Shown piece by piece: positions 1-64,000 of a DNA stretch of 64,000 nucleotides. The notes beneath the pieces were generated by a model. It saw only the letters and a list, made by a program, of their open reading frames with translations. It was not told the origin of the DNA and did not search any database. This DNA comes from Peptococcaceae bacterium BRH_c4a (GTDB taxonomy: Bacteria; Bacillota; Desulfotomaculia; Desulfotomaculales; Desulfocucumaceae), in the NCBI GenBank assembly GCA_000961585.1, contig LADN01000043.1:62001-126000 (forward strand), given 5' to 3'. Within the stretch, counting starts at the first letter, position 1. Every line of letters starts with the position of its first letter. The translations under genes and the position numbers were made by a program.

Positions 1-615
1 GTCCTCTCTGGCCTCCACTCCAACAGACCCCTGCCCCACGGCCGGGAGGGACACCTCGAAGGGCACCAGCTCAGTGATTCTCTCCTTAAAGCCCAGCCGC
101 ACAATACCGGCATAGGCCAATATCAAGGCGTCCATACTTTCGGTGTCAAGCTTTCGCAGCCTGGTAATGAGATTTCCCCTTACATTGACCATTTGCAGAT
201 CCGGCCGGAACCGCTTTATCTGAGCTATTCTGCGCAGGCTGCTGGTCCCTATCACAGATCCCCGGGGCAGTTCTGAAATGCCGCCCCTCTTGGAGACCAG
301 GACGTCCCCGGGATACTCTCTCCGGCATATGGCCGCCAGCGCAATTCCGCAGGGAAGCACCGTGGGAAGGTCCTTCATGCTGTGGACGGCCATGTCCACC
401 TCTTTGTTAATTAAAGCCGTCTCCAGTTCCCTGGTGAACAGTCCCTTGTCCCCTATCTTGGCCAAGGCCGAGTCCAGTATGTTATCGCCCTTGGTTTTTA
501 TTCCCACCAGGCTTACACTGATACCCGGGCAGATTTCCCTCAGCCGCCCGGCCACCCACTGGGCCTGCCACATGGCCAGCCTGCTTTCCCTTGTGCCAAT
601 CCTGAATTCGCGCAT
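1..615 (-). CDS. hemC: Hydroxymethylbilane synthase (porphobilinogen deaminase), 3' end outside window
   Basis: The minus-strand frame opens with ATG at 615 (MREFRIGTRESRLAMWQAQ) and stays open to base 1, so 205 codons are present and the C-terminus lies outside the window. Family hallmarks visible are the GTRESRLA start, the KTKGD loop, VHSMKDLP, the phosphate-binding GTSSLRR and the later GQG..G.E.R segment. The enzyme condenses four porphobilinogens into hydroxymethylbilane using a dipyrromethane cofactor. It lies just downstream of hemA (60-base gap) on the same strand, so it belongs to a tetrapyrrole operon reading right to left. Confidence 0.95.
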   Translation of the reverse strand, partial: MREFRIGTRESRLAMWQAQWVAGRLREICPGISVSLVGIKTKGDNILDSALAKIGDKGLFTRELETALINKEVDMAVHSMKDLPTVLPCGIALAAICRREYPGDVLVSKRGGISELPRGSVIGTSSLRRIAQIKRFRPDLQMVNVRGNLITRLRKLDTESMDALILAYAGIVRLGFKERITELVPFEVSLPAVGQGSVGVEARED

Positions 616-675
616 CTACCGATCCTCCCGGATCACAATATAATTCAATTTAACCGTAAATATCAAATAATTGGA

Positions 676-2001
676 TCAGCGCCCCTTTACCAGCTTTATA
701 CCGGTTTTGATTTTTTTGGACTTTATCTGCTGGCCTGGAACGTCAAGGTCGAAAAGATTCTGCAGCACCTCGGTGTAAAGATGGCCCTCCGGTGAAAGGG
801 CGTATTCCTTTATCCGGGTGACCGGTATGTGCAGCAGTTGGTTGACGATGGAATTGGCCAGGGAGCCGACCACTTTTCTGTCATGGGGGGATATTTCGCC
901 CAGCCTGTTTAATGCCCGCGCCAGTTCCCTTTGTTTTATCTGGTCACCCAGTTTTTTGAGGGAAGCGATGGTGGGCACCACAAACTGTGTTCCCAGCCAT
1001 TTCATAAATTCATCCAGGTCTTCCTCTATGATGCTTTCGGCCTCCACAGCCGCTTTTTTTCTTTCAGAAAGATTCTGATCAACCACATTTTTCAGGTCGT
1101 CCACGTCAAAAAGGGTAACCCCCTCAATGTCCCCCGCAGAGGGTTCTATATCCCTGGGAACGGCTATATCAATGATCATTATTTTGTTTCCGCCCCGGTT
1201 TTTCATCAGATCCAATACTTCATTGCGCCTGACCACATAGTGGGATGCCGAGGTGCAGCTTATTATAATATCGGCCCCGGCCATACAGCTTGAAAGCTGG
1301 TCAAACCTAACGGCCTTGCCGCCAAACTTTCGGGCCATCCTCTCGGCCTTTTCATGGGACCGGTTGGATACTATTATTCCGGAAACCCCGTTGGATACCA
1401 GGTGAAGGGCGGTCAGCTCACTCATTTTGCCTGCTCCGATAACCAGCACCGACCGGCCCCGCAGGTCGCCAAAGGTTTGGCGGGCCAGTTCCACCGCGGC
1501 GTAACTTATGGAAACCGAATTCTTATCAATGCCGGTTTCGGTTCGGACCCTTTTGCCAACAGTAATGGCCTGTTGAAAAAGGGTATTCAGCACCTTGTTG
1601 GTGGACCCGTAATTACAGGCTGCCTGGTAGGCGCTCCTGACCTGCCCCAGAATCTGGGTTTCTCCTAAAACCATGGAGTCCAGTCCTGAAGTCACCCTGA
1701 ACAGATGCCTTATGGCGTCATAGAGGCTGTGGACATAGGTGCAGTTCTTTATTTCAGATATATCAACCCCGGACTTTCCCGAAAGAAAATCCCATATTGC
1801 CCCCAGACCGTCATCGAACTCTCTGCTGGCGGCATAGATTTCGGTCCGGTTGCAGGTGGATATGATCACACAGCCCTCTATGGCCGGGTATGAACTTAAC
1901 TTTTTCAGCCATTCTTCCAGAGAGAGTTCCGAGAAAGACAGCTTTTCCCTTACTTCAACGGGTGCTGTCCTGTGATTCACTCCCACCGCAAATACAAGCA
2001 T
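676..2001 (-). CDS. hemA: Glutamyl-tRNA reductase
   Basis: A 441-residue NADPH-dependent glutamyl-tRNA reductase, first committed step of C5-pathway tetrapyrrole synthesis. It starts [19 protein letters not shown], carries the nucleophilic Cys in TCNRTEIYA, the GETQILGQV tRNA-binding segment, a nucleotide-binding VLVIGAGKM and the C-terminal dimerisation helices. The ATG at 2001 is chosen because the family begins here; AAAGGAG sits 10 bases upstream, and upstream in-frame codons would extend deeper into the preceding gene. Its first 47 bases overlap the end of the precorrin-2 dehydrogenase gene, suggesting translational coupling. Confidence 0.95.
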
Positions 2002-2617
2002 TCCTAATGCGCTCCTTTGCCAGTTCAAACTTCCCTTCCCAGAGAAGTTCCATAATTGTTTGTTCCAGCAGGGCTGTCAGTATTCTTTCCTTTTCCGCCG
2101 GGTCGCAGGTCTCTTTTATGACCTTCTCCCTTAATTCCCCTATCAGTTCCACCACTTCATCATATTCAGCAGGGAAAATACCTTCCAGCCTCTCCCTGAT
2201 TTTTCTGGCCAGCATAGGGCTTTTTCCATCGGTGGAAACGGCTATCTGCAGGGATCCCCTTTGGACCACCGCCGGCACATAAAAATTACCTCTGGGAGGG
2301 TCGTCCACCACATTTACCAGTATTCCCCTGTTCATGCAGTGGGCCGAAACCCTGGCGTTAACCTCTTCCTCGTCGGTGGCGCCGATCACCAGGAAGGCGC
2401 CATCGAGATGGCTTTCCTGGTAGTTCTCCCTGATGTGTTCAACCTTTCCCTCTTGAACCAGACTTATTATCCCTGCGGTTATCTCCGGGCTCACCAGCCG
2501 CACCAGGGCGCCCCGGTCCAGAAGGGAGTGAACCTTTCTTTCGGCCACCTTCCCTCCGCCCACCACCAGGCAAATCCGGTTTTCAACATTAAGGGAGACT
2601 AAATAACATTTCGGCAA
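1955..2617 (-). CDS. Precorrin-2 dehydrogenase / sirohydrochlorin ferrochelatase (CysG N-terminal type)
   Basis: A 220-residue protein of the Met8/SirC/CysG-N family. It has the NAD-binding [11 protein letters not shown] loop at residues 18-28, the conserved Asp/Glu-rich ATDEEEVN segment and the [23 protein letters not shown] stretch (positions about 110-132) typical of this family. It oxidises precorrin-2 to sirohydrochlorin and may insert iron, giving siroheme for sulfite or nitrite reductase or precursors for the alternative heme route. It is first in a coupled unit with hemA and hemC. Whether it keeps chelatase activity cannot be read from the sequence. Confidence 0.9.
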
Positions 2618-2651
2618 AGTCTATCATTCTCTCTATAAATCTTTTTTTGGA

Positions 2652-3614
2652 CTAAAACTTTCTTATGCTTATGAATTCAGCCACCATATAAAGTATTTCC
2701 CTGGCCGGTATGTCAGGAAGCCTCTTCAGTTGCTTCCTGGCGTTTCCGATGTATCTTTGCACTATTTTATTGGAATAATCCACTCCCCCGCAAGAGACAA
2801 TCATTTCGCAGGCTTCATTTATTTCTTCATGACTTTTTTCTTCCCCGGACAGGATCTCTGCCAGCCTGTCCCTCCGTTCACTGTGCCCCAGGGCATATAT
2901 GAGGGGGAGCGTTACTATTCCCTGCTTCAGGTCGCTTCCTATGGGTTTGCCCAGTTGCGCCTCATCGGCCACCAGGTCCAGTATGTCGTCGGTGATCTGG
3001 AAGGCCATGCCTATACTATGCCCGTACCTTCTGAGGGGCAGGTGCACTGACTGGGGCGCACCGCAGGCCACCGCCCCCAACTGGCAGCTGGCGGCTATCA
3101 AAAGGGCCGTTTTACTCTTTATACGGTAAAAATAGTCCCTTACCGTCTGGTCGGCCCTTTTTGAGGTGGAAAGCTGCTGTATTTCTCCCTCGCTCATTTT
3201 TACGCTGGTGTCTGCCAGAACCCTCGGAATTATTAAATTATCGTATCCGGCTATTAGTTTTAACGACTTTCCAAAAAGATAATCACCCAGATGCATGGAT
3301 ATTTTATTTCCCCACATGGCCTTGACTGTGGGAATGTTCCTCCTGGTAACCGAGGAGTCCACCACATCGTCATGCACCAGTGAGGCCATATGAATCAGTT
3401 CCAGGGCCACGGCCAGCGGCAGTATCTTTTTATAATCGTAATTGTAGAATTTTCCTCCCAAAAAACAGAAGGCCGGTCTCAACCTTTTTCCACCGGCGCT
3501 TATAAGGTGAACCGAGGTGTCCTTGATGAGGGGGTCAGACTCCCGGACAATATTCCGCAATTCCTTCTCCACACAGGCTATTTCTTCTTTTATTTCATTG
3601 AAAATATCCAGCAA
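2652..3614 (-). CDS. Long-chain polyprenyl diphosphate synthase (heptaprenyl/octaprenyl type)
   Basis: A 320-residue trans-isoprenyl diphosphate synthase. The first aspartate-rich motif HDDVVD is at residues 81-86 and the second, TDDILD, at 208-213; GGKRLRP lies at 41-47. The product is most likely the side chain of menaquinone. The start is a TTG at 3614 preceded by a GGTGA-type site, or a later codon; the family begins near here. It reads in the same direction as the downstream tetrapyrrole genes with a 34-base gap, so it probably heads that operon. Chain length cannot be judged without modelling the residues before the first DDxxD. Confidence 0.9.
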   Translation of the reverse strand: MLDIFNEIKEEIACVEKELRNIVRESDPLIKDTSVHLISAGGKRLRPAFCFLGGKFYNYDYKKILPLAVALELIHMASLVHDDVVDSSVTRRNIPTVKAMWGNKISMHLGDYLFGKSLKLIAGYDNLIIPRVLADTSVKMSEGEIQQLSTSKRADQTVRDYFYRIKSKTALLIAASCQLGAVACGAPQSVHLPLRRYGHSIGMAFQITDDILDLVADEAQLGKPIGSDLKQGIVTLPLIYALGHSERRDRLAEILSGEEKSHEEINEACEMIVSCGGVDYSNKIVQRYIGNARKQLKRLPDIPAREILYMVAEFISIRKF

Positions 3615-3869
3615 AACTTTTCACCCGCTCACCGTATTGTGGAGTTATGCAAATAACCCGTCACATGAAAAGCCTCTTCCCGATAGGTTTAACTGCGATC
3701 CAGCCGTTCGTAAGAAGAAGTTTCTATATATATGCCCTTTTAAAACCTTATAATAGATTATTATATTTTTTGCCATAAATCAATGGCAGAGGATGGTTTA
3801 TGGCCTTATTTTATTCTAAATAGATTAAACCAATGTAACCCAAACCTGTTTTAACCAAACCACAGTCCC

Positions 3870-3898
3870 TTGTTTCCCAATATTCGATCTGTTATAAT
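3870..3898 (+). promoter_or_regulatory. Vegetative (sigma-A) promoter of the tRNA-Sec gene
   Basis: TTGTTT (3870-3875), a 17-base spacer and a perfect TATAAT (3893-3898). Transcription would begin about 3905, some ten bases before the mature tRNA 5' end. This is the cleanest vegetative promoter seen in the window. Confidence 0.8.
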
Positions 3899-3915
3899 GT
3901 TTTTCATAGTTATAT

Positions 3916-4012
3916 GGGGGTGGATGGTGCCTGGTGGTGCTCCTGGTCTTCAAAACCAGTGTCGGGCGGACAACCCGTCCTGGGTGGGTTCGATTCCCAC
4001 ACACCCCCGCCA
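3916..4012 (+). tRNA. selC: Selenocysteine tRNA (anticodon TCA)
   Basis: The cloverleaf can be folded by hand: acceptor strands 3916-3923 and 4001-4008, anticodon stem 3943-3947/3955-3959 around a seven-base loop with TCA at 3950-3952, a long GC-rich variable arm (about 3961-3980), T stem 3984-3988/3996-4000 with loop TTCGATT, discriminator G at 4009 and encoded CCA at 4010-4012. The 8+5 acceptor/T arrangement, the UCA anticodon and the long variable arm are specific to tRNA-Sec. The eighth acceptor pair reads G3923-A4001, a mismatch. It supplies the UGA decoder needed by the bamF selenoprotein at 46.6 kb. No selA, selB or selD is seen in the window. Confidence 0.95.
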
Positions 4013-4020
4013 AAAGATAA

Positions 4021-4048
4021 AAAAACCTCCTCATCGGGAGGTTTTTTT
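4021..4048 (+). terminator. Rho-independent terminator of tRNA-Sec
   Basis: AAAAACCTCC (4021-4030), loop TCATCG, then the complementary GGAGGTTTTT running into a T tract to 4048. It lies directly after the CCA end. Confidence 0.85.
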
Positions 4049-4064
4049 ATAATGAGGTGATGCT

Positions 4065-4394
4065 TTGGAAATTGCCAAATCGATTTTTTATTTTGTGGTG
4101 GCCGGTTTATTTGAGATCGGGGGCGGCTATCTGGTCTGGCTGTGGCTGCGGGAAGGAAAGAGCTTCTGGTTTGCCGTGCTGGGGGCCGTCATTCTATTCC
4201 TTTACGCAATTGTGCCCACTTTTCAGCCCGCAAATTTTGGACGTGTTTATGCGGCCTACGGCGGTGTGTTCATCGTGCTGTCAATATTATGGGGCTGGAA
4301 GATCGACCAGATCGTTCCGGATAGATTTGACCTCCTGGGGGGCCTGATTGCCCTGGCCGGCGTTCTGGTGATAATGTATTGGCCCAGGGGCTGA
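4065..4394 (+). CDS. YnfA/UPF0060 family small membrane protein
   Basis: A 109-residue protein with four hydrophobic helices covering most of its length, beginning [19 protein letters not shown]. The glutamate in helix 1 ([10 protein letters not shown]) and the closing [10 protein letters not shown] are typical of UPF0060/YnfA, an inner-membrane family resembling half-size SMR transporters. Function is not firmly known. The start is TTG at 4065, five bases after GAGGTG. It stands alone on the plus strand immediately after the tRNA-Sec terminator. Confidence 0.85.
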
Positions 4395-4441
4395 CATTTT
4401 ACATTAATATAGCGTGCCAATTGCAAAATGCAAATAAATAA

Positions 4442-4575
4442 TTGGTATAATTTTCACCATGTTTTCCATGAAGGCGCTGAACCCTTCATGGCGATCTTCG
4501 CTGGCAAAGGTCGATATAAAGTTCTTTATCTCGAAGTCCGGGGCATCGTAAATGGTATGAGATTGATTTTTTACC
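4442..4575 (-). pseudogene. C-terminal remnant of an enoyl-CoA hydratase (crotonase)
   Basis: On the minus strand an open stretch reads DAPDFEIKNFISTFASED followed by RHEGFSAFMEN. The pattern F.S.D..EGF.AFME is the usual C-terminal signature of crotonases. There is no start and no N-terminal two thirds; the frame continues into unrelated sequence. It is read as a decayed duplicate of the crotonase genes common elsewhere in this window. The rest of the 4395-4735 gap holds nothing else that I can name. Confidence 0.45.
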
Positions 4576-4735
4576 ATTTACGGCTGTAAGAAAATCAGAC
4601 ACTGTATGATGTTTGTACAAATGGCCCATCATGCAGCCTGCCGGCGTAAAGGTCATGCTAAAACAGCATAAATTCAAGCCATCGGCTTCGTTAGCGGCAA
4701 CCCCCTTAAGGTCCGAGCGATCAAGGTTTTGTTTT

Positions 4736-6787
4736 TTAGGCCGGTATCACACGGCAAAGCACCGTTTTAAAGTCGGGGTAAGCTGTGATGGGGTCAATGA
4801 TATCCATATCAACCAATAAGTTAACGTTTGCATTGGCCCATCCGTGCGGGACGCTTACCACACCAAGCGCTATTTTATCAGTGGTACGCACGCGCATTTG
4901 TATCTTTCCATTTTTAGTCTCGATCTGTGCCAAACTGCCGTCCGTCAGCCCGTACTGCGCAGCTGTAGCCGGGTGTATTTCCGCCAGGGGTTCAGGATTG
5001 CTGTTGCGTAACGCAGACACCTGGTGTAATTGGGTGTGGGTAAATTCCTGCACCCGTTCGCCGCTAATTAAAATGAGTGGAAACCGCCGGTAAAGTTCAG
5101 GGGTGCTGAACGGGCTCTGGCCTGGCTCAAGATATACCGGCAGAGGATCATATCCGTGATCTTTTAAGGTTTGCGAGTATATCTCCACCTTCTCGCTGGG
5201 TGTGCCTAATTTTTTGTATTGATAAACAAGGTATTCCTTTTCCCCGTAATAAGCGCCTAATGGATTGGCATTCAGCTCGTCTTTCAGTTTGCCGGGTTTT
5301 AAAAAAGCGTCAACCACCTCTTCCTCGCTCTGCCATGGGAAATACTCGCCCAGGCCTAGGCGGCGGCCCAGTTCACTCCAAATTTTCCAGTCGGGCCAGC
5401 TTTCGCCCACGGGTTCGATCACCTTGTGGTGGATCATTGCGTACGGCTCACCGTGGACAACACCGTAAACGTACGCCAGGCCGCCTTTCTCCAGGAAAGT
5501 AGTGGCCGGCAAAACCACATCCGCCAGTTCAGCCGTCTCGGTAAGAAAAGGATCCATCACCGCCAGAAAATCAAGGCTGGCAAAGGCATCTTTAAACCGC
5601 TGCGCCGCGGGGAAGGATACAACCGGATTGGCTGCGGCAACGATACTGGCCCTGATGGGGTAGGGTTTTCCTTCCAGGGCCGCCTGGGGAAAAAGAGTCG
5701 CTATCCCGAACGGCGCCTGGCGGCCCCACAGGGAGCTGAAAATGGGGTATTCCCCGGCCCCGATCGACTCCTCCCGATCTTTCAGGCTTAAATTCGCCAG
5801 AGGGACCCGGGGTACGGTCACCCAACTCCCCGGAACTGCAAAATTACCCGTTACCGCCTGCAGGATTGACAAAAGGCGGGAGTTTTGCAAGCCGTTCCGG
5901 TGCTGGTCAAGGCTGTTTATCCCCTGGATAATGCAGCTTGGTTTAGCCTGGGCAAAAATCCTGGCCACGTTTTTAATGTCGGCAGCAGGCAGCCAGGTAA
6001 TGTCCTGAGCCCATTCGGGGGTATATTTCTGGACGTGATCCACCAGCTCTGCAAAGCCGACTGTATATTTTCCAACAAACTCTTTGTCGTAAAGGTCTTC
6101 GTTGATTATCACGTTCAGCATCGCCAGGCCAAGGGCTGCGTCAGTGCCCGGGCGGATCGGCAAATAGTAGGCTTTCTCGGCCAGCGGTATGCGTTTGGGG
6201 TTGACAACAATCAGCTGGAGGTTGTCCTCACTTAACTTTTTACGGATCTGTTCGCCCAGCATTCCCTTAGCCCCGTCAGGGTTGTGCCCCCACAGTATAA
6301 TGCACCGTGAGGGACCGGGGTCGTCCAGCGGATAACGGCCAAAGGTCAGCTGACGGGCCAGAATGCGCGCCCGGTAGCAGATGTTTTCCACCGACAGGAG
6401 GTTGGGAGTGCCGAAAGCGCCCTTAAAACGGCGGGCAAAGGTGGCCACCTCGATGTTCTCCACGCCCACGGAGCCGCAAAAAACGGCCAGCGACCGGGCG
6501 CCATGCTTTTTCTTAACTTCATTCAATTTTTCCGCACAGTAGTCTAAGGCTTTGTTCCAGCCCACCTTTTGCCAGCGGCCTTTTTCCCGCAGCATTGGGG
6601 TCGTCAGACGGCTGGCCGAGTATACATAACTGGGCAGGGCCTCCCCCCGGGGGCAGATATAGCCCCGGCTCACCGGGTGCTCCGGCAGGCCTTCCACCTT
6701 TATTAAACGCCCGTCCTTAACATGTGCTTTGATCCCGCAGTCCCAGACGCACAGCATGCAATCGCTGATTTTTGTTTCAATAGTCAT
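4736..6787 (-). CDS. Molybdopterin (bis-MGD) oxidoreductase with one N-terminal 4Fe-4S cluster
   Basis: A 683-residue catalytic subunit of the DMSO-reductase superfamily. Cluster ligands are Cys10, Cys13, Cys17 and Cys45. Cys137 in VENICYRAR is the likely metal ligand, so this is a Cys and not a selenocysteine enzyme. The nucleotide-binding LWGHNPDGAKG follows, and a C-terminal MopB-binding domain carries LISGERVQEFTHTQ. No Tat signal is visible, so a cytoplasmic enzyme is expected. No small Fe-S or membrane subunit is adjacent, unlike Phs/Psr systems. The substrate is unknown; formate dehydrogenase-like, hydroxylase/transhydroxylase-like or reductase roles are all possible. RBS AAAGGGGGG precedes the ATG. 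Its regulator is probably the sigma-54 activator that follows upstream at 7-8.8 kb. Confidence 0.85.
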   Translation of the reverse strand: MTIETKISDCMLCVWDCGIKAHVKDGRLIKVEGLPEHPVSRGYICPRGEALPSYVYSASRLTTPMLREKGRWQKVGWNKALDYCAEKLNEVKKKHGARSLAVFCGSVGVENIEVATFARRFKGAFGTPNLLSVENICYRARILARQLTFGRYPLDDPGPSRCIILWGHNPDGAKGMLGEQIRKKLSEDNLQLIVVNPKRIPLAEKAYYLPIRPGTDAALGLAMLNVIINEDLYDKEFVGKYTVGFAELVDHVQKYTPEWAQDITWLPAADIKNVARIFAQAKPSCIIQGINSLDQHRNGLQNSRLLSILQAVTGNFAVPGSWVTVPRVPLANLSLKDREESIGAGEYPIFSSLWGRQAPFGIATLFPQAALEGKPYPIRASIVAAANPVVSFPAAQRFKDAFASLDFLAVMDPFLTETAELADVVLPATTFLEKGGLAYVYGVVHGEPYAMIHHKVIEPVGESWPDWKIWSELGRRLGLGEYFPWQSEEEVVDAFLKPGKLKDELNANPLGAYYGEKEYLVYQYKKLGTPSEKVEIYSQTLKDHGYDPLPVYLEPGQSPFSTPELYRRFPLILISGERVQEFTHTQLHQVSALRNSNPEPLAEIHPATAAQYGLTDGSLAQIETKNGKIQMRVRTTDKIALGVVSVPHGWANANVNLLVDMDIIDPITAYPDFKTVLCRVIPA

Positions 6788-6819
6788 AGGAATCCCCCCT
6801 TTGAGTTTTCTATATATCT

Positions 6820-6835
6820 AGCAATTTCTATGCTA
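6820..6835 (-). promoter_or_regulatory. Degenerate sigma-54 promoter for the molybdopterin oxidoreductase
   Basis: On the minus strand TAGCATAGAAATTGCT has the -12 TTGCT and correct spacing, but the -24 GG reads AG. It lies about 20 bases upstream of a plausible start of transcription for the gene at 6787. A palindromic element begins directly at its upstream edge. Compare the perfect versions at 23506, 40796 and 56440. Confidence 0.45.
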
Positions 6836-6959
6836 GGAGGCTGTTGAAAAAGTCCATCTGCGGCGTTGCGGCGGCGGCTTCAATGCTCAACGCACAAGGA
6901 GTACGCCTCCGCTTGAAGCCTTGCCGCGCCTTGCATCTGGAGCTTTTTGAACAGCCTCC
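6836..6959. mobile_element. 124-bp palindromic MITE-like element
   Basis: Terminal inverted repeats GGAGGCTGTTGAAAAAG (6836-6852) and the near-perfect complement CTTTTTGAACAGCCTCC (6943-6959). Internal sequence is also imperfectly self-complementary (TCCATCTGCGGCG against CGCCTTGCATCTGGA). No coding capacity. It resembles the non-autonomous palindromic repeats common in anaerobe genomes. It lies between the regulator gene and the molybdopterin oxidoreductase promoter. Confidence 0.8.
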
Positions 6960-7056
6960 GGTTGTAGTCGAATAAGTACTTTGTTGACCTCTTAATATAG
7001 TTTTGCAACACTCTCCTAGATATCCTTTGCCATCCCTCAAACAGTTGATTTCCGCG

Positions 7057-8790
7057 TCAACTGTTATTTATTTCTCTCAATTTATCGTACAAAGCGGCCC
7101 TGCTGATGCCTAATATTTTTGCCGCCCTGGATTTATTTCCCTTTGTGATCTCCAGTGCTTTTATTATCGTTTCTTTCTCTACTTCATATAATGCAAGTCC
7201 GTATTCCTGTTTATACATATTTTTTTGATCCCGAGAATAGATACCAAGGTCATCCAATTGAATTGAACTATTGTTACAATAAATTACTGCCCGTTCAATT
7301 ATATTTTCCAGTTCCCGAATATTTCCCGGCCAATGATAGTTTGTCAAAAAATCCGTAACCTCGTCTGTCACGCCATCAATACATTTTCCTGACTCCTTTC
7401 TGAATTTATTCAAAAAATGATCAAACAGAAGGGGAATATCTTCTTTGTGTTCTCTTAAAGGAGGTACCGTTAATTCCAATACCTTTAACCTGTAATAGAG
7501 GTCATTTCTAAACTGCCCCTCTTTTGTGAGTTTGTATAAATTCTTATTTGTTGCGGCAAGTATGCGAACATCGACTTTTTTGGTCTTAATCCCCCCTACC
7601 CGTTCCACTTCTTTCTCCTGAATTACACGCAGCAATTTGCTTTGCAAAGGCAGGGGCATATCGCCAATTTCATCCAGAAAAATTGTGCCTCCATCGGCAA
7701 GCTCAAACTTACCCGGTTTTCCATGTCTAAGGGCTCCGGTAAACGCCCCTCCTTCGTAGCCGAACAATTCCGCTTCGGCAAGCTCTGCAGGTATAGCGGC
7801 ACAGTTTACCTTTATGAAGGGGCGTTTAAACCGGTCACTTGCATTATGAATTGCCTGCGCAAGTACTTCTTTTCCTGTTCCACTTTCACCGGAAATAAGG
7901 ACGGTGGAAGAACTTGTAGCAGCTTGCTTGGCCTGCCTTTTGATTTCTGCTATGGTGGTGCTTTTGCCAATAATGTAATCGATTGTGTACTTCGTGCCAT
8001 TCAATTTAAATAATTCATCATTATTACGAGGCGGCTGAGCTGCAAAAGAAATGTTTTGAGGGTATTCCTCATTTTTTATGTAATGTTTAGCTGCATCGAT
8101 TTCTGCGGCATTCTGTAAAATCAAAATGGCGCCTTTTGTTTTGCCTGCATGAATTATGGGAAGTCCATCGACAATTAATACTTTTGAGAAAAAATTCAGT
8201 CTTTGCGGGCCCGTCCAAATACCATTAATTATTTCTTCAAAAGGCAGGTCCGGTAATATTTTTTTGATTTGCCCCCCAACCCGGATATCGGGAAGAAGCC
8301 GATCAAGATAAACACTGACTAGATTTATCGTCCCCCACTCATCGGTGGCCACAATCCCGCAGGGTACTTGTTGAAAAACGTTAGACATCTCTTCGTATAA
8401 AATTTCTATGTGGTCAAGCAAGTGATTGAGGGCCAACGCCTGGGTTATAATTCCACTCGGTCTGCCGTCCAGATCCACCACAGGGGTTTGGCCAATCCGG
8501 ACATTACGTAACCACAGTATTAATTCAGTAAGATTGTTAAAAGTTTTGTCTTCCCGAAAGTAAATGACGTCCCTCAGATAATATTGTTCTATACTGGTAT
8601 TCAGGTTAGCTCCCCGGAGAAGGCAATCATACAAGTTGAAGCGGGTAAATATGCCAATTAAAAGCCCATCCCTATTAACCACAGGGATTCCCATCATTCT
8701 GGCGCTGCGAAAGGCAAGCAATGCGTCTTGCACCGTGCTTTCAGGATTAAGGGCGACTGTTATTGGCGCCATAATATCCTTCGCCTTCAT
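7057..8790 (-). CDS. Sigma-54-dependent activator with CBS pair, PAS, AAA+ and Fis-type HTH
   Basis: A 577-residue enhancer-binding protein. Residues 1 to about 120 are two CBS domains ([12 protein letters not shown] start), which usually bind adenine nucleotides. A PAS-like region follows to about 240. The AAA+ domain has Walker A GESGTGKE, an intact GAFTGA loop and FLDEIGDM Walker B. The C-terminus ends in a Fis helix-turn-helix ([20 protein letters not shown]). ATG 8790 is chosen because GGGAGGAGC precedes it by a few bases. It reads toward the molybdopterin oxidoreductase and is its likely regulator; the CBS pair suggests control by energy charge or a nucleotide-containing ligand. Confidence 0.92.
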
Positions 8791-8824
8791 ATGCTCCTCC
8801 CAAACCAAATACATTTTTTGATAC

Positions 8825-9532
8825 TCACCTTAATGTCTGACTCCTGTATTCCGATATAACGATCCTGGCGTCGGCTGCCAGGGAGCCTCCGGGGTGGGCA
8901 ATGACCGGGTTTAAGTCTATTTCTCTGATACCGGGGTAGCTTGTCACCAGTTGGGAAACCTTTGCCAGCATATCGGCCAGACCGGTCAGATCGGCCCCCG
9001 GCCTTCCCCGGTAGCCCTTCAGCAGGGCTATCCCCTTAATGGAATGGATCATCTCCAGGGCATCGGCTGTGGTAATGGGCGCCATTCTAAAAGACAGGTC
9101 CCCCAGTACCTCCACCGCAGCGCCGCCCAGCCCGAAGGCCATGACCGGGCCGAAATGACTGTCTGTAGTCATTCCTATGATCACCTCGACACCGGGGGGC
9201 GCCATGGGCTGCACCGTTGCCCCGGCGCCGGGGTCCAGCCCCCTGACCTTTTCACGCATATCGTTAAAGGCCCGGCTCACCTGTTCCGGGCAGTCCAGAT
9301 TCAGATAAACTCCCCCCACGTCGGATTTATGGGTAATTATCGTGGACCGTACCTTCAGCGCCACCGGAAATCCCATCTCACCGGCGGCCCGGGCCGCTTC
9401 CCCGGGGCTTTCCACCACCCGGCAGGGGGTGGACGGTATGCCCGCCAGGGCAAGTATTTGCTTGGACTCGTCCTCGGTAAGCACCTGGCGCCCTTCGGAC
9501 CTGGCCCCCTCCATGATTATATTGATACTCAC
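8825..9532 (-). CDS. ADP-forming acyl-CoA synthetase, ATP-grasp (beta) subunit
   Basis: A 235-residue ATP-grasp protein of the ADP-forming acetyl/acyl-CoA synthetase family (MEGARSEGRQVLTEDESKQ start, VALKVRSTIITHKSDVGGV, ending IREIDLNPVIAHPGG). It starts inside the stop of the alpha subunit gene (overlap of four bases), so the two are coupled. The pair interconverts acyl-CoA, ADP and phosphate with acid, CoA and ATP. It could harvest ATP from acetyl-CoA made by the pathway, or activate an aromatic acid at low cost. It is the last gene of the 17.9-8.8 kb operon. Confidence 0.9.
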   Translation of the reverse strand: MSINIIMEGARSEGRQVLTEDESKQILALAGIPSTPCRVVESPGEAARAAGEMGFPVALKVRSTIITHKSDVGGVYLNLDCPEQVSRAFNDMREKVRGLDPGAGATVQPMAPPGVEVIIGMTTDSHFGPVMAFGLGGAAVEVLGDLSFRMAPITTADALEMIHSIKGIALLKGYRGRPGADLTGLADMLAKVSQLVTSYPGIREIDLNPVIAHPGGSLAADARIVISEYRSQTLR

Positions 9533-10923
9533 GGCCTTATCCTCCCCCCTCTTTTTGAGTGGTGAACCAGGGCGGCCACCGCCGCACAGGCATCTTCCGG
9601 GGTTGTGTACAGGGGAATACCGGCATTTTGAAGAATATTCCGGTCATCGCGGCATCCCTCCCAGTGGGAGGCGTAGCAGGCCACCACCGGTTTGCCGTAT
9701 TGACGCTGGGCCTCTATTATCTCCCTGCTGGGAAGCCCCCAGTTCTTGTGCAGGCAGTAGACGGCCACCAGCAGATCGATACCTGGATCCTCCAGCATGG
9801 CCCCGGCCAGCCAGCCGAAAGTCTCCCTGGCAAACCCCAGTCCGGCTGCATCCAGCGGATTCTTCAACACCACCGGGGGGTCTTCGCCTATTATTTCTTT
9901 TACCCTGGATATTGTGCTCTCTTGCAGTGGAGGGATGACGCATCCTTTCTCGGAAAGCTGATCGGCCATTACTATACTGGGACCGGCGGTGTGGGTGAGT
10001 ATGCCAATCCTGTTGGAGCGGGCGGGGGCTAGAAGGGACAGTCCCTTGCACGCCGCCACCAGATCGTGCGCACTGTCCGCCATATAAACTCCAAATTGGC
10101 TGAAAATGTCCCGGTACAGACGGTAAGAGCCTGCGGCGCTGCCGGTATGGGTCACCGTAAAATAGTCGGAAACCGGCGATCGTCCTGCTTTTAGCAGAAC
10201 CACGGGTTTTTTTGCGGCCACCTTCTCTGCCGCCAAGGCAAAACGGCGGGCATCGGCGGTTCCTTCCATAAATACAGCTATTACCGAAGTCCCGCTGTCC
10301 TCTCCCAGGTATTCCAGGTAGTCTGCAAACCCTACCGTGGAACAATTGCCCACCCCGATAAACTTGTTTATTCCCATACCCTCGTCCAGGGCCTTGTGTA
10401 TAATGGTAAGCCCCATTCCCCCGCTCTGGGAGATTAATGAAACACTCCCCTTGGGAATTTGCAGGGGGTAAAAGGTGGAGTAAAAATTTCCTTCGTTATT
10501 AATAAGGCCCAGGCTGTTGGGCCCCACCAGCACCATAGCGTATTTTTGGGCGGTGGCGATAAGGCGCATTTCCAGTTCCCGGCCTTCATCCCCCATCTCC
10601 CGGTAACCCCCGGCGTGGCACAGTACCCCTTTCACACCCAGACGGCCACAGCTTTCCACGGCTTGCACGGTGGCATGCTGGTTCAGGCATATCACCGCCA
10701 GGTCCACCGGCCCCGGAACCTCCCCGATGGACTTGTACACCGGCTGGCCCAGTATGCTTTCATGCCTGGGGTGAACGGGGTACACCCGGCCGGTGAAACC
10801 TCCCTCCAGTATGCTCTGAAATACATTGAATCCCACCCTGTCGGGGGAATCGGTAGCTCCGATGACTGCCACCCGTTCCGGATAAAAAACAGATGAAAGA
10901 TGCTCGAAAACCTTTTCTTGCAT
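9529..10923 (-). CDS. ADP-forming acyl-CoA synthetase, CoA-binding (alpha) subunit
   Basis: About 464 residues: a CoA-binding Rossmann domain (VAVIGATDSPDRVGFNV), succinyl-CoA-ligase-like domains with VLVGPNSLGLIN and SLISQSGGMG, and HTGSAAGS near the phosphohistidine-handling region. ATG 10923 is used because a strong AAAGGGGGGG site precedes it and the family begins here; the open frame upstream is only untranslated leader. It belongs to the operon carrying benzoyl-CoA-pathway genes and pairs with the beta subunit gene just downstream. Substrate cannot be decided from sequence. Confidence 0.9.
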   Translation of the reverse strand: MQEKVFEHLSSVFYPERVAVIGATDSPDRVGFNVFQSILEGGFTGRVYPVHPRHESILGQPVYKSIGEVPGPVDLAVICLNQHATVQAVESCGRLGVKGVLCHAGGYREMGDEGRELEMRLIATAQKYAMVLVGPNSLGLINNEGNFYSTFYPLQIPKGSVSLISQSGGMGLTIIHKALDEGMGINKFIGVGNCSTVGFADYLEYLGEDSGTSVIAVFMEGTADARRFALAAEKVAAKKPVVLLKAGRSPVSDYFTVTHTGSAAGSYRLYRDIFSQFGVYMADSAHDLVAACKGLSLLAPARSNRIGILTHTAGPSIVMADQLSEKGCVIPPLQESTISRVKEIIGEDPPVVLKNPLDAAGLGFARETFGWLAGAMLEDPGIDLLVAVYCLHKNWGLPSREIIEAQRQYGKPVVACYASHWEGCRDDRNILQNAGIPLYTTPEDACAAVAALVHHSKRGGRIRP

Positions 10924-11037
10924 CTGTACCCCCCCCTTTAATCGAATAGCTGATCGCCAAAAGAGCGGGGAAACCAGTTGCTTCGTTTCACCGCTCTTTT
11001 GCTTATAATCTCCGTTTTTCGACAACTGCTCCGGCTA

Positions 11038-12105
11038 TCAGAAATCAGGGGTCAAAACAACCCTCTTCATTAACTTGCCGGCGTGGGATAATTTAAATAC
11101 TTCCTCAATCTGACTCATGGGCCGCATCTCTACAAAGGGCGCCACCTTGATTCCGCCGTCCAGCACCAGCTTTAGAACCTCAGGATAATACCTGGGCAGG
11201 CACCCCCAGGTCCCGATAATTTCGGCGTCGAAGGCCATCAGCCGGGACAGCATGTAGTCCACTTTTTGGGTGCCATAGCCCACCACCAGCATTTTCCCTA
11301 CGAAACCAAGCAGTTCCAGGCAGATCTCCTGGCCCATTTTAGACCCGGTGCACTCAAAAACTTTCCAGCCAAAGGAGGGCAGTTTGTTTTCCTTGCAATA
11401 GTTTTTGAATTCATCCCTTACTTCCTTTACAGACTTACCTTCGGTGCTTATGGTGGCAGTGGCTCCGAACTGCAGGGACCTTTGCAGTTTTTCCCGGTTC
11501 CGGGCAATGCCCACCACTGCCTTGGCCCCCAATACCGAGGCCACCTGGGTCATATAAACCCCGATTCCCCCGGTGGCCCCGGTGATGATCACCATATCCC
11601 CTTCGGATATTTCAGCCCTTTTGGCCGCCTGATACGGTGAGGTGATGGCGTCGGCCACCACGGCCAGGTGCTCCAGGGGCATCCCCTTCCGGTCACCCAC
11701 AACGCAAAGGTCCGCCGAAGGAACCGGTATGTGGCTGGAGAAGCCGCCATAGATTCCCAGGCTGTTGCCCGGCATGGCCTGTTTCAGGCAGCGGTTGCCG
11801 CGCCCCGAGGCGCAGATGGCGCAGTTGTTGCAAGGCATAACCGCCGGAATGATTACCTCTTTGCCAAGTAAATTTTCACTGCCCGCCACCACCCGGCCCG
11901 CTATTTCATGACCCAAGGTGAGGGGCGGCTTGGTAACGGTGGGAACCCCATCGAAGAAATAACCTATGTCGGTATGACATACCCCGCATCCGGCCACTTC
12001 CACCAGGGCTTCCCCGGGTTTCAGATCCGGCGTGTCGATGCTGGTCCTGACCAGTTTTCCAGGTTCCACCATCTGCCATGTTTCAATTTTAGAAGGTATT
12101 CCCAT
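11038..12105 (-). CDS. had: 6-hydroxycyclohex-1-ene-1-carbonyl-CoA dehydrogenase
   Basis: A 355-residue zinc alcohol dehydrogenase. Catalytic-zinc motif CGVCHTD, LGHEIAGRV, a structural-zinc cluster CNNCAICASGRGNRC and a Rossmann motif GATGGIGVYM are visible. The GVCHTDIGYFFDGVPT segment is characteristic of the Had/BamQ enzymes of the benzoyl-CoA pathway. It oxidises the 6-hydroxy intermediate to 6-oxocyclohex-1-ene-1-carbonyl-CoA with NAD. The direct neighbours are the hydratase that makes its substrate and the hydrolase that uses its product, which fixes the assignment. Confidence 0.93.
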   Translation of the reverse strand: MGIPSKIETWQMVEPGKLVRTSIDTPDLKPGEALVEVAGCGVCHTDIGYFFDGVPTVTKPPLTLGHEIAGRVVAGSENLLGKEVIIPAVMPCNNCAICASGRGNRCLKQAMPGNSLGIYGGFSSHIPVPSADLCVVGDRKGMPLEHLAVVADAITSPYQAAKRAEISEGDMVIITGATGGIGVYMTQVASVLGAKAVVGIARNREKLQRSLQFGATATISTEGKSVKEVRDEFKNYCKENKLPSFGWKVFECTGSKMGQEICLELLGFVGKMLVVGYGTQKVDYMLSRLMAFDAEIIGTWGCLPRYYPEVLKLVLDGGIKVAPFVEMRPMSQIEEVFKLSHAGKLMKRVVLTPDF

Positions 12106-12123
12106 TGTTTACCCCCCCTTATT

Positions 12124-12888
12124 TCACTTTCCCTGCCAAACAGCCTGGCGTTTTTCCATAAAGGCCTTCAGACCCTCTCTGGCGTCCTCGGTCTTCATCA
12201 TTTCCTGCAGGTAAATCTGGTCTATATCCTTTAGTCCGGTCGGGAAATCTTTGCCCAGGCCGGTCCGGGCGGCTTTTTTGGTCATGGTCAGCACCACCGG
12301 GCTCATCTTCTGGAACCGTTGCAGATATTCCTTAACCCCCCCGGCGAAGGAGTCCGCCGGCAATACCCTGTTCACCATCCCCAGCTGTTCAGCCCGGGCG
12401 GCGTTGATTATTTCCCCTGAAAGCAGCAGATCCAGAGCCTTGGGCCAGGACATCAGACGGGGCAGCATGTAGCAGGCGATGGGCGGAAATACCCCCACGG
12501 CAATTTCCGGCTGAGCAAATTTTGCTTTTTCCGAGGCCACCACCAGATCACAGAAAATGACCAGCTCGCAGCCACCGCCAAGGGCTGCGCCGTTAACGGC
12601 GGCAACTATTATTTTGTCGGTGCCGGACATGGTTAAAAAGATGCGATCGAAAACCTCGATCATCTTATCCACTTTATCTTCGGTGTGGTCGGCCACGTCA
12701 ACCCCGGCTGAAAAGGCCTTCCCCTCAGCGCCCAGAACTATTATTCCGCCCGGTTCCCTGATGGCCCACTCCAGAGCCATAACCAGCTCTTCCATCATGG
12801 GGATGGTCAGCACGTTGAGGGGGGGCCGGTTAAGTGTTATGTAGGCAATCCCGCCCTCACTGTTAACTTTTATATTCTGGCAGTTCAA
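12124..12888 (-). CDS. dch: Cyclohexa-1,5-diene-1-carbonyl-CoA hydratase
   Basis: A 254-residue crotonase-fold protein. It has FSAGVDVADHTEDKVD, the oxyanion-hole NGAALGGGCEL and the catalytic Glu in QPEIAVG; the second glutamate of classical enoyl-CoA hydratases is absent (ALDLLLSG), as in dienoyl-CoA hydratases. It adds water to the diene made by benzoyl-CoA reductase. TTG 12888 is chosen: AAGGGGGG lies six bases upstream and the family starts here; the longer open frame would overlap the preceding gene. Confidence 0.9.
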   Translation of the reverse strand: MNCQNIKVNSEGGIAYITLNRPPLNVLTIPMMEELVMALEWAIREPGGIIVLGAEGKAFSAGVDVADHTEDKVDKMIEVFDRIFLTMSGTDKIIVAAVNGAALGGGCELVIFCDLVVASEKAKFAQPEIAVGVFPPIACYMLPRLMSWPKALDLLLSGEIINAARAEQLGMVNRVLPADSFAGGVKEYLQRFQKMSPVVLTMTKKAARTGLGKDFPTGLKDIDQIYLQEMMKTEDAREGLKAFMEKRQAVWQGK

Positions 12889-12919
12889 TGTAAACCCCCC
12901 TTCAGACCCTTTGGAACCA

Positions 12920-14047
12920 TTACTTGCGCGGCGGCAATACCTTGTCCACCAGTTCCTGGTCAAAAAGCCTGGCCTCGGACAGCTGCCTGCGGTATTCAAT
13001 AAAGTCGGACTCACCTTTGCCGGTCAGCTTTTTGTTATTGAAGGCGTTGAAGCCCAGGTAGGCCTCGCTCATCATGTTGGCGGCCAGCCAGTGCCTGTTG
13101 GGAAGTTTGTTCATGTCCCAGAAGAATTTTTTCTTCTGGCGGATTCCGTCAATGGACATCATCAGGCAGTGCGGGAAGAGGTTGGTAAGGCTCCAGATAA
13201 TCTTGTTCACTTCGTTATCCAGCAGTGTAAAGTCGGTCTCGCATTCCTTCATCAGCGCTTTGGCCGCTGCGGCAGCGTCGCCCTGAGCGTTCTCCCCGTA
13301 AACAATGGCCCCGTCCTCAAGGTATTTATCTGTGGTGATCAGTGGGTTTCTAATAAATTTTCCGTCCTTTTTAAGCACCGGCACAGCCTTGGAGATAAGT
13401 CCCAGTCTCTCCATTTTGTAAGCGCTCCAAATCTCGCAGGAAATGCAGTTCCACATGGCGTGCTCCATGCCCAGATACCAGAAAATATAGTCAGTGGACC
13501 CGCCCACCGGGGCTGATCCGTGCCTGGGGCCGGCCTGACCGTAGATGGCCAGATCCGAAGAGATGGAAACGTCACAGGCCATTCCGATCTCCTGCCCCCC
13601 TGCCACCCGCATGCCGTTGACCCTGCATATAACCGGCTTTTTAGCCATATATATGGCATCCACCATGCCGTTGAAAAGGTCCATGTACAGTGCGTATTCA
13701 CTGGGGTTTCCGCTGTAGTATTCGGCGTATTCCTTGGTGTTTCCGCCGGTGCAGAAGGCTTTGTCCCCGATCCCGGTGAAAACTATGGCCACCACGGATC
13801 TGTCCATGGACGCCCTATGGAAACCGGCGATCACTCCTTTTACCATTTCAGTGGTGTAGGAGTTGTACTGGGAGGGGTTATTCAGTATTATCCAGGCTGA
13901 AAAAAGTCCTTCAACCGGGTTGCCCTTGTCGTCCAGCACGGGTTTTTTCTCATAAATAATACACGGGGCATCCTTACCAAAATGATCCACACCGAAAAGT
14001 TCATGATCCTTTATGTCGGTCTGACGGGGCCATTTAAAAAAGTCCAT
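12920..14047 (-). CDS. oah: 6-oxocyclohex-1-ene-1-carbonyl-CoA hydrolase (ring-opening)
   Basis: A 375-residue crotonase-superfamily hydrolase, the marker enzyme BamA/Oah for anaerobic monoaromatic degradation. Visible features: DFFKWPRQTDIKDHELFG N-terminus, AFCTGGNTKEYAEYYSG, NGMRVAGGQEIGMACDVS, and GPRHGSAPVGGSTD. It adds water to the enone and hydrolytically opens the ring to 3-hydroxypimelyl-CoA. The length agrees with the family. It forms with dch and had the standard ring-hydration, oxidation and cleavage trio in one operon. Confidence 0.96.
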   Translation of the reverse strand: MDFFKWPRQTDIKDHELFGVDHFGKDAPCIIYEKKPVLDDKGNPVEGLFSAWIILNNPSQYNSYTTEMVKGVIAGFHRASMDRSVVAIVFTGIGDKAFCTGGNTKEYAEYYSGNPSEYALYMDLFNGMVDAIYMAKKPVICRVNGMRVAGGQEIGMACDVSISSDLAIYGQAGPRHGSAPVGGSTDYIFWYLGMEHAMWNCISCEIWSAYKMERLGLISKAVPVLKKDGKFIRNPLITTDKYLEDGAIVYGENAQGDAAAAAKALMKECETDFTLLDNEVNKIIWSLTNLFPHCLMMSIDGIRQKKKFFWDMNKLPNRHWLAANMMSEAYLGFNAFNNKKLTGKGESDFIEYRRQLSEARLFDQELVDKVLPPRK

Positions 14048-14159
14048 ATTTATCCTCCTCTTAACCTTTTTAGTCTAATTGAGCTTTATCTGAAAAACGG
14101 GCTGCCTGTGAAGACTGTTTTCTCCCACCCCCTCTATTTTTTCACGCTTAATCCCATCA

Positions 14160-15353
14160 TCAGACTTTTTCCAGTATTACCGCCATTCCCTGGCCGCCTC
14201 CGATGCAAAGGGTGGTAAGCCCGTAGCGGTGGTTTCCGTCTATCATCCCATAAACCAGCTTGGTAAGCAGAACGGCCCCGGTGGCCCCGATGGGATGCCC
14301 CAGAGCAATGGCGCCTCCGTTGGGATTTATTCTATCCAGGCTGAGATTAAGCTTTCTTATGGATGCCAGCACCTGGGAGGCAAAGGCCTCGTTCAGCTCT
14401 ATCATCCCGATGTCATCCAGCCTGATACCGGCTCTTTCCAACGCTTTGAGAGTGGCTGGAATAGGACCTATGCCCATAATTCTGGGCGCCACTCCCACTG
14501 CCGACCAGGAAACCACCTTGGCCAAGGGGGTAATGCCAAGTGATCTGGCCCTGGACGCCGAAGACAGCACCAAGGCTCCGGCGGCGTCATTGAACCCGCA
14601 ACTGTTGCCGGCGGTTACAGTTCCGCCTTTGGCAAAGGATCCAGGCAGCGATCCCAGTTTCTCCAGGGTGGTGGCCCTGGGGTGTTCGTCGGTGTCAAAT
14701 ACCGCCGTTCCTCTGCCCGCCTTAACCTCCACCGGCGTTATCTGAGCTTTATACCGGCCTTCCGATATGGCCGAGGCGGCTCGCTGCTGGCTCATCAGGG
14801 CGAAACTGTCCTGGTCCTCCCGGGAAATATTAAATTCCTCAGCCACATTCTCGGCGGTCAGCCCCATGGGCAGGTTGCCGTATATCTCGACGGGCTGCGC
14901 CCCCGGACCGGCCTCGGTAAGGGCGTCCACCAGCGCTCCGTTTCCATTGCCATAGCCGTAGCGGGCGTTTTTCAGATAAAAAGGAGCCCGGCTCAGCACC
15001 TCGGTGCCACCTGTCACCACCACGTCCGAGCAGCCGGTCATTATTTCCTGGCAGCCGTTTACAAATGCCTGCAGGCTGGAAGCGCACTGGCGGTGTACGG
15101 TATAGGCCGAAGCCTCTTCCGGTATTCCCGCCTTTAGCGCCACCACCCTGGCTATATTGGAGGCCTCGGTGGTCTGGCGGGACTGGCCCATGATCACCTC
15201 TCCCACTTCGGAGGCGTCTATTCCCGCCCGTTTAATGGCTTCCCTCACCGCAATGGCTCCCAAATCCTGGGCCGGAATGTCTTTTAGGGACCCTCCCAGG
15301 CGGCCTATGGCGGTCCTGACAGTGCTGAGAATTACCACATCTCTATCATTCAC
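14160..15353 (-). CDS. Acetyl-CoA acyltransferase (thiolase)
   Basis: A 397-residue degradative thiolase: active-site Cys in HRQCASSLQAF, NEAFASQ, NPNGGAIALGHPIGATG and CIGGGQGMA. GTG 15353 is preferred: AAGGAGGGA precedes it by eight bases, and an upstream extension would run into the SDR gene. In this operon the obvious role is cleavage of 3-oxopimelyl-CoA or acetoacetyl-CoA downstream of ring opening; exact chain length is inferred from context only. Confidence 0.9.
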   Translation of the reverse strand: MNDRDVVILSTVRTAIGRLGGSLKDIPAQDLGAIAVREAIKRAGIDASEVGEVIMGQSRQTTEASNIARVVALKAGIPEEASAYTVHRQCASSLQAFVNGCQEIMTGCSDVVVTGGTEVLSRAPFYLKNARYGYGNGNGALVDALTEAGPGAQPVEIYGNLPMGLTAENVAEEFNISREDQDSFALMSQQRAASAISEGRYKAQITPVEVKAGRGTAVFDTDEHPRATTLEKLGSLPGSFAKGGTVTAGNSCGFNDAAGALVLSSASRARSLGITPLAKVVSWSAVGVAPRIMGIGPIPATLKALERAGIRLDDIGMIELNEAFASQVLASIRKLNLSLDRINPNGGAIALGHPIGATGAVLLTKLVYGMIDGNHRYGLTTLCIGGGQGMAVILEKV

Positions 15354-15388
15354 AAAAGTTTCCCTCCTTAAAAGGTTGCAGCACAAGA

Positions 15389-16135
15389 TTAAAGCATGAC
15401 CATTCCCCCGTCTATGCACAGGGTCTGGCCGGTGATATAACGGGCTCCGTCCGAGGCCAGAAAAACCACCGCCGGCCCGATTTCATCAGGCTGGGCAAAT
15501 CTTCCCATGGGGATTCGCTCCAGATATTTGTCCCGGAATTTCGGGTCGGTGGCAATGGTCTTGGTCATCTCAGTCTCGGCCATGGGCGCAACAGTGTTAA
15601 CGGTGACGCCATAGCGGGCCAGTTCCTTGGCGGCCGACTTGGTCAGGGCATAAACCCCGCCTTTGGCGGCGGTATAGTTCACCTGACCCACCGTGCCCAA
15701 AAGCCCCGCCGAGGAGGTTATGTTTATGATGGCGCCGGACTTCTGTTCCATCATGGTCTTGGCTACAGCCTGCATGCAGTTGAAGGTTCCCTTCAGGTTG
15801 ACGTTTATAACCTGATCCCACTGATCCTCGGTCATTTTCCACAGCATGGCCGGCTTGCTTATCCCTGCGTTATTGAAGAGAATGTCCACTCTGCCGAATA
15901 CCGACAGTGTGCGTTCCACCATTTGCCGCACCTGTTCCCTGCTGGAAACATCCACCTGCATCACCTCAACCCGGCGTCCGGTGTCCACAATGGCCTGCAC
16001 CACCGAATCATTTTGGCTGATGCTGCGGCTGACCAGCATCAGATCAGCTCCTGCCCGGGCCATGGATAAAGCCACTCCCTCTCCGATACCTTGTCTGGCC
16101 CCGGTTACTATGGCCACTTTTCCCTGAAGCAACAT
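15389..16135 (-). CDS. Short-chain dehydrogenase/reductase (FabG-like)
   Basis: A 248-residue classical SDR. NAD(P) motif TGARQGIG, NNAG, catalytic Ser in NITSSAG and YTAAKGG for Tyr/Lys, and a C-terminal FLASDGARYITGQ. It probably acts as the 3-hydroxyacyl-CoA dehydrogenase of this operon (3-hydroxypimelyl-CoA or similar), since no HAD-type dehydrogenase is encoded between 8.8 and 18 kb. The ATG at 16135 follows AAAGGAGG by about eleven bases. Substrate is inferred. Confidence 0.85.
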   Translation of the reverse strand: MLLQGKVAIVTGARQGIGEGVALSMARAGADLMLVSRSISQNDSVVQAIVDTGRRVEVMQVDVSSREQVRQMVERTLSVFGRVDILFNNAGISKPAMLWKMTEDQWDQVINVNLKGTFNCMQAVAKTMMEQKSGAIINITSSAGLLGTVGQVNYTAAKGGVYALTKSAAKELARYGVTVNTVAPMAETEMTKTIATDPKFRDKYLERIPMGRFAQPDEIGPAVVFLASDGARYITGQTLCIDGGMVML

Positions 16136-16179
16136 ATATGGGGCGCCTCCTTTTTCTAAAATTTGATAAACTATCCCGT

Positions 16180-17943
16180 TCACGGACGGGGATACACTAT
16201 TTGTCCTGATTTTACGTTATAGAGACCTTTTGGGGTGATCCGGGCCGTTGGCAGACCGGAAAATGATATGAATCCCAGGGTAACCATGGGCTTTTCCAGG
16301 GTACAACCCAATTTGCCCAGATGATTTTCCAGGTTATCCAGTTCGCCGGCCAGTTCGGGAATATCACGGTGAGACATCACCCCTCCAACCGACAGCGGGC
16401 ATTGGGCCACAATTTTTCCGCCCTCCGCCAGCGTATAGCCTCCTCCCATTTCCATCACCCGGTTGAAGGCCAGGGCCATGTCGGATTCATCCCGACCCAG
16501 AACATACGGGGAATGGTGGTCGTGGGCGATGCTGGTGGCCAGGGCGCCGGAAAAGGAACCAAAACCGGTGAGGAAAACAGTCACAAACCCACCCAGCGGA
16601 CCGACCATGCTTATTTTCAGCACATCCCCCCGCCGGGGCTCCAGAAAACCCCCGGATTCCTCCAGTGTCACGTCCTTTATGGTGGTGATGGTGTCATTCA
16701 GTATATGTAAAGCCGGCACGGTTTCCTCTCCAGTGCCCCGCCGGGACGCCGCCACCCTGAATTCCCCTGGTTGCGCCCCGAATTTACGGGGTCGTCCGGT
16801 GCGCCAGCCATGGGGGCCGATTGTCGGGCATCGGCCCGGTATATTTTCCAATAAACCTCCCTTTTCCGCCATCATCCTGCCGTTTACCATCACCCTGGCC
16901 GGCGCCGGCTCCTCCAGTCGTTCAATAAACAGTATATCGGCAAACCTTCCGGGAGCTATTCCGCCTATTTCCATATCCAGCCCCAGATAGACCGCAGGGT
17001 TGATTGTGGCCGTCTGATATGCTTTTATGGTTGGTATGCCGTTGCGAATGGCCTCTTTGATTACATAGTCCATATACCCGTTATTTTTTATATCCTGCGG
17101 GCTCATCCAGTCCGGTGTAAGGATCACCCTGCCGGTGTCCGGGCTTTCATTGGAGGTGAAGCAAGGGGCCAGGGTTTCCAGTTCCTTTCTTATGGAACCG
17201 TGGCGGAGCATGGTATAAATGCCCAGACGAAGCCTCATGAGTACATCCTCTACCGTCACACTCTCGTGACAGGAGGTTATCCCCGCATCCACCAGAGCAT
17301 TCAACTTTTCCAGGGAGCAGCCGCTGCTGTGACCCTCCACCCTTTTGCCCCGGGAAGAGGCATTGGCTATCTTTGCCAAAAGCGGTCCGTCCAGTTCGGT
17401 TAACCTTTTCCAGGCGGTTATCTCGCTAACCGCCAATACCCTGGGATGGGAAAGAAAGTCCAGGAAATCCTGCTCGGAAATACAGTCCCCACCCTCTATT
17501 TCCGGATGAGGGGGATTGGCGACCGTCAGTGCAAAGTAATACTTCAGGGGAAGGTTTTCCGTTATCTCCAGCATAAATTTTATCCCGTCACTGCCCAGCG
17601 CCCCGCCCATTTCATGGGTATCCGAAAGTATGGCCGTAGTACCCCTGGGTATGACGGCCCTCGACACAGCCAGAGGGTTGGCGATCAGATCCACATGCCC
17701 GTGGGCGTCTATATAGCCGGGAGACAGGTACTGCCCCCCGGCGTCAATAACCATGGTGCCGCTTCCCACCATGTCCCTGGACGAACCTATATAAGCCACA
17801 CGGCTTCCCCTGATGGCCAGATTGTAACCCTCAAGTATTTCACCGCTGTATACACAAAGAAGTTTCCCATTTTCTATGTAAACATCGGCCGGCTCTCTGC
17901 CCTGGGCCACATTTACCAGTTGACTAGTCTCTTGGTAATTCAA
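16180..17943 (-). CDS. Adenine-deaminase-like amidohydrolase, divergent metal site
   Basis: About 587 residues with the two-part adenine deaminase (Ade) layout: amidohydrolase barrel followed by the Ade C-terminal domain (VTVFLTGFGSFSGALATS, then AHDHHSPYVLGR and MEMGGGYTLAEGGKIV). The family's HVHIES metal motif instead reads DAHGHVDLI, and the usual EVMN segment reads SEITAWK; GHSSGCS and CHESVT remain. Deamination of adenine is therefore only one possibility; another cyclic amide or heterocycle may be the substrate. TTG 17943 is preferred since GGAGG lies eight bases upstream. It heads the operon that continues into lower benzoyl-CoA genes, an unexpected partner. Confidence 0.75.
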   Translation of the reverse strand: MNYQETSQLVNVAQGREPADVYIENGKLLCVYSGEILEGYNLAIRGSRVAYIGSSRDMVGSGTMVIDAGGQYLSPGYIDAHGHVDLIANPLAVSRAVIPRGTTAILSDTHEMGGALGSDGIKFMLEITENLPLKYYFALTVANPPHPEIEGGDCISEQDFLDFLSHPRVLAVSEITAWKRLTELDGPLLAKIANASSRGKRVEGHSSGCSLEKLNALVDAGITSCHESVTVEDVLMRLRLGIYTMLRHGSIRKELETLAPCFTSNESPDTGRVILTPDWMSPQDIKNNGYMDYVIKEAIRNGIPTIKAYQTATINPAVYLGLDMEIGGIAPGRFADILFIERLEEPAPARVMVNGRMMAEKGGLLENIPGRCPTIGPHGWRTGRPRKFGAQPGEFRVAASRRGTGEETVPALHILNDTITTIKDVTLEESGGFLEPRRGDVLKISMVGPLGGFVTVFLTGFGSFSGALATSIAHDHHSPYVLGRDESDMALAFNRVMEMGGGYTLAEGGKIVAQCPLSVGGVMSHRDIPELAGELDNLENHLGKLGCTLEKPMVTLGFISFSGLPTARITPKGLYNVKSGQIVYPRP

Positions 17944-18017
17944 AAAGCCGCCCTCCAAATTAATTTAAAAAAAACATCCGCTTGATTTATTTGCTGACCT
18001 TCTTTTCACTAAGGAGG

Positions 18018-18132
18018 CTAGGTAAATTATAAAAAAGCCGCTTAATAATTAATATCGCTAGAAAGGATGGAAAAAGGTTAAGGAATAGTGTTAATCCCTT
18101 GGGGTGAGCTATGCCAGCCAGGTGAGTTTTTG
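18018..18132 (+). repeat. Dispersed intergenic repeat, copy A
   Basis: Shares an almost identical core with copies at 43.1 kb and 54.7 kb: CTAGGTAAATTATAAAAAAG (also in the 54.7 kb copy), then AATATCGCTAGAAAGGATGG and TAATCCCTTGGGGTGAGC. In this copy the closing GGGTGA/TCACCC hairpin is damaged (GCCAGCC). The 360-base gap between the amidohydrolase gene and the DUF4125 gene is made of this repeat, a second repeat at 18181 and a hairpin at 18301; no gene is seen. Confidence 0.8.
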
Positions 18133-18180
18133 AATACCCAAAACCGGCATGCATGAGGGGGGAAGGATTTTAGAATGGAT

Positions 18181-18240
18181 GGAAGACGGCGGAAGCCAGG
18201 AGCCAGAATAGTGAAGCCTGCTTTAATAGCGACATGCAGT
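18181..18240 (+). repeat. Short dispersed repeat (AGACGGCGGAA-CCAG-AGCCAGAAT family), copy 1
   Basis: Matches, with small gaps, the stretch at 60760-60830: GACGGCGGAAnCCAGnAGCCAGAAT, a GTGA-like bridge, AGCCTGC and AGCGAC. Both copies are intergenic and non-coding. Confidence 0.55.
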
Positions 18241-18300
18241 GAGGGGGAGTGATTTAAGTCCGTGCGGAATGTGCCGGAGGCTGCTGATTGAGAAGTGAGA

Positions 18301-18335
18301 GGCTCAACAAGCTACGGATATAAGCCAGTTGAGCC
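18301..18335. other. Intergenic hairpin downstream of the glycyl-radical operon
   Basis: GGCTCAAC (18301-18308) and GTTGAGCC (18328-18335) form a perfect 8-bp stem. It lies 33 bases past the DUF4125 stop, where the minus-strand operon should end, but no T tract follows on that strand, so it is a weak terminator candidate. Confidence 0.4.
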
Positions 18336-18367
18336 GTTTTCATGCGCAAAACTTCCGGTTGCTCCCT

Positions 18368-19003
18368 TCAAGGACCGTCCCCCGACTCCTCCGGACTCCT
18401 TCTATTGGCCTCTGTCAAAGAACTATAACCATATTGTTTTACCATCGAGTTAAGGGTAATTTCTGAGCCATTTATATTTTCCGACTTTTGCTTTAACACA
18501 TTTTTATAGTACAATTTTAATGTCTTAAGCGAATAAGTGGCGAGTTCTCCCCGCAAATACGTTTCGACAGATGTTATAAACTGGCTGTCTTCCGTACTAT
18601 GTATGGGTCTGCCCCTTTTGACAAGGTTGGGGTACTTGGCTGATAGTTCTTCCTCCCATTCCAGAACGATTTTAACAATACTGTCAATCAAATGCAGAGT
18701 TTCCGGTTCCAAAGCAGGTAGCAGATGCTCAATCCGATTATAATACACCAATGGAGAAGTTGATTTCATCATGCGGGCATATTTTTCAGTTAGCAGATTT
18801 CTTTTATTTTTCTGAGCCTCAGACAGATCGGTCAGATAGCTTTCAAGAACATCCTCCGCCCAGCTAACAGCCTGGCTGTATCTCATAATCCTGAAGGTTA
18901 CCGGATCTTCCTGGCAAGACGCTTTGCCACCGATATTGGATACCTCATGAAACATGTTCCACTCAAGGTCAATGATCTTGGCAATTAAGGCTTCTTTCCC
19001 CAT
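18368..19003 (-). CDS. DUF4125 family protein, glycyl-radical locus associated
   Basis: A 211-residue soluble protein that matches DUF4125: the N-terminal IIDLEWNMFHEVSNIGGKAS, a CQEDPVTFRIMRYSQ stretch and LLTEKYARMMKSTSP. Its function is unknown. The gene follows the activating enzyme by 21 bases on the same strand, so it is part of the C-A-B-D operon. Family members are often found beside glycyl radical enzymes, so a role in maturation, repair or regulation is plausible, but this is inference. It is rich in conserved Trp, Glu and Tyr and has no membrane segment. Confidence 0.75.
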   Translation of the reverse strand: MGKEALIAKIIDLEWNMFHEVSNIGGKASCQEDPVTFRIMRYSQAVSWAEDVLESYLTDLSEAQKNKRNLLTEKYARMMKSTSPLVYYNRIEHLLPALEPETLHLIDSIVKIVLEWEEELSAKYPNLVKRGRPIHSTEDSQFITSVETYLRGELATYSLKTLKLYYKNVLKQKSENINGSEITLNSMVKQYGYSSLTEANRRSPEESGDGP

Positions 19004-19024
19004 GATATTGCCTCCTCACCATCT

Positions 19025-20017
19025 TTATCCTCCCAGCCGATTGGGCTTCAGGCCATTAGCTCTGAAAATCTCTTCAATTCTCTCCTGTTTTTCACCGGGA
19101 TACCACTCGCCCACAGTGAAAGGATAATCCAGGCCGAGCAATCTGTAGCTCTGCCCGGCCCAGGGATGAAATGGCAGAATGTCAACTGCTTTTAAGCCCA
19201 ACGCACAGATAAATTCGGCAGCTTTTTCCATATTCTCAGCGGAATCATTTATTCCCGGAATTACTGGAATGCGCACCCTCATTTCCACTCCGCCCCTCGC
19301 AATTATCCGCCTGGCATTCTCCTGAATAAGATCGTTTGATACTCCGGTAAACTCCCTGTGCGCCTTGGGAGCCATATTTTTAATATCAAAAAGCACGACA
19401 TCGGTATAATCCAGCATCTCATTCAAAATATCCCACCTAACATAGCCGCACGTGTCTAAAGCGGTGTTAATCCCTTTTTCTTTAGCCGCCTTTAGCAGTG
19501 CCAGGCAAAACTCGGGCTGTGCCGTCGGCTCCCCTCCGGACAATGTTAAGCCACCGCCATCGGAATTTTCATACATAAGCCGCTCTTCCGCCACTTTCTC
19601 AATCACCTCATCGACGGTCATTATTTCTCCGGAAATAACAAACGCAGCTTGAGGACATGCTTCAACACATTGTCGGCAGCCAAGGCAAAGTCCTTTATCT
19701 ATCCTGATCTTCCTAACCATTTTATCCCTGTTTTCAATCGGTATGCTTCCCGGAGCATTTCCTCCTGTCACTACACCTCCTTCATGCCCCAAGCGCTCCA
19801 CCACTTGCAGGGCGCCGGTAGGGCAGATATTATCACACTGACCGCAGTCATTGCAATTAGACCACAGATGAAAAACCTCCGGGTAATGTCTCACCCCTTC
19901 CGGGTTGTGACACCACCGACAGTTGAGCCGGCAGCCTTTGAGAAAAACAGTGGTTCTTATGCCCGGCCCATCGAACATCGTAAAATACTGGATATTCGTA
20001 ACCACTCCTGTAATCAT
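19025..20017 (-). CDS. Glycyl-radical enzyme activating enzyme (BssD type)
   Basis: About 330 residues. The radical-SAM motif CRLNCRWCHNPEG (CxxxCxxC), the FTMFDGPGIRTTVF lead-in and DTCGYV are typical of pyruvate formate-lyase-activating-enzyme relatives. An inserted ferredoxin domain adds two 4Fe-4S sites, CNDCGQCDNICPTG and CLGCRQCVEACPQ, as in BssD. It would abstract a hydrogen from Gly829 of the partner large subunit. ATG 20017 is preferred over the TTG at 20053 because AGGAGAAGGTG sits just before it. It is separated from the small-subunit gene by a strong hairpin. Confidence 0.93.
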   Translation of the reverse strand: MITGVVTNIQYFTMFDGPGIRTTVFLKGCRLNCRWCHNPEGVRHYPEVFHLWSNCNDCGQCDNICPTGALQVVERLGHEGGVVTGGNAPGSIPIENRDKMVRKIRIDKGLCLGCRQCVEACPQAAFVISGEIMTVDEVIEKVAEERLMYENSDGGGLTLSGGEPTAQPEFCLALLKAAKEKGINTALDTCGYVRWDILNEMLDYTDVVLFDIKNMAPKAHREFTGVSNDLIQENARRIIARGGVEMRVRIPVIPGINDSAENMEKAAEFICALGLKAVDILPFHPWAGQSYRLLGLDYPFTVGEWYPGEKQERIEEIFRANGLKPNRLGG

Positions 20018-20075
20018 ATAGTTCACCTTCTCCTGTGCGCATTCCTTGCTCAAAAATTAATTTTCATACCACCGT

Positions 20076-20107
20076 CGTGACCGCCGCAATTATTTGCGGC
20101 GGTCACG
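20076..20107. other. Strong 14-bp hairpin between beta-subunit and activase genes
   Basis: CGTGACCGCCGCAA (20076-20089), loop TTAT, perfect complement 20094-20107. On the transcribed minus strand it is followed only by an A/T-rich stretch. It is either an attenuating terminator or a 3' stabiliser lowering activase expression relative to the structural subunits. Confidence 0.7.
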
Positions 20108-20171
20108 ATGAGAATAATATCGGTTAATCGATGCGGCATTTTCCCCGTGCATTTACAGTGTAAAGGGCAAC

Positions 20172-20390
20172 TCAGTTGCTTTCCTTTATGAAATCCTTAT
20201 GGGACGGTTTTTTCTCGAAATAATTGCAGGCCTCATCGCGCAGGTTGATCATTCTGCCCGGCACCATCATTGCGGCCGAACTGGTTGTTGACTCCTTTTC
20301 ATCGGCCACTCTGGTCCCATAAATACAATATCCTTCCATGGGTTGGGCGAGGCCCATCCGCCCATAGCGGCACTCTTTACACTTTGGCAT
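20172..20390 (-). CDS. Small Fe-S subunit of X-succinate synthase (BssB-like)
   Basis: A 72-residue protein starting MPKCKECRYGRMG with a CxxC pair, a further Cys in GYCIYGTRV and one in EACNYFEKK near the C-terminus. This four-Cys arrangement is the low-potential 4Fe-4S small subunit of fumarate-adding glycyl radical enzymes. It lies 85 bases downstream of the large subunit gene and upstream of the activase gene. In benzylsuccinate synthase the beta subunit binds the large subunit and influences its active-site access. Confidence 0.85.
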   Translation of the reverse strand: MPKCKECRYGRMGLAQPMEGYCIYGTRVADEKESTTSSAAMMVPGRMINLRDEACNYFEKKPSHKDFIKESN

Positions 20391-20475
20391 TTCATTCTCT
20401 CCGTTTCTTTAGAAATTATTTGATGGATGGGATGAAGATTCAATTCCTCCATCCCATCCTTTTCTTCCGCCGGGC

Positions 20476-23040
20476 TTATCCCAGTTCCTGCGCATTACGA
20501 CTGATAATCGCATCCTGACCCATCTGGGACAAAGAGATAAACCGAGCACTGTAACCGGCAATTCTGACGATCAAATGTTCCCATTTTTCCGGCTCTTTCT
20601 GGGCGGCGCGCATATCCTCAGTTCGCACTACATTGAATTGCACATGGTCGATACCCATATCATGCCAGGTCTTCATATAGGCACTCCAGACATCAAAGCC
20701 CTTTTCGGACTCCCTCATCAGCTCCACCGGCAAACGTTGATTGAGCTGAATGCCTTTGAGCCTGGTGTGAGGAAGTTTGCTGACACTTTTTAAGACTGCC
20801 GTTGGGCCTTTTTTGTCAAGGCCCATGTAGGGAGAGCATCCGCCATCATGCGTCGGTTCTCCATGTCGGCGGCCAAAGGGCTCTGCCCCAATCAAGGAGC
20901 CTAAGGTAACAAATGCGGACACCGATTGCGGCACCAGTTGGGCTCCTTTTTCCCCCCCGACCATTTTGGCGTCTTGAAAAACATCACATGACATATTCAT
21001 AAACCAAGTGGCTATTTCATCGACATAATCATTGTCGTTGCCATATTTTGGCGCAGATAAAAACTCCTGCCTCATGTCCTCATATCCCTGCCAGTTAGCC
21101 TTAAGCGCCTCAAGCAACTGTGCCATCGTGTATTTCTTTTGGTCGAAAACCCAGTACTTAATTGCCGCCAGGTCATCAGCAATCCCCAAGGGTCCGGGAT
21201 AATAATCAGCCCAAGTGTTTGAGTAAGGCTTGTGCCGGGCAAAAGCTCCCACTCCCTCTTCAACATTCCAGTCATCCATCATGGCCAGGAACGGGCTTTC
21301 CAGTCTCTTTCCTTCTGCGTAGCTGGTTATTTCCTTATTCATAAACATAAGATGGGAATTATGTTTGACTTGTGTCTCCACTGCTTTCAACAATTCTTCC
21401 CACGTAAAATTGCTGGCGTCCCCTGTATGCGCCCCCACCTGCTTATGGCTAAACCAGGCATCAAATCCATCGCTTAAGGCCATATTCCCCGGGGCAGGAC
21501 CAACTATTCCCCCGCCGCCTTCGTTTCTTGAGTGCTGGGTCGATTTTCGGCCTGTTACCCCGGGCGCCATGCACAGAACCAAAGCCCACCGCGCCGCCAC
21601 CTCAGGCGGCCATCCGTGATGCTCAATACTGTGCCTTGTATTTTTCTCATGATTTTTGATCGATGGGAAACCATAACCCTGGGAGATGCACTCGAATACC
21701 AGTCGTCTCGTTTTCTCATTAATCTTCGGCGAATACTTAAACGCAACCGAGGGCTCATTGGTATGAATATTCAAAGTTGCCTCAAGTATAGCGTCTGTAA
21801 GATCATTGCACATGTCATTGCCGTTCTCGTCCAACCCGCCAATGGTTAGAATGTGAAGGTCGTTAATTCCAGGGTGGATAAGCCGCATCCATCTTCCTTT
21901 GGTTACTCCGCGCTCACATACTTTGAGCCGCTCACATTCAATCAGTTCGATCGCCTCATCGCGCATCATCGGCTGCGCTTTTTTATCAATAACACTGGCC
22001 TTGTAAAAAGGCCACAACAAATCATCTTCTAGTTGAGCATAGCCGGAACAAAAACGCTCCATATTTTGGACGACCTCAAAGCAGAACCATTTGGACTGCA
22101 TAGCGTCTTTTAAGCCCCGAGCAGGCTTTGCGGGAACATTGTAGCAAATTTCAGCGATTTCCAGCAATTCTTTCTTTCTTTGCTGCGCTCCGACCACACT
22201 ATCGCTCAAGTCAAGCTTTTCGGCAACAGTCTTCGCCAGCCGGCTGTATCTTCTCGCCCAGCCAATAACCGCCTTGGCGGCAATAATCATAGCAGTCCAG
22301 TTGTCAATCTTTTCAAAAAGAGGGATGTTCTCCTCCCCTCTCCAAGGGTATTCCTTTAATTTATCCCTGACCTTTCTGAGGTTTTGCTCGCACCACTCAA
22401 TCCTTTTCTCCAGCCCGTCTTCAAGGACGGTCTGATAGGGTGGAACGGTACTCGTATAAAAATGGGTCCACACCGGAGGTTCACTAATTACCCCCGTGCT
22501 AAGCTTTGCAATATCTTCAGGTTCCATATACCTTTCACACATAGCTGAAAGCGACCATTGCTTCCAGTACTCAACCATTTCCACGCCCTCATCATAAAGC
22601 TCCGGGGGGGTAAGCGTGTCATCCTCCAGATAATCGAACATATTCGCAGCCCCACCCTCCGGATAAAGTTCCAGCTTATCCGGACTCTCATTGTGGATTC
22701 CGACGATGAGTTCCTCATCCTGAATATAGATACTGCAGTTTTTAAGATAATGCTCAAGACATTTCGCTCTGAGAACTACCGGCACTTCACCGGCGTTTGC
22801 TTTATGTGCCTCGGTATATAAACGGGCCCGTTCCAGAGAAATCTTGATTTCTTCCCTCACATACTCCCCCCCGGCAGTATGTGCCCAGCGGCAGCGCTTG
22901 TAAAGATGTTTTGTCCTTGGCGTGCTTCCCGGCCCTTCTTTAATCTTTTTGTCCCATAAAGCCTTCCCTAATGGCTGCCCCTTTTTTGCTTCCAGTTTCA
23001 GTTCCTGCGTTATTTCCGCCAACAATGCAGCATTCGCCAT
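20476..23040 (-). CDS. Fumarate-adding glycyl radical enzyme, large subunit (benzylsuccinate synthase-type)
   Basis: 854 residues, close to BssA (about 860). Gly829 in RIAGYSARF is the radical site; Cys490 in LVLCMAPGVTGRK is the thiyl Cys. From memory of the BSS structure, Glu187, Arg505, Trp610, Gln705 line up with the substrate- and fumarate-pocket residues. The enzyme adds a methyl or methylene carbon to fumarate. Bbs-type genes 3 kb upstream, together with small subunits of both beta and gamma type, place it in the benzylsuccinate/hydroxybenzylsuccinate branch and not with pyruvate formate-lyase or decarboxylases. Toluene, a cresol, a xylene or a toluate cannot be told apart here. Confidence 0.9.
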   Translation of the reverse strand: MANAALLAEITQELKLEAKKGQPLGKALWDKKIKEGPGSTPRTKHLYKRCRWAHTAGGEYVREEIKISLERARLYTEAHKANAGEVPVVLRAKCLEHYLKNCSIYIQDEELIVGIHNESPDKLELYPEGGAANMFDYLEDDTLTPPELYDEGVEMVEYWKQWSLSAMCERYMEPEDIAKLSTGVISEPPVWTHFYTSTVPPYQTVLEDGLEKRIEWCEQNLRKVRDKLKEYPWRGEENIPLFEKIDNWTAMIIAAKAVIGWARRYSRLAKTVAEKLDLSDSVVGAQQRKKELLEIAEICYNVPAKPARGLKDAMQSKWFCFEVVQNMERFCSGYAQLEDDLLWPFYKASVIDKKAQPMMRDEAIELIECERLKVCERGVTKGRWMRLIHPGINDLHILTIGGLDENGNDMCNDLTDAILEATLNIHTNEPSVAFKYSPKINEKTRRLVFECISQGYGFPSIKNHEKNTRHSIEHHGWPPEVAARWALVLCMAPGVTGRKSTQHSRNEGGGGIVGPAPGNMALSDGFDAWFSHKQVGAHTGDASNFTWEELLKAVETQVKHNSHLMFMNKEITSYAEGKRLESPFLAMMDDWNVEEGVGAFARHKPYSNTWADYYPGPLGIADDLAAIKYWVFDQKKYTMAQLLEALKANWQGYEDMRQEFLSAPKYGNDNDYVDEIATWFMNMSCDVFQDAKMVGGEKGAQLVPQSVSAFVTLGSLIGAEPFGRRHGEPTHDGGCSPYMGLDKKGPTAVLKSVSKLPHTRLKGIQLNQRLPVELMRESEKGFDVWSAYMKTWHDMGIDHVQFNVVRTEDMRAAQKEPEKWEHLIVRIAGYSARFISLSQMGQDAIISRNAQELG

Positions 23041-23072
23041 CGTTTATTTCCCCCCTGATTTTAATTGTTTGA

Positions 23073-23252
23073 CTAACTATTTTGTTTCGGTTTAAATTCG
23101 GCACAATTTGAATCTTCCTTCACTTTTGCATTATGCCAATACTTGCCTTTATTATCTCGCATTGTCTTAACACAGTCACCAGTCCCTCGTTCGTAGTCCC
23201 ACTCCGTGTCCGGGATAGGATGAAAACATTCACATTCTTTACACATTGCCAC
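23073..23252 (-). CDS. Gamma small Fe-S subunit of X-succinate synthase (BssC-like), 57-59 aa
   Basis: A short gene just upstream of the large subunit, 32 bases apart. From ATG 23246 it reads MCKECECFHPIPDTEWDYE, then GTGDCVKTMRDNKGKYWHN and ends at Cys48 in NCAEFKPKQNS before TAG 23073. The CxxC, GDCV and C-terminal Cys positions are those of BssC-type gamma subunits carrying a 4Fe-4S cluster. GTG 23252 is in frame and nine bases from a GAAAGGGGG site; ATG 23246 is fifteen bases from it, so GTG is preferred, though either gives nearly the same protein. An in-frame stop lies just upstream. This completes the operon order C-A-B-D. Confidence 0.85.
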   Translation of the reverse strand: MAMCKECECFHPIPDTEWDYERGTGDCVKTMRDNKGKYWHNAKVKEDSNCAEFKPKQNS

Positions 23253-23505
23253 TTGTTAATGCCCCCTTTCAAAATACTTCTGAATTCCCTTTGTTTAATG
23301 TGCTGTTTCTACTGGATTGCCCGATTCCGCTTAGCGTCACCCCCTTGTATCATCGTCCGTGCGCTCTCGGATTCTGCCGGAGACAATTGCACCTAACGAT
23401 TCAGACAATTATGAAAATTATATGCAAATTTAAAACAAACTAACTGGGATTTCAAAAAGGCATCAAGCACCGATTGTGTCGACTTTACCTCCAACTCATT
23501 CCAAA
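23253..23505 (-). other. Leader region of the glycyl-radical operon
   Basis: About 240 bases separate the sigma-54 promoter from the first gene. I see a minimal 14-codon frame (MIQGGDAKRNRAIQ, start near 23353) without clear meaning, and no known riboswitch. A regulatory leader is possible but not shown. Confidence 0.3.
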
Positions 23506-23521
23506 TGCAAATTCTATGCCA
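23506..23521 (-). promoter_or_regulatory. Sigma-54 promoter of the glycyl-radical operon
   Basis: The minus strand reads TGGCATAGAATTTGCA: -24 TGGCA, five-base spacer and -12 TTGCA, a perfect match in sequence and spacing. It drives the C-A-B-D operon. A split palindrome lies 41 bases upstream. Confidence 0.85.
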
Positions 23522-23561
23522 ATTTGCCCCGTAGCCCAATAGTTAGGTGCTGTCAAAAAGT

Positions 23562-23600
23562 GTACTACAAACGGACACTCGTTGCGAAGAACAACTGTCC
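23562..23600 (-). promoter_or_regulatory. Upstream activator site, copy 1 (GTACTA-N5-GGACA-N18-TGTCC)
   Basis: GTACTA at 23562-23567, GGACA at 23573-23577 and TGTCC at 23596-23600, followed by TAACAT. The same elements with identical internal spacing occur at 40853-40891, also about 41 bases beyond a sigma-54 promoter. It is the expected binding site of an enhancer-binding protein. Confidence 0.8.
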
Positions 23601-23646
23601 TAACATAAAACACTCTGCACTGGACAATGTATCCGGTGCCTTATTC

Positions 23647-23681
23647 TTAAAAACTGTCCCTGAATGAGACATAATCAGGGA
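23647..23681 (-). terminator. Terminator after the bbs-TRAP operon
   Basis: On the minus strand TCCCTGA, an 11-base loop and TCAGGGA, then CAG and TTTTT. It lies 40 bases past the dctM stop codon, at the expected 3' end of the long operon. Confidence 0.65.
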
Positions 23682-23721
23682 TTCTTCCTGATCAACGATC
23701 ACGATGTGCAACTCCCGTTCC

Positions 23722-25029
23722 CTATTTCACCATATGTGACGGCAACCAAACTGCCAAAGACGGCAAGAAGCCCACAATAGTCAGTATAAGAACGTAAAGC
23801 ACCATAAACGGCCAACTTCCACGGATTACCGCACCAAGTGTGCTGGGAAATCCTAAACCTTTGGCAACACTGTCAACCGCATAAAGATTCAGTCCTACAG
23901 GAGGACTTATGAGGCCTACCTCAATACTTATCACCATCAAGACTGCATACCAAATGAGATCCATGTTGTAGCCTATCAAAGCAGGTAAAAGTATGGGTAA
24001 CATGATCATCATAATCGATGCGCCTTCCAGAAAGCACCCCATTATTAACATAATAGCCACGGTGATCACTATAAAAACTCCCGGAGAAAAACCATTACTT
24101 ACAAAAAAGCCGCTTATAGCTTTCCCCAGGCCAAATTGCGTTACGGCATTGCCAAAAACAATTGCCCCACAAATTATGAACATAACGATGGCAGAATTAT
24201 TTATTGCCTCCCTCAAGATCGGTATAATATCTTTAATCTTTATTGTCCGATAGATGAATATGCCGATTAAAAAAGACCATAGAACTCCCAGGGCCGCTAT
24301 TTCCGTGACGGTCGCCAGCCCTGTATAAAGAGGTACAATAACCCCGATTGGGATAATCAAAGCCCATATACCTTCTTTAAACGCAACCCATCTTTCACTC
24401 CAAGTAGCTGCAACAACTTTTTGTTTGTCCGGTGAACGAAGATATTCCCAAGCCACATAAATTGAGAAAAGAATAACCGCCAAAATGCCTGGAATCACGC
24501 CGGCAATGAATAGCCTGCCCGTAGATTCCTGGGTGAAAGCGCCATACAATATCATAGGTAAACTGGGCGGAATAAGGATGCCCAAAGCCCCCCCGGCCAC
24601 AGTTATACCCAAAGACAAGTGAAAACTGTAACCATATTTCATCAGATTAGAAAGTGCGAAGGAGCCGGCCATGGCCGCAATAGCAACGCTCGTTCCAATC
24701 ATAGCCGCCAAAACAGCACAGGTCAAAATTGTGGCAATGCCTACGCCGCCGGGAATTTGGCGTAGAAAAACGTCAAACAGGTAATATAGCTTTTCTCCTA
24801 TCTTTCCCCTGCCCAAGATAGTCCCCATTAAGATAAACAAGGGTATGGCAAGAAAAATAAAGTCGTTGACGGTATCAAACATTACCTTGGCAGCAACTAC
24901 AATCGCTCCTTCACCGCTAAGAGCACAGAGACCGATTAAGCCTGCGAAACCTAATGCCACAGGCACGGGCGTTCCTATAAGTAACAGCACAATCAGGAGG
25001 ATAACCGCTAGAAGTATAAGACTGGTCAT
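23722..25029 (-). CDS. dctM: TRAP transporter large permease subunit (DctM)
   Basis: 435 residues with about a dozen hydrophobic helices, beginning MTSLILLAVILLIVLLLIG. The family signatures GLISPPVGLNLYAVDSVA near the C-terminus and GILIPPSLPMILYG in the middle are present. It forms the ion-coupled translocation channel. It overlaps the dctQ gene by four bases. It is the last gene of the bbs operon, ahead of the terminator at 23647. The ligand is probably an organic acid of the pathway; identity cannot be read from the permease. Confidence 0.93.
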   Translation of the reverse strand: MTSLILLAVILLIVLLLIGTPVPVALGFAGLIGLCALSGEGAIVVAAKVMFDTVNDFIFLAIPLFILMGTILGRGKIGEKLYYLFDVFLRQIPGGVGIATILTCAVLAAMIGTSVAIAAMAGSFALSNLMKYGYSFHLSLGITVAGGALGILIPPSLPMILYGAFTQESTGRLFIAGVIPGILAVILFSIYVAWEYLRSPDKQKVVAATWSERWVAFKEGIWALIIPIGVIVPLYTGLATVTEIAALGVLWSFLIGIFIYRTIKIKDIIPILREAINNSAIVMFIICGAIVFGNAVTQFGLGKAISGFFVSNGFSPGVFIVITVAIMLIMGCFLEGASIMMIMLPILLPALIGYNMDLIWYAVLMVISIEVGLISPPVGLNLYAVDSVAKGLGFPSTLGAVIRGSWPFMVLYVLILTIVGFLPSLAVWLPSHMVK

Positions 25030-25517
25030 GAAGCATTCTCCCTCATTTTTAACCTTTTTATATATCTAACTGCATCCATCAACGCTACAAGACCGAAAAG
25101 AAACATACCCACCGGTAAAACAATCTGCAACAGATATATTGGTATTTCCAAAAAAGGGGTATGCCGTCCCGAGATATAGGAGGACCAAATCAAATAAAGT
25201 CCTTTCCATGTAATCAAAGCGCTGAAAACCACGCAAGCCAGATCACCCAGGAAACGCATCAACTCCTGTCCTCCCGGGGACAGTTTTCTGGTTAAAATAT
25301 CAACACGTACGTGTCTATTTTCACTAAGGACAAAAGCTATCCCCAGATAAGTCGCCCAAACCGCCCCATAACCGCTTAACTCTTCAACCCATATCATGGA
25401 AACTCCTAGTTTCCTGTCGATGATATTGGCTATCATCGACAGGAACATCACTCCAAGAATTATTCCAGCTAAGGTGTGTGCTGCGGCAGACACCTTTCTT
25501 ATGAAGTCCATAAACAA
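25026..25517 (-). CDS. dctQ: TRAP transporter small permease subunit (DctQ)
   Basis: 163 residues with four predicted membrane helices: one near residues 13-33, a WVEELSGYGAVWATYLGIAF helix about 43-63, and two in the second half (ACVVFSALITWK; QIVLPVGMFLFGLVAL). ENRHVRVDIL after helix 2 is a DctQ hallmark. It couples the binding protein to the large permease. Placed between dctP and dctM in the usual order. Confidence 0.9.
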   Translation of the reverse strand: MFMDFIRKVSAAAHTLAGIILGVMFLSMIANIIDRKLGVSMIWVEELSGYGAVWATYLGIAFVLSENRHVRVDILTRKLSPGGQELMRFLGDLACVVFSALITWKGLYLIWSSYISGRHTPFLEIPIYLLQIVLPVGMFLFGLVALMDAVRYIKRLKMRENAS

Positions 25518-25586
25518 ACCCCCAATTTCAAAGCGCTTGTAAGTCTGCCCCCCTTTTTTTAAGGAGGGGCAATTTCTATTCCGCTA

Positions 25587-26642
25587 TTACTGTTTCAATT
25601 GGGATTTAATTTCTTGAATTTCTTTAATATCAGCTAAGATCTGCGGATAATCTTTATAAAGTGAATGCCAAAGCTTATCTTTATCCCCAGTAAATTGCTT
25701 AAGTTCCTCGGGAGTTGGGGTGTAAATTTTAATGCCTTTTTCGGCGCCAGCCTTTAATATGGCATCTAAATTGGTCTTGGCGGCTGCCGCAGTCTTATCT
25801 TCGACTTCTTTAGTTGCTTCACTGATGGCCTTCTGAAGTTCCGGGTTCAACTTATCGTAAAATCGTTTATTCATTATAATCATCGATGCCCGTGCGCTAT
25901 AGGGCAAAAGCGTGAAGTCAGGAGCAACTTCATATAGTTTCCGTTCGACCGAAGTTGTCACCGTTCCTTCGGAGCCTTGGATTACTCCGCGCTGTAAACC
26001 CATGTACAATTCAGAACCGTTGAGATAAGATATATTACTTCCCCACTGTTTGTAAATCGCTGCGGTATCAGGGCCTGTAGCCCGTAAGGTTAGCCCTTTG
26101 GCATCGGCCGGAGTCTTAACCTGTTTGCTTACGATCAACCCGCCTTCTTCCATTGACCAGGGAATAAACAAAACTCCTTTCATTCCCTGTTTTTCCATCT
26201 CAGCCTCTAAACGACTGCGGATTGGACTGGTTAAAACTTTTTGAGTTATCTCAGTCACTTTTCCTTCAAAAAGAAATGGCGCCGCAAAAATCCTCGCTTC
26301 AGGGACCGATTTGGCCAGATTAAAATCATAGGCATGCCCGGCCTCAATCGCACCAGTTTGTACCGCTTCTAAGACATCAGCGTCTTTATACAACTGCCCG
26401 GCTGGATAGACCTGAACTTCCACCCGGCCCTTGGATTTCTCCATCACCAGCTCCGCCCAGGCCCGCATTTGTGCAGAAATATAGTGCTTCTCCGGTAACG
26501 CATGACTTAAACGAATCACTATTTTTTGAGTCCGGTCATTCTCTGAAGTATTTCCTCCTTGTCCACCACCACAACCTGCTAGACTTGCCACTAATAAAAT
26601 TATCAAACCCACAATCGACCATTTGTTGTATTTTTTTAGCAT
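25587..26642 (-). CDS. dctP: TRAP transporter solute-binding lipoprotein (DctP)
   Basis: About 351 residues. A lipoprotein signal (MLKKYNKWSIVGLIILLV then SLAGC) gives a membrane-anchored receptor outside the cell. Family features include LSHALPEKHY, RVEVQVYPAGQLYKD, and the ligand-ring Arg in LTLRATGPDT, where DctP receptors usually bind a carboxylate. ATG 26642 is used because AGGAGGAATATTT precedes it; the longer frame would overlap the CoA-transferase gene. Cotranscription with bbs genes suggests uptake of a carboxylated aromatic or dicarboxylate. Confidence 0.92.
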   Translation of the reverse strand: MLKKYNKWSIVGLIILLVASLAGCGGGQGGNTSENDRTQKIVIRLSHALPEKHYISAQMRAWAELVMEKSKGRVEVQVYPAGQLYKDADVLEAVQTGAIEAGHAYDFNLAKSVPEARIFAAPFLFEGKVTEITQKVLTSPIRSRLEAEMEKQGMKGVLFIPWSMEEGGLIVSKQVKTPADAKGLTLRATGPDTAAIYKQWGSNISYLNGSELYMGLQRGVIQGSEGTVTTSVERKLYEVAPDFTLLPYSARASMIIMNKRFYDKLNPELQKAISEATKEVEDKTAAAAKTNLDAILKAGAEKGIKIYTPTPEELKQFTGDKDKLWHSLYKDYPQILADIKEIQEIKSQLKQ

Positions 26643-26667
26643 AAATATTCCTCCTCGTCGTGAGCCC

Positions 26668-27888
26668 TTAATCAAAAACACCTTCCTTCTTCATTTCTTC
26701 GAACATACCCTCATCCAAATTGAGCAAATCTTTCATGACCTGTTTTGTGTGTTCGCCAAGCAGCGGAGCGGCTTGATCCAGCACGGCAGGGGTCTTGGAC
26801 ATGTGAACCGGAGAATAGTTGTAAACATGGTAACCCATTTCAGGATGATCGAGGTAAACAAAATGTCTACGGTAATTGAGTTGGGGGTCATGAAGTACGT
26901 CCCGGGCATCTTTAACCAGGCCGGCTCTAACTTTGGCCTTTATCAATAGCCTCAATAGATCATCACCTGCATAATTAACAGTCCAATGCGCAATGATCTC
27001 GTTCAACTCAGTCTGGTTGGCTATCCGCTCGGCATTCGCTGCAAAAGCGTCCTTTTCAGCCCATTCAGGCATGCCCATCGCAGCCTTCAATGATTGCCAT
27101 TCATCCTCACTTTGTACCGCTAATGCGATCCAGCGATTTTTACCCTGAACCGGATAGATGCCGTGAGGTGCAAAATCTAAATGCTGGTTGCCCTGCCGAT
27201 TTTGAACCCGTCCGTTGATCATGTAGTCCATAATCGGAGTTGGCAGCACACACAGGGGAGCTTCTATTTGGGATAACTCAATGTACTGGCCTTCCCCGGT
27301 TTTCTTCTTATGCCGCAGAGCGGCAAGGATAGCGAACGCAGTGTGCATTGGGTTGGGTACATGATCTGGATAGTTGGTTCCCATCCCGAATGGTTCTTCT
27401 TCCGGGAAACCGGTGAGATGAAGAATTCCAATTAAAGAGCTGACTTGAACACCAAATCCCCGATAATTGACATGAGGTCCGTCGGATCCCATCAGGGGCA
27501 TGCCTGCGTAGATAATATCCGGCTTGATCTTCCGAACATCCTCATACCCCAATCCCCATCTTTCCATCGTATGCGCCGTAAAATTCTCACAGATTATATC
27601 ACTCTTTCTAATTAACTCTTTGATGATCTCCAAGGCGCGGCGATGTTTTAAGTTCAAGGATATGCCCTTTTTATTGGGATTCCTGTTGCTGAAATAACCG
27701 CTTCTTTCCACACCCGCCCTGCCATCTTTAAAAGGAGGCAAGAGCCTCAAGTAATCCAAACGCGTTCCTGATTCGATTTTGATAACCTCAGCCCCATATT
27801 CCGCCAGAACTTGTGTGGTGATAGGACCCGCCCCTACCCAGGTGAAATCAAGAACCCTGATGCCGTTAAGAGGAAGCTTGTGCGACAA
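26668..27888 (-). CDS. Class III CoA-transferase subunit, second of pair (BbsF position), lacks catalytic Asp
   Basis: 406 residues of the CaiB/BaiF family, starting (M)SHKLPLNGIRVLDFTWVG. TTG 27888 is chosen since AAGGGGG lies seven bases upstream and the family begins here; it overlaps the preceding gene by 23 bases. In the partner the catalytic Asp follows GPYRDYPWSD; here the matching segment reads NYRGFGVQVSS with no Asp, so this is likely the non-catalytic subunit of a heteromer. By gene order it corresponds to BbsF, part of succinyl-CoA:benzylsuccinate CoA-transferase. The other enzyme half is encoded directly upstream. Confidence 0.85.
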   Translation of the reverse strand: MSHKLPLNGIRVLDFTWVGAGPITTQVLAEYGAEVIKIESGTRLDYLRLLPPFKDGRAGVERSGYFSNRNPNKKGISLNLKHRRALEIIKELIRKSDIICENFTAHTMERWGLGYEDVRKIKPDIIYAGMPLMGSDGPHVNYRGFGVQVSSLIGILHLTGFPEEEPFGMGTNYPDHVPNPMHTAFAILAALRHKKKTGEGQYIELSQIEAPLCVLPTPIMDYMINGRVQNRQGNQHLDFAPHGIYPVQGKNRWIALAVQSEDEWQSLKAAMGMPEWAEKDAFAANAERIANQTELNEIIAHWTVNYAGDDLLRLLIKAKVRAGLVKDARDVLHDPQLNYRRHFVYLDHPEMGYHVYNYSPVHMSKTPAVLDQAAPLLGEHTKQVMKDLLNLDEGMFEEMKKEGVFD

Positions 27889-29113
27889 AGCATACACCCC
27901 CTTGCATAAAATCTTGGATCTGTTTCGCATCATACCCAATCTCCTGGAGGATTTCCGCTGTATGTTGTCCCAATTTAGGGGGCTCTGCGCCAAGATTCCA
28001 GGGTGTTTGCGACAACCGGTAAGGAGCCCCGGGCATAAACACTTGCCCTCCAAGACTCTCGCTGAAATAATCGGCCATGAACTTCCTGTACCTGATATGG
28101 GAATCTTCACAAATGTCTCTCGGGTTATTCACGGGATGAATAGTCACCCGCCGGTTCTGACCATTCTCAAAGAGATATAACTTATTGTGCTTCATTGTAA
28201 ATGGAACAAATATTTCATTAAACCGTTGCTTTGCTTCAGCTTTTCGCCGAAATTGCGGCGTTTTCCATTCATCCTGGATAAAAATATCCGCCCCTTCCAC
28301 TTTTTCTTCAATAAGCCAGTCGACGAAAGTATTCCAAAGATTGACATTACCACCGATCCCCGCCACAAGGTAAACATAACCGTCCTGGCACGGATAAATT
28401 CCCATCCCGGCTTCAAAATGCCCTATACCTCGCCGGATGCTTCCTTCCAGGTCATAGAGCTGTATGGCATTTTCGAGAGCGGTAGCAACACATTCCTGGA
28501 GAGACACATCCAGATACTGCCCTCTGCCGCTGTATTCAGCTTCAATCAAGGCTAACATGCTCCCCGTTGCCGCATGCATCGCCCCCATCATGAACGCCTG
28601 ATTGTCTGGAACACGGGCCGGTAAATCGTCACCCTGAGCAGCCAGGTAGAGCAGTCCCCCCATGGCCAAAGTTGTAATATCCGACCAGGGATAATCACGG
28701 TACGGGCCATTTTGCCCATACCCTGTCACGGATGTATAGACGAGTTTGGGATTGATTGCGCTCAGTCGGTCATAACCCAGGTTCAACTTATTCAAATACC
28801 CTGGCGGAGAGCTTTCCAGAAGCAAATCAGCAGTCTTTGCCAGTTTAAGGAAAATTTCTTTTCCCTGCTCCTTTTCAATATCGAGCACGATGCCCTTCTT
28901 ACCCGTATTTTGATAGATGAATTGCAGACTCCCTTCTTTGTCAGGGATATCCTTATAAAAAGGAGCGGCTCTTCTAACCGGATTGCCTTCAATTGGCTCA
29001 ATCTGAATAACTTCCGCGCCAAGGTTGGCAAATAATTTTCCGGTATAATTGCCAATTTCGCCTGCAAATTCCAGTACCCGAATACCACTCAAAGAACCTT
29101 GACTTTTGCTCAT
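27866..29113 (-). CDS. Class III CoA-transferase subunit, catalytic (BbsE position)
   Basis: 415 residues of the CaiB/BaiF family. The expected catalytic Asp is Asp145 in RDYPWSDITT, following GYGQNGPY; PDNQAFMMGAMHAATG and the glycine-rich region are conserved. With its downstream partner it would transfer CoA from succinyl-CoA to the (R)-arylsuccinate made by the glycyl radical enzyme, so the succinyl-CoA formed at the end of the cycle is recycled. Order A-B-C-D-E-F in the operon is that of the denitrifier bbs cluster. Confidence 0.88.
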   Translation of the reverse strand: MSKSQGSLSGIRVLEFAGEIGNYTGKLFANLGAEVIQIEPIEGNPVRRAAPFYKDIPDKEGSLQFIYQNTGKKGIVLDIEKEQGKEIFLKLAKTADLLLESSPPGYLNKLNLGYDRLSAINPKLVYTSVTGYGQNGPYRDYPWSDITTLAMGGLLYLAAQGDDLPARVPDNQAFMMGAMHAATGSMLALIEAEYSGRGQYLDVSLQECVATALENAIQLYDLEGSIRRGIGHFEAGMGIYPCQDGYVYLVAGIGGNVNLWNTFVDWLIEEKVEGADIFIQDEWKTPQFRRKAEAKQRFNEIFVPFTMKHNKLYLFENGQNRRVTIHPVNNPRDICEDSHIRYRKFMADYFSESLGGQVFMPGAPYRLSQTPWNLGAEPPKLGQHTAEILQEIGYDAKQIQDFMQGGVCFVAQASS

Positions 29114-29147
29114 AATCCATCCCTTACCTTCGTACAGTTTTACCTAA

Positions 29148-29900
29148 TTACCCAATATTGGCAAAAAGGCTCTTACCTCCGCATACATACAGGGTTTGAC
29201 CATTAATATATCCGGCCTCATCGCTCGCAAAAAACATCACGGTACGGGCAATATCACGGGGCGATCCTATCCTCCCCATGGGCTGAGCTTTCAGCAGCCG
29301 CTCTTTTCCTTCCTCCGGCAAAGAGTGCCACATAGGAGTCTCGATCAGCCCCGGCGGTATGCAGTTTACAGTGATCCCCCGTTTCCCCAGCTCCAGCGCC
29401 AATGTTCTGGTCAGCGCCACCACCCCGGCTTTTGCCGCCGAGTAATTTGCCTGCCCGGGCCCTCCCAGCCAAGCCCGCGACGATATGTTGACGATCCGCC
29501 CGTAGCCCTGTTCGCGCATATATTTAACCGCTTCCTGACTACACAGGAATACGCCTTTGAGGTCAACCTCCAGCACCTTGTCCCAATCCTCTTCCGTCAT
29601 TTTCAAAAACGCCTTATCCCGAAAAATTCCAGCATTATTTACCAATATATCAATCCTGCCATAAGTGTTCACAACTTGCTTGAACATCGCTTCCACTTCA
29701 GCTTTTTTGGTAATATCAGCAACCACTCCCATGACTTCCCCGCCAGCTTCCTTGATTCCCTTGACCACCTCATCCACCATGCCCTGATTAACGTCATTGA
29801 TTACTGTTTTTACTCCATGTTGGGCCATTATCTCGGCCGTACCCCTGCCCATCCCGCTGGCAGATCCGGTTATCAAGGCTACTCTTCCCTTAATCTGCAT
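29148..29900 (-). CDS. SDR 3-hydroxyacyl-CoA dehydrogenase subunit (BbsD position)
   Basis: 250 residues. TGSASGMG nucleotide motif, NNAGIF, Ser of NISSRAWLGG and Tyr/Lys of NYSAAKAG are all present, so it looks catalytically competent. By position it is BbsD of the 2-(alpha-hydroxybenzyl)succinyl-CoA dehydrogenase. It ends YINGQTLYVCGGKSLFANIG, sharing its unusual GGKS C-terminus with the adjacent SDR, which suggests the two form a complex. Confidence 0.86.
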   Translation of the reverse strand: MQIKGRVALITGSASGMGRGTAEIMAQHGVKTVINDVNQGMVDEVVKGIKEAGGEVMGVVADITKKAEVEAMFKQVVNTYGRIDILVNNAGIFRDKAFLKMTEEDWDKVLEVDLKGVFLCSQEAVKYMREQGYGRIVNISSRAWLGGPGQANYSAAKAGVVALTRTLALELGKRGITVNCIPPGLIETPMWHSLPEEGKERLLKAQPMGRIGSPRDIARTVMFFASDEAGYINGQTLYVCGGKSLFANIG

Positions 29901-29937
29901 GATTCGTTTACCTCCCTGAATTTTTCCTTTTCTTCCT

Positions 29938-30693
29938 CTATACCGACAAGGAACTCAGCACACTCTTGCCTCCGCAGATAAAGATGGTCTGTCCCGTGAC
30001 GTAGTCAGCTTCATCATCAGCGAAAAACAACACTCCATACCCAATATCTTCCGGTTTGCCAATCGTTTTCGTCGGCTGAGATTTCATAAGGTTCTCTTTA
30101 ATGTTATCCGGCAAAGCATCATACAAGGGCGTCTGGATCAAGCCCGGGGCTATACAGTTAACTGTGATCTGGTGCTTCGCCAATTCCAAGGCCAACGTCC
30201 TGCTGAAACTCACCAGTCCCCCTTTCGATGACGCATAATTGGCTTGCGTCGGCCACCCAAGATAAGCCCTTGATGAAATATTGACGATTCGTCCAAATTT
30301 CCGTTCCTTCATGTAAGGAACTACTGTCTGGCTCAACAGAAAAGGTCCTTTTAAATTTACATCAAGCACAATGTCCCAATCTTCTTCCGTGATTTTCAGC
30401 AAGCCCTTGTCCCGGGCTATACCTGCGTTATTAACCAGAATGTCCACCGTTCCAAACTGTTTCACAATCTTTTGCACCAAGTCCTGCACCTGATCTTTCT
30501 TCGAAATATCAGCTGCTACTCCCAGTGCTTCCCCACCGGCAGATTTGATCTTTTTCACCACTTTGTCCACTTTCGCCTGATCAACATCGTTAACGACCAC
30601 CTTGGCACCGTTTTGGGCCAACATCATCACTGTTGTTTCACCCAGTCCGCTCCCTGATCCGGTTACCAGCGCAACCCTGTTTTGTACACCCAT
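29938..30693 (-). CDS. SDR 3-hydroxyacyl-CoA dehydrogenase subunit (BbsC position)
   Basis: 251 residues and clearly a paralogue of the next SDR. TGSGSGLG nucleotide motif, NNAGIA, Ser of NISSRAYLG and Tyr/Lys of NYASSKGG are all intact. By gene order it occupies the BbsC place. In Thauera the BbsC subunit is reported as an inactive pseudoenzyme; that is not evident here since all motifs survive. It would help oxidise the hydroxy intermediate with NAD. Confidence 0.86.
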   Translation of the reverse strand: MGVQNRVALVTGSGSGLGETTVMMLAQNGAKVVVNDVDQAKVDKVVKKIKSAGGEALGVAADISKKDQVQDLVQKIVKQFGTVDILVNNAGIARDKGLLKITEEDWDIVLDVNLKGPFLLSQTVVPYMKERKFGRIVNISSRAYLGWPTQANYASSKGGLVSFSRTLALELAKHQITVNCIAPGLIQTPLYDALPDNIKENLMKSQPTKTIGKPEDIGYGVLFFADDEADYVTGQTIFICGGKSVLSSLSV

Positions 30694-30730
30694 TTTATCC
30701 GGCTCCTTTCTTTGCTTCAGATCTTCAAAA

Positions 30731-31885
30731 TTACCTGCTTAAGATATGAATCGTGCACACAGCGTTATCCAAACCGTAGATTCCGCCGCCTGTGACATGG
30801 GTCATGGCCACTTTACAGTCCGGCACCTGCATAGCTCCGGCTTCATTGCGCAACTGCCAGGTCGCTTCCACGATCTGCGCAGCCCCGCTGCATCCCGTCG
30901 GATGCCCGCACGACAATAAGCCTCCCCGTGGACTGAACACGACTTTACCGCCATAGTCGTTGCCGCCACTGCGGATAAATTCCACTCCTTCGCCATGCCC
31001 ACAGAACCCCATGGCTTCCGTATACAAATGCTCATTAATCGCAAAGGCGTCATGACACTCAACCATATCGATATCCTCCGGGCCAACCCCGGCGATCTCA
31101 TAGGCTTCTTTAGCGCCCCTGACCGTTATCTCCATCGAAGTCATGTCCCGGAACCCATTGCTGAAAATTCCCGAAGTGACTTCACGCGCTAAGAACCGCA
31201 CTGGTTTGCTGCCCAACTGCATGGCCTTTTCCTTGGTGGCGACAATCACTGCCGCACCTGCGTCGGTGTTGGGGCAACTCATCAGCAATGTCAGCGGATC
31301 ACTGATCGAACGCGCATTAACAACTTGCTCCACCGTAATGGGATCATGGAATTGCGAACGCGGGTTATTCATGGCATGACGCCTGTTTTTCACCGCCACC
31401 AGCGCAATATCCTCGGGCGTGGCTCCAAATTCCTCCATATAGCGTTTGGCTCTCATGGCATAGATCCCCGGCATGGTTATCCCCTGAACCCCTTCCGGAT
31501 CATTGGCATCGGGGGAAAAAGCCGTTCCGCTCGCTCTGGTCGCAGAAATATTCTGAACTCCCACCGCCATCGAAATATCTGTAACTCCGTTTGCCACGTC
31601 TTTAACCGCCAGGTTTACCGCCAAAGCCCCACTGGAACAGGCACTTTCCACGTTCATCATGGGTACTCCGCCCATCCCCATAGTCGTAGCCACCCGCTGT
31701 CCGAAACAGATGCTGCCTGATAGTCCTGGCATCTCCCCTACATAGATGCTCTGAACCTGTTTGGGACCGATCCCGGCATCTCTCACCGCATTGAACACCG
31801 CCTGCCGGCCAAGATCAGCGGCGGACAGCGGAGATTTCTTATAATAGTTCGTCATCCCTACGCCAATAACATAAACATCCCTCAT
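30731..31885 (-). CDS. SCP-x-type thiolase (BbsB position)
   Basis: 384 residues with non-decarboxylating thiolase features of the SCP-x group: active Cys in VESACSSGALAV, HDAFAINEHLY, and GLLSCGHPTGCSG. In the toluene pathway BbsB, together with BbsA, cleaves benzoylsuccinyl-CoA to benzoyl-CoA and succinyl-CoA. Its gene begins three bases after the OB-fold gene ends, the bbsAB arrangement. Substrate follows from context. Confidence 0.9.
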   Translation of the reverse strand: MRDVYVIGVGMTNYYKKSPLSAADLGRQAVFNAVRDAGIGPKQVQSIYVGEMPGLSGSICFGQRVATTMGMGGVPMMNVESACSSGALAVNLAVKDVANGVTDISMAVGVQNISATRASGTAFSPDANDPEGVQGITMPGIYAMRAKRYMEEFGATPEDIALVAVKNRRHAMNNPRSQFHDPITVEQVVNARSISDPLTLLMSCPNTDAGAAVIVATKEKAMQLGSKPVRFLAREVTSGIFSNGFRDMTSMEITVRGAKEAYEIAGVGPEDIDMVECHDAFAINEHLYTEAMGFCGHGEGVEFIRSGGNDYGGKVVFSPRGGLLSCGHPTGCSGAAQIVEATWQLRNEAGAMQVPDCKVAMTHVTGGGIYGLDNAVCTIHILSR

Positions 31886-31887
31886 TA

Positions 31888-32343
31888 TTATTTACCTCCT
31901 TTGCTTGCCGCCAACGGTCTAAATACATAGCTTATCGTCTTTTTGCCGTTTTTATCTTCCCTGATTACACCAGCCCCCACCTGCAAATCCATGCCAATCC
32001 GAAGATTCTTCATTTGATCCGGCAGGACATCAATCTGCGCCCCTACCCTGATCCCATTGGGGAAATCCACATACCCTATCGCCAAAGGAGCTTTGACTCC
32101 CGGCTGCGGAACATTCATGATCGTATACGTATACAACTTTCCCACCCGTTCCATCGGTGACTCATCCAATGTTTCCGACCAGCAGGCCGGGCATATTGGC
32201 AGCTTTGGAAACCAAAGCTGTCCGCAGTTACGGCACTTCAACCCGACCAAATACGGCTTGCTCCCATCTTCCGGAATTTTAAAGAAATCAGGGTGAAAAA
32301 TGACCTGCTCCTGTTCGTCCGCCTTTGCAGTTTTTTCAGTCAT
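31888..32343 (-). CDS. DUF35 zinc-ribbon/OB-fold protein (BbsA position)
   Basis: 151 residues. A zinc ribbon CRNCGQLWFPKLPICPAC near residues 37-54, then an OB fold with YTYTIMNVPQPG and VDFPNGIRVGAQID. These proteins pair with SCP-x thiolases; in the toluene pathway BbsA forms the benzoylsuccinyl-CoA thiolase with BbsB. Located directly upstream of the thiolase. Confidence 0.9.
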   Translation of the reverse strand: MTEKTAKADEQEQVIFHPDFFKIPEDGSKPYLVGLKCRNCGQLWFPKLPICPACWSETLDESPMERVGKLYTYTIMNVPQPGVKAPLAIGYVDFPNGIRVGAQIDVLPDQMKNLRIGMDLQVGAGVIREDKNGKKTISYVFRPLAASKGGK

Positions 32344-32456
32344 GCTAAATACCCCCTAATCCTATATATTTTATTAACCAACCAATTCGGACATCCCTTA
32401 ACAAACCAAGTTGCGCATTCTTTCCCTGGCGCACAGAAGGTCATGCACCTCCTTTC

Positions 32457-33236
32457 CTATATGCCTTTAAAGAGAGGGCTGCGCTTTTCCAGAAATGCGG
32501 CAGTTCCTTCTGCAAAGTCCATAGTACCGGACAGCATGCCTAATCCTTGGGCCTCATAATGAAGCAATGATTCTATATCCTTCGTAGCCAGAGCTGTAAT
32601 GGTCTTGATTGTTTTAATAACCAGAGGCGGTTTTTGGGCTAATTCTTTAGCCCAGGAATAGGCTTCCGTAAGAACTTGACCGACCGGTACTGCTTTATTA
32701 ACCAAGCCAATCTCTTCGGCAGCCTTTCCGCTTATCGGTTTTCCAAAACAAAGCATTTCTTTTGCCTTTAACGGATTTATGAGATGCGGCAGCTTGACCG
32801 TACCGCCCCCTGCCGGAATTGCGCCAATATTTACCTCTGACAGACCTATCCTGGCATCCTCGGCTGCAATACGGAAGTCACAAGCTAACATCAGTTCACA
32901 CCCACCGCCCAAAGCATATCCTCTGACAGCAGCAATCACCGGCTTGCCCAGCTTTTCCAGCCGTCCAAAACACTCCTGAAACTTCCTGCTGAAGGCATAC
33001 CCGTGAAAGGGAGAGCTAATTTTGTTAACTTCAGTAATATCTGCCCCTGCGCTAAAAAACTTTTCGCCACCGGAAATAACTAAACACCTAACTTCCTGGG
33101 ATTGTTCCGCTTCGTTAATAGCCTGATGAAACTCATCCAGTAGAACCTGGTTAAAGGAATTCATCCTTGAGGGCCTATTTAAGGTTAGCGTAAATATGCC
33201 TTCATCCAATACCGTCACCAGTGTTTCATAATGCAC
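32457..33236 (-). CDS. Enoyl-CoA hydratase family protein
   Basis: 259 residues. Crotonase fold with FFSAGADITEV, oxyanion loop RGYALGGGCELML and both usual acid/base glutamates (LSEVNIGAIP and KAKEMLCFG). GTG start at 33236 with GGAGGG six bases upstream. It may hydrate the phenylitaconyl-CoA-type intermediate (BbsH role) or crotonyl-CoA; three hydratase genes in this operon make the choice uncertain. Confidence 0.85.
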   Translation of the reverse strand: MHYETLVTVLDEGIFTLTLNRPSRMNSFNQVLLDEFHQAINEAEQSQEVRCLVISGGEKFFSAGADITEVNKISSPFHGYAFSRKFQECFGRLEKLGKPVIAAVRGYALGGGCELMLACDFRIAAEDARIGLSEVNIGAIPAGGGTVKLPHLINPLKAKEMLCFGKPISGKAAEEIGLVNKAVPVGQVLTEAYSWAKELAQKPPLVIKTIKTITALATKDIESLLHYEAQGLGMLSGTMDFAEGTAAFLEKRSPLFKGI

Positions 33237-33351
33237 TTTACACCCTCCATCCCGTTAATTCTATGATCATCCGCTGTTCCCAAACTAAACGTACCTTCCT
33301 GAGCAAAGATGCAATAAACCATATCTGCCATAACCTATAAACGGATTTTGG

Positions 33352-34197
33352 TTAATACTCATAAAAACCTCTTCCGGACTTTCTGCCTAAATGGCCTGCC
33401 CGCATCATCTGTCTCAGAAGTGGAGCGGCTTTAAACTTAGGGCCGAATTCGTTTTCCAGAATACCTAAAACATAAACAATGACGTCAATGCCCACCAAAT
33501 CCATCAGGGCGCAGGGGCCCTGGGGCATATTAGTACAGTAGACCATGGCGTCATCTACATCTTTAGGTGTATTGCCGTCCATAACTGTGTAAGCCGCTTC
33601 ATTTAAATACGCATTTAGAACCCGGCTTGTTATAAAGCCGGCATAATCTTGAGCCACAACCGGGATCTTATTGATGCTGCAGGTAAATTCGACAGCAGAG
33701 TCAATGGTTTCCTGAGATGTAACCCTACCCCTGATCAATTCAACGCCCCTCATAACCGGGACAGGATTCATGAAATGCATGCCGATTACTTGTTGGGGGC
33801 GCTTTGTTGCGGCCGCAATGGCGGTAATCGGGAGGGAGGAGGTATTAGACGCCAGAATAGCATGTTTGGGAGCTAATTTGTCTAATTCTCCAAAGATTCC
33901 CACTTTTAAGTCGAGCTGTTCGGGTACGGCCTCAATGATCAAATCAGCATCCGAAACAACATCCAGAGATGTGCCGGGAACAATCCGGCTGAGAATATTA
34001 TCTTTTTCCTCTACGCTAATCTTCTTTTTTTCAACAAGTTTAGACAGGCTCTTTTCTATTCTCTGCTGTGCCCGAGACAGCAAGTAATCGCTAATATCCT
34101 GCATCTTAACCCGATAGCCGCTCTGAGCAATAACTTGTATTATACCGCTCCCCATAGTACCCGTCCCCAAAACAACAACCCGGCTTATTTTAATCAA
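33352..34197 (-). CDS. 3-hydroxyacyl-CoA (3-hydroxybutyryl-CoA) dehydrogenase
   Basis: 281 residues, starting (M)IKISRVVVLGTGTMGSG, the NAD-binding motif. Catalytic His in HFMNPVPVMRGVE, ASNTSSLP, and a closing HLGRKSGRGFYEY. TTG 34197 has AAGGAG eight bases upstream and gives the standard length. It probably oxidises (S)-3-hydroxybutyryl-CoA ahead of the adjacent thiolase, completing the lower route to acetyl-CoA. Confidence 0.92.
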   Translation of the reverse strand: MIKISRVVVLGTGTMGSGIIQVIAQSGYRVKMQDISDYLLSRAQQRIEKSLSKLVEKKKISVEEKDNILSRIVPGTSLDVVSDADLIIEAVPEQLDLKVGIFGELDKLAPKHAILASNTSSLPITAIAAATKRPQQVIGMHFMNPVPVMRGVELIRGRVTSQETIDSAVEFTCSINKIPVVAQDYAGFITSRVLNAYLNEAAYTVMDGNTPKDVDDAMVYCTNMPQGPCALMDLVGIDVIVYVLGILENEFGPKFKAAPLLRQMMRAGHLGRKSGRGFYEY

Positions 34198-34247
34198 TTG
34201 ACGCACTCCTTTTTCACGTAAGTTAAACATCCGCATCTCGCCATGCG

Positions 34248-35441
34248 TTAAGGTAGATCAGGTATTTTTTCGATTATTACGGACATCCCCATGCCTCCTC
34301 CGGAGCACAGCGTGGCCAGGCCTTTTCTTAAATCACGCTTATACATTTCATGGATTAAAGATACTACAATGCGGATCCCTGAACACCCGACAGGATGCCC
34401 TAAAGCGATACCGCTGCCGTTAACATTAGTGATCTTACGATCCAGTCCCAATTCTTTTTCCACGGCTAAATACTGGGCGGCAAAAGCCTCATTGACTTCA
34501 AATAAATCAATATCTGCAATCGTCAGTTCCGCTTTTTTCAATGCCTTACGGGTTGCGGGTACGGGACCAATCCCCATGTAATCGGGATCTACCCCCACTA
34601 CCGCATACGAAAGCAACCTGGCAAGGGGTTTTATCCCTAATCTATCCGCCGCACGCTCAGACATTATCAGCACCCCGGCAGAACCATCATTAATTCCAGA
34701 AGCATTGCCGGCGGTAACTGTGCCTCCTTTTAGAAAAACCGGCGGCAATTTCGCCAGTTTCTCCAAAGTCATATTATCTTTCGGGTATTCATCTTTATTT
34801 ACATATACCGGATCATCTTTGCGCTGCGGTATGCCGACAGGTAAAATTTCATCATTGAACCGGCCTTCTTTTATTGCCGCCACAGCCCGGTGTTGGCTTT
34901 GCAACGCTATTTCGTCCTGTTCCTCACGGGTTATGTTGTACTTTTTGGCGACATTCTCAGCTGTAATACCCATCCCAACGCCGGTACCCAGTTGCGTAAG
35001 GCCATCCCACATACTGTCACGCAGTTCGATGTGCCTCATTTGCGAGCCCCACCTTACTTCATCAACAGTATAGGGGACTGTGCTCATGCTCTCGGTCCCC
35101 CCGGCCAAAATAACTTCCGCATCTCCGCATTTAATTGCCTGAGCTCCCATAACCAAACTTGACATCGCAGAAGTACAGGTCCGGTGAACAGTTATCCCCG
35201 GCACTTCGACAGGTATGCCGGCTTGCAATGCCGCCACCCGAGCCAAGTTTGTCTCGTCTTTGGTGCGTTGATAGCAACAACCCCAGATAATATCGTCAAT
35301 AATTGCCGGATCGATTCCGGATCGCCTAATTAATTCTTGCATTACCGGCACAGTCAGAGCGGGTGCTCTTAGCTCCTTGAACACTCCTCCATAACTTCCA
35401 ATCGGAGTACGCACTGCCGCTACAATCACGACATCGTCCAT
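34248..35441 (-). CDS. Acetyl-CoA acetyltransferase (thiolase)
   Basis: 397 residues; active Cys in TVHRTCTSAMSSL, NEAFAAQYL, NVNGSGIALGHPVGCSG and CSGGGMGM. Adjacent to the 3-hydroxybutyryl-CoA dehydrogenase gene, so thiolysis of acetoacetyl-CoA is likely. HRTCTS differs from the common HRQCAS/NKVCGS forms. Confidence 0.9.
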   Translation of the reverse strand: MDDVVIVAAVRTPIGSYGGVFKELRAPALTVPVMQELIRRSGIDPAIIDDIIWGCCYQRTKDETNLARVAALQAGIPVEVPGITVHRTCTSAMSSLVMGAQAIKCGDAEVILAGGTESMSTVPYTVDEVRWGSQMRHIELRDSMWDGLTQLGTGVGMGITAENVAKKYNITREEQDEIALQSQHRAVAAIKEGRFNDEILPVGIPQRKDDPVYVNKDEYPKDNMTLEKLAKLPPVFLKGGTVTAGNASGINDGSAGVLIMSERAADRLGIKPLARLLSYAVVGVDPDYMGIGPVPATRKALKKAELTIADIDLFEVNEAFAAQYLAVEKELGLDRKITNVNGSGIALGHPVGCSGIRIVVSLIHEMYKRDLRKGLATLCSGGGMGMSVIIEKIPDLP

Positions 35442-35464
35442 TTTTCTTCTCCCCCTTCGTCATG

Positions 35465-35875
35465 CTACTTGTCTGGATCATAGACCTCGATTTGTACGCC
35501 GTGAGCTGATTTTGGATGGATAAAATTAGCGGTTCCAAATTTCCCTTTCATTGGTTGGTCCATGACAAATATTGCACCGGCTTCCCTCAATCTGGCCATG
35601 TCCTCCTCCACATTGTCAGACCTGAGGGAAAGCAAAAATACCCCTTCTCCTTTGGCGCTGACAAATTTCGCAATTGATGAATTCTCTGACTCTGATGCGA
35701 TAATATTAAAGACAAAACCATTAAGGTCAAAGACCGCGCCTTTTAGTCCGGGAACGGCAAATTGATCTCCGGTCAACCTTTTCGTTGGCTTGGACCCCAA
35801 CAACCCCTCGAATTTTTTGACTGCCTCTTCAAGATCTCTGACTGCTATATTGATACCGTGAACACCCTTAATCAC
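35465..35875 (-). CDS. VOC/glyoxalase-fold protein, methylmalonyl-CoA epimerase-like
   Basis: About 136 residues with the paired beta-alpha-beta-beta-beta modules of the vicinal-oxygen-chelate fold: IKGVHGINIAVRDLEEA at the start and FIHPKSAHGVQIEVYDP at the end, giving the His and Glu metal ligands. Methylmalonyl-CoA epimerase is the nearest functional idea; it would help to channel succinyl-CoA/propionyl-CoA carbon. The second module is less conserved, so another isomerase function in arylsuccinyl-CoA metabolism is possible. GTG 35875 is preferred, eight bases from GGGAGG; earlier codons are in frame. Confidence 0.7.
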   Translation of the reverse strand: MIKGVHGINIAVRDLEEAVKKFEGLLGSKPTKRLTGDQFAVPGLKGAVFDLNGFVFNIIASESENSSIAKFVSAKGEGVFLLSLRSDNVEEDMARLREAGAIFVMDQPMKGKFGTANFIHPKSAHGVQIEVYDPDK

Positions 35876-35892
35876 AATCAACACCTCCCAAA

Positions 35893-36666
35893 TTATTTAA
35901 AAAAATTAGAGACTGACTGTTTAAACTTTGGACTATTAAACATTTCGGCCTGGCAAATCACTTCTTGGGCAAGAGTGTGGCTAAAAGACATATTAGCGTT
36001 ATTCTGCACCAGTCTTTTTATTTTTTCATACGCTTCAGTGGGACCGTTGGCCAACTGCTTTGCCATGGTCAATGCGCGTTGCTCCATTTCCTCTTTGGGG
36101 AGGACATAATTCAGTAATCCTATTGCCAACGCCTCACCGGCCGTAATGGGGTTCCCCAGGTACATCAGCTCCAAAGCTTTGGTTTTTCCGAGTATTGCCG
36201 GTATTAGATAACTGGATCCCAAATCAGGCAATAAACCAATATTTGAAAACGAAAACCGGATGCTCGTATCTGGTGTCGCTAAGCGCAAATCGCATAAGAG
36301 GGAAACAGTAGGACCTCCGCCTGCTACGATGCCATGTAAGCAGGCAATGGTTGGGAGAGGTAAATCATACCAACGTTGGGCAAACCAATGATACTTAGCT
36401 AAAAGCATTAGTGCAATGTTTTTTTCATTCTCCAGAATATCTTGAAATGTCTTTAAATCGGCGCCGCTACAAAACCCGCGACCGGCGCCGCGTAATATGA
36501 CAACTCTATACATTTCTGGGTAGCCGGCTTCAATCTCATCAATCAGTTGGAGTAATTCTGTCAACATTTCTTCATTTATCGCATTTATCTTTTCGGGACG
36601 ATTAAGTGTCACCAGCAATATTCCAGGGTCAGATAATTCCACTTTCAGAGTATTGAACGATTTCAA
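35893..36666 (-). CDS. Enoyl-CoA hydratase/isomerase family protein, atypical acid/base site (candidate BbsH)
   Basis: About 257 residues of crotonase fold. FCSGADLKTF, oxyanion loop GIVAGGGPTVSLLCD. The first catalytic Glu of hydratases is Ser (FSFSNIGLL), an Asp follows in LPDLGSS, and the second Glu (ALELMYLG) is kept, a pattern more like isomerases. It lies directly after the acyl-CoA dehydrogenase gene, where BbsH would be expected. TTG 36666 has GGGGGG seven bases upstream; ATG 36681 is an alternative. Confidence 0.78.
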   Translation of the reverse strand: MKSFNTLKVELSDPGILLVTLNRPEKINAINEEMLTELLQLIDEIEAGYPEMYRVVILRGAGRGFCSGADLKTFQDILENEKNIALMLLAKYHWFAQRWYDLPLPTIACLHGIVAGGGPTVSLLCDLRLATPDTSIRFSFSNIGLLPDLGSSYLIPAILGKTKALELMYLGNPITAGEALAIGLLNYVLPKEEMEQRALTMAKQLANGPTEAYEKIKRLVQNNANMSFSHTLAQEVICQAEMFNSPKFKQSVSNFFK

Positions 36667-36704
36667 GCAACAACCCCCCATATGTTATCCAGAGTTTATT
36701 GAAA

Positions 36705-37838
36705 TTATTTAAGCAAGAGATTCGCCACAATCTGTCGCTGGATCTGGTTGGTGCCTTCATAAATCTGAGTAATCTTAGCATCCCGCACCAGTTTTTCCAT
36801 CGGGTATTCTTTCATATAGCCATAGCCGCCGAATATCTGCAAGCATTCAACCGTCACTTTCATCGCTGTATCGCTGGCGACACACTTTGCTGTTGCGCTT
36901 AACATACTATCAACCCGGCCTGAGTCGATTTTCGCAGCCGCCTGCCAGACCAGTGCCCGGGAAGCCATCACAGCCATGACCATATCCGCCAGCATGAACT
37001 GTATCGCTTGGTGCTCAGCAATCGGTTTTCCGAACTGTACACGCTGCTTGGCATAACTTACCGCTTCATCAACCGCCCTCTGGGCAACACCAACAGCAGC
37101 CGCAGCAATCGCCGGACGAGTGACATCAAGAGTGCGCATGGCAATCTTGAACCCTTCTCCTTCGTTACCCAGGCGGTTTGCGACGGGCACGCGCACATCT
37201 TCAAGCAATACTTCAGCGATATGCGACGCCCGGTCTCCCATCTTATCTTCTTTTTTCCCCATCGACAATCCGGGAGTGCCGGCCGGTACAAGGAAGGCCG
37301 TCAATCCCTTGATACCCCGACTTTTGTCTGTGCTGGCAAAAACTATGTGAAGATCCGCTATGCCGCCATGGGTAATGAAACATTTCGAGCCATCGAGGAT
37401 GTACTCATTGCCAACCTTTCTGGCGCGGGTTGATATTGCGCTGGCGTCCGACCCTGCGTTTGGTTCTGTTAAGGCAAATGCGGCCAGACGGGCACTCTCC
37501 ACAAAAGCAGGCAGAAATCTGTCTTTTTGTTCATCGGTGCCGCTTATTAGAAGAGGGGTGAGCGCAAGGCTGTTTCCCCCAAATGCGCCAAATACCCCCA
37601 GACACCCATATGCCAGTTCTTCGTAGACCAGCGCCTCCGTAAAATGGTCCAGACCCTGTCCATCATACTTTTCCGGAATATTTAAGTTCCACAAACCGAT
37701 TCCGAACGCTTTTTGAATGACAGGCCACGGGATTTCGGCTTTTTGATCATATTCAGCGGCAACGGGAATAATTTCGTTCTTCGCAAAATCTCTCGCCAAC
37801 TTCCGGATTTCCTTCTGTTCATCGGTAAGTTCAAACAT
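36705..37838 (-). CDS. Acyl-CoA dehydrogenase (BbsG-like, arylsuccinyl-CoA dehydrogenase candidate)
   Basis: 377 residues from ATG 37838 (MFELTDEQKEIRKLARDFA). FAD-dependent acyl-CoA dehydrogenase fold: FALTEPNAGSDA, ECLQIFGGYGYMKEYP, and catalytic Glu361 in QIYEGTNQIQR. In the bbs pathway BbsG oxidises (R)-benzylsuccinyl-CoA to phenylitaconyl-CoA. It is the only acyl-CoA dehydrogenase in the operon, which supports this role. A TTG at 37865 is in frame but overlaps the upstream thiolase stop; ATG with GGGAG twelve bases upstream is preferred. Confidence 0.88.
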   Translation of the reverse strand: MFELTDEQKEIRKLARDFAKNEIIPVAAEYDQKAEIPWPVIQKAFGIGLWNLNIPEKYDGQGLDHFTEALVYEELAYGCLGVFGAFGGNSLALTPLLISGTDEQKDRFLPAFVESARLAAFALTEPNAGSDASAISTRARKVGNEYILDGSKCFITHGGIADLHIVFASTDKSRGIKGLTAFLVPAGTPGLSMGKKEDKMGDRASHIAEVLLEDVRVPVANRLGNEGEGFKIAMRTLDVTRPAIAAAAVGVAQRAVDEAVSYAKQRVQFGKPIAEHQAIQFMLADMVMAVMASRALVWQAAAKIDSGRVDSMLSATAKCVASDTAMKVTVECLQIFGGYGYMKEYPMEKLVRDAKITQIYEGTNQIQRQIVANLLLK

Positions 37839-37861
37839 AGCTGCCACTCTCCCTGTTTGTT

Positions 37862-39067
37862 TCAATCGACTCTCACAATAATTGCGTCACCTTGGGCCAA
37901 ACCACCGCAAATCGCAGCTACACCATACCCGCCCCCCCGCCTTCTCAGTTCATGAATCATGGTCATCACAATTCTGGCGCCGCTGGCGGTATTGGGGTGG
38001 CCGATAGCAATAGCTCCTCCGTTGACATTGAGACGTTTCCTAATCTTCCTGAGTTCTCCAGGGTCACCGTCGGCCAGTATTTTGCTGCTGACCAGAGTTA
38101 CTGCCGCAAAAGCCTCATTGATTTCAAGTAATTTAAGGTCGTCTATCTTCAGGGCTGCCTTCTGCAAGGCAGCCCTGATGGCTTTAGCCGGAGTTTCCAC
38201 TAAAAGATGAGGCTCCATCGCTATGCTGACGGATGTAATTACCGTAGCAAGAATGGGCAGTCCTAAAGCCAGGGCTTTATTCCTGCTCATTAACAGGACT
38301 GCCGTCGCGCCATCATTTAAGCCGGGCGCATTGCCTGCGGTGCATGTCGGACTTCCATAAATCGGAGCAAGCCTTGCCAGTTTGTCTAAAGAAACGTCCG
38401 TCCGATACTGCTCATCAATCTCCAGGGTGACAGGCTCACCTTTCTTCTGGGAGATGGTTAAGGGGATTATTTCTTCTTTTAGTTTCCCTTCGGCATGAGC
38501 CTCACCGTAGCGATGGTGGCTGAGCACTGCCCATTGATCCTGTTCCTTGCGACCGACTCCGTGCATCAAAGCCATTTTCCCGGCATCGACGGCTACGGGC
38601 GCAAAGTCCTTATAGCCTAATTCAAACAGTGGATCTTCCATGCTGACAGGCCCCATCCGATGTCCGGCAAATCTCAGGTTCCGAACAACATGTGGAATTT
38701 GACTGAATGTTGTGACACCTCCGGCAATGACTGCATCCGCTTCTCCCGCCAAAATGGTTAAGGCGCCTAAACGGATAGCGGACATTGCCGAAACACAGGC
38801 TTTGTCCAGCGAGCATGACTGTGTTTCCGGGGACAGCCCCGCCTTTAAGAGTGTTTGCCGGGCAATCACCGGGGTATATACGTCTTTAAAGGATACTGTA
38901 TCGCCGACACCCCAGAAAACGTCATCTACTGAACCGTCATAACCACTCCGGTTAATAATCTCGCACATGACAATTGCTCCCAGATTGACCGGGCTATATT
39001 CTTTCAGGCTTCCGCCAAACCTACCGAAAGGGGTTCTCGCAGCGCTAACAATAACTACCTCATTCAT
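37862..39067 (-). CDS. Thiolase family acyltransferase
   Basis: 401 residues. Active Cys in SLDKACVSAMSAI, EINEAFAAV, NVNGGAIAIGHPNTASG and ICGGLAQGD. The HPNTASG loop and SLDKAC pocket differ from the acetoacetyl-CoA thiolase at 34.2 kb, so a different acyl chain is likely. It could serve a side branch of the aromatic substrate. It runs into the acyl-CoA dehydrogenase gene with overlap of the alternative start. Confidence 0.85.
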   Translation of the reverse strand: MNEVVIVSAARTPFGRFGGSLKEYSPVNLGAIVMCEIINRSGYDGSVDDVFWGVGDTVSFKDVYTPVIARQTLLKAGLSPETQSCSLDKACVSAMSAIRLGALTILAGEADAVIAGGVTTFSQIPHVVRNLRFAGHRMGPVSMEDPLFELGYKDFAPVAVDAGKMALMHGVGRKEQDQWAVLSHHRYGEAHAEGKLKEEIIPLTISQKKGEPVTLEIDEQYRTDVSLDKLARLAPIYGSPTCTAGNAPGLNDGATAVLLMSRNKALALGLPILATVITSVSIAMEPHLLVETPAKAIRAALQKAALKIDDLKLLEINEAFAAVTLVSSKILADGDPGELRKIRKRLNVNGGAIAIGHPNTASGARIVMTMIHELRRRGGGYGVAAICGGLAQGDAIIVRVD

Positions 39068-39088
39068 TTCAGTCCCCCAAATCCAATT

Positions 39089-39865
39089 TCAATGGATACT
39101 CCAACCTCCATCAACAATCAAAACCTGACCATGCACATAATCGGAAGCGTTCGAAGCAAGATACACTACAGCTCCTTTGATGTCATCATCGTTGCCAAAA
39201 CGACCGGCTGGAATGTAGTCAAGAAAGTCATTGCGGCGCAGTTCGAGTATTTTTTCGGCCATGTGCGTCGGAAACCACCCGGGAGAAAGGGTGTTTACGT
39301 TCACTCCGAATGGAGCCCATTTAGCCGCTAAATCCCTGGTCATGTTGATAACTGCCCCTTTGCTCGCATTATAGGCTGCAGCATCCATTATATTGGTCTT
39401 GCACCCTACCAAACCCATTACAGATGCGATATTAATGATTTTCCCTTTACCCTGTTTTTTCATGACCTTAAAAGCTTCTTTCGCCGCCATAAAGGTCCCG
39501 GTTAAGTTGACATCAATCACCTGCCGCCATTTATCCATGGGATATTCGGCAGCGGGTGCTCCCCACGTGATTCCCGCATTATTTACAAGGATGTCCAGAC
39601 GGTCAAAAGTTTCCATGGTCCGGTTGACCATAGTAACGATATCTCCCTCCCTGGCCACATCGCATTGAACAGCAATGGCCTTATTGCCAAATAACTGACT
39701 TATTTCGAGTGCGACCTTTTCACAACGTTCCATCTTGCGGGCCGCCAAAACTAAATTGGCGCCGGACTCGGCTAAGGCATAGGCCATTTGTTTGCCCAGC
39801 CCGGTGTAACCGCCGGTTACCACTGCCGTTTTACCGGAAAGATTAAATAAGTCCTTCAAATACAC
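39089..39865 (-). CDS. Short-chain dehydrogenase/reductase
   Basis: 258 residues with TGGYTGLGKQ, NNAGITWG, a Ser in NIASVMG, a YNASKGAVI Tyr/Lys pair, and an ending YVHGQVLIVDGGWSIH. It is a classical SDR related to gluconate-type dehydrogenases. In this operon it may oxidise a hydroxyacyl-CoA or an alcohol of the aromatic route. The substrate is unknown. Confidence 0.83.
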   Translation of the reverse strand: MYLKDLFNLSGKTAVVTGGYTGLGKQMAYALAESGANLVLAARKMERCEKVALEISQLFGNKAIAVQCDVAREGDIVTMVNRTMETFDRLDILVNNAGITWGAPAAEYPMDKWRQVIDVNLTGTFMAAKEAFKVMKKQGKGKIINIASVMGLVGCKTNIMDAAAYNASKGAVINMTRDLAAKWAPFGVNVNTLSPGWFPTHMAEKILELRRNDFLDYIPAGRFGNDDDIKGAVVYLASNASDYVHGQVLIVDGGWSIH

Positions 39866-39953
39866 AATAATTCATCACCTTTACTGTCTAGGGACAAAAT
39901 TTACCGGTAGCTTTACCTTAATACGTTATTTGGCAGAAATTCTCTTCCACTAC

Positions 39954-40736
39954 TCAATAGCCGTTATATCTCGGTGATCTCTTTTCTAAGAAGGCCTTCA
40001 TCCCCTCCTTTTGATCTTGGGTAGAGAAGCAATGCGCAAAGCAGTTTATCTCAAATTCCAGACCTTCGTCGGTATCTGAGCCTACAGCGCGGTGAATGCA
40101 ACGTTTAGCCATGGCTAGAGCAATGGGAGCCTTTTGAGATAGTTTTTTCGCTAATTGTACTGCCACAGGCACAAGTTGTTCCGCTTCTACCACTTGATAT
40201 ACTAAACCTATCTGCAACGCTTGTTCGGCTGAAATAATCTCACCAAGCATGATCATCTCCTTGGCCTTGCTCATTCCTACCAGTCTGGTCAGACGTTGGG
40301 TGCCGCCATTTCCCGGAATGATTCCTAAATTAATTTCCGGCTGACCGAATTTAGCGGTGCTTGCTGCCACGCGAAAGTCACAAGCCAGCGCCAATTCACA
40401 GCCGCCGCCCAGTGCCAGTCCGTTAATGGCGGCAATTACCGGCTTAGACATTGTCTCAATACGCAATACAGTTTCCTTGCCTGCTGCAGCAAAATGGATT
40501 GCCTCGTTGGAGTTCATTGCACTCATAGCTGCAATGTCTGCTCCGGCAACAAAGGCTTTTATACCTGCTCCGGTGATAATCACAGCCTTTACTGCCGGGT
40601 CGGAAGACAACGCTATCAAACATTTATTTAGTTCATGATAGACAGCCGGACTTAAGGCGTTAAGTAATTCGGGGCGATTAATCGTTATGGTTGCTATCCC
40701 GTCATGCACATTGACAAGGATATATGCGAAATCCAT
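39954..40736 (-). CDS. Enoyl-CoA hydratase (crotonase)
   Basis: 260 residues from ATG 40736 (MDFAYILVNVHDGIATITI). Both catalytic glutamates (QPEINLGIIPGNGGTQRL and KAKEMIMLG) and the oxyanion loop NGLALGGGCELALACD are present. It is the first gene of the long bbs-TRAP operon, 60 bases from a sigma-54 promoter. GGAG is nine bases upstream of the ATG. Likely crotonyl-CoA hydratase, or the BbsH step. Confidence 0.9.
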   Translation of the reverse strand: MDFAYILVNVHDGIATITINRPELLNALSPAVYHELNKCLIALSSDPAVKAVIITGAGIKAFVAGADIAAMSAMNSNEAIHFAAAGKETVLRIETMSKPVIAAINGLALGGGCELALACDFRVAASTAKFGQPEINLGIIPGNGGTQRLTRLVGMSKAKEMIMLGEIISAEQALQIGLVYQVVEAEQLVPVAVQLAKKLSQKAPIALAMAKRCIHRAVGSDTDEGLEFEINCFAHCFSTQDQKEGMKAFLEKRSPRYNGY

Positions 40737-40795
40737 CCGGCACCACTCCACCTTTAGAAATTAACTTTTGTCTCGCTCCACCTGACATTATATTT

Positions 40796-40811
40796 AGCAA
40801 ACTTTATGCCA
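40796..40811 (-). promoter_or_regulatory. Sigma-54 promoter of the bbs-TRAP operon
   Basis: Minus strand TGGCATAAAGTTTGCT, perfect -24/-12 spacing. The gene at 40736 begins 60 bases downstream. All genes from 40.7 down to 23.7 kb read away from it with short gaps, so it can drive the whole 17-kb unit. Confidence 0.85.
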
Positions 40812-40852
40812 GGTTAAAATATTGCCCATTTTTGCTAACCTTGGCTTGAGTT

Positions 40853-40891
40853 GTACTAAAAAAGGACATTCCGCCAGAGGATTGGCTGTCC
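40853..40891 (-). promoter_or_regulatory. Upstream activator site, copy 2 (GTACTA-N5-GGACA-N18-TGTCC)
   Basis: GTACTA at 40853-40858, GGACA at 40864-40868 and TGTCC at 40887-40891, then TAAAAT. Internal spacing is identical to copy 1 and the distance to the -24 box is 42 bases against 41. The divergent regulator gene at 41148 is the natural candidate for the protein that binds here. Confidence 0.8.
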
Positions 40892-41147
40892 TAAAATCAG
40901 ACATCGCTTTTCCAAAGTCGCCTGTTATACTTTCCGGGAGGAACGGTGTCCCAAATTCAAACGCAATTCCAAGATTGGTATAATACTACAAGATTCATTG
41001 ATTGATTTCATGTGATTTTTTATGTATTATTTTATTGAGGTTACAATTATAGCCGAAAATCTAAATCGCTTAATTGAGGGAGCCTTTGTCATTCATGGTG
41101 CGCAGGGATTAAACAGGGCAGTTAACAAGAGAACAGGGGGCGATATT

Positions 41148-43088
41148 GTGGATGACCGATGGCAGGAATTAAGAAGGCTTTGGAAGCAAGCTGCGACAAG
41201 TGGCATTATTCCCGATATTTTGCCATTACACATCCAGGAATCGTGGATGCGGTGTAAAAGACAAGGAGTTGATCCTTTTCTTAGGACCAACCCCTATTTG
41301 GCTTCTCCAATGGAGTTAAGAGAACGGAAGCAGCGACAGACGGAGTTATTATCCATAGCCAATCCAATCATGGAAAAGTTATCTAAACTGGTAAAGGGAT
41401 CAGACTTTATCGTTGTCCTGGCGGATAATGATGGATATATTTTAGAGGCATATGGGGATGACTCCGCTTTTGAGTTTGGAAAACTATCAAATTTTGTCGT
41501 AGAGGCATGTTGGGCGGAGGCATTATTGGGTACGAATGGCGTGGGTACCCCTTTAGTGACGGGGGAGCCGGTTCAGGCTATAGGTCCGCAACATTGGAGT
41601 CTTGCCGCCCATAATGCGACCTGTTCGGGAGCCCCTATACGCAACCCTTTGGGGCAAATTATCGGGTGTTTGAATATGACCGGGGATTATAGGAAAGCTC
41701 ACCCCCATACACTGGGAATGGTAGTGGCAGGAGTAGGCGCTATTGAAAACCAGTTGCGTTTACAGCAAGAAAGCAACTATAAACAGGCTATTATGGCGTC
41801 TTTATCCGAGGGTGTTGTGGTTCTTGATAAAGAAAATAAGATTACTCATATGAACAGTATAGCGGTGAAAATGTTTGGATTGTCTAATGTAAACTGGTCT
41901 TTAATGACTATCGATCACCTGTTTCAGAAAATATCAGGGCTTGAGAAGGTGATACCGCTTATTGAAAAGTCACAGCCGACCAGTGATGAGTTGATCCAAT
42001 TCAGGGTTAATCAAACCTGGGTAAAATGCACGGTAACTGTCCGCACTTTACAAGCTGTGAAAGGTGGGCAAAAAGGAACCGTTTTGGTTTTTTCAGAAAC
42101 TGACCGGGTTAACAGGCTGGTTAAAAAGATTGGCGGCGCTAAAGCACAGTTAACCTTTAAGGATATTGTAGGTTGTCACCCCGCCATTGCCAAAGTGATT
42201 GGTACCGCAAGGAAGGTCGCACTCTCTTCGAGTCATGTTCTGCTGACCGGTGAGAGTGGCACTGGCAAGGAAGTCTTTGCCCAGGCAATTCATAACGAGA
42301 GTTATCGGGCGCAGTTTCCCTTTGTGGCGATAAATTGCGCAGCAATCCCGCGAGAATTAATGGGAAGTGAGTTGTTTGGCTATGTTGAAGGCGCTTTTAC
42401 CGGGGCGCGCAGGGGTGGAAACCCTGGAAAATTTGAATTCGCTGATGGAGGAACCATTTTTCTTGATGAAATCGGCGAAATGCCTTTGGAATTGCAAGCG
42501 CATCTATTGCGGGTTATTGAGGAAAAAAAGATAACACGGCTAGGTGGCCAGGAGGTCATTCCGGTGGACGTCCGCATAATCACGGCGACCAACCGGAATT
42601 TAAAGGATGAAGTCGCCAAAGGTAATTTCCGTGAAGACCTTTTTTATAGACTGAATGTAATCAACTTAATGTTACCGCCGCTTCGCGATCGGATAAGTGA
42701 CATTGCTTTGTTGGCTCTTTATTTTGCGGAGAGTATAGGGAAACGATTGGGGAAGAGTCAAATAGTGATCGAATCCGAAGCCTTAGGGGCAATGAAAAGG
42801 TATCCGTGGCCAGGAAACGTGCGTGAGCTACAGAACACTATTGAACGAGCGCTGAATCTTATTGCCGGTACAACTGTTAAACTCGAACATTTACCGCTAA
42901 ATTTAACAGAGTCACTCTCCCAGGCAGTATCTAATCATTATTCAGGTACTTCCATTAAGGAAGCTGAAATAAATACAATTATTAATGTACTGCAAAAACA
43001 TGGTGGCAACAGAAAGCGCGCAGCTATGGAACTGGGAATCGCTCGCAGTACACTTTACCGAAAACTGGATGAGTTCCGCATATCGTAG
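41148..43088 (+). CDS. Sigma-54-dependent activator (AcoR/DhaR-like: GAF, PAS, AAA+, Fis HTH)
   Basis: About 646 residues. N-terminal GAF-like sensor (VLADNDGYILEAYGDD, LLGTNGVGTPLVTGEPV), a PAS region (LSEGVVVLDKENKITHMN), AAA+ domain with Walker A GESGTGKE near residue 368, intact GAFTGA, and a C-terminal Fis helix-turn-helix (NRKRAAMELGIARSTLYRK). GTG 41148 is preferred because AGGGGG lies seven bases upstream; the frame remains open to 41022. It is divergent from the bbs operon and most likely controls both promoters with the split-palindrome site. The effector should be an aromatic compound or an intermediate. Confidence 0.9.
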   Translation: MDDRWQELRRLWKQAATSGIIPDILPLHIQESWMRCKRQGVDPFLRTNPYLASPMELRERKQRQTELLSIANPIMEKLSKLVKGSDFIVVLADNDGYILEAYGDDSAFEFGKLSNFVVEACWAEALLGTNGVGTPLVTGEPVQAIGPQHWSLAAHNATCSGAPIRNPLGQIIGCLNMTGDYRKAHPHTLGMVVAGVGAIENQLRLQQESNYKQAIMASLSEGVVVLDKENKITHMNSIAVKMFGLSNVNWSLMTIDHLFQKISGLEKVIPLIEKSQPTSDELIQFRVNQTWVKCTVTVRTLQAVKGGQKGTVLVFSETDRVNRLVKKIGGAKAQLTFKDIVGCHPAIAKVIGTARKVALSSSHVLLTGESGTGKEVFAQAIHNESYRAQFPFVAINCAAIPRELMGSELFGYVEGAFTGARRGGNPGKFEFADGGTIFLDEIGEMPLELQAHLLRVIEEKKITRLGGQEVIPVDVRIITATNRNLKDEVAKGNFREDLFYRLNVINLMLPPLRDRISDIALLALYFAESIGKRLGKSQIVIESEALGAMKRYPWPGNVRELQNTIERALNLIAGTTVKLEHLPLNLTESLSQAVSNHYSGTSIKEAEINTIINVLQKHGGNRKRAAMELGIARSTLYRKLDEFRIS

Positions 43089-43095
43089 TCACAAC

Positions 43096-43210
43096 ATAAT
43101 TAATATCGCTAGAAAAGATGGAAAAAGGTTGAAGAATAGTGTTGATGGCGTGCTAATCCCTTAGGGTGAGGCATATCACCCTGATGATTTTTTAAAATAA
43201 GAAGGATTTT
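43096..43210 (+). repeat. Dispersed intergenic repeat, copy B
   Basis: Core AATATCGCTAGAAAAGATGG, a 13-base insertion relative to the other copies, then CTAATCCCTTAGGGTGAGGC. A clean hairpin GGGTGA-GGCATA-TCACCC (43164-43181) and a closing GAAGGATTTT. It lies just upstream of the sensor kinase gene. Confidence 0.8.
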
Positions 43211-43218
43211 CAACTTTA

Positions 43219-44964
43219 ATGTATAATTATAAAAATATAGATATGAGAATCTTCAGAAATTATCGAAGGAGGGCGAGCGATTTCAATGACATTAGCAATA
43301 ACAAAGACTCCAATAAGGGAAAATACCCTGCGCTGATACTGGTATGCAGGATTAGCTCCAATTTTAACGCCTCCAAAAAAATAAGGACAACTCTTCAGAA
43401 TGTACTGCAGTCTTCTGTGGACTACCTTGATTTCTGGCGGGCCTCCCTTATCCTTCTGAGTGAAGATAAGCCCCCGGCTTTCTTGGAGACGCTTAAAAGA
43501 AATGCTGATGCCGAGCTGTTAAAGGATGAGCAGTTCGGCAGTCATCATATTGATATTAAAAAAATTCAGTTTAAGAATGATTTCCTGGCCTCCCTGCAGC
43601 CTGTGGCCGCCACCACCATTCCCGTTGTACTGAGGGCCGAGGATCCCATCGGGACTATGGAAATAGGCCTTTTCGAGGCAACGCCGGATACGGCGGACAA
43701 CCTGCTTAACAAGGCTATATCCATAGGAAGGCATCTGGCGGACATTATACAGGAATCCTTTTTCAGCAAGCAAAAGGACCGTAACCTGCGAAAGCTTTCG
43801 GTATGGCTGGAAACCGTATCCACCATCAGCTCCACCCTGAATATAAATCAGGTGCTCCATGTGGTGGCCCAGCTGACAGCCGACCTTTTTTCAGCGCGGT
43901 GCTGCATTTTCCTGCTGAACCAGGATCAGACCCTGATTCCCGCTGTGGCCGTGGGAAGTTACGACCCTGTGCTGAAGAAAAAGTGGAAGGCATTGAAGGG
44001 CCACCCGCCCTTTCCGGCCATCATAAACCTTATCAGCACCCGTCAGCCGGTTGTACTGACACCGGCCAACATAGAAACCGGCATGCCCAGTGAAATAATC
44101 GAAGAGTTTTCATATGCCCGGGTGGTAATGGCGCCTGTCAGCTTCAGGGGCAATGTAATTGGTGTGATGCAGGTGGACCGGCCTATCCAGGGAAAGGCCT
44201 TTGACCGGGAAGAAACCGCCATCATTTCGGCAATGGCCCGGGAAACCGCCATTGCCATGGAAAATGCCAAACTCATCGAGAAACTGGCCACCAAAGAGCA
44301 ATTGTTGCATCAACTCTTCAGCAAGCTTATATGCGCCCAGGAGGACGAGCGAAAGAGGGTGGCCTCGGAAATTCATGACGGGGTCATTCAGGCTTTGCTG
44401 GGTATATGGTACAGGCTTCAGTATTTTTCCGCCGAAGGCTCCGGGGAAAAAAACCTCAAGGAAGAGCTGGTCAAACTGGAGGGGCTGCTGGGGCAGCAAA
44501 TTCGAGACATACGGCAGATAGTGTACGATCTCAGTCCCATAATGCTGGACACCTACGGCCTGGGTCCCTCAATCAGAGCATTGCTGAGGAACCTGCAGGA
44601 ACAAAACAATATCCAAACCGAGCTGGCGCTGGAGGATTCCAACCAAAGGCTTCCACCCAAATTCGAAATGGCCCTTTACAGAATAATTCAGGAATTGCTG
44701 AATAACATACAGAAACACTCCCAGGCCACCAAGGTTCAGGTAATGTTTATTTCAGGACAGGAACAGACCGTCCTGGTGGTAAAGGACAACGGAATAGGGT
44801 TCGACAAAACCCGCCTGGCCAGCCTGAGTACACCAGGGAATCATCTGGGTCTGGCCAATATTCGGGAAAGGGCTCTGCTGCTGGGGGGGACTTGCGCCAT
44901 CAATTCGCAGTTGGGCTGGGGAACGACGGTCTCCATACATGTGCCTACTCCTAAATCCGGCTAA
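43219..44964 (+). CDS. Cytoplasmic sensor histidine kinase (GAF, HisKA_3, NarX-like)
   Basis: 581 residues without a clear membrane segment. A GAF domain covers about 190-350 (SPVSFRGNVIGVMQVDRPI nearby), followed by a dimerisation/phosphoacceptor segment with ERKRVASEIHDGVIQ (His about 386) and an HATPase region with LVVKDNGIGFD and HLGLANIRERA. The start codon ATG 43219 lacks an ideal RBS; a later start is possible. Twelve bases separate it from the response regulator gene. The sensor is intracellular, so it should read a soluble ligand, possibly an aromatic acyl-CoA or redox cue. The bam genes are convergent to it. Confidence 0.88.
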   Translation: MYNYKNIDMRIFRNYRRRASDFNDISNNKDSNKGKYPALILVCRISSNFNASKKIRTTLQNVLQSSVDYLDFWRASLILLSEDKPPAFLETLKRNADAELLKDEQFGSHHIDIKKIQFKNDFLASLQPVAATTIPVVLRAEDPIGTMEIGLFEATPDTADNLLNKAISIGRHLADIIQESFFSKQKDRNLRKLSVWLETVSTISSTLNINQVLHVVAQLTADLFSARCCIFLLNQDQTLIPAVAVGSYDPVLKKKWKALKGHPPFPAIINLISTRQPVVLTPANIETGMPSEIIEEFSYARVVMAPVSFRGNVIGVMQVDRPIQGKAFDREETAIISAMARETAIAMENAKLIEKLATKEQLLHQLFSKLICAQEDERKRVASEIHDGVIQALLGIWYRLQYFSAEGSGEKNLKEELVKLEGLLGQQIRDIRQIVYDLSPIMLDTYGLGPSIRALLRNLQEQNNIQTELALEDSNQRLPPKFEMALYRIIQELLNNIQKHSQATKVQVMFISGQEQTVLVVKDNGIGFDKTRLASLSTPGNHLGLANIRERALLLGGTCAINSQLGWGTTVSIHVPTPKSG

Positions 44965-44976
44965 GGAGGAATTGGT

Positions 44977-45651
44977 GTGTCAAATATAAACCTTTTAATT
45001 GTCGATGACCACCCCATGATCAGAGAGGGACTTGTGGCCATGCTTACCCAGTACCTTGATATAAACATCGTGGGAACCTGCTGCGACGGACAAAACGCCA
45101 TTGATACCGTTGCGCACTTAAACCCCAATGTGATATTAATGGACATTAAGATGGGAAAGGTAAACGGTTTTGAGGCCACCAGGGAAATCATGACCAATTT
45201 CCCCGGGATAAAGGTGATCATGCTGACCATCTATGAAGATTCCGAATCAATCAGGCTGGCGCTGCAGGCCGGGGCCTCGGGCTATATGCTGAAACAGGCC
45301 TCCAGGGAAAAGCTGGTGGAGGCTATAAGGCTGGTGCAAAAAGGTGAAATAGTCATTGATTCAACCCTCTTAAACCAGTTGGTTATCGACTATACACGCC
45401 TGTCCCAGGGAACCGCCCACAATTCCCATAACTCCAACGTAACGGACGAATGCAATGATTTAACCCCCCGGGAAAGCGAAGTGGCCAGATTCCTGGCCCA
45501 GGGTCTCACCAACAAAGAAATTTCGGTAAGGACACACCTTGCGGTGGACACGGTAAAAACCCACCTGCGCAGCATATATCGTAAAATGGGCGTAAAGAAC
45601 AGGTCCCATGCAATTACCAAAATTATGAGATTCAGAAATTTTAATCATTAG
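44977..45651 (+). CDS. NarL/FixJ-family response regulator
   Basis: 224 residues: receiver with Asp10, Asp11, phospho-acceptor Asp56 (ILMDIKMG) and Lys near VIMLTIYED; LuxR-type HTH at the C-terminus (LTPRESEVARFLAQG, NKEISVRTHLAVDTVKTH). GTG start follows AAGGAGG. Its partner is the kinase directly upstream. Its output does not use sigma-54, so it would act at ordinary promoters, perhaps that of the bam operon. Confidence 0.93.
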   Translation: MSNINLLIVDDHPMIREGLVAMLTQYLDINIVGTCCDGQNAIDTVAHLNPNVILMDIKMGKVNGFEATREIMTNFPGIKVIMLTIYEDSESIRLALQAGASGYMLKQASREKLVEAIRLVQKGEIVIDSTLLNQLVIDYTRLSQGTAHNSHNSNVTDECNDLTPRESEVARFLAQGLTNKEISVRTHLAVDTVKTHLRSIYRKMGVKNRSHAITKIMRFRNFNH

Positions 45652-45674
45652 GACAAGTTATCGTGGTGACAAAG

Positions 45675-45732
45675 TATTGGAGGCGGCATAAAATGTCGGG
45701 ATTTATTCCGACATTTTATGCCGCCTCCAATA
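45675..45732. terminator. Bidirectional terminator, 25-bp perfect stem
   Basis: 45675-45699 pairs perfectly with 45708-45732 around the eight-base loop GATTTATT. It lies between the convergent ends of the response regulator and bamF genes. The stem is unusually long and contains the GGAGGCGGCATAAAATGTCGG core. Confidence 0.8.
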
Positions 45733-45788
45733 TAGTCATCCCTTCCCTGGAAAGGCGTGTTCCCATTCCTGCGGCAAAAGGATTTTTC

Positions 45789-46625
45789 TTATTCTTCTTT
45801 ACTCTTTCTGACTATGGTTCTTTTTTCTTCAGGAATAGGAGGCGGAACAGGCTCGCCGGAAATCTTCTTCACCGAACCAAAGCGAGGGGGGCAAACTTCA
45901 AAGCAAGTTCCGCATTTTATGCATTTCTCCTGGTCAATTACATGGATCTGGTTCTTGCCGCCTATTATCGCCTCTACAGGGCATCTCTTAGAGCACGTCA
46001 TACAGGCCTGGCACTTATCCGGATCAATATAGTACGAGATTACTTCACGAAATAAACTGTCTATCTCATCACTGGTGAAAAGTTCGTTATACTCCTCAAT
46101 ATTATCAAGACGTGTCGCCAGCTTCTCCCTTTTCACCAACTTAATGTAGGGGACCAACTTTGTAACTTCTTCGAGTTTGGACTTTAATTCATTTTTGTCT
46201 ATTCCTTCGCCTTTGCCAAGAGGTCCTAGCTTCTTCACCTTGTTGCCAAATTCATTCATAACTTCGGCGAAACGGACTCCTTCACCGGCAGATAACCATT
46301 CAATCCTTAACCTTTCGGGGTTCACCCCTATGTGCTCCATTAATTTTTTACATAGAAGCACCATGTTTAATGCATGTTGATTTCCATCGGTAATATAATG
46401 GCATTCGTTAAGATGACAACCGCCGATAAACACTCCGTCATTTCCTTTTGAGAAAGCTCGGAGTACAAATGCCAAGTCTACTCTTCCAGTGCACATAACG
46501 CGGATAAGCTTTGCTTCAGTTGTATATTGTTGTCTGGAAACTCCAGCCAAGTCAGCAGCGCCGTATGCTCACCAATTACATACAAAGCCTAAGATCCTTG
46601 GTTTAAATTTAAGTTCTGTGCTCAT
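45789..46625 (-). CDS. bamF: Selenoprotein BamF: MvhD-like plus ferredoxin, in-frame UGA at codon 19
   Basis: The true start is ATG 46625, eight bases after GGAGGTGA. The frame reads MSTELKFKPRILGFVCNW, then TGA at 46571-46569, then AYGAADLAGVSRQQY. The family has CNWCSYAGADLAG here, so the UGA encodes selenocysteine (CNWU). A short stem CTGGA-GTT-TCCAG lies about 26 bases after the UGA and could serve as SECIS. 278 residues follow: MvhD-type domain, then a two-cluster ferredoxin (CQACMTCSKRCP, CIKCGTCFEVCPP). It transfers electrons within the class II benzoyl-CoA reductase complex. The tRNA-Sec at 3.9 kb supports decoding. Confidence 0.92.
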
Positions 46626-46673
46626 TTTTATCTCACCTCCTAAGTTAGTAATCCCGGCTTTGTTCATTTATTT

Positions 46674-46746
46674 GGGGACATTCATCCTGCAATTGGGGAC
46701 ATTCCTGTCTTAAGAGGATGACCCAGCCTTCAGCAGGTGTGTCCCC
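46674..46746 (+). repeat. Palindromic 52-bp element, copy 1, with a partial tandem copy
   Basis: Full element 46695-46746 (GGGGACATTCCTGTC ... CAGCAGGTGTGTCCCC); 46674-46694 is a second left end (GGGGACATTCATCCTGCAATT, cut short). It fills the bamE-bamF gap. Confidence 0.85.
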
Positions 46747-46751
46747 TTTCC

Positions 46752-49700
46752 TTAAACCGCCGCATCAATTTGGCTTAAGAGCTCTTGATCGGTATAGTGC
46801 TTCAGTGAAATAGCCCCTGTTGGACACTTTGCGTTACAGAGACCATCTCCTTTACAGAGAACAGGATTAATCCCGGCCTTTTTGCCTTGTCGTGTATCAT
46901 GAAACTCTATGGCGCCATACGTACAAGCTGAGATACATGCCCCACATGATATGCACTTACGCTCATTGACCTCGCAAACAGAGCCGGAGGCTACGACTGT
47001 CTCATGTGAGAGAAGAGTTAAGGCCCGGCCGGCAGCTCCATAAGCCTGGCTAATCGTTTCCGATATAAGCTTGGGATAGTGAGCTATCCCACACAGGTAA
47101 ACGCCATCCGCGCCAAAGTCAACAGGCCTTAATTTGACATGGGCCTCCTGGAAGAAACCATCCGGTCCGGTAGTCACCTTGAATAATCCGGCTATTTCCT
47201 TGCTTCCTGCAGAGGGAATAACGGCTGCAGCTAAAGCCAGTGAATCAGCATCTATAGCAAGCTTCTTACCTAAAATAGGATCGGTCACGGTAACCCTTAA
47301 GACACGCCGGCCACCCTCCTCAACAGCTTCCACCTGAGGTTTATCATGCGGCTCATAGCGGATGAACTTTACATCTTTACTTGCCGCTTCCCGGTAATAA
47401 TCCTCTTTAAACCCATACGTTCTTATATCCCTAAAGAGAATGTATATATCCATCCGGGGGTTTATCTCTTTTAGTTTCAAGGCGTTCTTTATAGACTCGC
47501 TGCAGCATATCCGGCTGCAGTAATTTCTGTCCTCCTGTCTGCAGCCTACGCATTGGATCATCACCAAACTCTCGGAGTTAATAAGCCTTTCTTCTCCTTT
47601 GGCGATTTGCTCCTCCAACTCAAGGTGGGTCATTACCCTATCATCTTCGCCATAAAGGTATTCGGTGGGTTTATATACTTCAGCACCTATAGCGATGACG
47701 GCGGCTCCATGTTTTATCTCCGTGATCATTCCTTCAGACTTCACCTTGGTTGCGAAATTCCCCACATAACCGGTAGCCTCCGTGATGGCAGCAGCAGTAT
47801 ATACATGTATTAAGGGGTTCTGATAAATCTTGCGTACAATGTCACCTAAATATGCTTGAACATCCAGCCCTTCCAGGGTGTAATGGATTCTTCGCGCTAT
47901 TCCCCCCAGGTCTGTATCCTTTTCCACCAGGTGAACCTCATGTCCCTGGTTGGCTATGGAGAGAGCACTGGTCATGCCGGCCAGGCCTCCTCCGACCACT
48001 AACGCCGTCTTGTTGACGGGCAGATCAAATTCCTGCAAGGGCTCCAAATGAAGAGCTCGGGCTACCGACATCCTGACTATATCCTTTGCCTTCCTGGTGG
48101 CGTCTTCCTTTTCTTTAGAGTGTACCCAGGAGCAATGTTCTCTAATATTAGCCATGTCGTAGAAATATTGATTAATTCCCCCTTCCCGAAGCGTGTCCCG
48201 GAATAACGGCTCATGCGTCCTGGGGGTACAGGCGGCGACAACTACTCGATTGACGTTTTTTTCCCGAATAGTGTCCGATATTTTCTGGGCAGCATCGGTA
48301 GAACATATAAAGAGGCTTTCTTCAGCGTGAACAACATTGGGTAAGGTCAAGGCATATTCAACTGTGGAAGGCACATTTACCACTCTTCCGATATTAGCTC
48401 CGCAATGACACACATAGACAGCCACCCTGGGCTCCTCTTCCGAGGTATCCCTTTCCGGCGGATATATCCTTTCTTTGGCCAGGTTCCCTCGCCGGTAGGC
48501 AAGGAGTTGACCGCATTGGGAACCAGCCCCGCTGGCGGTCACAACCGACTCAGGGATATCTACAGGACCCTGGAAAGCTCCGCTTACAAAAATTCCCGGG
48601 CGAGAGGTCTCCATAGGATTGACAGGATTGGTTTTGCAGAATCCGTGAGAATTGAGCTCGATGCCGAACTTATCTGCCAGGCTCTTCACCTCAGCAGGAG
48701 GGTTCAATCCAACGGATAATACCACCATGTCGAATTCTTCTTCCTTTACCCCATCCTCGGGAGTAGAATATCTTATCGTTACATTCTTGCTTTCCGGGAT
48801 CTCTCTTCCTATTGATGTGTAGCTTCTTATAAATCGAATCCCGGGAAGTTTCTCTGTTCTTTGGTAGAATCGCTCGAAATCCTTGCCATAGGAACGAATA
48901 TCGTTATGGAATATGGTACACTGGGCCTCGGCGTCATGGTCTTTTGTCAAAATCACCTGTTTCTGGGTATACGTGCAGCATACGGCTGAACAATAGCTGT
49001 TGCCGCCCGGGATAACCTGTCTGGAACCGACGCAGTGAATCCAGGCTATTTTATGTGGATGCTTCTTGTCGGAAGTGCGCAGTATCTCACCTTCGTATGG
49101 CCCGGTGGCACATAATAGCCGTTCATAGTCAAGACTGGTTACCACGTTCTCAAACTTTCCGTAGCCATAGTCGCCCCTCAACTTAGGATCAAATGGCCCA
49201 AAGCCCGGGGACAGAACTATCGCCCCTACTTTTACTTCTACCTTCTCCGCCGTTTGATTAAAATCTATGGCGTCAGCCTTACAGACTCCCTGGCAAATAG
49301 TACATTTCTTTTCTTTAAGGTAAAGGCAGCTTTCATCTATATAAGTGACAAGGGGAATTGCTTGAGAAAAATATATATGGATGGCTTTATTCTTCGATAT
49401 CTCTTGATTAAATTGATCGGGGTACTTGACCGGGCAGTATTCTACACAGACAGTACAACCCGTGCATTTGCTCTCTATAACATATCTGGGCTTTTTAATC
49501 AGGGTTACCTTGAAGTCTCCCGCTTCCCCTTCCACACTGGCAACTTCAGTATAGGTCATGATCTCTATATTGGGATGCCTGTTACATTCAACAAACTTGG
49601 GAGATTCAATGCACATGGAGCAGTCATTAGTGGGAAAGGTCTTGTCAAGCTGGGACATGTGGCCGCCAATGGTCGGTGCTTTGTCAACCAGGTAAACTTT

Positions 49701-49835
49701 AAAACCTGCAGTGGCAAGATCAAGAGCGGCTTGAATACCGCTGATCCCTCCGCCGACAACCATAACATCTCCAAAATTACCGCCTGCAAGACTTTTAACC
49801 ATCTGTCCTTCAATTCTTTCCAGTTTTTTTTCCAT
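46752..49835 (-). CDS. bamE: BamE: HdrA-like double flavin/Fe-S electron-bifurcation subunit
   Basis: 1027 residues: two HdrA-like halves. FAD motifs are VVGGGISG (about 26-33) and VVGGGLAG (about 608-616). Between them CTGCTVCVEYCP and CTICQGVCKADAI, and the HdrA cluster DCSMCIESPKFVE near 70; the C-terminus adds two ferredoxin sites (CISCGACISACTYGAIEF and CKGDGLCNAKCPTG). It would split electrons between a donor, BamF/D and the reductase. A fused double HdrA is the form found in bam clusters and in some sulfate reducers. No selenocysteine position is apparent. Confidence 0.9.
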   Translation of the reverse strand: MEKKLERIEGQMVKSLAGGNFGDVMVVGGGISGIQAALDLATAGFKVYLVDKAPTIGGHMSQLDKTFPTNDCSMCIESPKFVECNRHPNIEIMTYTEVASVEGEAGDFKVTLIKKPRYVIESKCTGCTVCVEYCPVKYPDQFNQEISKNKAIHIYFSQAIPLVTYIDESCLYLKEKKCTICQGVCKADAIDFNQTAEKVEVKVGAIVLSPGFGPFDPKLRGDYGYGKFENVVTSLDYERLLCATGPYEGEILRTSDKKHPHKIAWIHCVGSRQVIPGGNSYCSAVCCTYTQKQVILTKDHDAEAQCTIFHNDIRSYGKDFERFYQRTEKLPGIRFIRSYTSIGREIPESKNVTIRYSTPEDGVKEEEFDMVVLSVGLNPPAEVKSLADKFGIELNSHGFCKTNPVNPMETSRPGIFVSGAFQGPVDIPESVVTASGAGSQCGQLLAYRRGNLAKERIYPPERDTSEEEPRVAVYVCHCGANIGRVVNVPSTVEYALTLPNVVHAEESLFICSTDAAQKISDTIREKNVNRVVVAACTPRTHEPLFRDTLREGGINQYFYDMANIREHCSWVHSKEKEDATRKAKDIVRMSVARALHLEPLQEFDLPVNKTALVVGGGLAGMTSALSIANQGHEVHLVEKDTDLGGIARRIHYTLEGLDVQAYLGDIVRKIYQNPLIHVYTAAAITEATGYVGNFATKVKSEGMITEIKHGAAVIAIGAEVYKPTEYLYGEDDRVMTHLELEEQIAKGEERLINSESLVMIQCVGCRQEDRNYCSRICCSESIKNALKLKEINPRMDIYILFRDIRTYGFKEDYYREAASKDVKFIRYEPHDKPQVEAVEEGGRRVLRVTVTDPILGKKLAIDADSLALAAAVIPSAGSKEIAGLFKVTTGPDGFFQEAHVKLRPVDFGADGVYLCGIAHYPKLISETISQAYGAAGRALTLLSHETVVASGSVCEVNERKCISCGACISACTYGAIEFHDTRQGKKAGINPVLCKGDGLCNAKCPTGAISLKHYTDQELLSQIDAAV

Positions 49836-49868
49836 TTCTCTCCGCCCTTATCAGTAATTGGGTTTTAT

Positions 49869-49919
49869 GGGGACATTCCTCCAACCTCAAAGACAGACTC
49901 CAAATAGAGGTGTGTCCCC
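49869..49919 (+). repeat. Palindromic element, copy 2 (51 bp, diverged centre)
   Basis: GGGGACATTCCT at 49869 and AGGTGTGTCCCC ending 49919; interior unlike the other copies. It occupies the fdhD-bamE gap and ends five bases before the fdhD stop. Confidence 0.8.
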
Positions 49920-49923
49920 TTTC

Positions 49924-50715
49924 CTATTTACAGCCAAGTCGCTCCGGGTGGGAATACGCCAGCAGCCGGCCTCCGCGCACTTGGCCAACCAGGGCAATGC
50001 CCAGATCGCAAGCAAGCGAAACAGCGCTCCCTGTGGGCGAGTGCCGCGAAACAACAACAGGGGCCTGCATTTTTGCCGCTTTGAGCAACATCTCCGACGA
50101 AATGCGACCGGTGGTCAGCAGCAGCCGATCTCTGGTTGACAGTCCCCTCTCCAGACATTCGCCCTGGATCTTGTCCAAGGTGTTATGTCGTCCGATATCC
50201 TCAGCCATTACCAGCAGGTCTCCGGTATCGGACAGAGCTGAAGTGTGCACGCCGCCACTAATCCGATACAGTTCCATCTGCTCTTGAAGTTTTTTCATCA
50301 GTGACAGCACTTCCGCTGGTGCAATAACAAGACCAGAATCAACCTTCTGTCCCTGAGTTTTGAAAGCTGCGCCGCCACCGCACCCAGAGGTGATTCTCCG
50401 CTTAGTTGGCAATTTATACTCGGAGTTTTTGAGCCTCACATCGACCAGCGATTCGTCCTCACACATCCGCATCATCACCACGTCGCCGATATCTGAGATG
50501 ATTCCCTCTGCATACAGGAATCCGAGCACAAGGCAATTCAGCTTGGTTGGAGTGCACAGGATGGTGACCAGTTCCTGGCCATTTACATAAAGTACGAGCT
50601 CCATCTCACTAGGCGTATGAACTGAGGTCCTGACCCATCCCTGGTCCGAAAAGCGATGACAGACTATGTCCGCTGTTACACCTTTCATATCCGATACGCC
50701 AATCGCTCTTTGCAT
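49924..50715 (-). CDS. fdhD: FdhD-type sulfurtransferase for Mo/W cofactor
   Basis: 263 residues from ATG 50715 (MQRAIGVSDMKGV; AAGGAG six bases upstream). FdhD features: LNCLVLGFLYAEGII, SGCGGGAAF (the active loop, with one Cys where many FdhDs have CxxC), ISGGVHTSAL, AEDIGRHNTLDKI and LLTTGRISSEML. FdhD transfers sulfur from IscS-type desulfurase to bis-pterin Mo/W formate dehydrogenases. It sits inside the bam operon between bamD and bamE with 52-bp palindromes on both sides. It could serve a formate dehydrogenase elsewhere or the tungsten site of BamB; the latter is speculation. Confidence 0.9.
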   Translation of the reverse strand: MQRAIGVSDMKGVTADIVCHRFSDQGWVRTSVHTPSEMELVLYVNGQELVTILCTPTKLNCLVLGFLYAEGIISDIGDVVMMRMCEDESLVDVRLKNSEYKLPTKRRITSGCGGGAAFKTQGQKVDSGLVIAPAEVLSLMKKLQEQMELYRISGGVHTSALSDTGDLLVMAEDIGRHNTLDKIQGECLERGLSTRDRLLLTTGRISSEMLLKAAKMQAPVVVSRHSPTGSAVSLACDLGIALVGQVRGGRLLAYSHPERLGCK

Positions 50716-50744
50716 GTTTAGCTCCTTCGTCTCTACTATGGTAT

Positions 50745-50796
50745 GGGGACACACCTGCTAAAGGCTTAGTCATCCTCTTAAGACAGGAATGTCCCC
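50745..50796 (-). repeat. Palindromic 52-bp element, copy 3, inverted
   Basis: Reverse complement of copy 1 with only three differences in the centre (GGGGACACACCTGCT at 50745; AATGTCCCC ends 50796). It lies between bamD and fdhD, opposite in orientation to the others. Confidence 0.85.
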
Positions 50797-50802
50797 GTTC
50801 CT

Positions 50803-51954
50803 CTAAATAACTTCCTGGATAATCTCCGTGAGGTCTTTAACCTGTATGACGTCATCATAATTCAGAACTACCCTGCTATCCTCAAAATTGGTGATGCAAT
50901 AGGGGCAGGAAGTGACCAGCACCTCAGCCCCAACCCCGATAGCTTGTTCTAATCTGAGGTTGGAGAATCTTTCAGACTTTGGAGTTTCCATCCAAATCCT
51001 GCCTCCTCCCATTCCGCAACAGAGACTATCTTCCCGCACCTCAGCCATCTCAATCAGTTCCAAACCAGGTACCTTCTTTAAGGCCTCCCGGGGTTCGTCG
51101 TATATGCCATTATGACGGCCCAGATAGCATGGGTCATGATACGCAACTTTCTTCCCATACTCCTTGGTGAGCTTAAGTCGCCCTTCATTAATAAGCTCAA
51201 ATAAATATTGTGAGATATGAACCACCTCAAAGTTCACCATGAATTCAGGATACTCGTTTTTGAAGGTATGGTAGCAATGAGGGGATGAAACAAGTATTTT
51301 CTTTACCCCGTTTTCGATAAAAGTTTTGATGTTTTCCCTGGCTAAGCGTTTGAATAATGCCTCGTTGCCTGTCTTGCGGATACTTTCCCCGCAGCAATTC
51401 TCCTTGGGGCCCAGTATCCCGAAATCTACCCCTGCCTTATTGAGGATATTGGCTGTGGCAGCAGCTACCTTCTTTAATCTTGGGTCATAGCTTAAGTAGC
51501 AGCCGGGGAAATATAAAACTTCCATCCCTTCAGAGAATGTTTTTACAGACAGACCCTTTGCCCAATCCGCTCTCTTTGTCCGTTCTTCACCGAAGGGGTT
51601 GCCATCTCCGGCAAGGCCTGCGCTTGCGGCGCGGACAGGCTTGACAGCGGCGGGAAAAACTTCATATCCCGTGGCCATCCTGCGCAGAGCTATCATGTTT
51701 TCTATCTGCTTTACGTCCCTGGGGCATTTCTGAGGGCACTTTCCGCAGGTAGTACAACGCCAGATCTCTTCGTTTTCTATCTCAGTCAAACCGAATGCAG
51801 CCTCTCGGATCAGCTTGCGCATACTGAAGGTTCTAACTCTATTCCAGGGACAAACAGTATCGCATTTTCCGCATTGATAGCAGAACTTGACGGCATCTCC
51901 GCCACTCTCTTTTATTTCATCTATTACCTCTTTGAAGGGGGCTACAGTCTCCAC
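50803..51954 (-). CDS. bamD: BamD: HdrD-like Fe-S protein with two CCG domains
   Basis: About 383 residues. Two ferredoxin-type clusters near the N-terminus (CYQCGKCDTVCPW, CTTCGKCPQKCPRD), then two cysteine-rich CCG domains (YFPGCYLSYDPR ... ENCCGES; YHDPCYLGRHN ... SLCCGMGGG ... SCPYC), which in HdrD/HdrB hold non-cubane 4Fe-4S clusters. It is the electron-transfer subunit linking BamE to the BamBC unit. GTG 51954 or TTG 51963 may start it; the shorter form fits family length better. Confidence 0.88.
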   Translation of the reverse strand: METVAPFKEVIDEIKESGGDAVKFCYQCGKCDTVCPWNRVRTFSMRKLIREAAFGLTEIENEEIWRCTTCGKCPQKCPRDVKQIENMIALRRMATGYEVFPAAVKPVRAASAGLAGDGNPFGEERTKRADWAKGLSVKTFSEGMEVLYFPGCYLSYDPRLKKVAAATANILNKAGVDFGILGPKENCCGESIRKTGNEALFKRLARENIKTFIENGVKKILVSSPHCYHTFKNEYPEFMVNFEVVHISQYLFELINEGRLKLTKEYGKKVAYHDPCYLGRHNGIYDEPREALKKVPGLELIEMAEVREDSLCCGMGGGRIWMETPKSERFSNLRLEQAIGVGAEVLVTSCPYCITNFEDSRVVLNYDDVIQVKDLTEIIQEVI

Positions 51955-51985
51955 GATTCTCAATCCCCTCCTTTCACATTTAGTT

Positions 51986-52037
51986 GGGGACATTCCTGTC
52001 CACAAAGGAATACCTAAGCTTCAGCAGGTGTGTCCCC
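51986..52037 (+). repeat. Palindromic 52-bp element, copy 4
   Basis: GGGGACATTCCTGTC at 51986 and CAGCAGGTGTGTCCCC ending 52037. It ends one base before the bamC stop codon and fills the bamC-bamD gap. Interior differs from copies 1 and 3 at several positions. Confidence 0.85.
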
Positions 52038-52038
52038 T

Positions 52039-52581
52039 TTACTTGTTCGACATTCGGGCAACGGTGTCCACTATCTTCTGTAAACCATATTTGCCTACCA
52101 ATGATTCCAATCCTATCTCCATCTGGCCCAACTTCACTTCTTCTTCGACTTCCTCTTCCTTTTCTTCGTAAGTAAGGGCGTCAACCCGGCATACCTGAAC
52201 ACACAAGGGCTCTTTCTGCGGCGGATCGTCTTCGCACATATCGCATTTTAGAGGGAGACCGGAATCTGGTTCTTTAAATAAATCCCTGGCCGGGCAGACA
52301 CTGCCGCAAAAGCTGCACTCGCTGTATTCCTTTTCGTTAATCGTATAAACGTGTCTGCCATCACATTCGGCTTTAGTATAATCAGCGGCGCGTATCGGAA
52401 CATACTCATCATTCAGCAGATCTATAACCATCCGAATCCGAGACCTGGCCGGATTAACGCTGCTATATTTCGGATTAGCGTGAAATGCGGAGCAGGCTAT
52501 CTCACATGCGCGGCAACCAATGCATTTATCAAGATTAACTTTTATTGTTTTAATTTTTTTCTTTTCTAACGCACCCTTCAC
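52039..52581 (-). CDS. bamC: BamC: ferredoxin-like Fe-S subunit of class II benzoyl-CoA reductase
   Basis: About 180 residues. Three or four 4Fe-4S sites: CIGCRACEIACSAFH, CSFCGSVCPARD, CDMCEDDPPQKEPLCVQVC. An acidic C-terminal tail (EEKEEEVEEEVKLG) is visible. GTG 52581 is used because AAGGGGG lies eight bases upstream. It pairs with the tungsten subunit BamB, whose gene is 23 bases upstream in the transcript, and carries electrons to it. Confidence 0.92.
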   Translation of the reverse strand: MKGALEKKKIKTIKVNLDKCIGCRACEIACSAFHANPKYSSVNPARSRIRMVIDLLNDEYVPIRAADYTKAECDGRHVYTINEKEYSECSFCGSVCPARDLFKEPDSGLPLKCDMCEDDPPQKEPLCVQVCRVDALTYEEKEEEVEEEVKLGQMEIGLESLVGKYGLQKIVDTVARMSNK

Positions 52582-52604
52582 GATCAGCACCCCCTTGACT
52601 TTAG

Positions 52605-54557
52605 TTATTCGTCTTTTCCAGCCGAAGTCTCTTTGGAGGGAGTGCCTTCGTTGCCTGTCAAGATACCCCTCTGTACGAAGTCTTCGCTTACGTAATCCAA
52701 GCCCAGTTTGTCTAACGTATCTTTGGTAGGAATTCCATCATTGGTCCAGCCTTTGAATTCATAATACGCATCAAGAAGCTTTTGCTCCATTTCAGGTTCT
52801 CTTATCTTCCAATGGTCATCAGGAGGCTTCTCATCAATTCTTTTTAAGCCTCTTCTTATATTAATGGCCCTAATCAGATTCCGGTTCCTGCTGGCTATCT
52901 CCCACAGTCCGTCTGCATCAAGATCCATCCCGGTCGCCAGTGAGATGAAATTTGGCAAATTATAAATGTGATACGGAGGCCTACAACCAAATTGGCCCCT
53001 AAATGACGACAAAAAGGCGCAGGTTCCGACGGCATCATCAACATAATGCATGATCTCATTCCAATCAGCAATGTTGACAGACGCTTCAACAGGCGGATCC
53101 TGACGAGGCTCCCATTCCAAAAACCATTTTTTAAACCTCTCAGGAGCTGCGACCCAACCCTCTACAAGCCTTTTTCTCTCTTCTATATCAGGCTCGGGTG
53201 TCTGGGGATACGACCCTTCAATCTGGGTGATAGCCATCTTCTCACCGGTGGCATACATAATGAAATAAGGGTGATTTACCTTTCCCAGCTTGAGCGGCAC
53301 CTGCTCAAATTTCTTAGTGGTATTATGATCAAATGCTTCCGCGCCCTTACCAATCTGACGGGCTGCCCAATAAACACCATTGGCTAAAGCATCTCCAACC
53401 CCTTCGCGCCGAACAATTTTTTCAACAAGATAGAAAAATCTCCCTGCGCCATCGGACGGGAATCCCGGCAGGTCATTGTCAGTTAAAATGCCGGCTTCGT
53501 AAAGTTCAACAGCGAAGGCCAGGACTTGCGGCGTTGAGAACCCATCCAGTCCGTACTCCTGAGTAACGCCAAGTATGTCATAATTAAACTTCAGACCTTC
53601 AAAGGCCGCCATCGCATAGGTCAGTTTGCTGTAGCATTTCTGAAAATATTTGGGCCGTCCCGGGAAGGCAATCGCTTGGTGGCAGTCCTTCGGACAGTTA
53701 TAGCAAGCCGTCCATCGAACCCGCACTCTTTCAGTGATCTCTTTCCACTGCTCTTCAACTTCTTTGGTCCAATAATTTTTGTTCCGCACACGGGCATTGC
53801 CCCAGGCAAAATTATTGACATGCCAGGAATCGTCATCCTCGCGCAAAAAAACATCCCCACAATACGGATTATCATAGATTTCCTTATACTGGCGGTTGCA
53901 TATCTCCCAAAGTTCAGCCGGTCGGGCAACATTGATGTCCTTTGTTCCACGAACAACTATCGCCTTTAATTTTTTATCTCCCATGACCGAGCCTACCCCG
54001 CGAGAGGCGCTGGAGTTAGCGTGTTCGATGCTGGCCATATAGACCCTGTTTTCACCGGCCAGGCCGATAGCGGCCACCTGGGCCTTGGGGTCCTTCAACT
54101 CCTCCTGAAGGAGCGCTGCAGTTTCGAGAGCGCCTTTCCCCTGCAAATGAGAGGCATCGCGTAATTCTACCTTGTCATTGTTTATCCACAAATAAACCAG
54201 ATTGGGGGACTTGCCGCGAAAGATTATTTTGTCGTAACCGGCATGTTTCAGTTCCGGTCCAAAAAATCCTCCAAATATTGAATGTGAATAAAGGTTCGTC
54301 TGGGGATTAATGGTATTGACAACGGAACGATTGGCGCCGGGAACAGGTGTGGCATGTAATAGAGCACTGCTGAATATTAGCAGATTATCAGGAGAAAAGG
54401 GTTCAACTTCAGGGGGAACCCTATCCCATAGTATCTTCGCAGCAGTACCCTGACCCCCCAGATGAAGCTCGGTTAATCTGGGGTCGGTTTCTACCCTCTC
54501 AATGTTCCCTCGTGATAAATCAATTTCTAAATTATACCCTGTCTCTGCGTACCTCAT
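52605..54557 (-). CDS. bamB: BamB: tungsten aldehyde-ferredoxin-oxidoreductase-family benzoyl-CoA reductase active-site subunit
   Basis: 650 residues, colinear with Geobacter BamB as I remember it: N-terminal MRYAETGYNLEIDLSRGNI, LLIFSSALLHATPVPG, LVYLWINNDKVELRD and HVNNFAWGNARVR. The 4Fe-4S ligands CYNCPKDC are at about 284-291 with a later Cys near 514 (VGTCAFLSSF). It holds a bis-metallopterin tungsten centre and reduces benzoyl-CoA to the 1,5-diene without ATP hydrolysis. The order bamB, bamC, bamD matches the known cluster; bamG, H and I are absent from the window. RBS GAGGGG precedes ATG 54557. Confidence 0.94.
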   Translation of the reverse strand: MRYAETGYNLEIDLSRGNIERVETDPRLTELHLGGQGTAAKILWDRVPPEVEPFSPDNLLIFSSALLHATPVPGANRSVVNTINPQTNLYSHSIFGGFFGPELKHAGYDKIIFRGKSPNLVYLWINNDKVELRDASHLQGKGALETAALLQEELKDPKAQVAAIGLAGENRVYMASIEHANSSASRGVGSVMGDKKLKAIVVRGTKDINVARPAELWEICNRQYKEIYDNPYCGDVFLREDDDSWHVNNFAWGNARVRNKNYWTKEVEEQWKEITERVRVRWTACYNCPKDCHQAIAFPGRPKYFQKCYSKLTYAMAAFEGLKFNYDILGVTQEYGLDGFSTPQVLAFAVELYEAGILTDNDLPGFPSDGAGRFFYLVEKIVRREGVGDALANGVYWAARQIGKGAEAFDHNTTKKFEQVPLKLGKVNHPYFIMYATGEKMAITQIEGSYPQTPEPDIEERKRLVEGWVAAPERFKKWFLEWEPRQDPPVEASVNIADWNEIMHYVDDAVGTCAFLSSFRGQFGCRPPYHIYNLPNFISLATGMDLDADGLWEIASRNRNLIRAINIRRGLKRIDEKPPDDHWKIREPEMEQKLLDAYYEFKGWTNDGIPTKDTLDKLGLDYVSEDFVQRGILTGNEGTPSKETSAGKDE

Positions 54558-54663
54558 TTTTAAACCCCTCTAAGTATTTTTTTAGCCCCTTCCGGGCATC
54601 TACCCAGACATGGCCTTCAGCCGCGCTGCATACAGTATTTCCTCAGACAATAAGTTATTTAGT

Positions 54664-54800
54664 CTAGGTAAATTATAAAAAAGCCGCTTGCTAATTAATA
54701 TCGCTAGAAAGGATGGAAAAAGGTTAAAGAATAGTGTTAATCCCTTGGGGTGAGCTATGTCACCCGGGTTAGTTTTTGAAAAGAAGAAGGATTTTTTTAG
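54664..54800 (+). repeat. Dispersed intergenic repeat, copy C
   Basis: Nearly identical to copy A over its first 90 bases, with an intact hairpin GGGTGAGCTATGTCACCC (about 54748-54765) and ending GAAGAAGGATTTTTTT. It lies between the divergent bamB and sigma-54 regulator genes; the rest of the 54558-54931 gap is A/T rich and I see no clear promoter. Confidence 0.8.
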
Positions 54801-54931
54801 CTGGTGGATAATATAATACCACCGATATATTGGACTTTTCAGAAATTGTCGGATGAGAAAAGGGACTGCCGCCCCTGGACGCAATGCGTCCTTACAAAAC
54901 CAAAACAGGCGAACTCAGGGGAGGGAGAAAT

Positions 54932-56296
54932 TTGCACAAAAACCTGATGGAACATCTGGGTAAGCTTGGGCGGGCAGTTCTGGATTTATCATCGGAGGGA
55001 ATTCTTCTCACTGATCTTGAAGGCAATATTATCTATACCAATAAATCCTATGCCGAGATATGCATGCGTGACGGGCAGGAACGGGTAGGGCAGAATATAT
55101 TGCAAACCAACCCATACGGAGCGATTACCGAGGTGTTATTGACCGGCAAATCGGTAATTGGGAAAAAACATGCCTCCTTCGGATCTAATGTCGAAGTTCT
55201 TTCCAATGCCTTCCCTATTTTTATTGAAAACCAGATGGTTGGAGCAATTGTTTTTTTCCGTGAAATTGGAGAGGCGCTAAAAATATTGGATGAGTTAGCC
55301 AAGGCCCGTGAGGATGTAAGAATACTGTCCAGTAAGTTGGAGCAAATTGAGCGCACAAAAGATGATTTCAATGCGATAATAGGCCGAAACCGGCAATTAA
55401 TAGAGGTTATAAACCTGGCCCGGCGGGTTTCTAAGACAGATTCAACCGTACTTTTAAGGGGGGAGAGCGGAACGGGTAAACAGTTGTTTGCCGAAGCCAT
55501 CCATAATAGCAGTAAGCGCCGCAATTTTCCCTTTATCCACCTGAACTGTGCAGCTATTCCCGATAATCTCCTGGAAAGTGAATTTTTCGGCTACGAAAAG
55601 GGATCTTTTATGGGAGCCGGTCAGAGAAAAACAGGGACCTTTGAATTGGCCGACCAGGGGACTATTTTTCTTGATGAGATTGGCGATATGGATTTAAAGC
55701 TGCAGGCCAAATTGCTGCAAGTACTCCAAAGTGGTGAATTTCGCCGTTTGGGAGGGGTAAAATTAATTAAAATCGATGCCAGAATAATTGCTGCGACCAA
55801 CCGGGATTTAGAAGGGTTGATTAATGAAGGTCACTTCCGCAAAGACCTGTACTTCAGGCTGAATGTTGTCAGCATAGAAATTCCGCCATTACGGGAGCGC
55901 ATTGATGACATCCCAATATTAGTCCGGAATATGCTGCCCAGGATAAGTCGCCGGGTTGGCAGAATAGTAACCGGGATTGAAGATGAGGCTTTGGCAAAAC
56001 TTGAGCAATACCACTGGTTCGGCAACATCCGTGAACTGGAAAATATTCTTGAAAAAGCGATAACCCTCTGTAACGGGGAAAAGATAAAAGCTGAGGATAT
56101 TTACTTATCTCTCCTGCCTTCCCCTGAATCTAAAGCCATCATGCCACTGGAAGAATTGGAGCAGCTAATGATTACCCGGGCACTCCAGAAATTTGGCACT
56201 TCCCTGGCTGGAAAAAAAGAAACTGCCAGGGTGCTAGGTGTTTCCCTGACAACATTATATAATAAACTAAGAAAAATGGGAAAATTGCAGAAATAA
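54932..56296 (+). CDS. Sigma-54-type regulator (PAS, AAA+, Fis HTH) with altered GAFTGA loop
   Basis: About 454 residues. PAS domain about 20-110 (LSSEGILLTDLEGNIIYTN), coiled-coil linker, AAA+ domain with Walker A GESGTGKQ near residue 178 and IFLDEIGDM, and a Fis HTH. The loop that contacts sigma-54, usually GAFTGA, reads GSFMGA (Met about 227). The TTG at 54932 is preferred with GGAGGG six bases upstream. It precedes a sigma-54 promoter driving the ubiD cassette and is its most likely regulator; the altered loop raises doubt about classical activation. Confidence 0.85.
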   Translation: MHKNLMEHLGKLGRAVLDLSSEGILLTDLEGNIIYTNKSYAEICMRDGQERVGQNILQTNPYGAITEVLLTGKSVIGKKHASFGSNVEVLSNAFPIFIENQMVGAIVFFREIGEALKILDELAKAREDVRILSSKLEQIERTKDDFNAIIGRNRQLIEVINLARRVSKTDSTVLLRGESGTGKQLFAEAIHNSSKRRNFPFIHLNCAAIPDNLLESEFFGYEKGSFMGAGQRKTGTFELADQGTIFLDEIGDMDLKLQAKLLQVLQSGEFRRLGGVKLIKIDARIIAATNRDLEGLINEGHFRKDLYFRLNVVSIEIPPLRERIDDIPILVRNMLPRISRRVGRIVTGIEDEALAKLEQYHWFGNIRELENILEKAITLCNGEKIKAEDIYLSLLPSPESKAIMPLEELEQLMITRALQKFGTSLAGKKETARVLGVSLTTLYNKLRKMGKLQK

Positions 56297-56303
56297 CAAA
56301 TTG

Positions 56304-56387
56304 TTGCAAAAATTGCAAGTCCAAATTAATACAGCAAATTCACCAGGGGTTGTCTCTTCAAAGGGCCAACCCTTTCATATTTTGCAA
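56304..56387 (+). promoter_or_regulatory. TTGCAA repeats upstream of the ubiD promoter
   Basis: Three TTGCAA boxes at 56304-56309, 56313-56318 and 56382-56387, the last about 53 bases before the -24 box at 56440. Spacing is compatible with an enhancer site, but the motif is short and may be chance. Confidence 0.35.
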
Positions 56388-56439
56388 CTACCGACAGGGG
56401 CATCCGGTATAGAACGTGCATTTTAAAAGGGAAATTACC

Positions 56440-56455
56440 TGGCATAGTTATTGCT
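56440..56455 (+). promoter_or_regulatory. Sigma-54 promoter of the ubiD cassette
   Basis: TGGCATAGTTATTGCT, perfect -24/-12 spacing on the plus strand, 90 bases upstream of the UbiD start. Unlike the promoters at 23506 and 40796 it has no GGACA-N18-TGTCC site. Confidence 0.8.
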
Positions 56456-56544
56456 CAAGGCAAAGAACAACTGGGGCTCTAAAAGTAACCGCGGAGTTTG
56501 CAGTAAGGTAATGTTAAACGAATACGAGGAGGTAGATTGAAGAC

Positions 56545-57962
56545 ATGCGGCAGTTTATCAAGGAGATTGAGAAAAGCGGGGACTTGGTCCGGATTAAAAA
56601 AGAAGTGGACTGGGATATTGAAGCAGGGGCGGTCAGCCGCCGGGTTTACGACCAGTACGGTCCTTGCCTGTGGTTTGAAAAAATCAAAGATTACCCGCAA
56701 GGACACACCATCCTTAACGGTCCTGTAGGTACCTGGAGGAGGGTGGCAATTTCAATGGGACTGGCTCCGGACACGCCGGTGCGGGAGATTTATGCGGAAT
56801 ACGAGAAACGCATAGACGGGCGGGTCAAGCCAAACATTGTGGACCGTAAAAAAGCTCCCTGCAAGGAAAATATTTTCGTCGGAGAAGAAGCTGATATATA
56901 CCGGCTGCCGGCTCCCCTGATCCACGAAGGCGACGGCGGGCGCTATATTGGCACCTGGGATATTGTTGTAACCAAGGACCCGGACACCGGCTGGACTAAC
57001 TGGGGAATGTACCGGTTTATGGTGCACAATAAGAGATTTCTTGCCGGCTGGCCCCAAACCACCAGTCAGTTTGCAATGATGTTGAACGAAAAATACCTTC
57101 CCAAGAAGCAAGCCATGCCCGTAGCGCTGGTCCTTGGTTCACATCCCGTCGACCACATGATGGCCACCGCTCCTTTCAAGCCTGGCGTCAGTGAAGCCGA
57201 AGTGGCCGGGGCTGTACGGGGGAAACCGGTGGATCTGGTGCGCTGCGAGACCTGCGACCTATTAGTGCCGGCCGATGCGGAAATAATAATTGAGGGGGAA
57301 ATCCCAATTGACGCTATAGTGCCGGATGGTCCTTTTGGTGAATACCCGGGCTACCGGAGCGGCACCATGGCGGAAGGCGTAGCTTTCAGGATCAGGGCCA
57401 TCACACACCGGAACAACCCTATTTTGAGCATGACTGCCCTGGGTGCTCCCGTTGATGACAGCTCAATTGCAGCCTCACTGACCGCAGCGGTGGGGATGAA
57501 AAAGGGCCTGCAAAGGCGGGGATCGAGGTAACAGATGTATATGTGCCGCCGGAAGGGGTTACCCACCTGGTGGTGGTTGGTGTAAAAAAAGGCGGTATCG
57601 AGGTAACCAAGAAGGTTCTGGACTTTTTTATCGCAAGGCGGGTAATGGTTTCCAAGTGTATCGTGGTTGACCAGGATGTGGATGTATTTAACATGGGACA
57701 GGTGATCCATGCCTTCGTCACCAAATGTCACCCGGGGCGGAGTATATTGGTGGAACATTTTGAAGGAAAGTCCAACGCGCTTACACCCTGTTATGATGCA
57801 GAAGAACGGCGTATCCTCAAGGGAGCGTTTGCGGCCTTTGATGCCACCTGGCCCTTGGAGTGGCCAAAGGAAAACATCCCGCCAAGGGCAACCTTTGAAG
57901 ATATTTATTCCGAAAACACCAAAGCAAGGGTACTTGAAAAATGCCTTGAATACGGTCTTTGA
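56545..57962 (+). pseudogene. UbiD-family (de)carboxylase, reading frame broken near 57513
   Basis: About 472 codons are expected in two frames. The first part (56545-57531, MRQFIKEIEKSGDLVRIKKE) holds the prFMN site: IIIEGE and GPFGEYPGYRSG acids with an Arg in WGMYRFMV. At 57511-57516 CAAAGG lacks one A: adding it restores KKGLQKAG, running on in the second frame (VTDVYVPPEGVTHLVVVG) to 57962. A single-base deletion in an A run is either a sequencing error or a real frameshift. Related enzymes are aromatic acid decarboxylases, phenylphosphate carboxylase and proposed benzene carboxylase. Followed by a small protein and a ligase fragment. Confidence 0.85.
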
Positions 57963-58003
57963 TATTTGACGAAATAAGCTAAAATTTAGGAGGCGAAGAT
58001 AGG

Positions 58004-58294
58004 ATGCCTAAAGAATATCTTACTTATGTCCGTAAATATGCAGATCTTCAAAATGGTGTGCGTAACCTGTTTATCAAGGACTTGACACCGGGTCCGCGAA
58101 AATATGACACGAAACAGGTGAAGGCCATGATAGCCCGTTCATCTGCGGATTTACCGGAGGGGGACATACTCTGGGTGCGTTCCGAAATGGGTGTGCTGGA
58201 TCCAGATCCATGGTCTATTAAAATTTTAGAGGACCTGCCTGATTATGTGGAGGGACGTCCCTATTCCGACATCTTTCTTGCATTAGGTTGGTAA
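58004..58294 (+). CDS. Small protein of the UbiD cassette, unknown function
   Basis: 96 residues (MPKEYLTYVRKYADLQNGV, then RNLFIKDLTPGPRKYD) with a strong RBS (TTTAGGAGG) and no Cys, signal or membrane segment. It does not resemble the zinc-type small subunit of VdcD/BsdD that I recall. Its place between UbiD and ligase fits an accessory subunit of the carboxylase. It could be unrelated. Confidence 0.6.
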   Translation: MPKEYLTYVRKYADLQNGVRNLFIKDLTPGPRKYDTKQVKAMIARSSADLPEGDILWVRSEMGVLDPDPWSIKILEDLPDYVEGRPYSDIFLALGW

Positions 58295-58325
58295 AAATTT
58301 TAAAACCGAGAAAGGTGATTGGGTA

Positions 58326-58754
58326 ATGTATTATGACGCATCCATGGAAACAGCAACCAGTGAAAAAATGGAAGACATCCAGTGGCAAAATCTAAAGCAA
58401 TTGCTGAACAAGGCTTACCTCAGCAATTCCTTCTATAGGGGCAGGTTTAACGAACAGGGAGTAACGCCGGAAGATATCCGCCTTTTGGGTGATATAAACA
58501 AGTTGCCGTTCACATCTAAACTGGACTTCCAAAAAGACCAGGAGGAAAACCCTTCCTTTGGGACCAATTTAACTGAACCGTTTGAAAATTACGTGCGCTA
58601 CCACCAAACCACGGGCACCACGGGAAAGCCCTTAAAATGGTTGGACACCAAAGAAGGTTGGGCCTGGCGGATACGCTGTCAGGCTCACGCACTGGCGGCG
58701 GCAGGTGTTACAAACAGGGATATCTTACTTCTGCCCTTCAACTGCCAATCATAG
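58326..58754 (+). pseudogene. Truncated phenylacetate/benzoate-type CoA ligase (PaaK family)
   Basis: 142 residues of an N-terminal PaaK-like region (NKAYLSNSFYRGRFNEQG, KLPFTSKLDFQ) with the AMP-binding start HQTTGTTGKPLK. The family needs about 430 residues. The frame ends NCQS after LLLPFN, where it meets the 3' end of the chemoreceptor gene, so the rest has been replaced by the neighbour: a rearrangement has removed two thirds of the ligase. Confidence 0.8.
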
Positions 58755-60347
58755 CCTGAACCTGCTGGCCAGAGTTTCCAGTTCGTCAGCCAGCGCCGCC
58801 AGAGCTTGGGTGGTGGAGGAAACCTCCTCCATGGTGGCGTTCTGCTGCTGGGCTGTTGCAGCCAAGTCTTGAACCGATTCTGATATCTCCCCGGACGCCG
58901 CAGCAATGGACTGAATTTCCTCCACAAGGTTCCGGGCGGCATCCGATATGTTTTTGAAAACCCCCTCCACCTCTCTGACGACCGATGCCCCCTTTTCGGC
59001 CTGGGCCGAGCTCTCATCCATACTCTTTACCGCCCTTTCGGATTCCTGCTGTATGGTGTTGATTAGCCCCTGGATTTCTTTTGAGGCTTCCGAGGATTGT
59101 TCGGCCAACTTCCTCACTTCTTCGGCGACTACAGCAAAACCGCGGCCCTTATCCCCGGCCCGGGCGGCCTCTATGGCGGCATTGAGAGCCAGCAGGTTGG
59201 TCTGATCCGCAATGCCCGTAATTAATTCAACTATCTGGGATATTTTTACGGAAAATTCGTTAAGACCATGTATGGTATCCCTGCTTCCGGCGACAGCGTT
59301 GTTGATAATCATGATTTGGCTGCTGATCTTCTGCAACCCCTTATTGCCGTCTCCTGCATGCCCGGCTGCCCGTACGGCGGACCCAGATATGTGCTGCGCC
59401 CTTTCAGCCACCTGTTCCGCGACCGAAGCTACCTGACTTATGGTGGAGGTGGTTTCGGATATGCCGGCGGTAACGTTTTCCGCGCTTTCCGAAAGCCCGG
59501 CAGCGGATTCCGTAACGGTCCGGGACTTTTCTTGAAGCTGCGCCACCATTTCTTTCACTTTTTCGTGCATGGTGTTGAATGAATCCGCCAGCCGCCCGGA
59601 CTCATCGCGGGATTTTACACGGATCTTCGCCCCGCTGAGGTCGCCGGAGGCTATTCTGGCCGCTCCCGCATCGACCAGCGCTATGGGCGCCGTTACCCTG
59701 CGGGCTACAATGTATATTACAACAATGCCGAAGATTACTAGGGCGACAACCAGAATTGTTGAGGACTGTATAACCTGCTGGACCCTGGATTTGTTGAGAT
59801 TTTTATTATTTTCAAGGTTCTGGGAAAGAATATATGCGAAAGCCTCTCCGGATTTAGTTGGGTCGATATTTGACAACTCCACGTCAGACAGCAGTTGAGA
59901 AAGATTCTTCTCCGCCGCCAGGCGTTCGTCACCTTTGGCGTCCTCCCTGGCCCTGACCAGGGAGATTATCTTCTTGGATATATCTTTAAACTCTGAGGTT
60001 TTTATCTGAAAAGAGTTGAAAAACTTAATCTCATCCTCTTCTTTAATAAGGGAAGCAATCTTATTCTGCAATTCGTCTCCGGCTCCAACGAACTTATAGT
60101 ACCTCACCTCATCAGAAGGGTTCCCCCCGATGATAAAAGCATTTAAGCTGCCCGAGGCCTGGCTGTAGCCGGCCATGGCCATACCGGTCAAAGCGTAGGC
60201 GCGAACCTTCTCGTCTATTAGTGAGGCGTAGTTACGATCAATGTCTTTCATGCTGTTTATCAGATAAAAGCTGGTAAAAGCTATCAGTAATAATACGATC
60301 CCGAACCCCGCCAGAATTTTGCTCATTATTTTAAACCTGAATTTCAA
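58749..60347 (-). CDS. Methyl-accepting chemotaxis protein (4HB sensor, HAMP, MA domain)
   Basis: 532 residues. Membrane helix 1 at about 10-30 ([17 protein letters not shown]), a periplasmic four-helix-bundle sensor to about 190, helix 2 ([18 protein letters not shown]), HAMP, and the signalling hairpin tip [20 protein letters not shown]. No C-terminal CheR/CheB pentapeptide. The gene is intact and inserted among gene remnants. It might sense an aromatic attractant, as several receptors next to degradation genes do. Its 3' end overlaps the truncated ligase frame. Confidence 0.93.
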
Positions 60348-60493
60348 AATAATTCCTCCCCTTATAATCTCCTGGCAACCAGCCGGGTATTTTTCTTAAC
60401 GATATGAATATTCTTCCATAAGTATTATATTTCGGCATATATATCAAAAACCCTGCATATATAAACAAATTACTTGAAGCTTGCGGGGAAGAA

Positions 60494-60627
60494 TTACTGT
60501 TTTATTTCGGCCCAATCCATGATGACGGCCCCCATCCCCACCAGCACGTGTTCTCCCAGTTTGGGTGTGTAATATAGCTGTCCTTGCCGATGGAAGGGCG
60601 TTTCCCCTCAAACTTGTAAATAGCCAA
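60494..60627 (-). pseudogene. Remnant of a gamma-carbonic-anhydrase-like (PaaY/YrdA) gene
   Basis: From TTG 60627 the frame reads AIYKFEGKRPSIGKDSYI, the N-terminus of the hexapeptide-repeat carbonic anhydrase family. After a gap and frame change it ends KLGEHVLVGMGAVIMD, AEIKQ and a stop at 60494, a fragment of the repeat region. The middle (over 100 residues) is missing. Nothing else readable lies between 60348 and 60760. Confidence 0.55.
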
Positions 60628-60759
60628 AGCCTACAGTCCCTTTAAACGCCAGTATTCTGCAAATCCGTTTCCTGGGTCTCCACAGCCAAGGACTTTTGAA
60701 ACCGCCTCTCTTTCTGGCAATAAAAATAACCGCCTTGCCGGCGGTGCCGTCTTGCAGAC

Positions 60760-60830
60760 GGCGGAATCCAGAAGCCAGAAGCCAGAATTGTGACAGCCTG
60801 CCTTAAAAGCGACCCTCAAGCGACCCCGGA
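60760..60830 (+). repeat. Short dispersed repeat, copy 2, with AGAAGCC tandem units
   Basis: Matches the 18181 copy: GACGGCGGAATCCAGAAGCC, a second CCAGAAG unit, AGAATTGTGACAGCCTGCC, AGCGACC. Upstream are small hairpins (CCGCCTTGCCGGCGG; CCGTCTTGCAGACGG). No gene between 60628 and 60980. Confidence 0.55.
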
Positions 60831-60982
60831 GTGACCCCAGAAAAACTCTGGTTTGCATAAAAATGCTTTGGTGCTTCAGCGCTTTAATGCTTTAATGCGT
60901 CATATACTTTCCTTAACGACAAAAAAGCGCTCATGCCGAACGCCAATTTGTATCTTACTCAACACCTGTGACGGTCTCTCTG

Positions 60983-61335
60983 TCAACCGATAACACCCTT
61001 GGTCACCAGTTCCTGGTATTCCCCTTCCGGCATCCCCATGCAGTCCTTGAAGAAAATCTCGTTGTGCTCGCCAAGGCAGGGCGCCGGCCGGTCCAGCACC
61101 GCCGGTGTCTCCGAAAGGTCGAAGGGCGGCCCCTCGTAGTGGAAGGTACCCATCTTCGGGTGCTTGATCGCGCTCCAGATTTTGCGGTGGGTGTACTGCG
61201 GGTCGGTGTACAGGTCCTGCACCCGGTTGAATATCCCCTGGTCCAGGATTCAATCTGTTCATGACGGCGACCAGGCCGTAGCCGACGCCGATAAAGTCAA
61301 TGTAAGGGCCGTAAAGCAGGGACAGCATGCCGCCC
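60983..61335 (-). pseudogene. Remnant of a class III (CaiB/BaiF) CoA-transferase
   Basis: C-terminal part in one frame: QDLYTDPQYTHRKIWSAIK, then FDLSETPAVLDRPAPCLGEH and EYQELVTKGVIG before the stop. Upstream, in another frame, GGMLSLLYGPYIDFIGVG and YGLVAVMNR is a central piece of the same family. A deletion of roughly a hundred residues and a frame change join them. Its left partner is the end of the ubiX-like gene, so three rearrangements meet here. Confidence 0.7.
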
Positions 61336-61843
61336 GGATAGGTGATTGAGCAGGTCGTCAATGGTTTCCGGGTGGTTGTAAAAGGCCGGCATGGGAGGGA
61401 CAAGGCAGGCCCCAGCACGGGTCACGGTAAGCATGTTTTCCAGGTGAAATAAGGCTCAGCGGGGTTTCCCGGGGAACAACAACCACCTTTTTGCGCTCCT
61501 TGATCATCACGTCGGCAGCCCGGATGATCAGATTCTCAGCGAAGCCGTGGGCTATTCCGGCCAGTGTTTTCATGCTGCAGGGGACTATTGCCATGCCGAC
61601 TGTATTAAATGAGCCGCTGGCAATGGAGGCGCCCATGTCCTGCAGATCATGCAGGCAGTCCGCCATTGATTTTACTTCCTCTACGGAATATTTTGTCTCC
61701 AAGGCGATGGTCTTTTCCGCCCACTTGCTTAACACCAGATGAATCTTATACCCGGAAGAATGACGCAGTGCTTCCAGTAACCTTATGCCGTAAATTGCGC
61801 CGGTGGCGCCGGTGATGGCCACGATTATACGCTGCCTGTCCAT
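61336..61843 (-). pseudogene. UbiX-type flavin prenyltransferase, frameshifted
   Basis: N-terminal 130 residues are typical: RIIVAITGATGAIYGIRLLE, SMKTLAGIAHG, KKVVVVPRETPLSLI. At about 61446-61449 an extra base (the T run in CTTATTTCACC on the minus strand) shifts the frame. Removing it gives HLENMLTVTRAG ... PPMPAFYNHPETIDDLLNHL as in UbiX. The last residues are replaced by the CoA-transferase remnant. UbiX makes the prenylated FMN needed by UbiD, so cassette and helper decay together, or both carry assembly errors. Confidence 0.78.
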
Positions 61844-61973
61844 CTAAATCCCCCTTAATCGGCCAGTTTTAAAAAAGTCAGCTTCCCCAAGACCACCCCC
61901 AGAACTTAATAGTCAATCTCCCACATTCTCTGTTTCTCCCTGCCTCTCCTTTCCTCTCCCCTCTCCGCCGGTT

Positions 61974-62075
61974 TCAGCCGTTCTTTATACTGACCCCGAT
62001 AAAGCCTTGCCCGGAATATAGCAGCTGTTTGGGTTCAAAAGTTTTAATCATGTCAAGGAACGTGTCACGGTTTTA
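61974..62075 (-). other. Short orphan coding remnant
   Basis: A minus-strand stretch reads NRDTFLDMIKTFEPKQ then LLYSGQGFIGVSIKNG and a stop, with an in-frame stop just upstream. It looks like the C-terminus of some lost protein; I do not recognise it. The rest of the 61859-62090 gap is pyrimidine-rich and shows nothing. Confidence 0.25.
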
Positions 62076-62090
62076 CAGCGGATCGATTTC

Positions 62091-62867
62091 TCACTCACCC
62101 TTAAAGCCGGGCTTTCTTTTTTCCAGAAAGGCAGTGGTTCCTTCCAGCCGATCCCCGGTAAAGAAGGTCAGCGCCAGGGCAAGTTTCTCAAATAAAAGCC
62201 CGGTATTGATATCGGTGTTGGCCCCCACGTTGATGGCCACCTTGGCCAGTCCCACCGCCACAGGACCCTTTTCCACTATCTTGGCGGCCATCCCACGGGC
62301 TGCAGGGATCAGATTTTCCGGCGCCACCACCTTGTTTACCAGACCGATGCGCTCCGCCTCAGCGGCATCGATTATGTCCCCGGTAAAGATCAGCTCCTTG
62401 GCCTTTCCGATTCCCACCAGGCGCTGCAGGCGCTGGGTGCCTCCGACACCGGGAATAACGCCCAGGTTCACTTCCGGCTGGCCCAGTTTGGATCGGTCGG
62501 TGGCTATGCGGATGTCACAGGCCATGGCCAGTTCACATCCTCCCCCCAGGGCAAAGCCGTCAATGGCGGCAATTGTGGGCTTATCCAGGTTTTCAAGATC
62601 ACTCAGTGTTTCCTGGGTCTCGCTTTTCAGCACCGCCAGGGCCTTCCGTTCCTGCAGGGACCGGATATCGGCGCCGGATGCGAAGGCCTTCCCCCCGGCG
62701 CCGGTAATTATAACCACCCGTACATCGCTGTCCAAACGGCACTCCCTGACGGCCGCCCGGATCTCGGCCCAGGTTTGGGGGTCCAGGGCGTTACGCACCT
62801 GTGGCCTATTCAGGGTAATCAGAGCCACATGATCTTCTTTCTCCAGGAGAATATTCTGATAGGTCAT
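62091..62867 (-). CDS. Enoyl-CoA hydratase (crotonase)
   Basis: About 258 residues from ATG 62867 (MTYQNILLEKEDHVALITL). Both glutamates (GQPEVNLGVIPG, KAKELIFTG) and the oxyanion loop DGFALGGGCELAMACD are present. A GTG at 62879 is also in frame. It lies four bases past the carboxyltransferase stop and forms a pair with it, fitting crotonyl-CoA hydration after glutaconyl-CoA decarboxylation. It is separate from the bbs operon hydratases. Confidence 0.92.
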   Translation of the reverse strand: MTYQNILLEKEDHVALITLNRPQVRNALDPQTWAEIRAAVRECRLDSDVRVVIITGAGGKAFASGADIRSLQERKALAVLKSETQETLSDLENLDKPTIAAIDGFALGGGCELAMACDIRIATDRSKLGQPEVNLGVIPGVGGTQRLQRLVGIGKAKELIFTGDIIDAAEAERIGLVNKVVAPENLIPAARGMAAKIVEKGPVAVGLAKVAINVGANTDINTGLLFEKLALALTFFTGDRLEGTTAFLEKRKPGFKGE

Positions 62868-62883
62868 ATCTGTTTCCACATCC

Positions 62884-64000
62884 TTAAAGGTTAATGTTGG
62901 AGAATTTTCTGTGAGGCCTGACCACGGTCTTACCTTCCAGCAGGTCCAGGGCCGCGCAGATCTTCCTTCTGGTCTCCGCAGGCATGATCACGTCGTCAAC
63001 ATAACCACGCTGGGCTGCAAAGTACGGGTTTTCATAAAGGTCCCGGTATTCATGAATTCTTTTGCTCCTGACCTCCTCCGGGTTCCCGGCATTTTTGATT
63101 TCCCTGGCAAAAATGATGCTGGCGGCGGTTTCCGCCCCCACCGAGGTAACCGTGGACTCGGGCCAGGCAAAGACCAGGTCGGCCCCGGTATCCTTGCAGC
63201 ACATGCCGAGGTAGGCGCCGGCAAAAGACTTGCGCACCATCACGGTAACCTTGGGCACGGTGGCGTCGATATAGGCATACAGCATCTTGGCGCCGTGCCT
63301 TAAAATGCCTTTCCACTCCTCATCGGGGCCAATCATGAAGGCCGGAGTGTCATGGATATTAACCAGCGGAATGTTGAACAAATCGCAAAACCTGACAAAC
63401 CTGGCCACTTTATCTGCGGCGTCGCAGTCAATCACACCGCCCATCCAGTCGGGCTGGCTGGCCGCCACACCGGTGCTGCGCCCGTTGAAGCGGGCAAAGC
63501 CGATGATTACGTTTTTGGCAAAATACGGCATTATTTCAAAGAAGTAGCCGTTGTCAACAATGCGGCGGATTACCTTGTGCATGTCAAAAGACACCATGGT
63601 GTTTTCAGGGATCAGATCGTTCAGTTCGGGAACCATTCTGTAAGGGTCATCGCCGGCATTCACCCGGGACGGTTTTTCCCTGTTGTTCTGGGGCAGGAAA
63701 GCGATCAATTCCTTGGCCCTGTCCAGGCAGTCCCGGTCGTCCTCCGCCACCACGTGGGTGCAGCCCGACCTCACGGCATGGGCCTGAACGCCGCAGAGAG
63801 CCGCCAGGTCTGTCTCAGCCCCCAGCTTTGTTTTAACCGGGGCAGGGTCGGCCGTCCCCAAAAAGCCAGTTCTGCGGCACTGGAAGACGAAGTCCTGCAT
63901 TACCGGATAAAAGGCCTGATTGCCCAGGCAGTGCCCCATCAGCAACGCCAGCTGCGGAATAATACCGGAAGCCAGGATCTGGGATTTCAACAGCCCGGCA
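62884..64000 (-). CDS. Biotin-enzyme carboxyltransferase subunit (glutaconyl/methylmalonyl-CoA decarboxylase or acyl-CoA carboxylase), 5' end outside window
   Basis: The frame is open through base 64000 (AGLLKSQILASGIIPQ), so the N-terminal half is cut off. At least 372 residues remain, covering the end of the first and all of the second crotonase-like carboxyltransferase domain: FARFNGRSTGVAASQP, HDTPAFMIGPDEEW, VRKSFAGAYLGMCC and FAWPESTVTSVGAETA. Glutaryl-CoA oxidation in the lower aromatic pathway needs such an enzyme. Partner biotin and membrane subunits are not in the window, so decarboxylase versus carboxylase is open. Confidence 0.88.
   Translation of the reverse strand, partial: AGLLKSQILASGIIPQLALLMGHCLGNQAFYPVMQDFVFQCRRTGFLGTADPAPVKTKLGAETDLAALCGVQAHAVRSGCTHVVAEDDRDCLDRAKELIAFLPQNNREKPSRVNAGDDPYRMVPELNDLIPENTMVSFDMHKVIRRIVDNGYFFEIMPYFAKNVIIGFARFNGRSTGVAASQPDWMGGVIDCDAADKVARFVRFCDLFNIPLVNIHDTPAFMIGPDEEWKGILRHGAKMLYAYIDATVPKVTVMVRKSFAGAYLGMCCKDTGADLVFAWPESTVTSVGAETAASIIFAREIKNAGNPEEVRSKRIHEYRDLYENPYFAAQRGYVDDVIMPAETRRKICAALDLLEGKTVVRPHRKFSNINL

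Follow-up and report, generated by a model that had tools for sequence, protein, structure and literature searches.

The locus examined here raises the question of whether an operon for a benzylsuccinate synthase-like (bss-like) glycyl radical enzyme and a second operon with beta-oxidation, bbs-like and TRAP transporter genes are switched on together, and by which regulator. All coordinates are positions in the window, i.e. the whole 64,000-nt stretch of DNA analysed. The reading that best accounts for its sequence, with a probability put at about 0.84, is that the promoters of these two operons (A and B) are sigma-54 promoters that would be switched jointly from tandem dyads by a divergently encoded activator, an enhancer-binding protein (EBP).

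Two operons and a divergent regulator gene

The genes of operon A, which is led by promoter A and has the order bssCABD-DUF4125, are listed below together with operon B, which is led by promoter B, and the divergent EBP gene.

23073 to 23252, minus strand: bssC-like small subunit (BssC_TutF), first gene of operon A
20476 to 23040, minus strand: bssA-like glycyl radical enzyme, closest solved relative TutD
20172 to 20390, minus strand: bssB-like small subunit, named from position and conservation in relatives
19025 to 20053, minus strand: bssD-like radical-SAM activase
18368 to 19003, minus strand: DUF4125 protein, end of operon A
23722 to 40751, minus strand: operon B
41022 to 43088, plus strand: GAF-PAS-AAA+(GAFTGA)-Fis HTH EBP, divergent from operon B
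40956 to 40984, plus strand: sigma-70-like promoter of the EBP gene (TTCAAA-N17-TATAAT, with TG before the -10)

The glycyl radical enzyme includes the active-site Cys and the Gly motif, was closest to BssA/TutD (786 bits for TutD versus 447 for MasD), and is encoded together with a small subunit of the BssC/TutF type, as in benzylsuccinate synthases. The bssB-like protein had no match in Pfam, and an Rfam search of the promoter A leader returned no real match. The putative substrate is a toluene-like hydrocarbon, though the enzyme is too distant for the substrate to be read from its sequence, being about equally far from TutD and from the bss-like enzymes of two genomes of the same class, G029 and G019. 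Operon B begins with genes for ECH1, an SDR, a thiolase, an acyl-CoA dehydrogenase, an ECH, an epimerase-like protein, a second thiolase, a HAD protein and a further ECH, and continues with bbsA-F-like genes and the TRAP genes dctPQM.

The EBP starts at 41022 or, judging from a ribosome-binding-like GGGGG and the starts of homologues, at a GTG at 41148. It includes the AAA+ sigma-54 domain, the GAFTGA motif and the Fis HTH of an activator of sigma-54 promoters, and the GAF and PAS domains precede these in the order of AcoR/DhaR-type proteins. However, it scored below the NCBIfam equivalog cut-offs for DhaR (371 bits versus 551) and PrdR (397 versus 795), and by these scores it is kin of DhaR/PrdR, not a member. 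The genome contains 27 EBP matches, which implies that a sigma-54 gene is present.

Sigma-54 boxes and paired dyads

A -24/-12 box matching TGGCAY-N5-TTGC precedes each of the two operons, and in both boxes position 6 is T, not C. The boxes and the putative activator sites upstream of them are as follows.

23507 to 23521, minus strand: sigma-54 box of promoter A (bss operon), TGGCATAGAATTTGC
23561 to 23577, minus strand: promoter A, putative activator site 2 (TGTCCGTTTGTAGTACA; start 56 bp upstream of the -24 box)
23596 to 23612, minus strand: promoter A, putative activator site 1 (TGTTTTATGTTAGGACA; start 91 bp upstream of the -24 box)
23655 to 23671, minus strand: possible third site of promoter A, TGTCTCATTCAGGGACA, which doubles as a terminator-like hairpin downstream of dctM
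40797 to 40811, minus strand: sigma-54 box of promoter B, TGGCATAAAGTTTGC
40852 to 40868, minus strand: promoter B, putative activator site 2 (TGTCCTTTTTTAGTACA; start 57 bp upstream of the -24 box)
40887 to 40903, minus strand: promoter B, putative activator site 1 (TGTCTGATTTTAGGACA; start 92 bp upstream of the -24 box)
40947 to 40963, minus strand: possible third site of promoter B, CGT-N11-ACA with one mismatch, overlapping the -35 of the EBP gene promoter

In the initial annotation, both boxes were reported to be accompanied by GTACTA-N5-GGACA-N18-TGTCC, at 41 and 42 bases from the -24 box, and this arrangement was recovered in full, with the pattern at 23562 to 23600 and at 40853 to 40891 followed by TAA each time. 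However, the description of GGACA-N18-TGTCC as one split palindrome was a mis-parse and was rejected in favour of two adjacent TGT-N11-ACA dyads. The two dyads are separated by N18, with GGACA and TGTCC as their inner halves, and GTACTA is the outer half of the dyad nearer to the -24 box. The units are thus two tandem 17-bp dyads, 35 bp apart centre to centre, with centres ~48 and ~83 bp upstream of the -24 box. On the transcribed strand, promoter A reads TGTTTTATGTTAGGACA-N18-TGTCCGTTTGTAGTACA and promoter B reads TGTCTGATTTTAGGACA-N18-TGTCCTTTTTTAGTACA, and the symmetric consensus of the five exact dyads is TGTCCTAnnnTAGGACA. The inverted repeats upstream of both operons have the form TGT-N10-12-ACA, which is the site form of 15 Clostridiales EBP groups (PMC6615313). 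As for the possible third sites, they are either weak or can also be read as a terminator-like hairpin, and the role of the one at promoter A is uncertain.

The draft genome (98 contigs, 3.49 Mb, stated completeness 100) was searched by patterns. The composite pattern had two exact matches, one at each of promoters A and B, and when up to two mismatches were allowed only the same two places were found, the single 2-mismatch match being the opposite-strand reading of one of them; matches with three mismatches formed a background about as frequent as with the reversed pattern used as control. A fuller form of the pattern, allowing at most three mismatches, also found only these two (control 0), as did TGT-N11-ACA-N18-TGT-N11-ACA (each place on both strands; control 0) and a sigma-54 box with TGT-N11-ACA 26-56 bp away (control 0). 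The best in-register identity over 52 nt between the regions upstream of A and B was 36, against a mean of 21.6 and a maximum of 28 in 2000 dinucleotide shuffles, and the three and two TGT-N11-ACA dyads upstream of A and B compare with shuffle means of 0.12 and 0.04, respectively. As 0 composite patterns were expected in shuffles of the window, the earlier judgement that the resemblance was unlikely by chance holds, and the shared architecture is confirmed as real. The proposal that both operons belong to a single regulon, for which the divergent activator is the simplest regulator, is supported. The draft assembly has no third copy of the motif, although one might lie in an assembly gap.

Related operons and activators in other genomes

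An EBP with 45% identity to that in the window is encoded in G007, a genome from another genus of the same family. The sigma-54 box divergent from it is preceded by the same dyad pair at the same distance as in the window, with TGTCTCATGATAGGACA at -92 and TGTCCGGTTTTCGGACA at -59, and the genes behind this box are unrelated to those in the window (phosphotriesterase-type, old-yellow-enzyme-type and a transporter, named by eye from the sequence). The two EBPs have the HTH stretch ELGIARSTLYRK in common. The whole-length sisters of the window EBP (L081 and L086) have a different HTH stretch and TGTTGC-type sites, and the G007 protein is not a sister in the whole-length tree, hence the dyads are linked to the protein through the HTH. 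This link is supportive but not proof, as no TGTCC dyads lie close to an EBP of G016 whose recognition helix is almost identical; the recognition helix as the sole predictor of the half-site was therefore not fully upheld. Among 113 genomes of the class, a box with TGT-N9-GGACA was found twice in the window, in G007 and at one place in G034 (control 3), and across the phylum the paired-dyad pattern matched promoter B and one other genome, G444.

Orthologous operons are present in genomes of the genus g38. In three of its genomes (G074, G076 and G077) the orthologous first gene is 84% identical and the -24/-12 region is conserved, and the 300 bp upstream of this gene contains no TGT-N11-ACA, GGACA or TGTCC. 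Each of the four g38 genomes (these three and G075) encodes a single EBP, which is of the CBS-PAS-PAS type in the two that were read. The sites and the GAF-PAS activator thus appear, from these sequences, to be absent together in g38 genomes with the orthologous operon. In G074 and G076, bssC follows directly on the bbs genes and the gap has no sigma-54 box and no dyad, while at the equivalent point in the window there are the TRAP genes and promoter A, suggesting that promoter A was either gained in the window lineage or lost in theirs.

The canonical bss operons of G029 and G019 also have a sigma-54 box upstream and a divergent EBP gene, so control of bss by sigma-54 is no peculiarity of the window. 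However, the EBP in G029 has a PrpR_N sensor, and no TGT-N11-ACA dyads were found upstream of bss in G029 or G019. It is conceivable, though on balance doubtful, that fumarate-adding operons across the class keep their sigma-54 promoters while the activators are swapped (GAF-PAS in the window, PrpR_N in G029, and a box without dyads in g38). If this were true, the sole EBP in g38 would work without a recognisable site, or the promoter would be silent.

The suggestion that the control logic differs from that of denitrifier toluene genes holds in comparison with their TdiSR/TutC1B1 systems. In Azoarcus, TdiR drives both the bss and the bbs promoters via a shared palindrome, GGTGTTCGCACC (PMC5874301), hence the use of one regulator and one palindrome at separate bss and bbs promoters would be common to both, and joint control as such was already known. 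However, TdiR is a response regulator with its operator upstream of -35 regions, whereas sigma-54 boxes, TGT-N11-ACA dyads and an AAA+ activator are found here, and GGTGTTCGCACC is absent near promoters A and B. The difference does not extend to obligate anaerobes, as XylR-like regulators, which are also of the sigma-54-activator kind, have been reported beside bss in Geobacter and Desulfobacula (PMC5874301). These differ in that the sensor here is GAF plus PAS of the AcoR/DhaR kind and that the site architecture has been worked out. Dependence of bss on sigma-54 has likewise been reported in Geotalea daltonii, from another phylum, with no activator or site given in the available part of that report (PMC11497800).

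The closest match in form is with the Clostridiales EBP regulons (PMC6615313), which also involve a one-component EBP with PAS and Fis HTH, several TGT-N10-12-ACA sites at most targets, an EBP gene usually beside its target, and a small regulon. The text of that study makes no mention of benzylsuccinate synthase, and the usual distance of sites from the promoter is 100-250 bp, further away than those found here.

Proposed joint activation and its alternatives

What can be inferred about binding, activation, ligand and autoregulation is the following. Promoters A and B would each be activated from the two tandem dyads, to which the divergent AcoR/DhaR-like EBP would bind via its Fis-type HTH, and two EBP dimers on the dyads would probably help the AAA+ ring to assemble. 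On sensing of a signal by the GAF/PAS region, possibly of the hydrocarbon itself or of its succinate adduct, the GAFTGA loop would act on sigma-54 at both promoters, so that the genes for the fumarate-adding enzyme, beta-oxidation and uptake would be switched on together. A third, weaker site that covers the -35 of the EBP promoter may allow autoregulation.

The alternative given most weight, though still unlikely, is that the dyads are EBP sites of one regulon but that the activator is another of the EBPs encoded in the genome. The number of EBP matches would allow this, the site form is common to many EBP groups, 38 of 263 EBPs are not beside their targets (PMC6615313), and a second EBP gene is present in the window (54884 to 56296). 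However, this second EBP has its own sigma-54 box downstream, at 56440, with no TGT-N11-ACA dyad, the pair of sites at promoter B sits between the divergent EBP gene and operon B, and in G007 the relative with the same HTH stretch adjoins the same sites. It is considerably less probable that the palindromes are bound by a histidine kinase and a NarL-type response regulator, the pair whose genes directly follow that of the EBP (43219 to 45651). The response regulator has a LuxR-type HTH and TdiR, a known bss regulator, belongs to the same kind of protein (PMC5874301), but sigma-54 promoters require an AAA+ activator, TGT-N11-ACA is the form bound by Fis-HTH EBPs, and the TdiR operator was not found near promoters A and B.

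Two further explanations concern the origin of the resemblance. The shared block could be a duplication of promoter B that arose when an ancestral single operon was split, the second copy being a recent relic, and the arrangement in G074 and G076, where the window instead has the TRAP genes and promoter A, is in keeping with this. However, the copies differ between the dyads and from dyad to box but match at the dyad ends and the box, a pattern of selection and not of a fresh copy, and an origin by duplication is in any case compatible with function; a mere relic is therefore improbable, though marginally less so than binding by the NarL-type pair. Coincidence among short motifs chosen after looking is given almost no weight. 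The pattern was composed from the two sites themselves and single dyads are common in the window (13 versus 9.4 expected), but the published site form combined with a sigma-54 box, which was independently motivated, picks out these two places only, and the paired-dyad control gave none.

Joint activation by the divergent EBP would be control of a known kind, here in a context for which no details had been spelled out. The lineage is one of uncharacterised anaerobic hydrocarbon degraders, in which the evidence on regulators is thin compared with that in denitrifiers, and the locus provides a concrete candidate pair of activator and site for the joint control of fumarate-addition and beta-oxidation genes. 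The orthologous operons, which appear to have kept the sigma-54 box and lost both the dyads and the activator, would represent a natural experiment on this control.

Promoter regions and neighbouring genes of the window

The sigma-54 promoters of the bss operon and the beta-oxidation/bbs/TRAP operon (window 23492-23540 and 40785-40830, respectively) both carry TGGGC upstream of the -24 box, at a distance of exactly 12 bases, and TGGGC has this position also in G074, a genome carrying an orthologous operon. A leader of ~240 bases (window 23253-23495) extends from the expected start of the bss promoter to bssC, and an Rfam search of this leader identified no family. Another close pair of TGT-N11-ACA dyads, with 1 base between the dyads, is located at window 4585-4619, and no sigma-54 box was recognised around it. 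Directly 3' of the activator gene, a NarL-type histidine kinase/response regulator pair is encoded (window 43219-45651).

Enhancer-binding proteins in the compared genomes

Exactly one sigma-54 enhancer-binding protein (EBP) was found in each of G074-G077, which belong to one genus, whereas the other four genomes compared encode 15-32. Both EBPs read from this genus (L115 and L117; 2 of 4 genomes) are of the CBS-PAS-PAS type. The bss operon of G029, a member of the same class as BRH_c4a, is preceded by a sigma-54 box (L054:4232), and a divergent EBP gene with a PrpR_N sensor lies beside it (L054:1997-3964).

A second bss-like locus and the DUF4125 gene

Outside the window, on L071 and L072, the BRH_c4a genome encodes a second bss-like glycyl radical enzyme (L071:13261-15696; 58% identical), accompanied by its own bbs set. 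The region upstream of this locus in L072 carries no TGT-N11-ACA dyads, and includes:

L072:6238, sigma-54 box
L072:6497, separate EBP gene

A DUF4125 protein (35-61% identity) recurs near the bss-like clusters of three genomes, and is a candidate accessory protein:

window 18368-19003
L054:1014-1607
L056:7703-8293
L071:2250-2771
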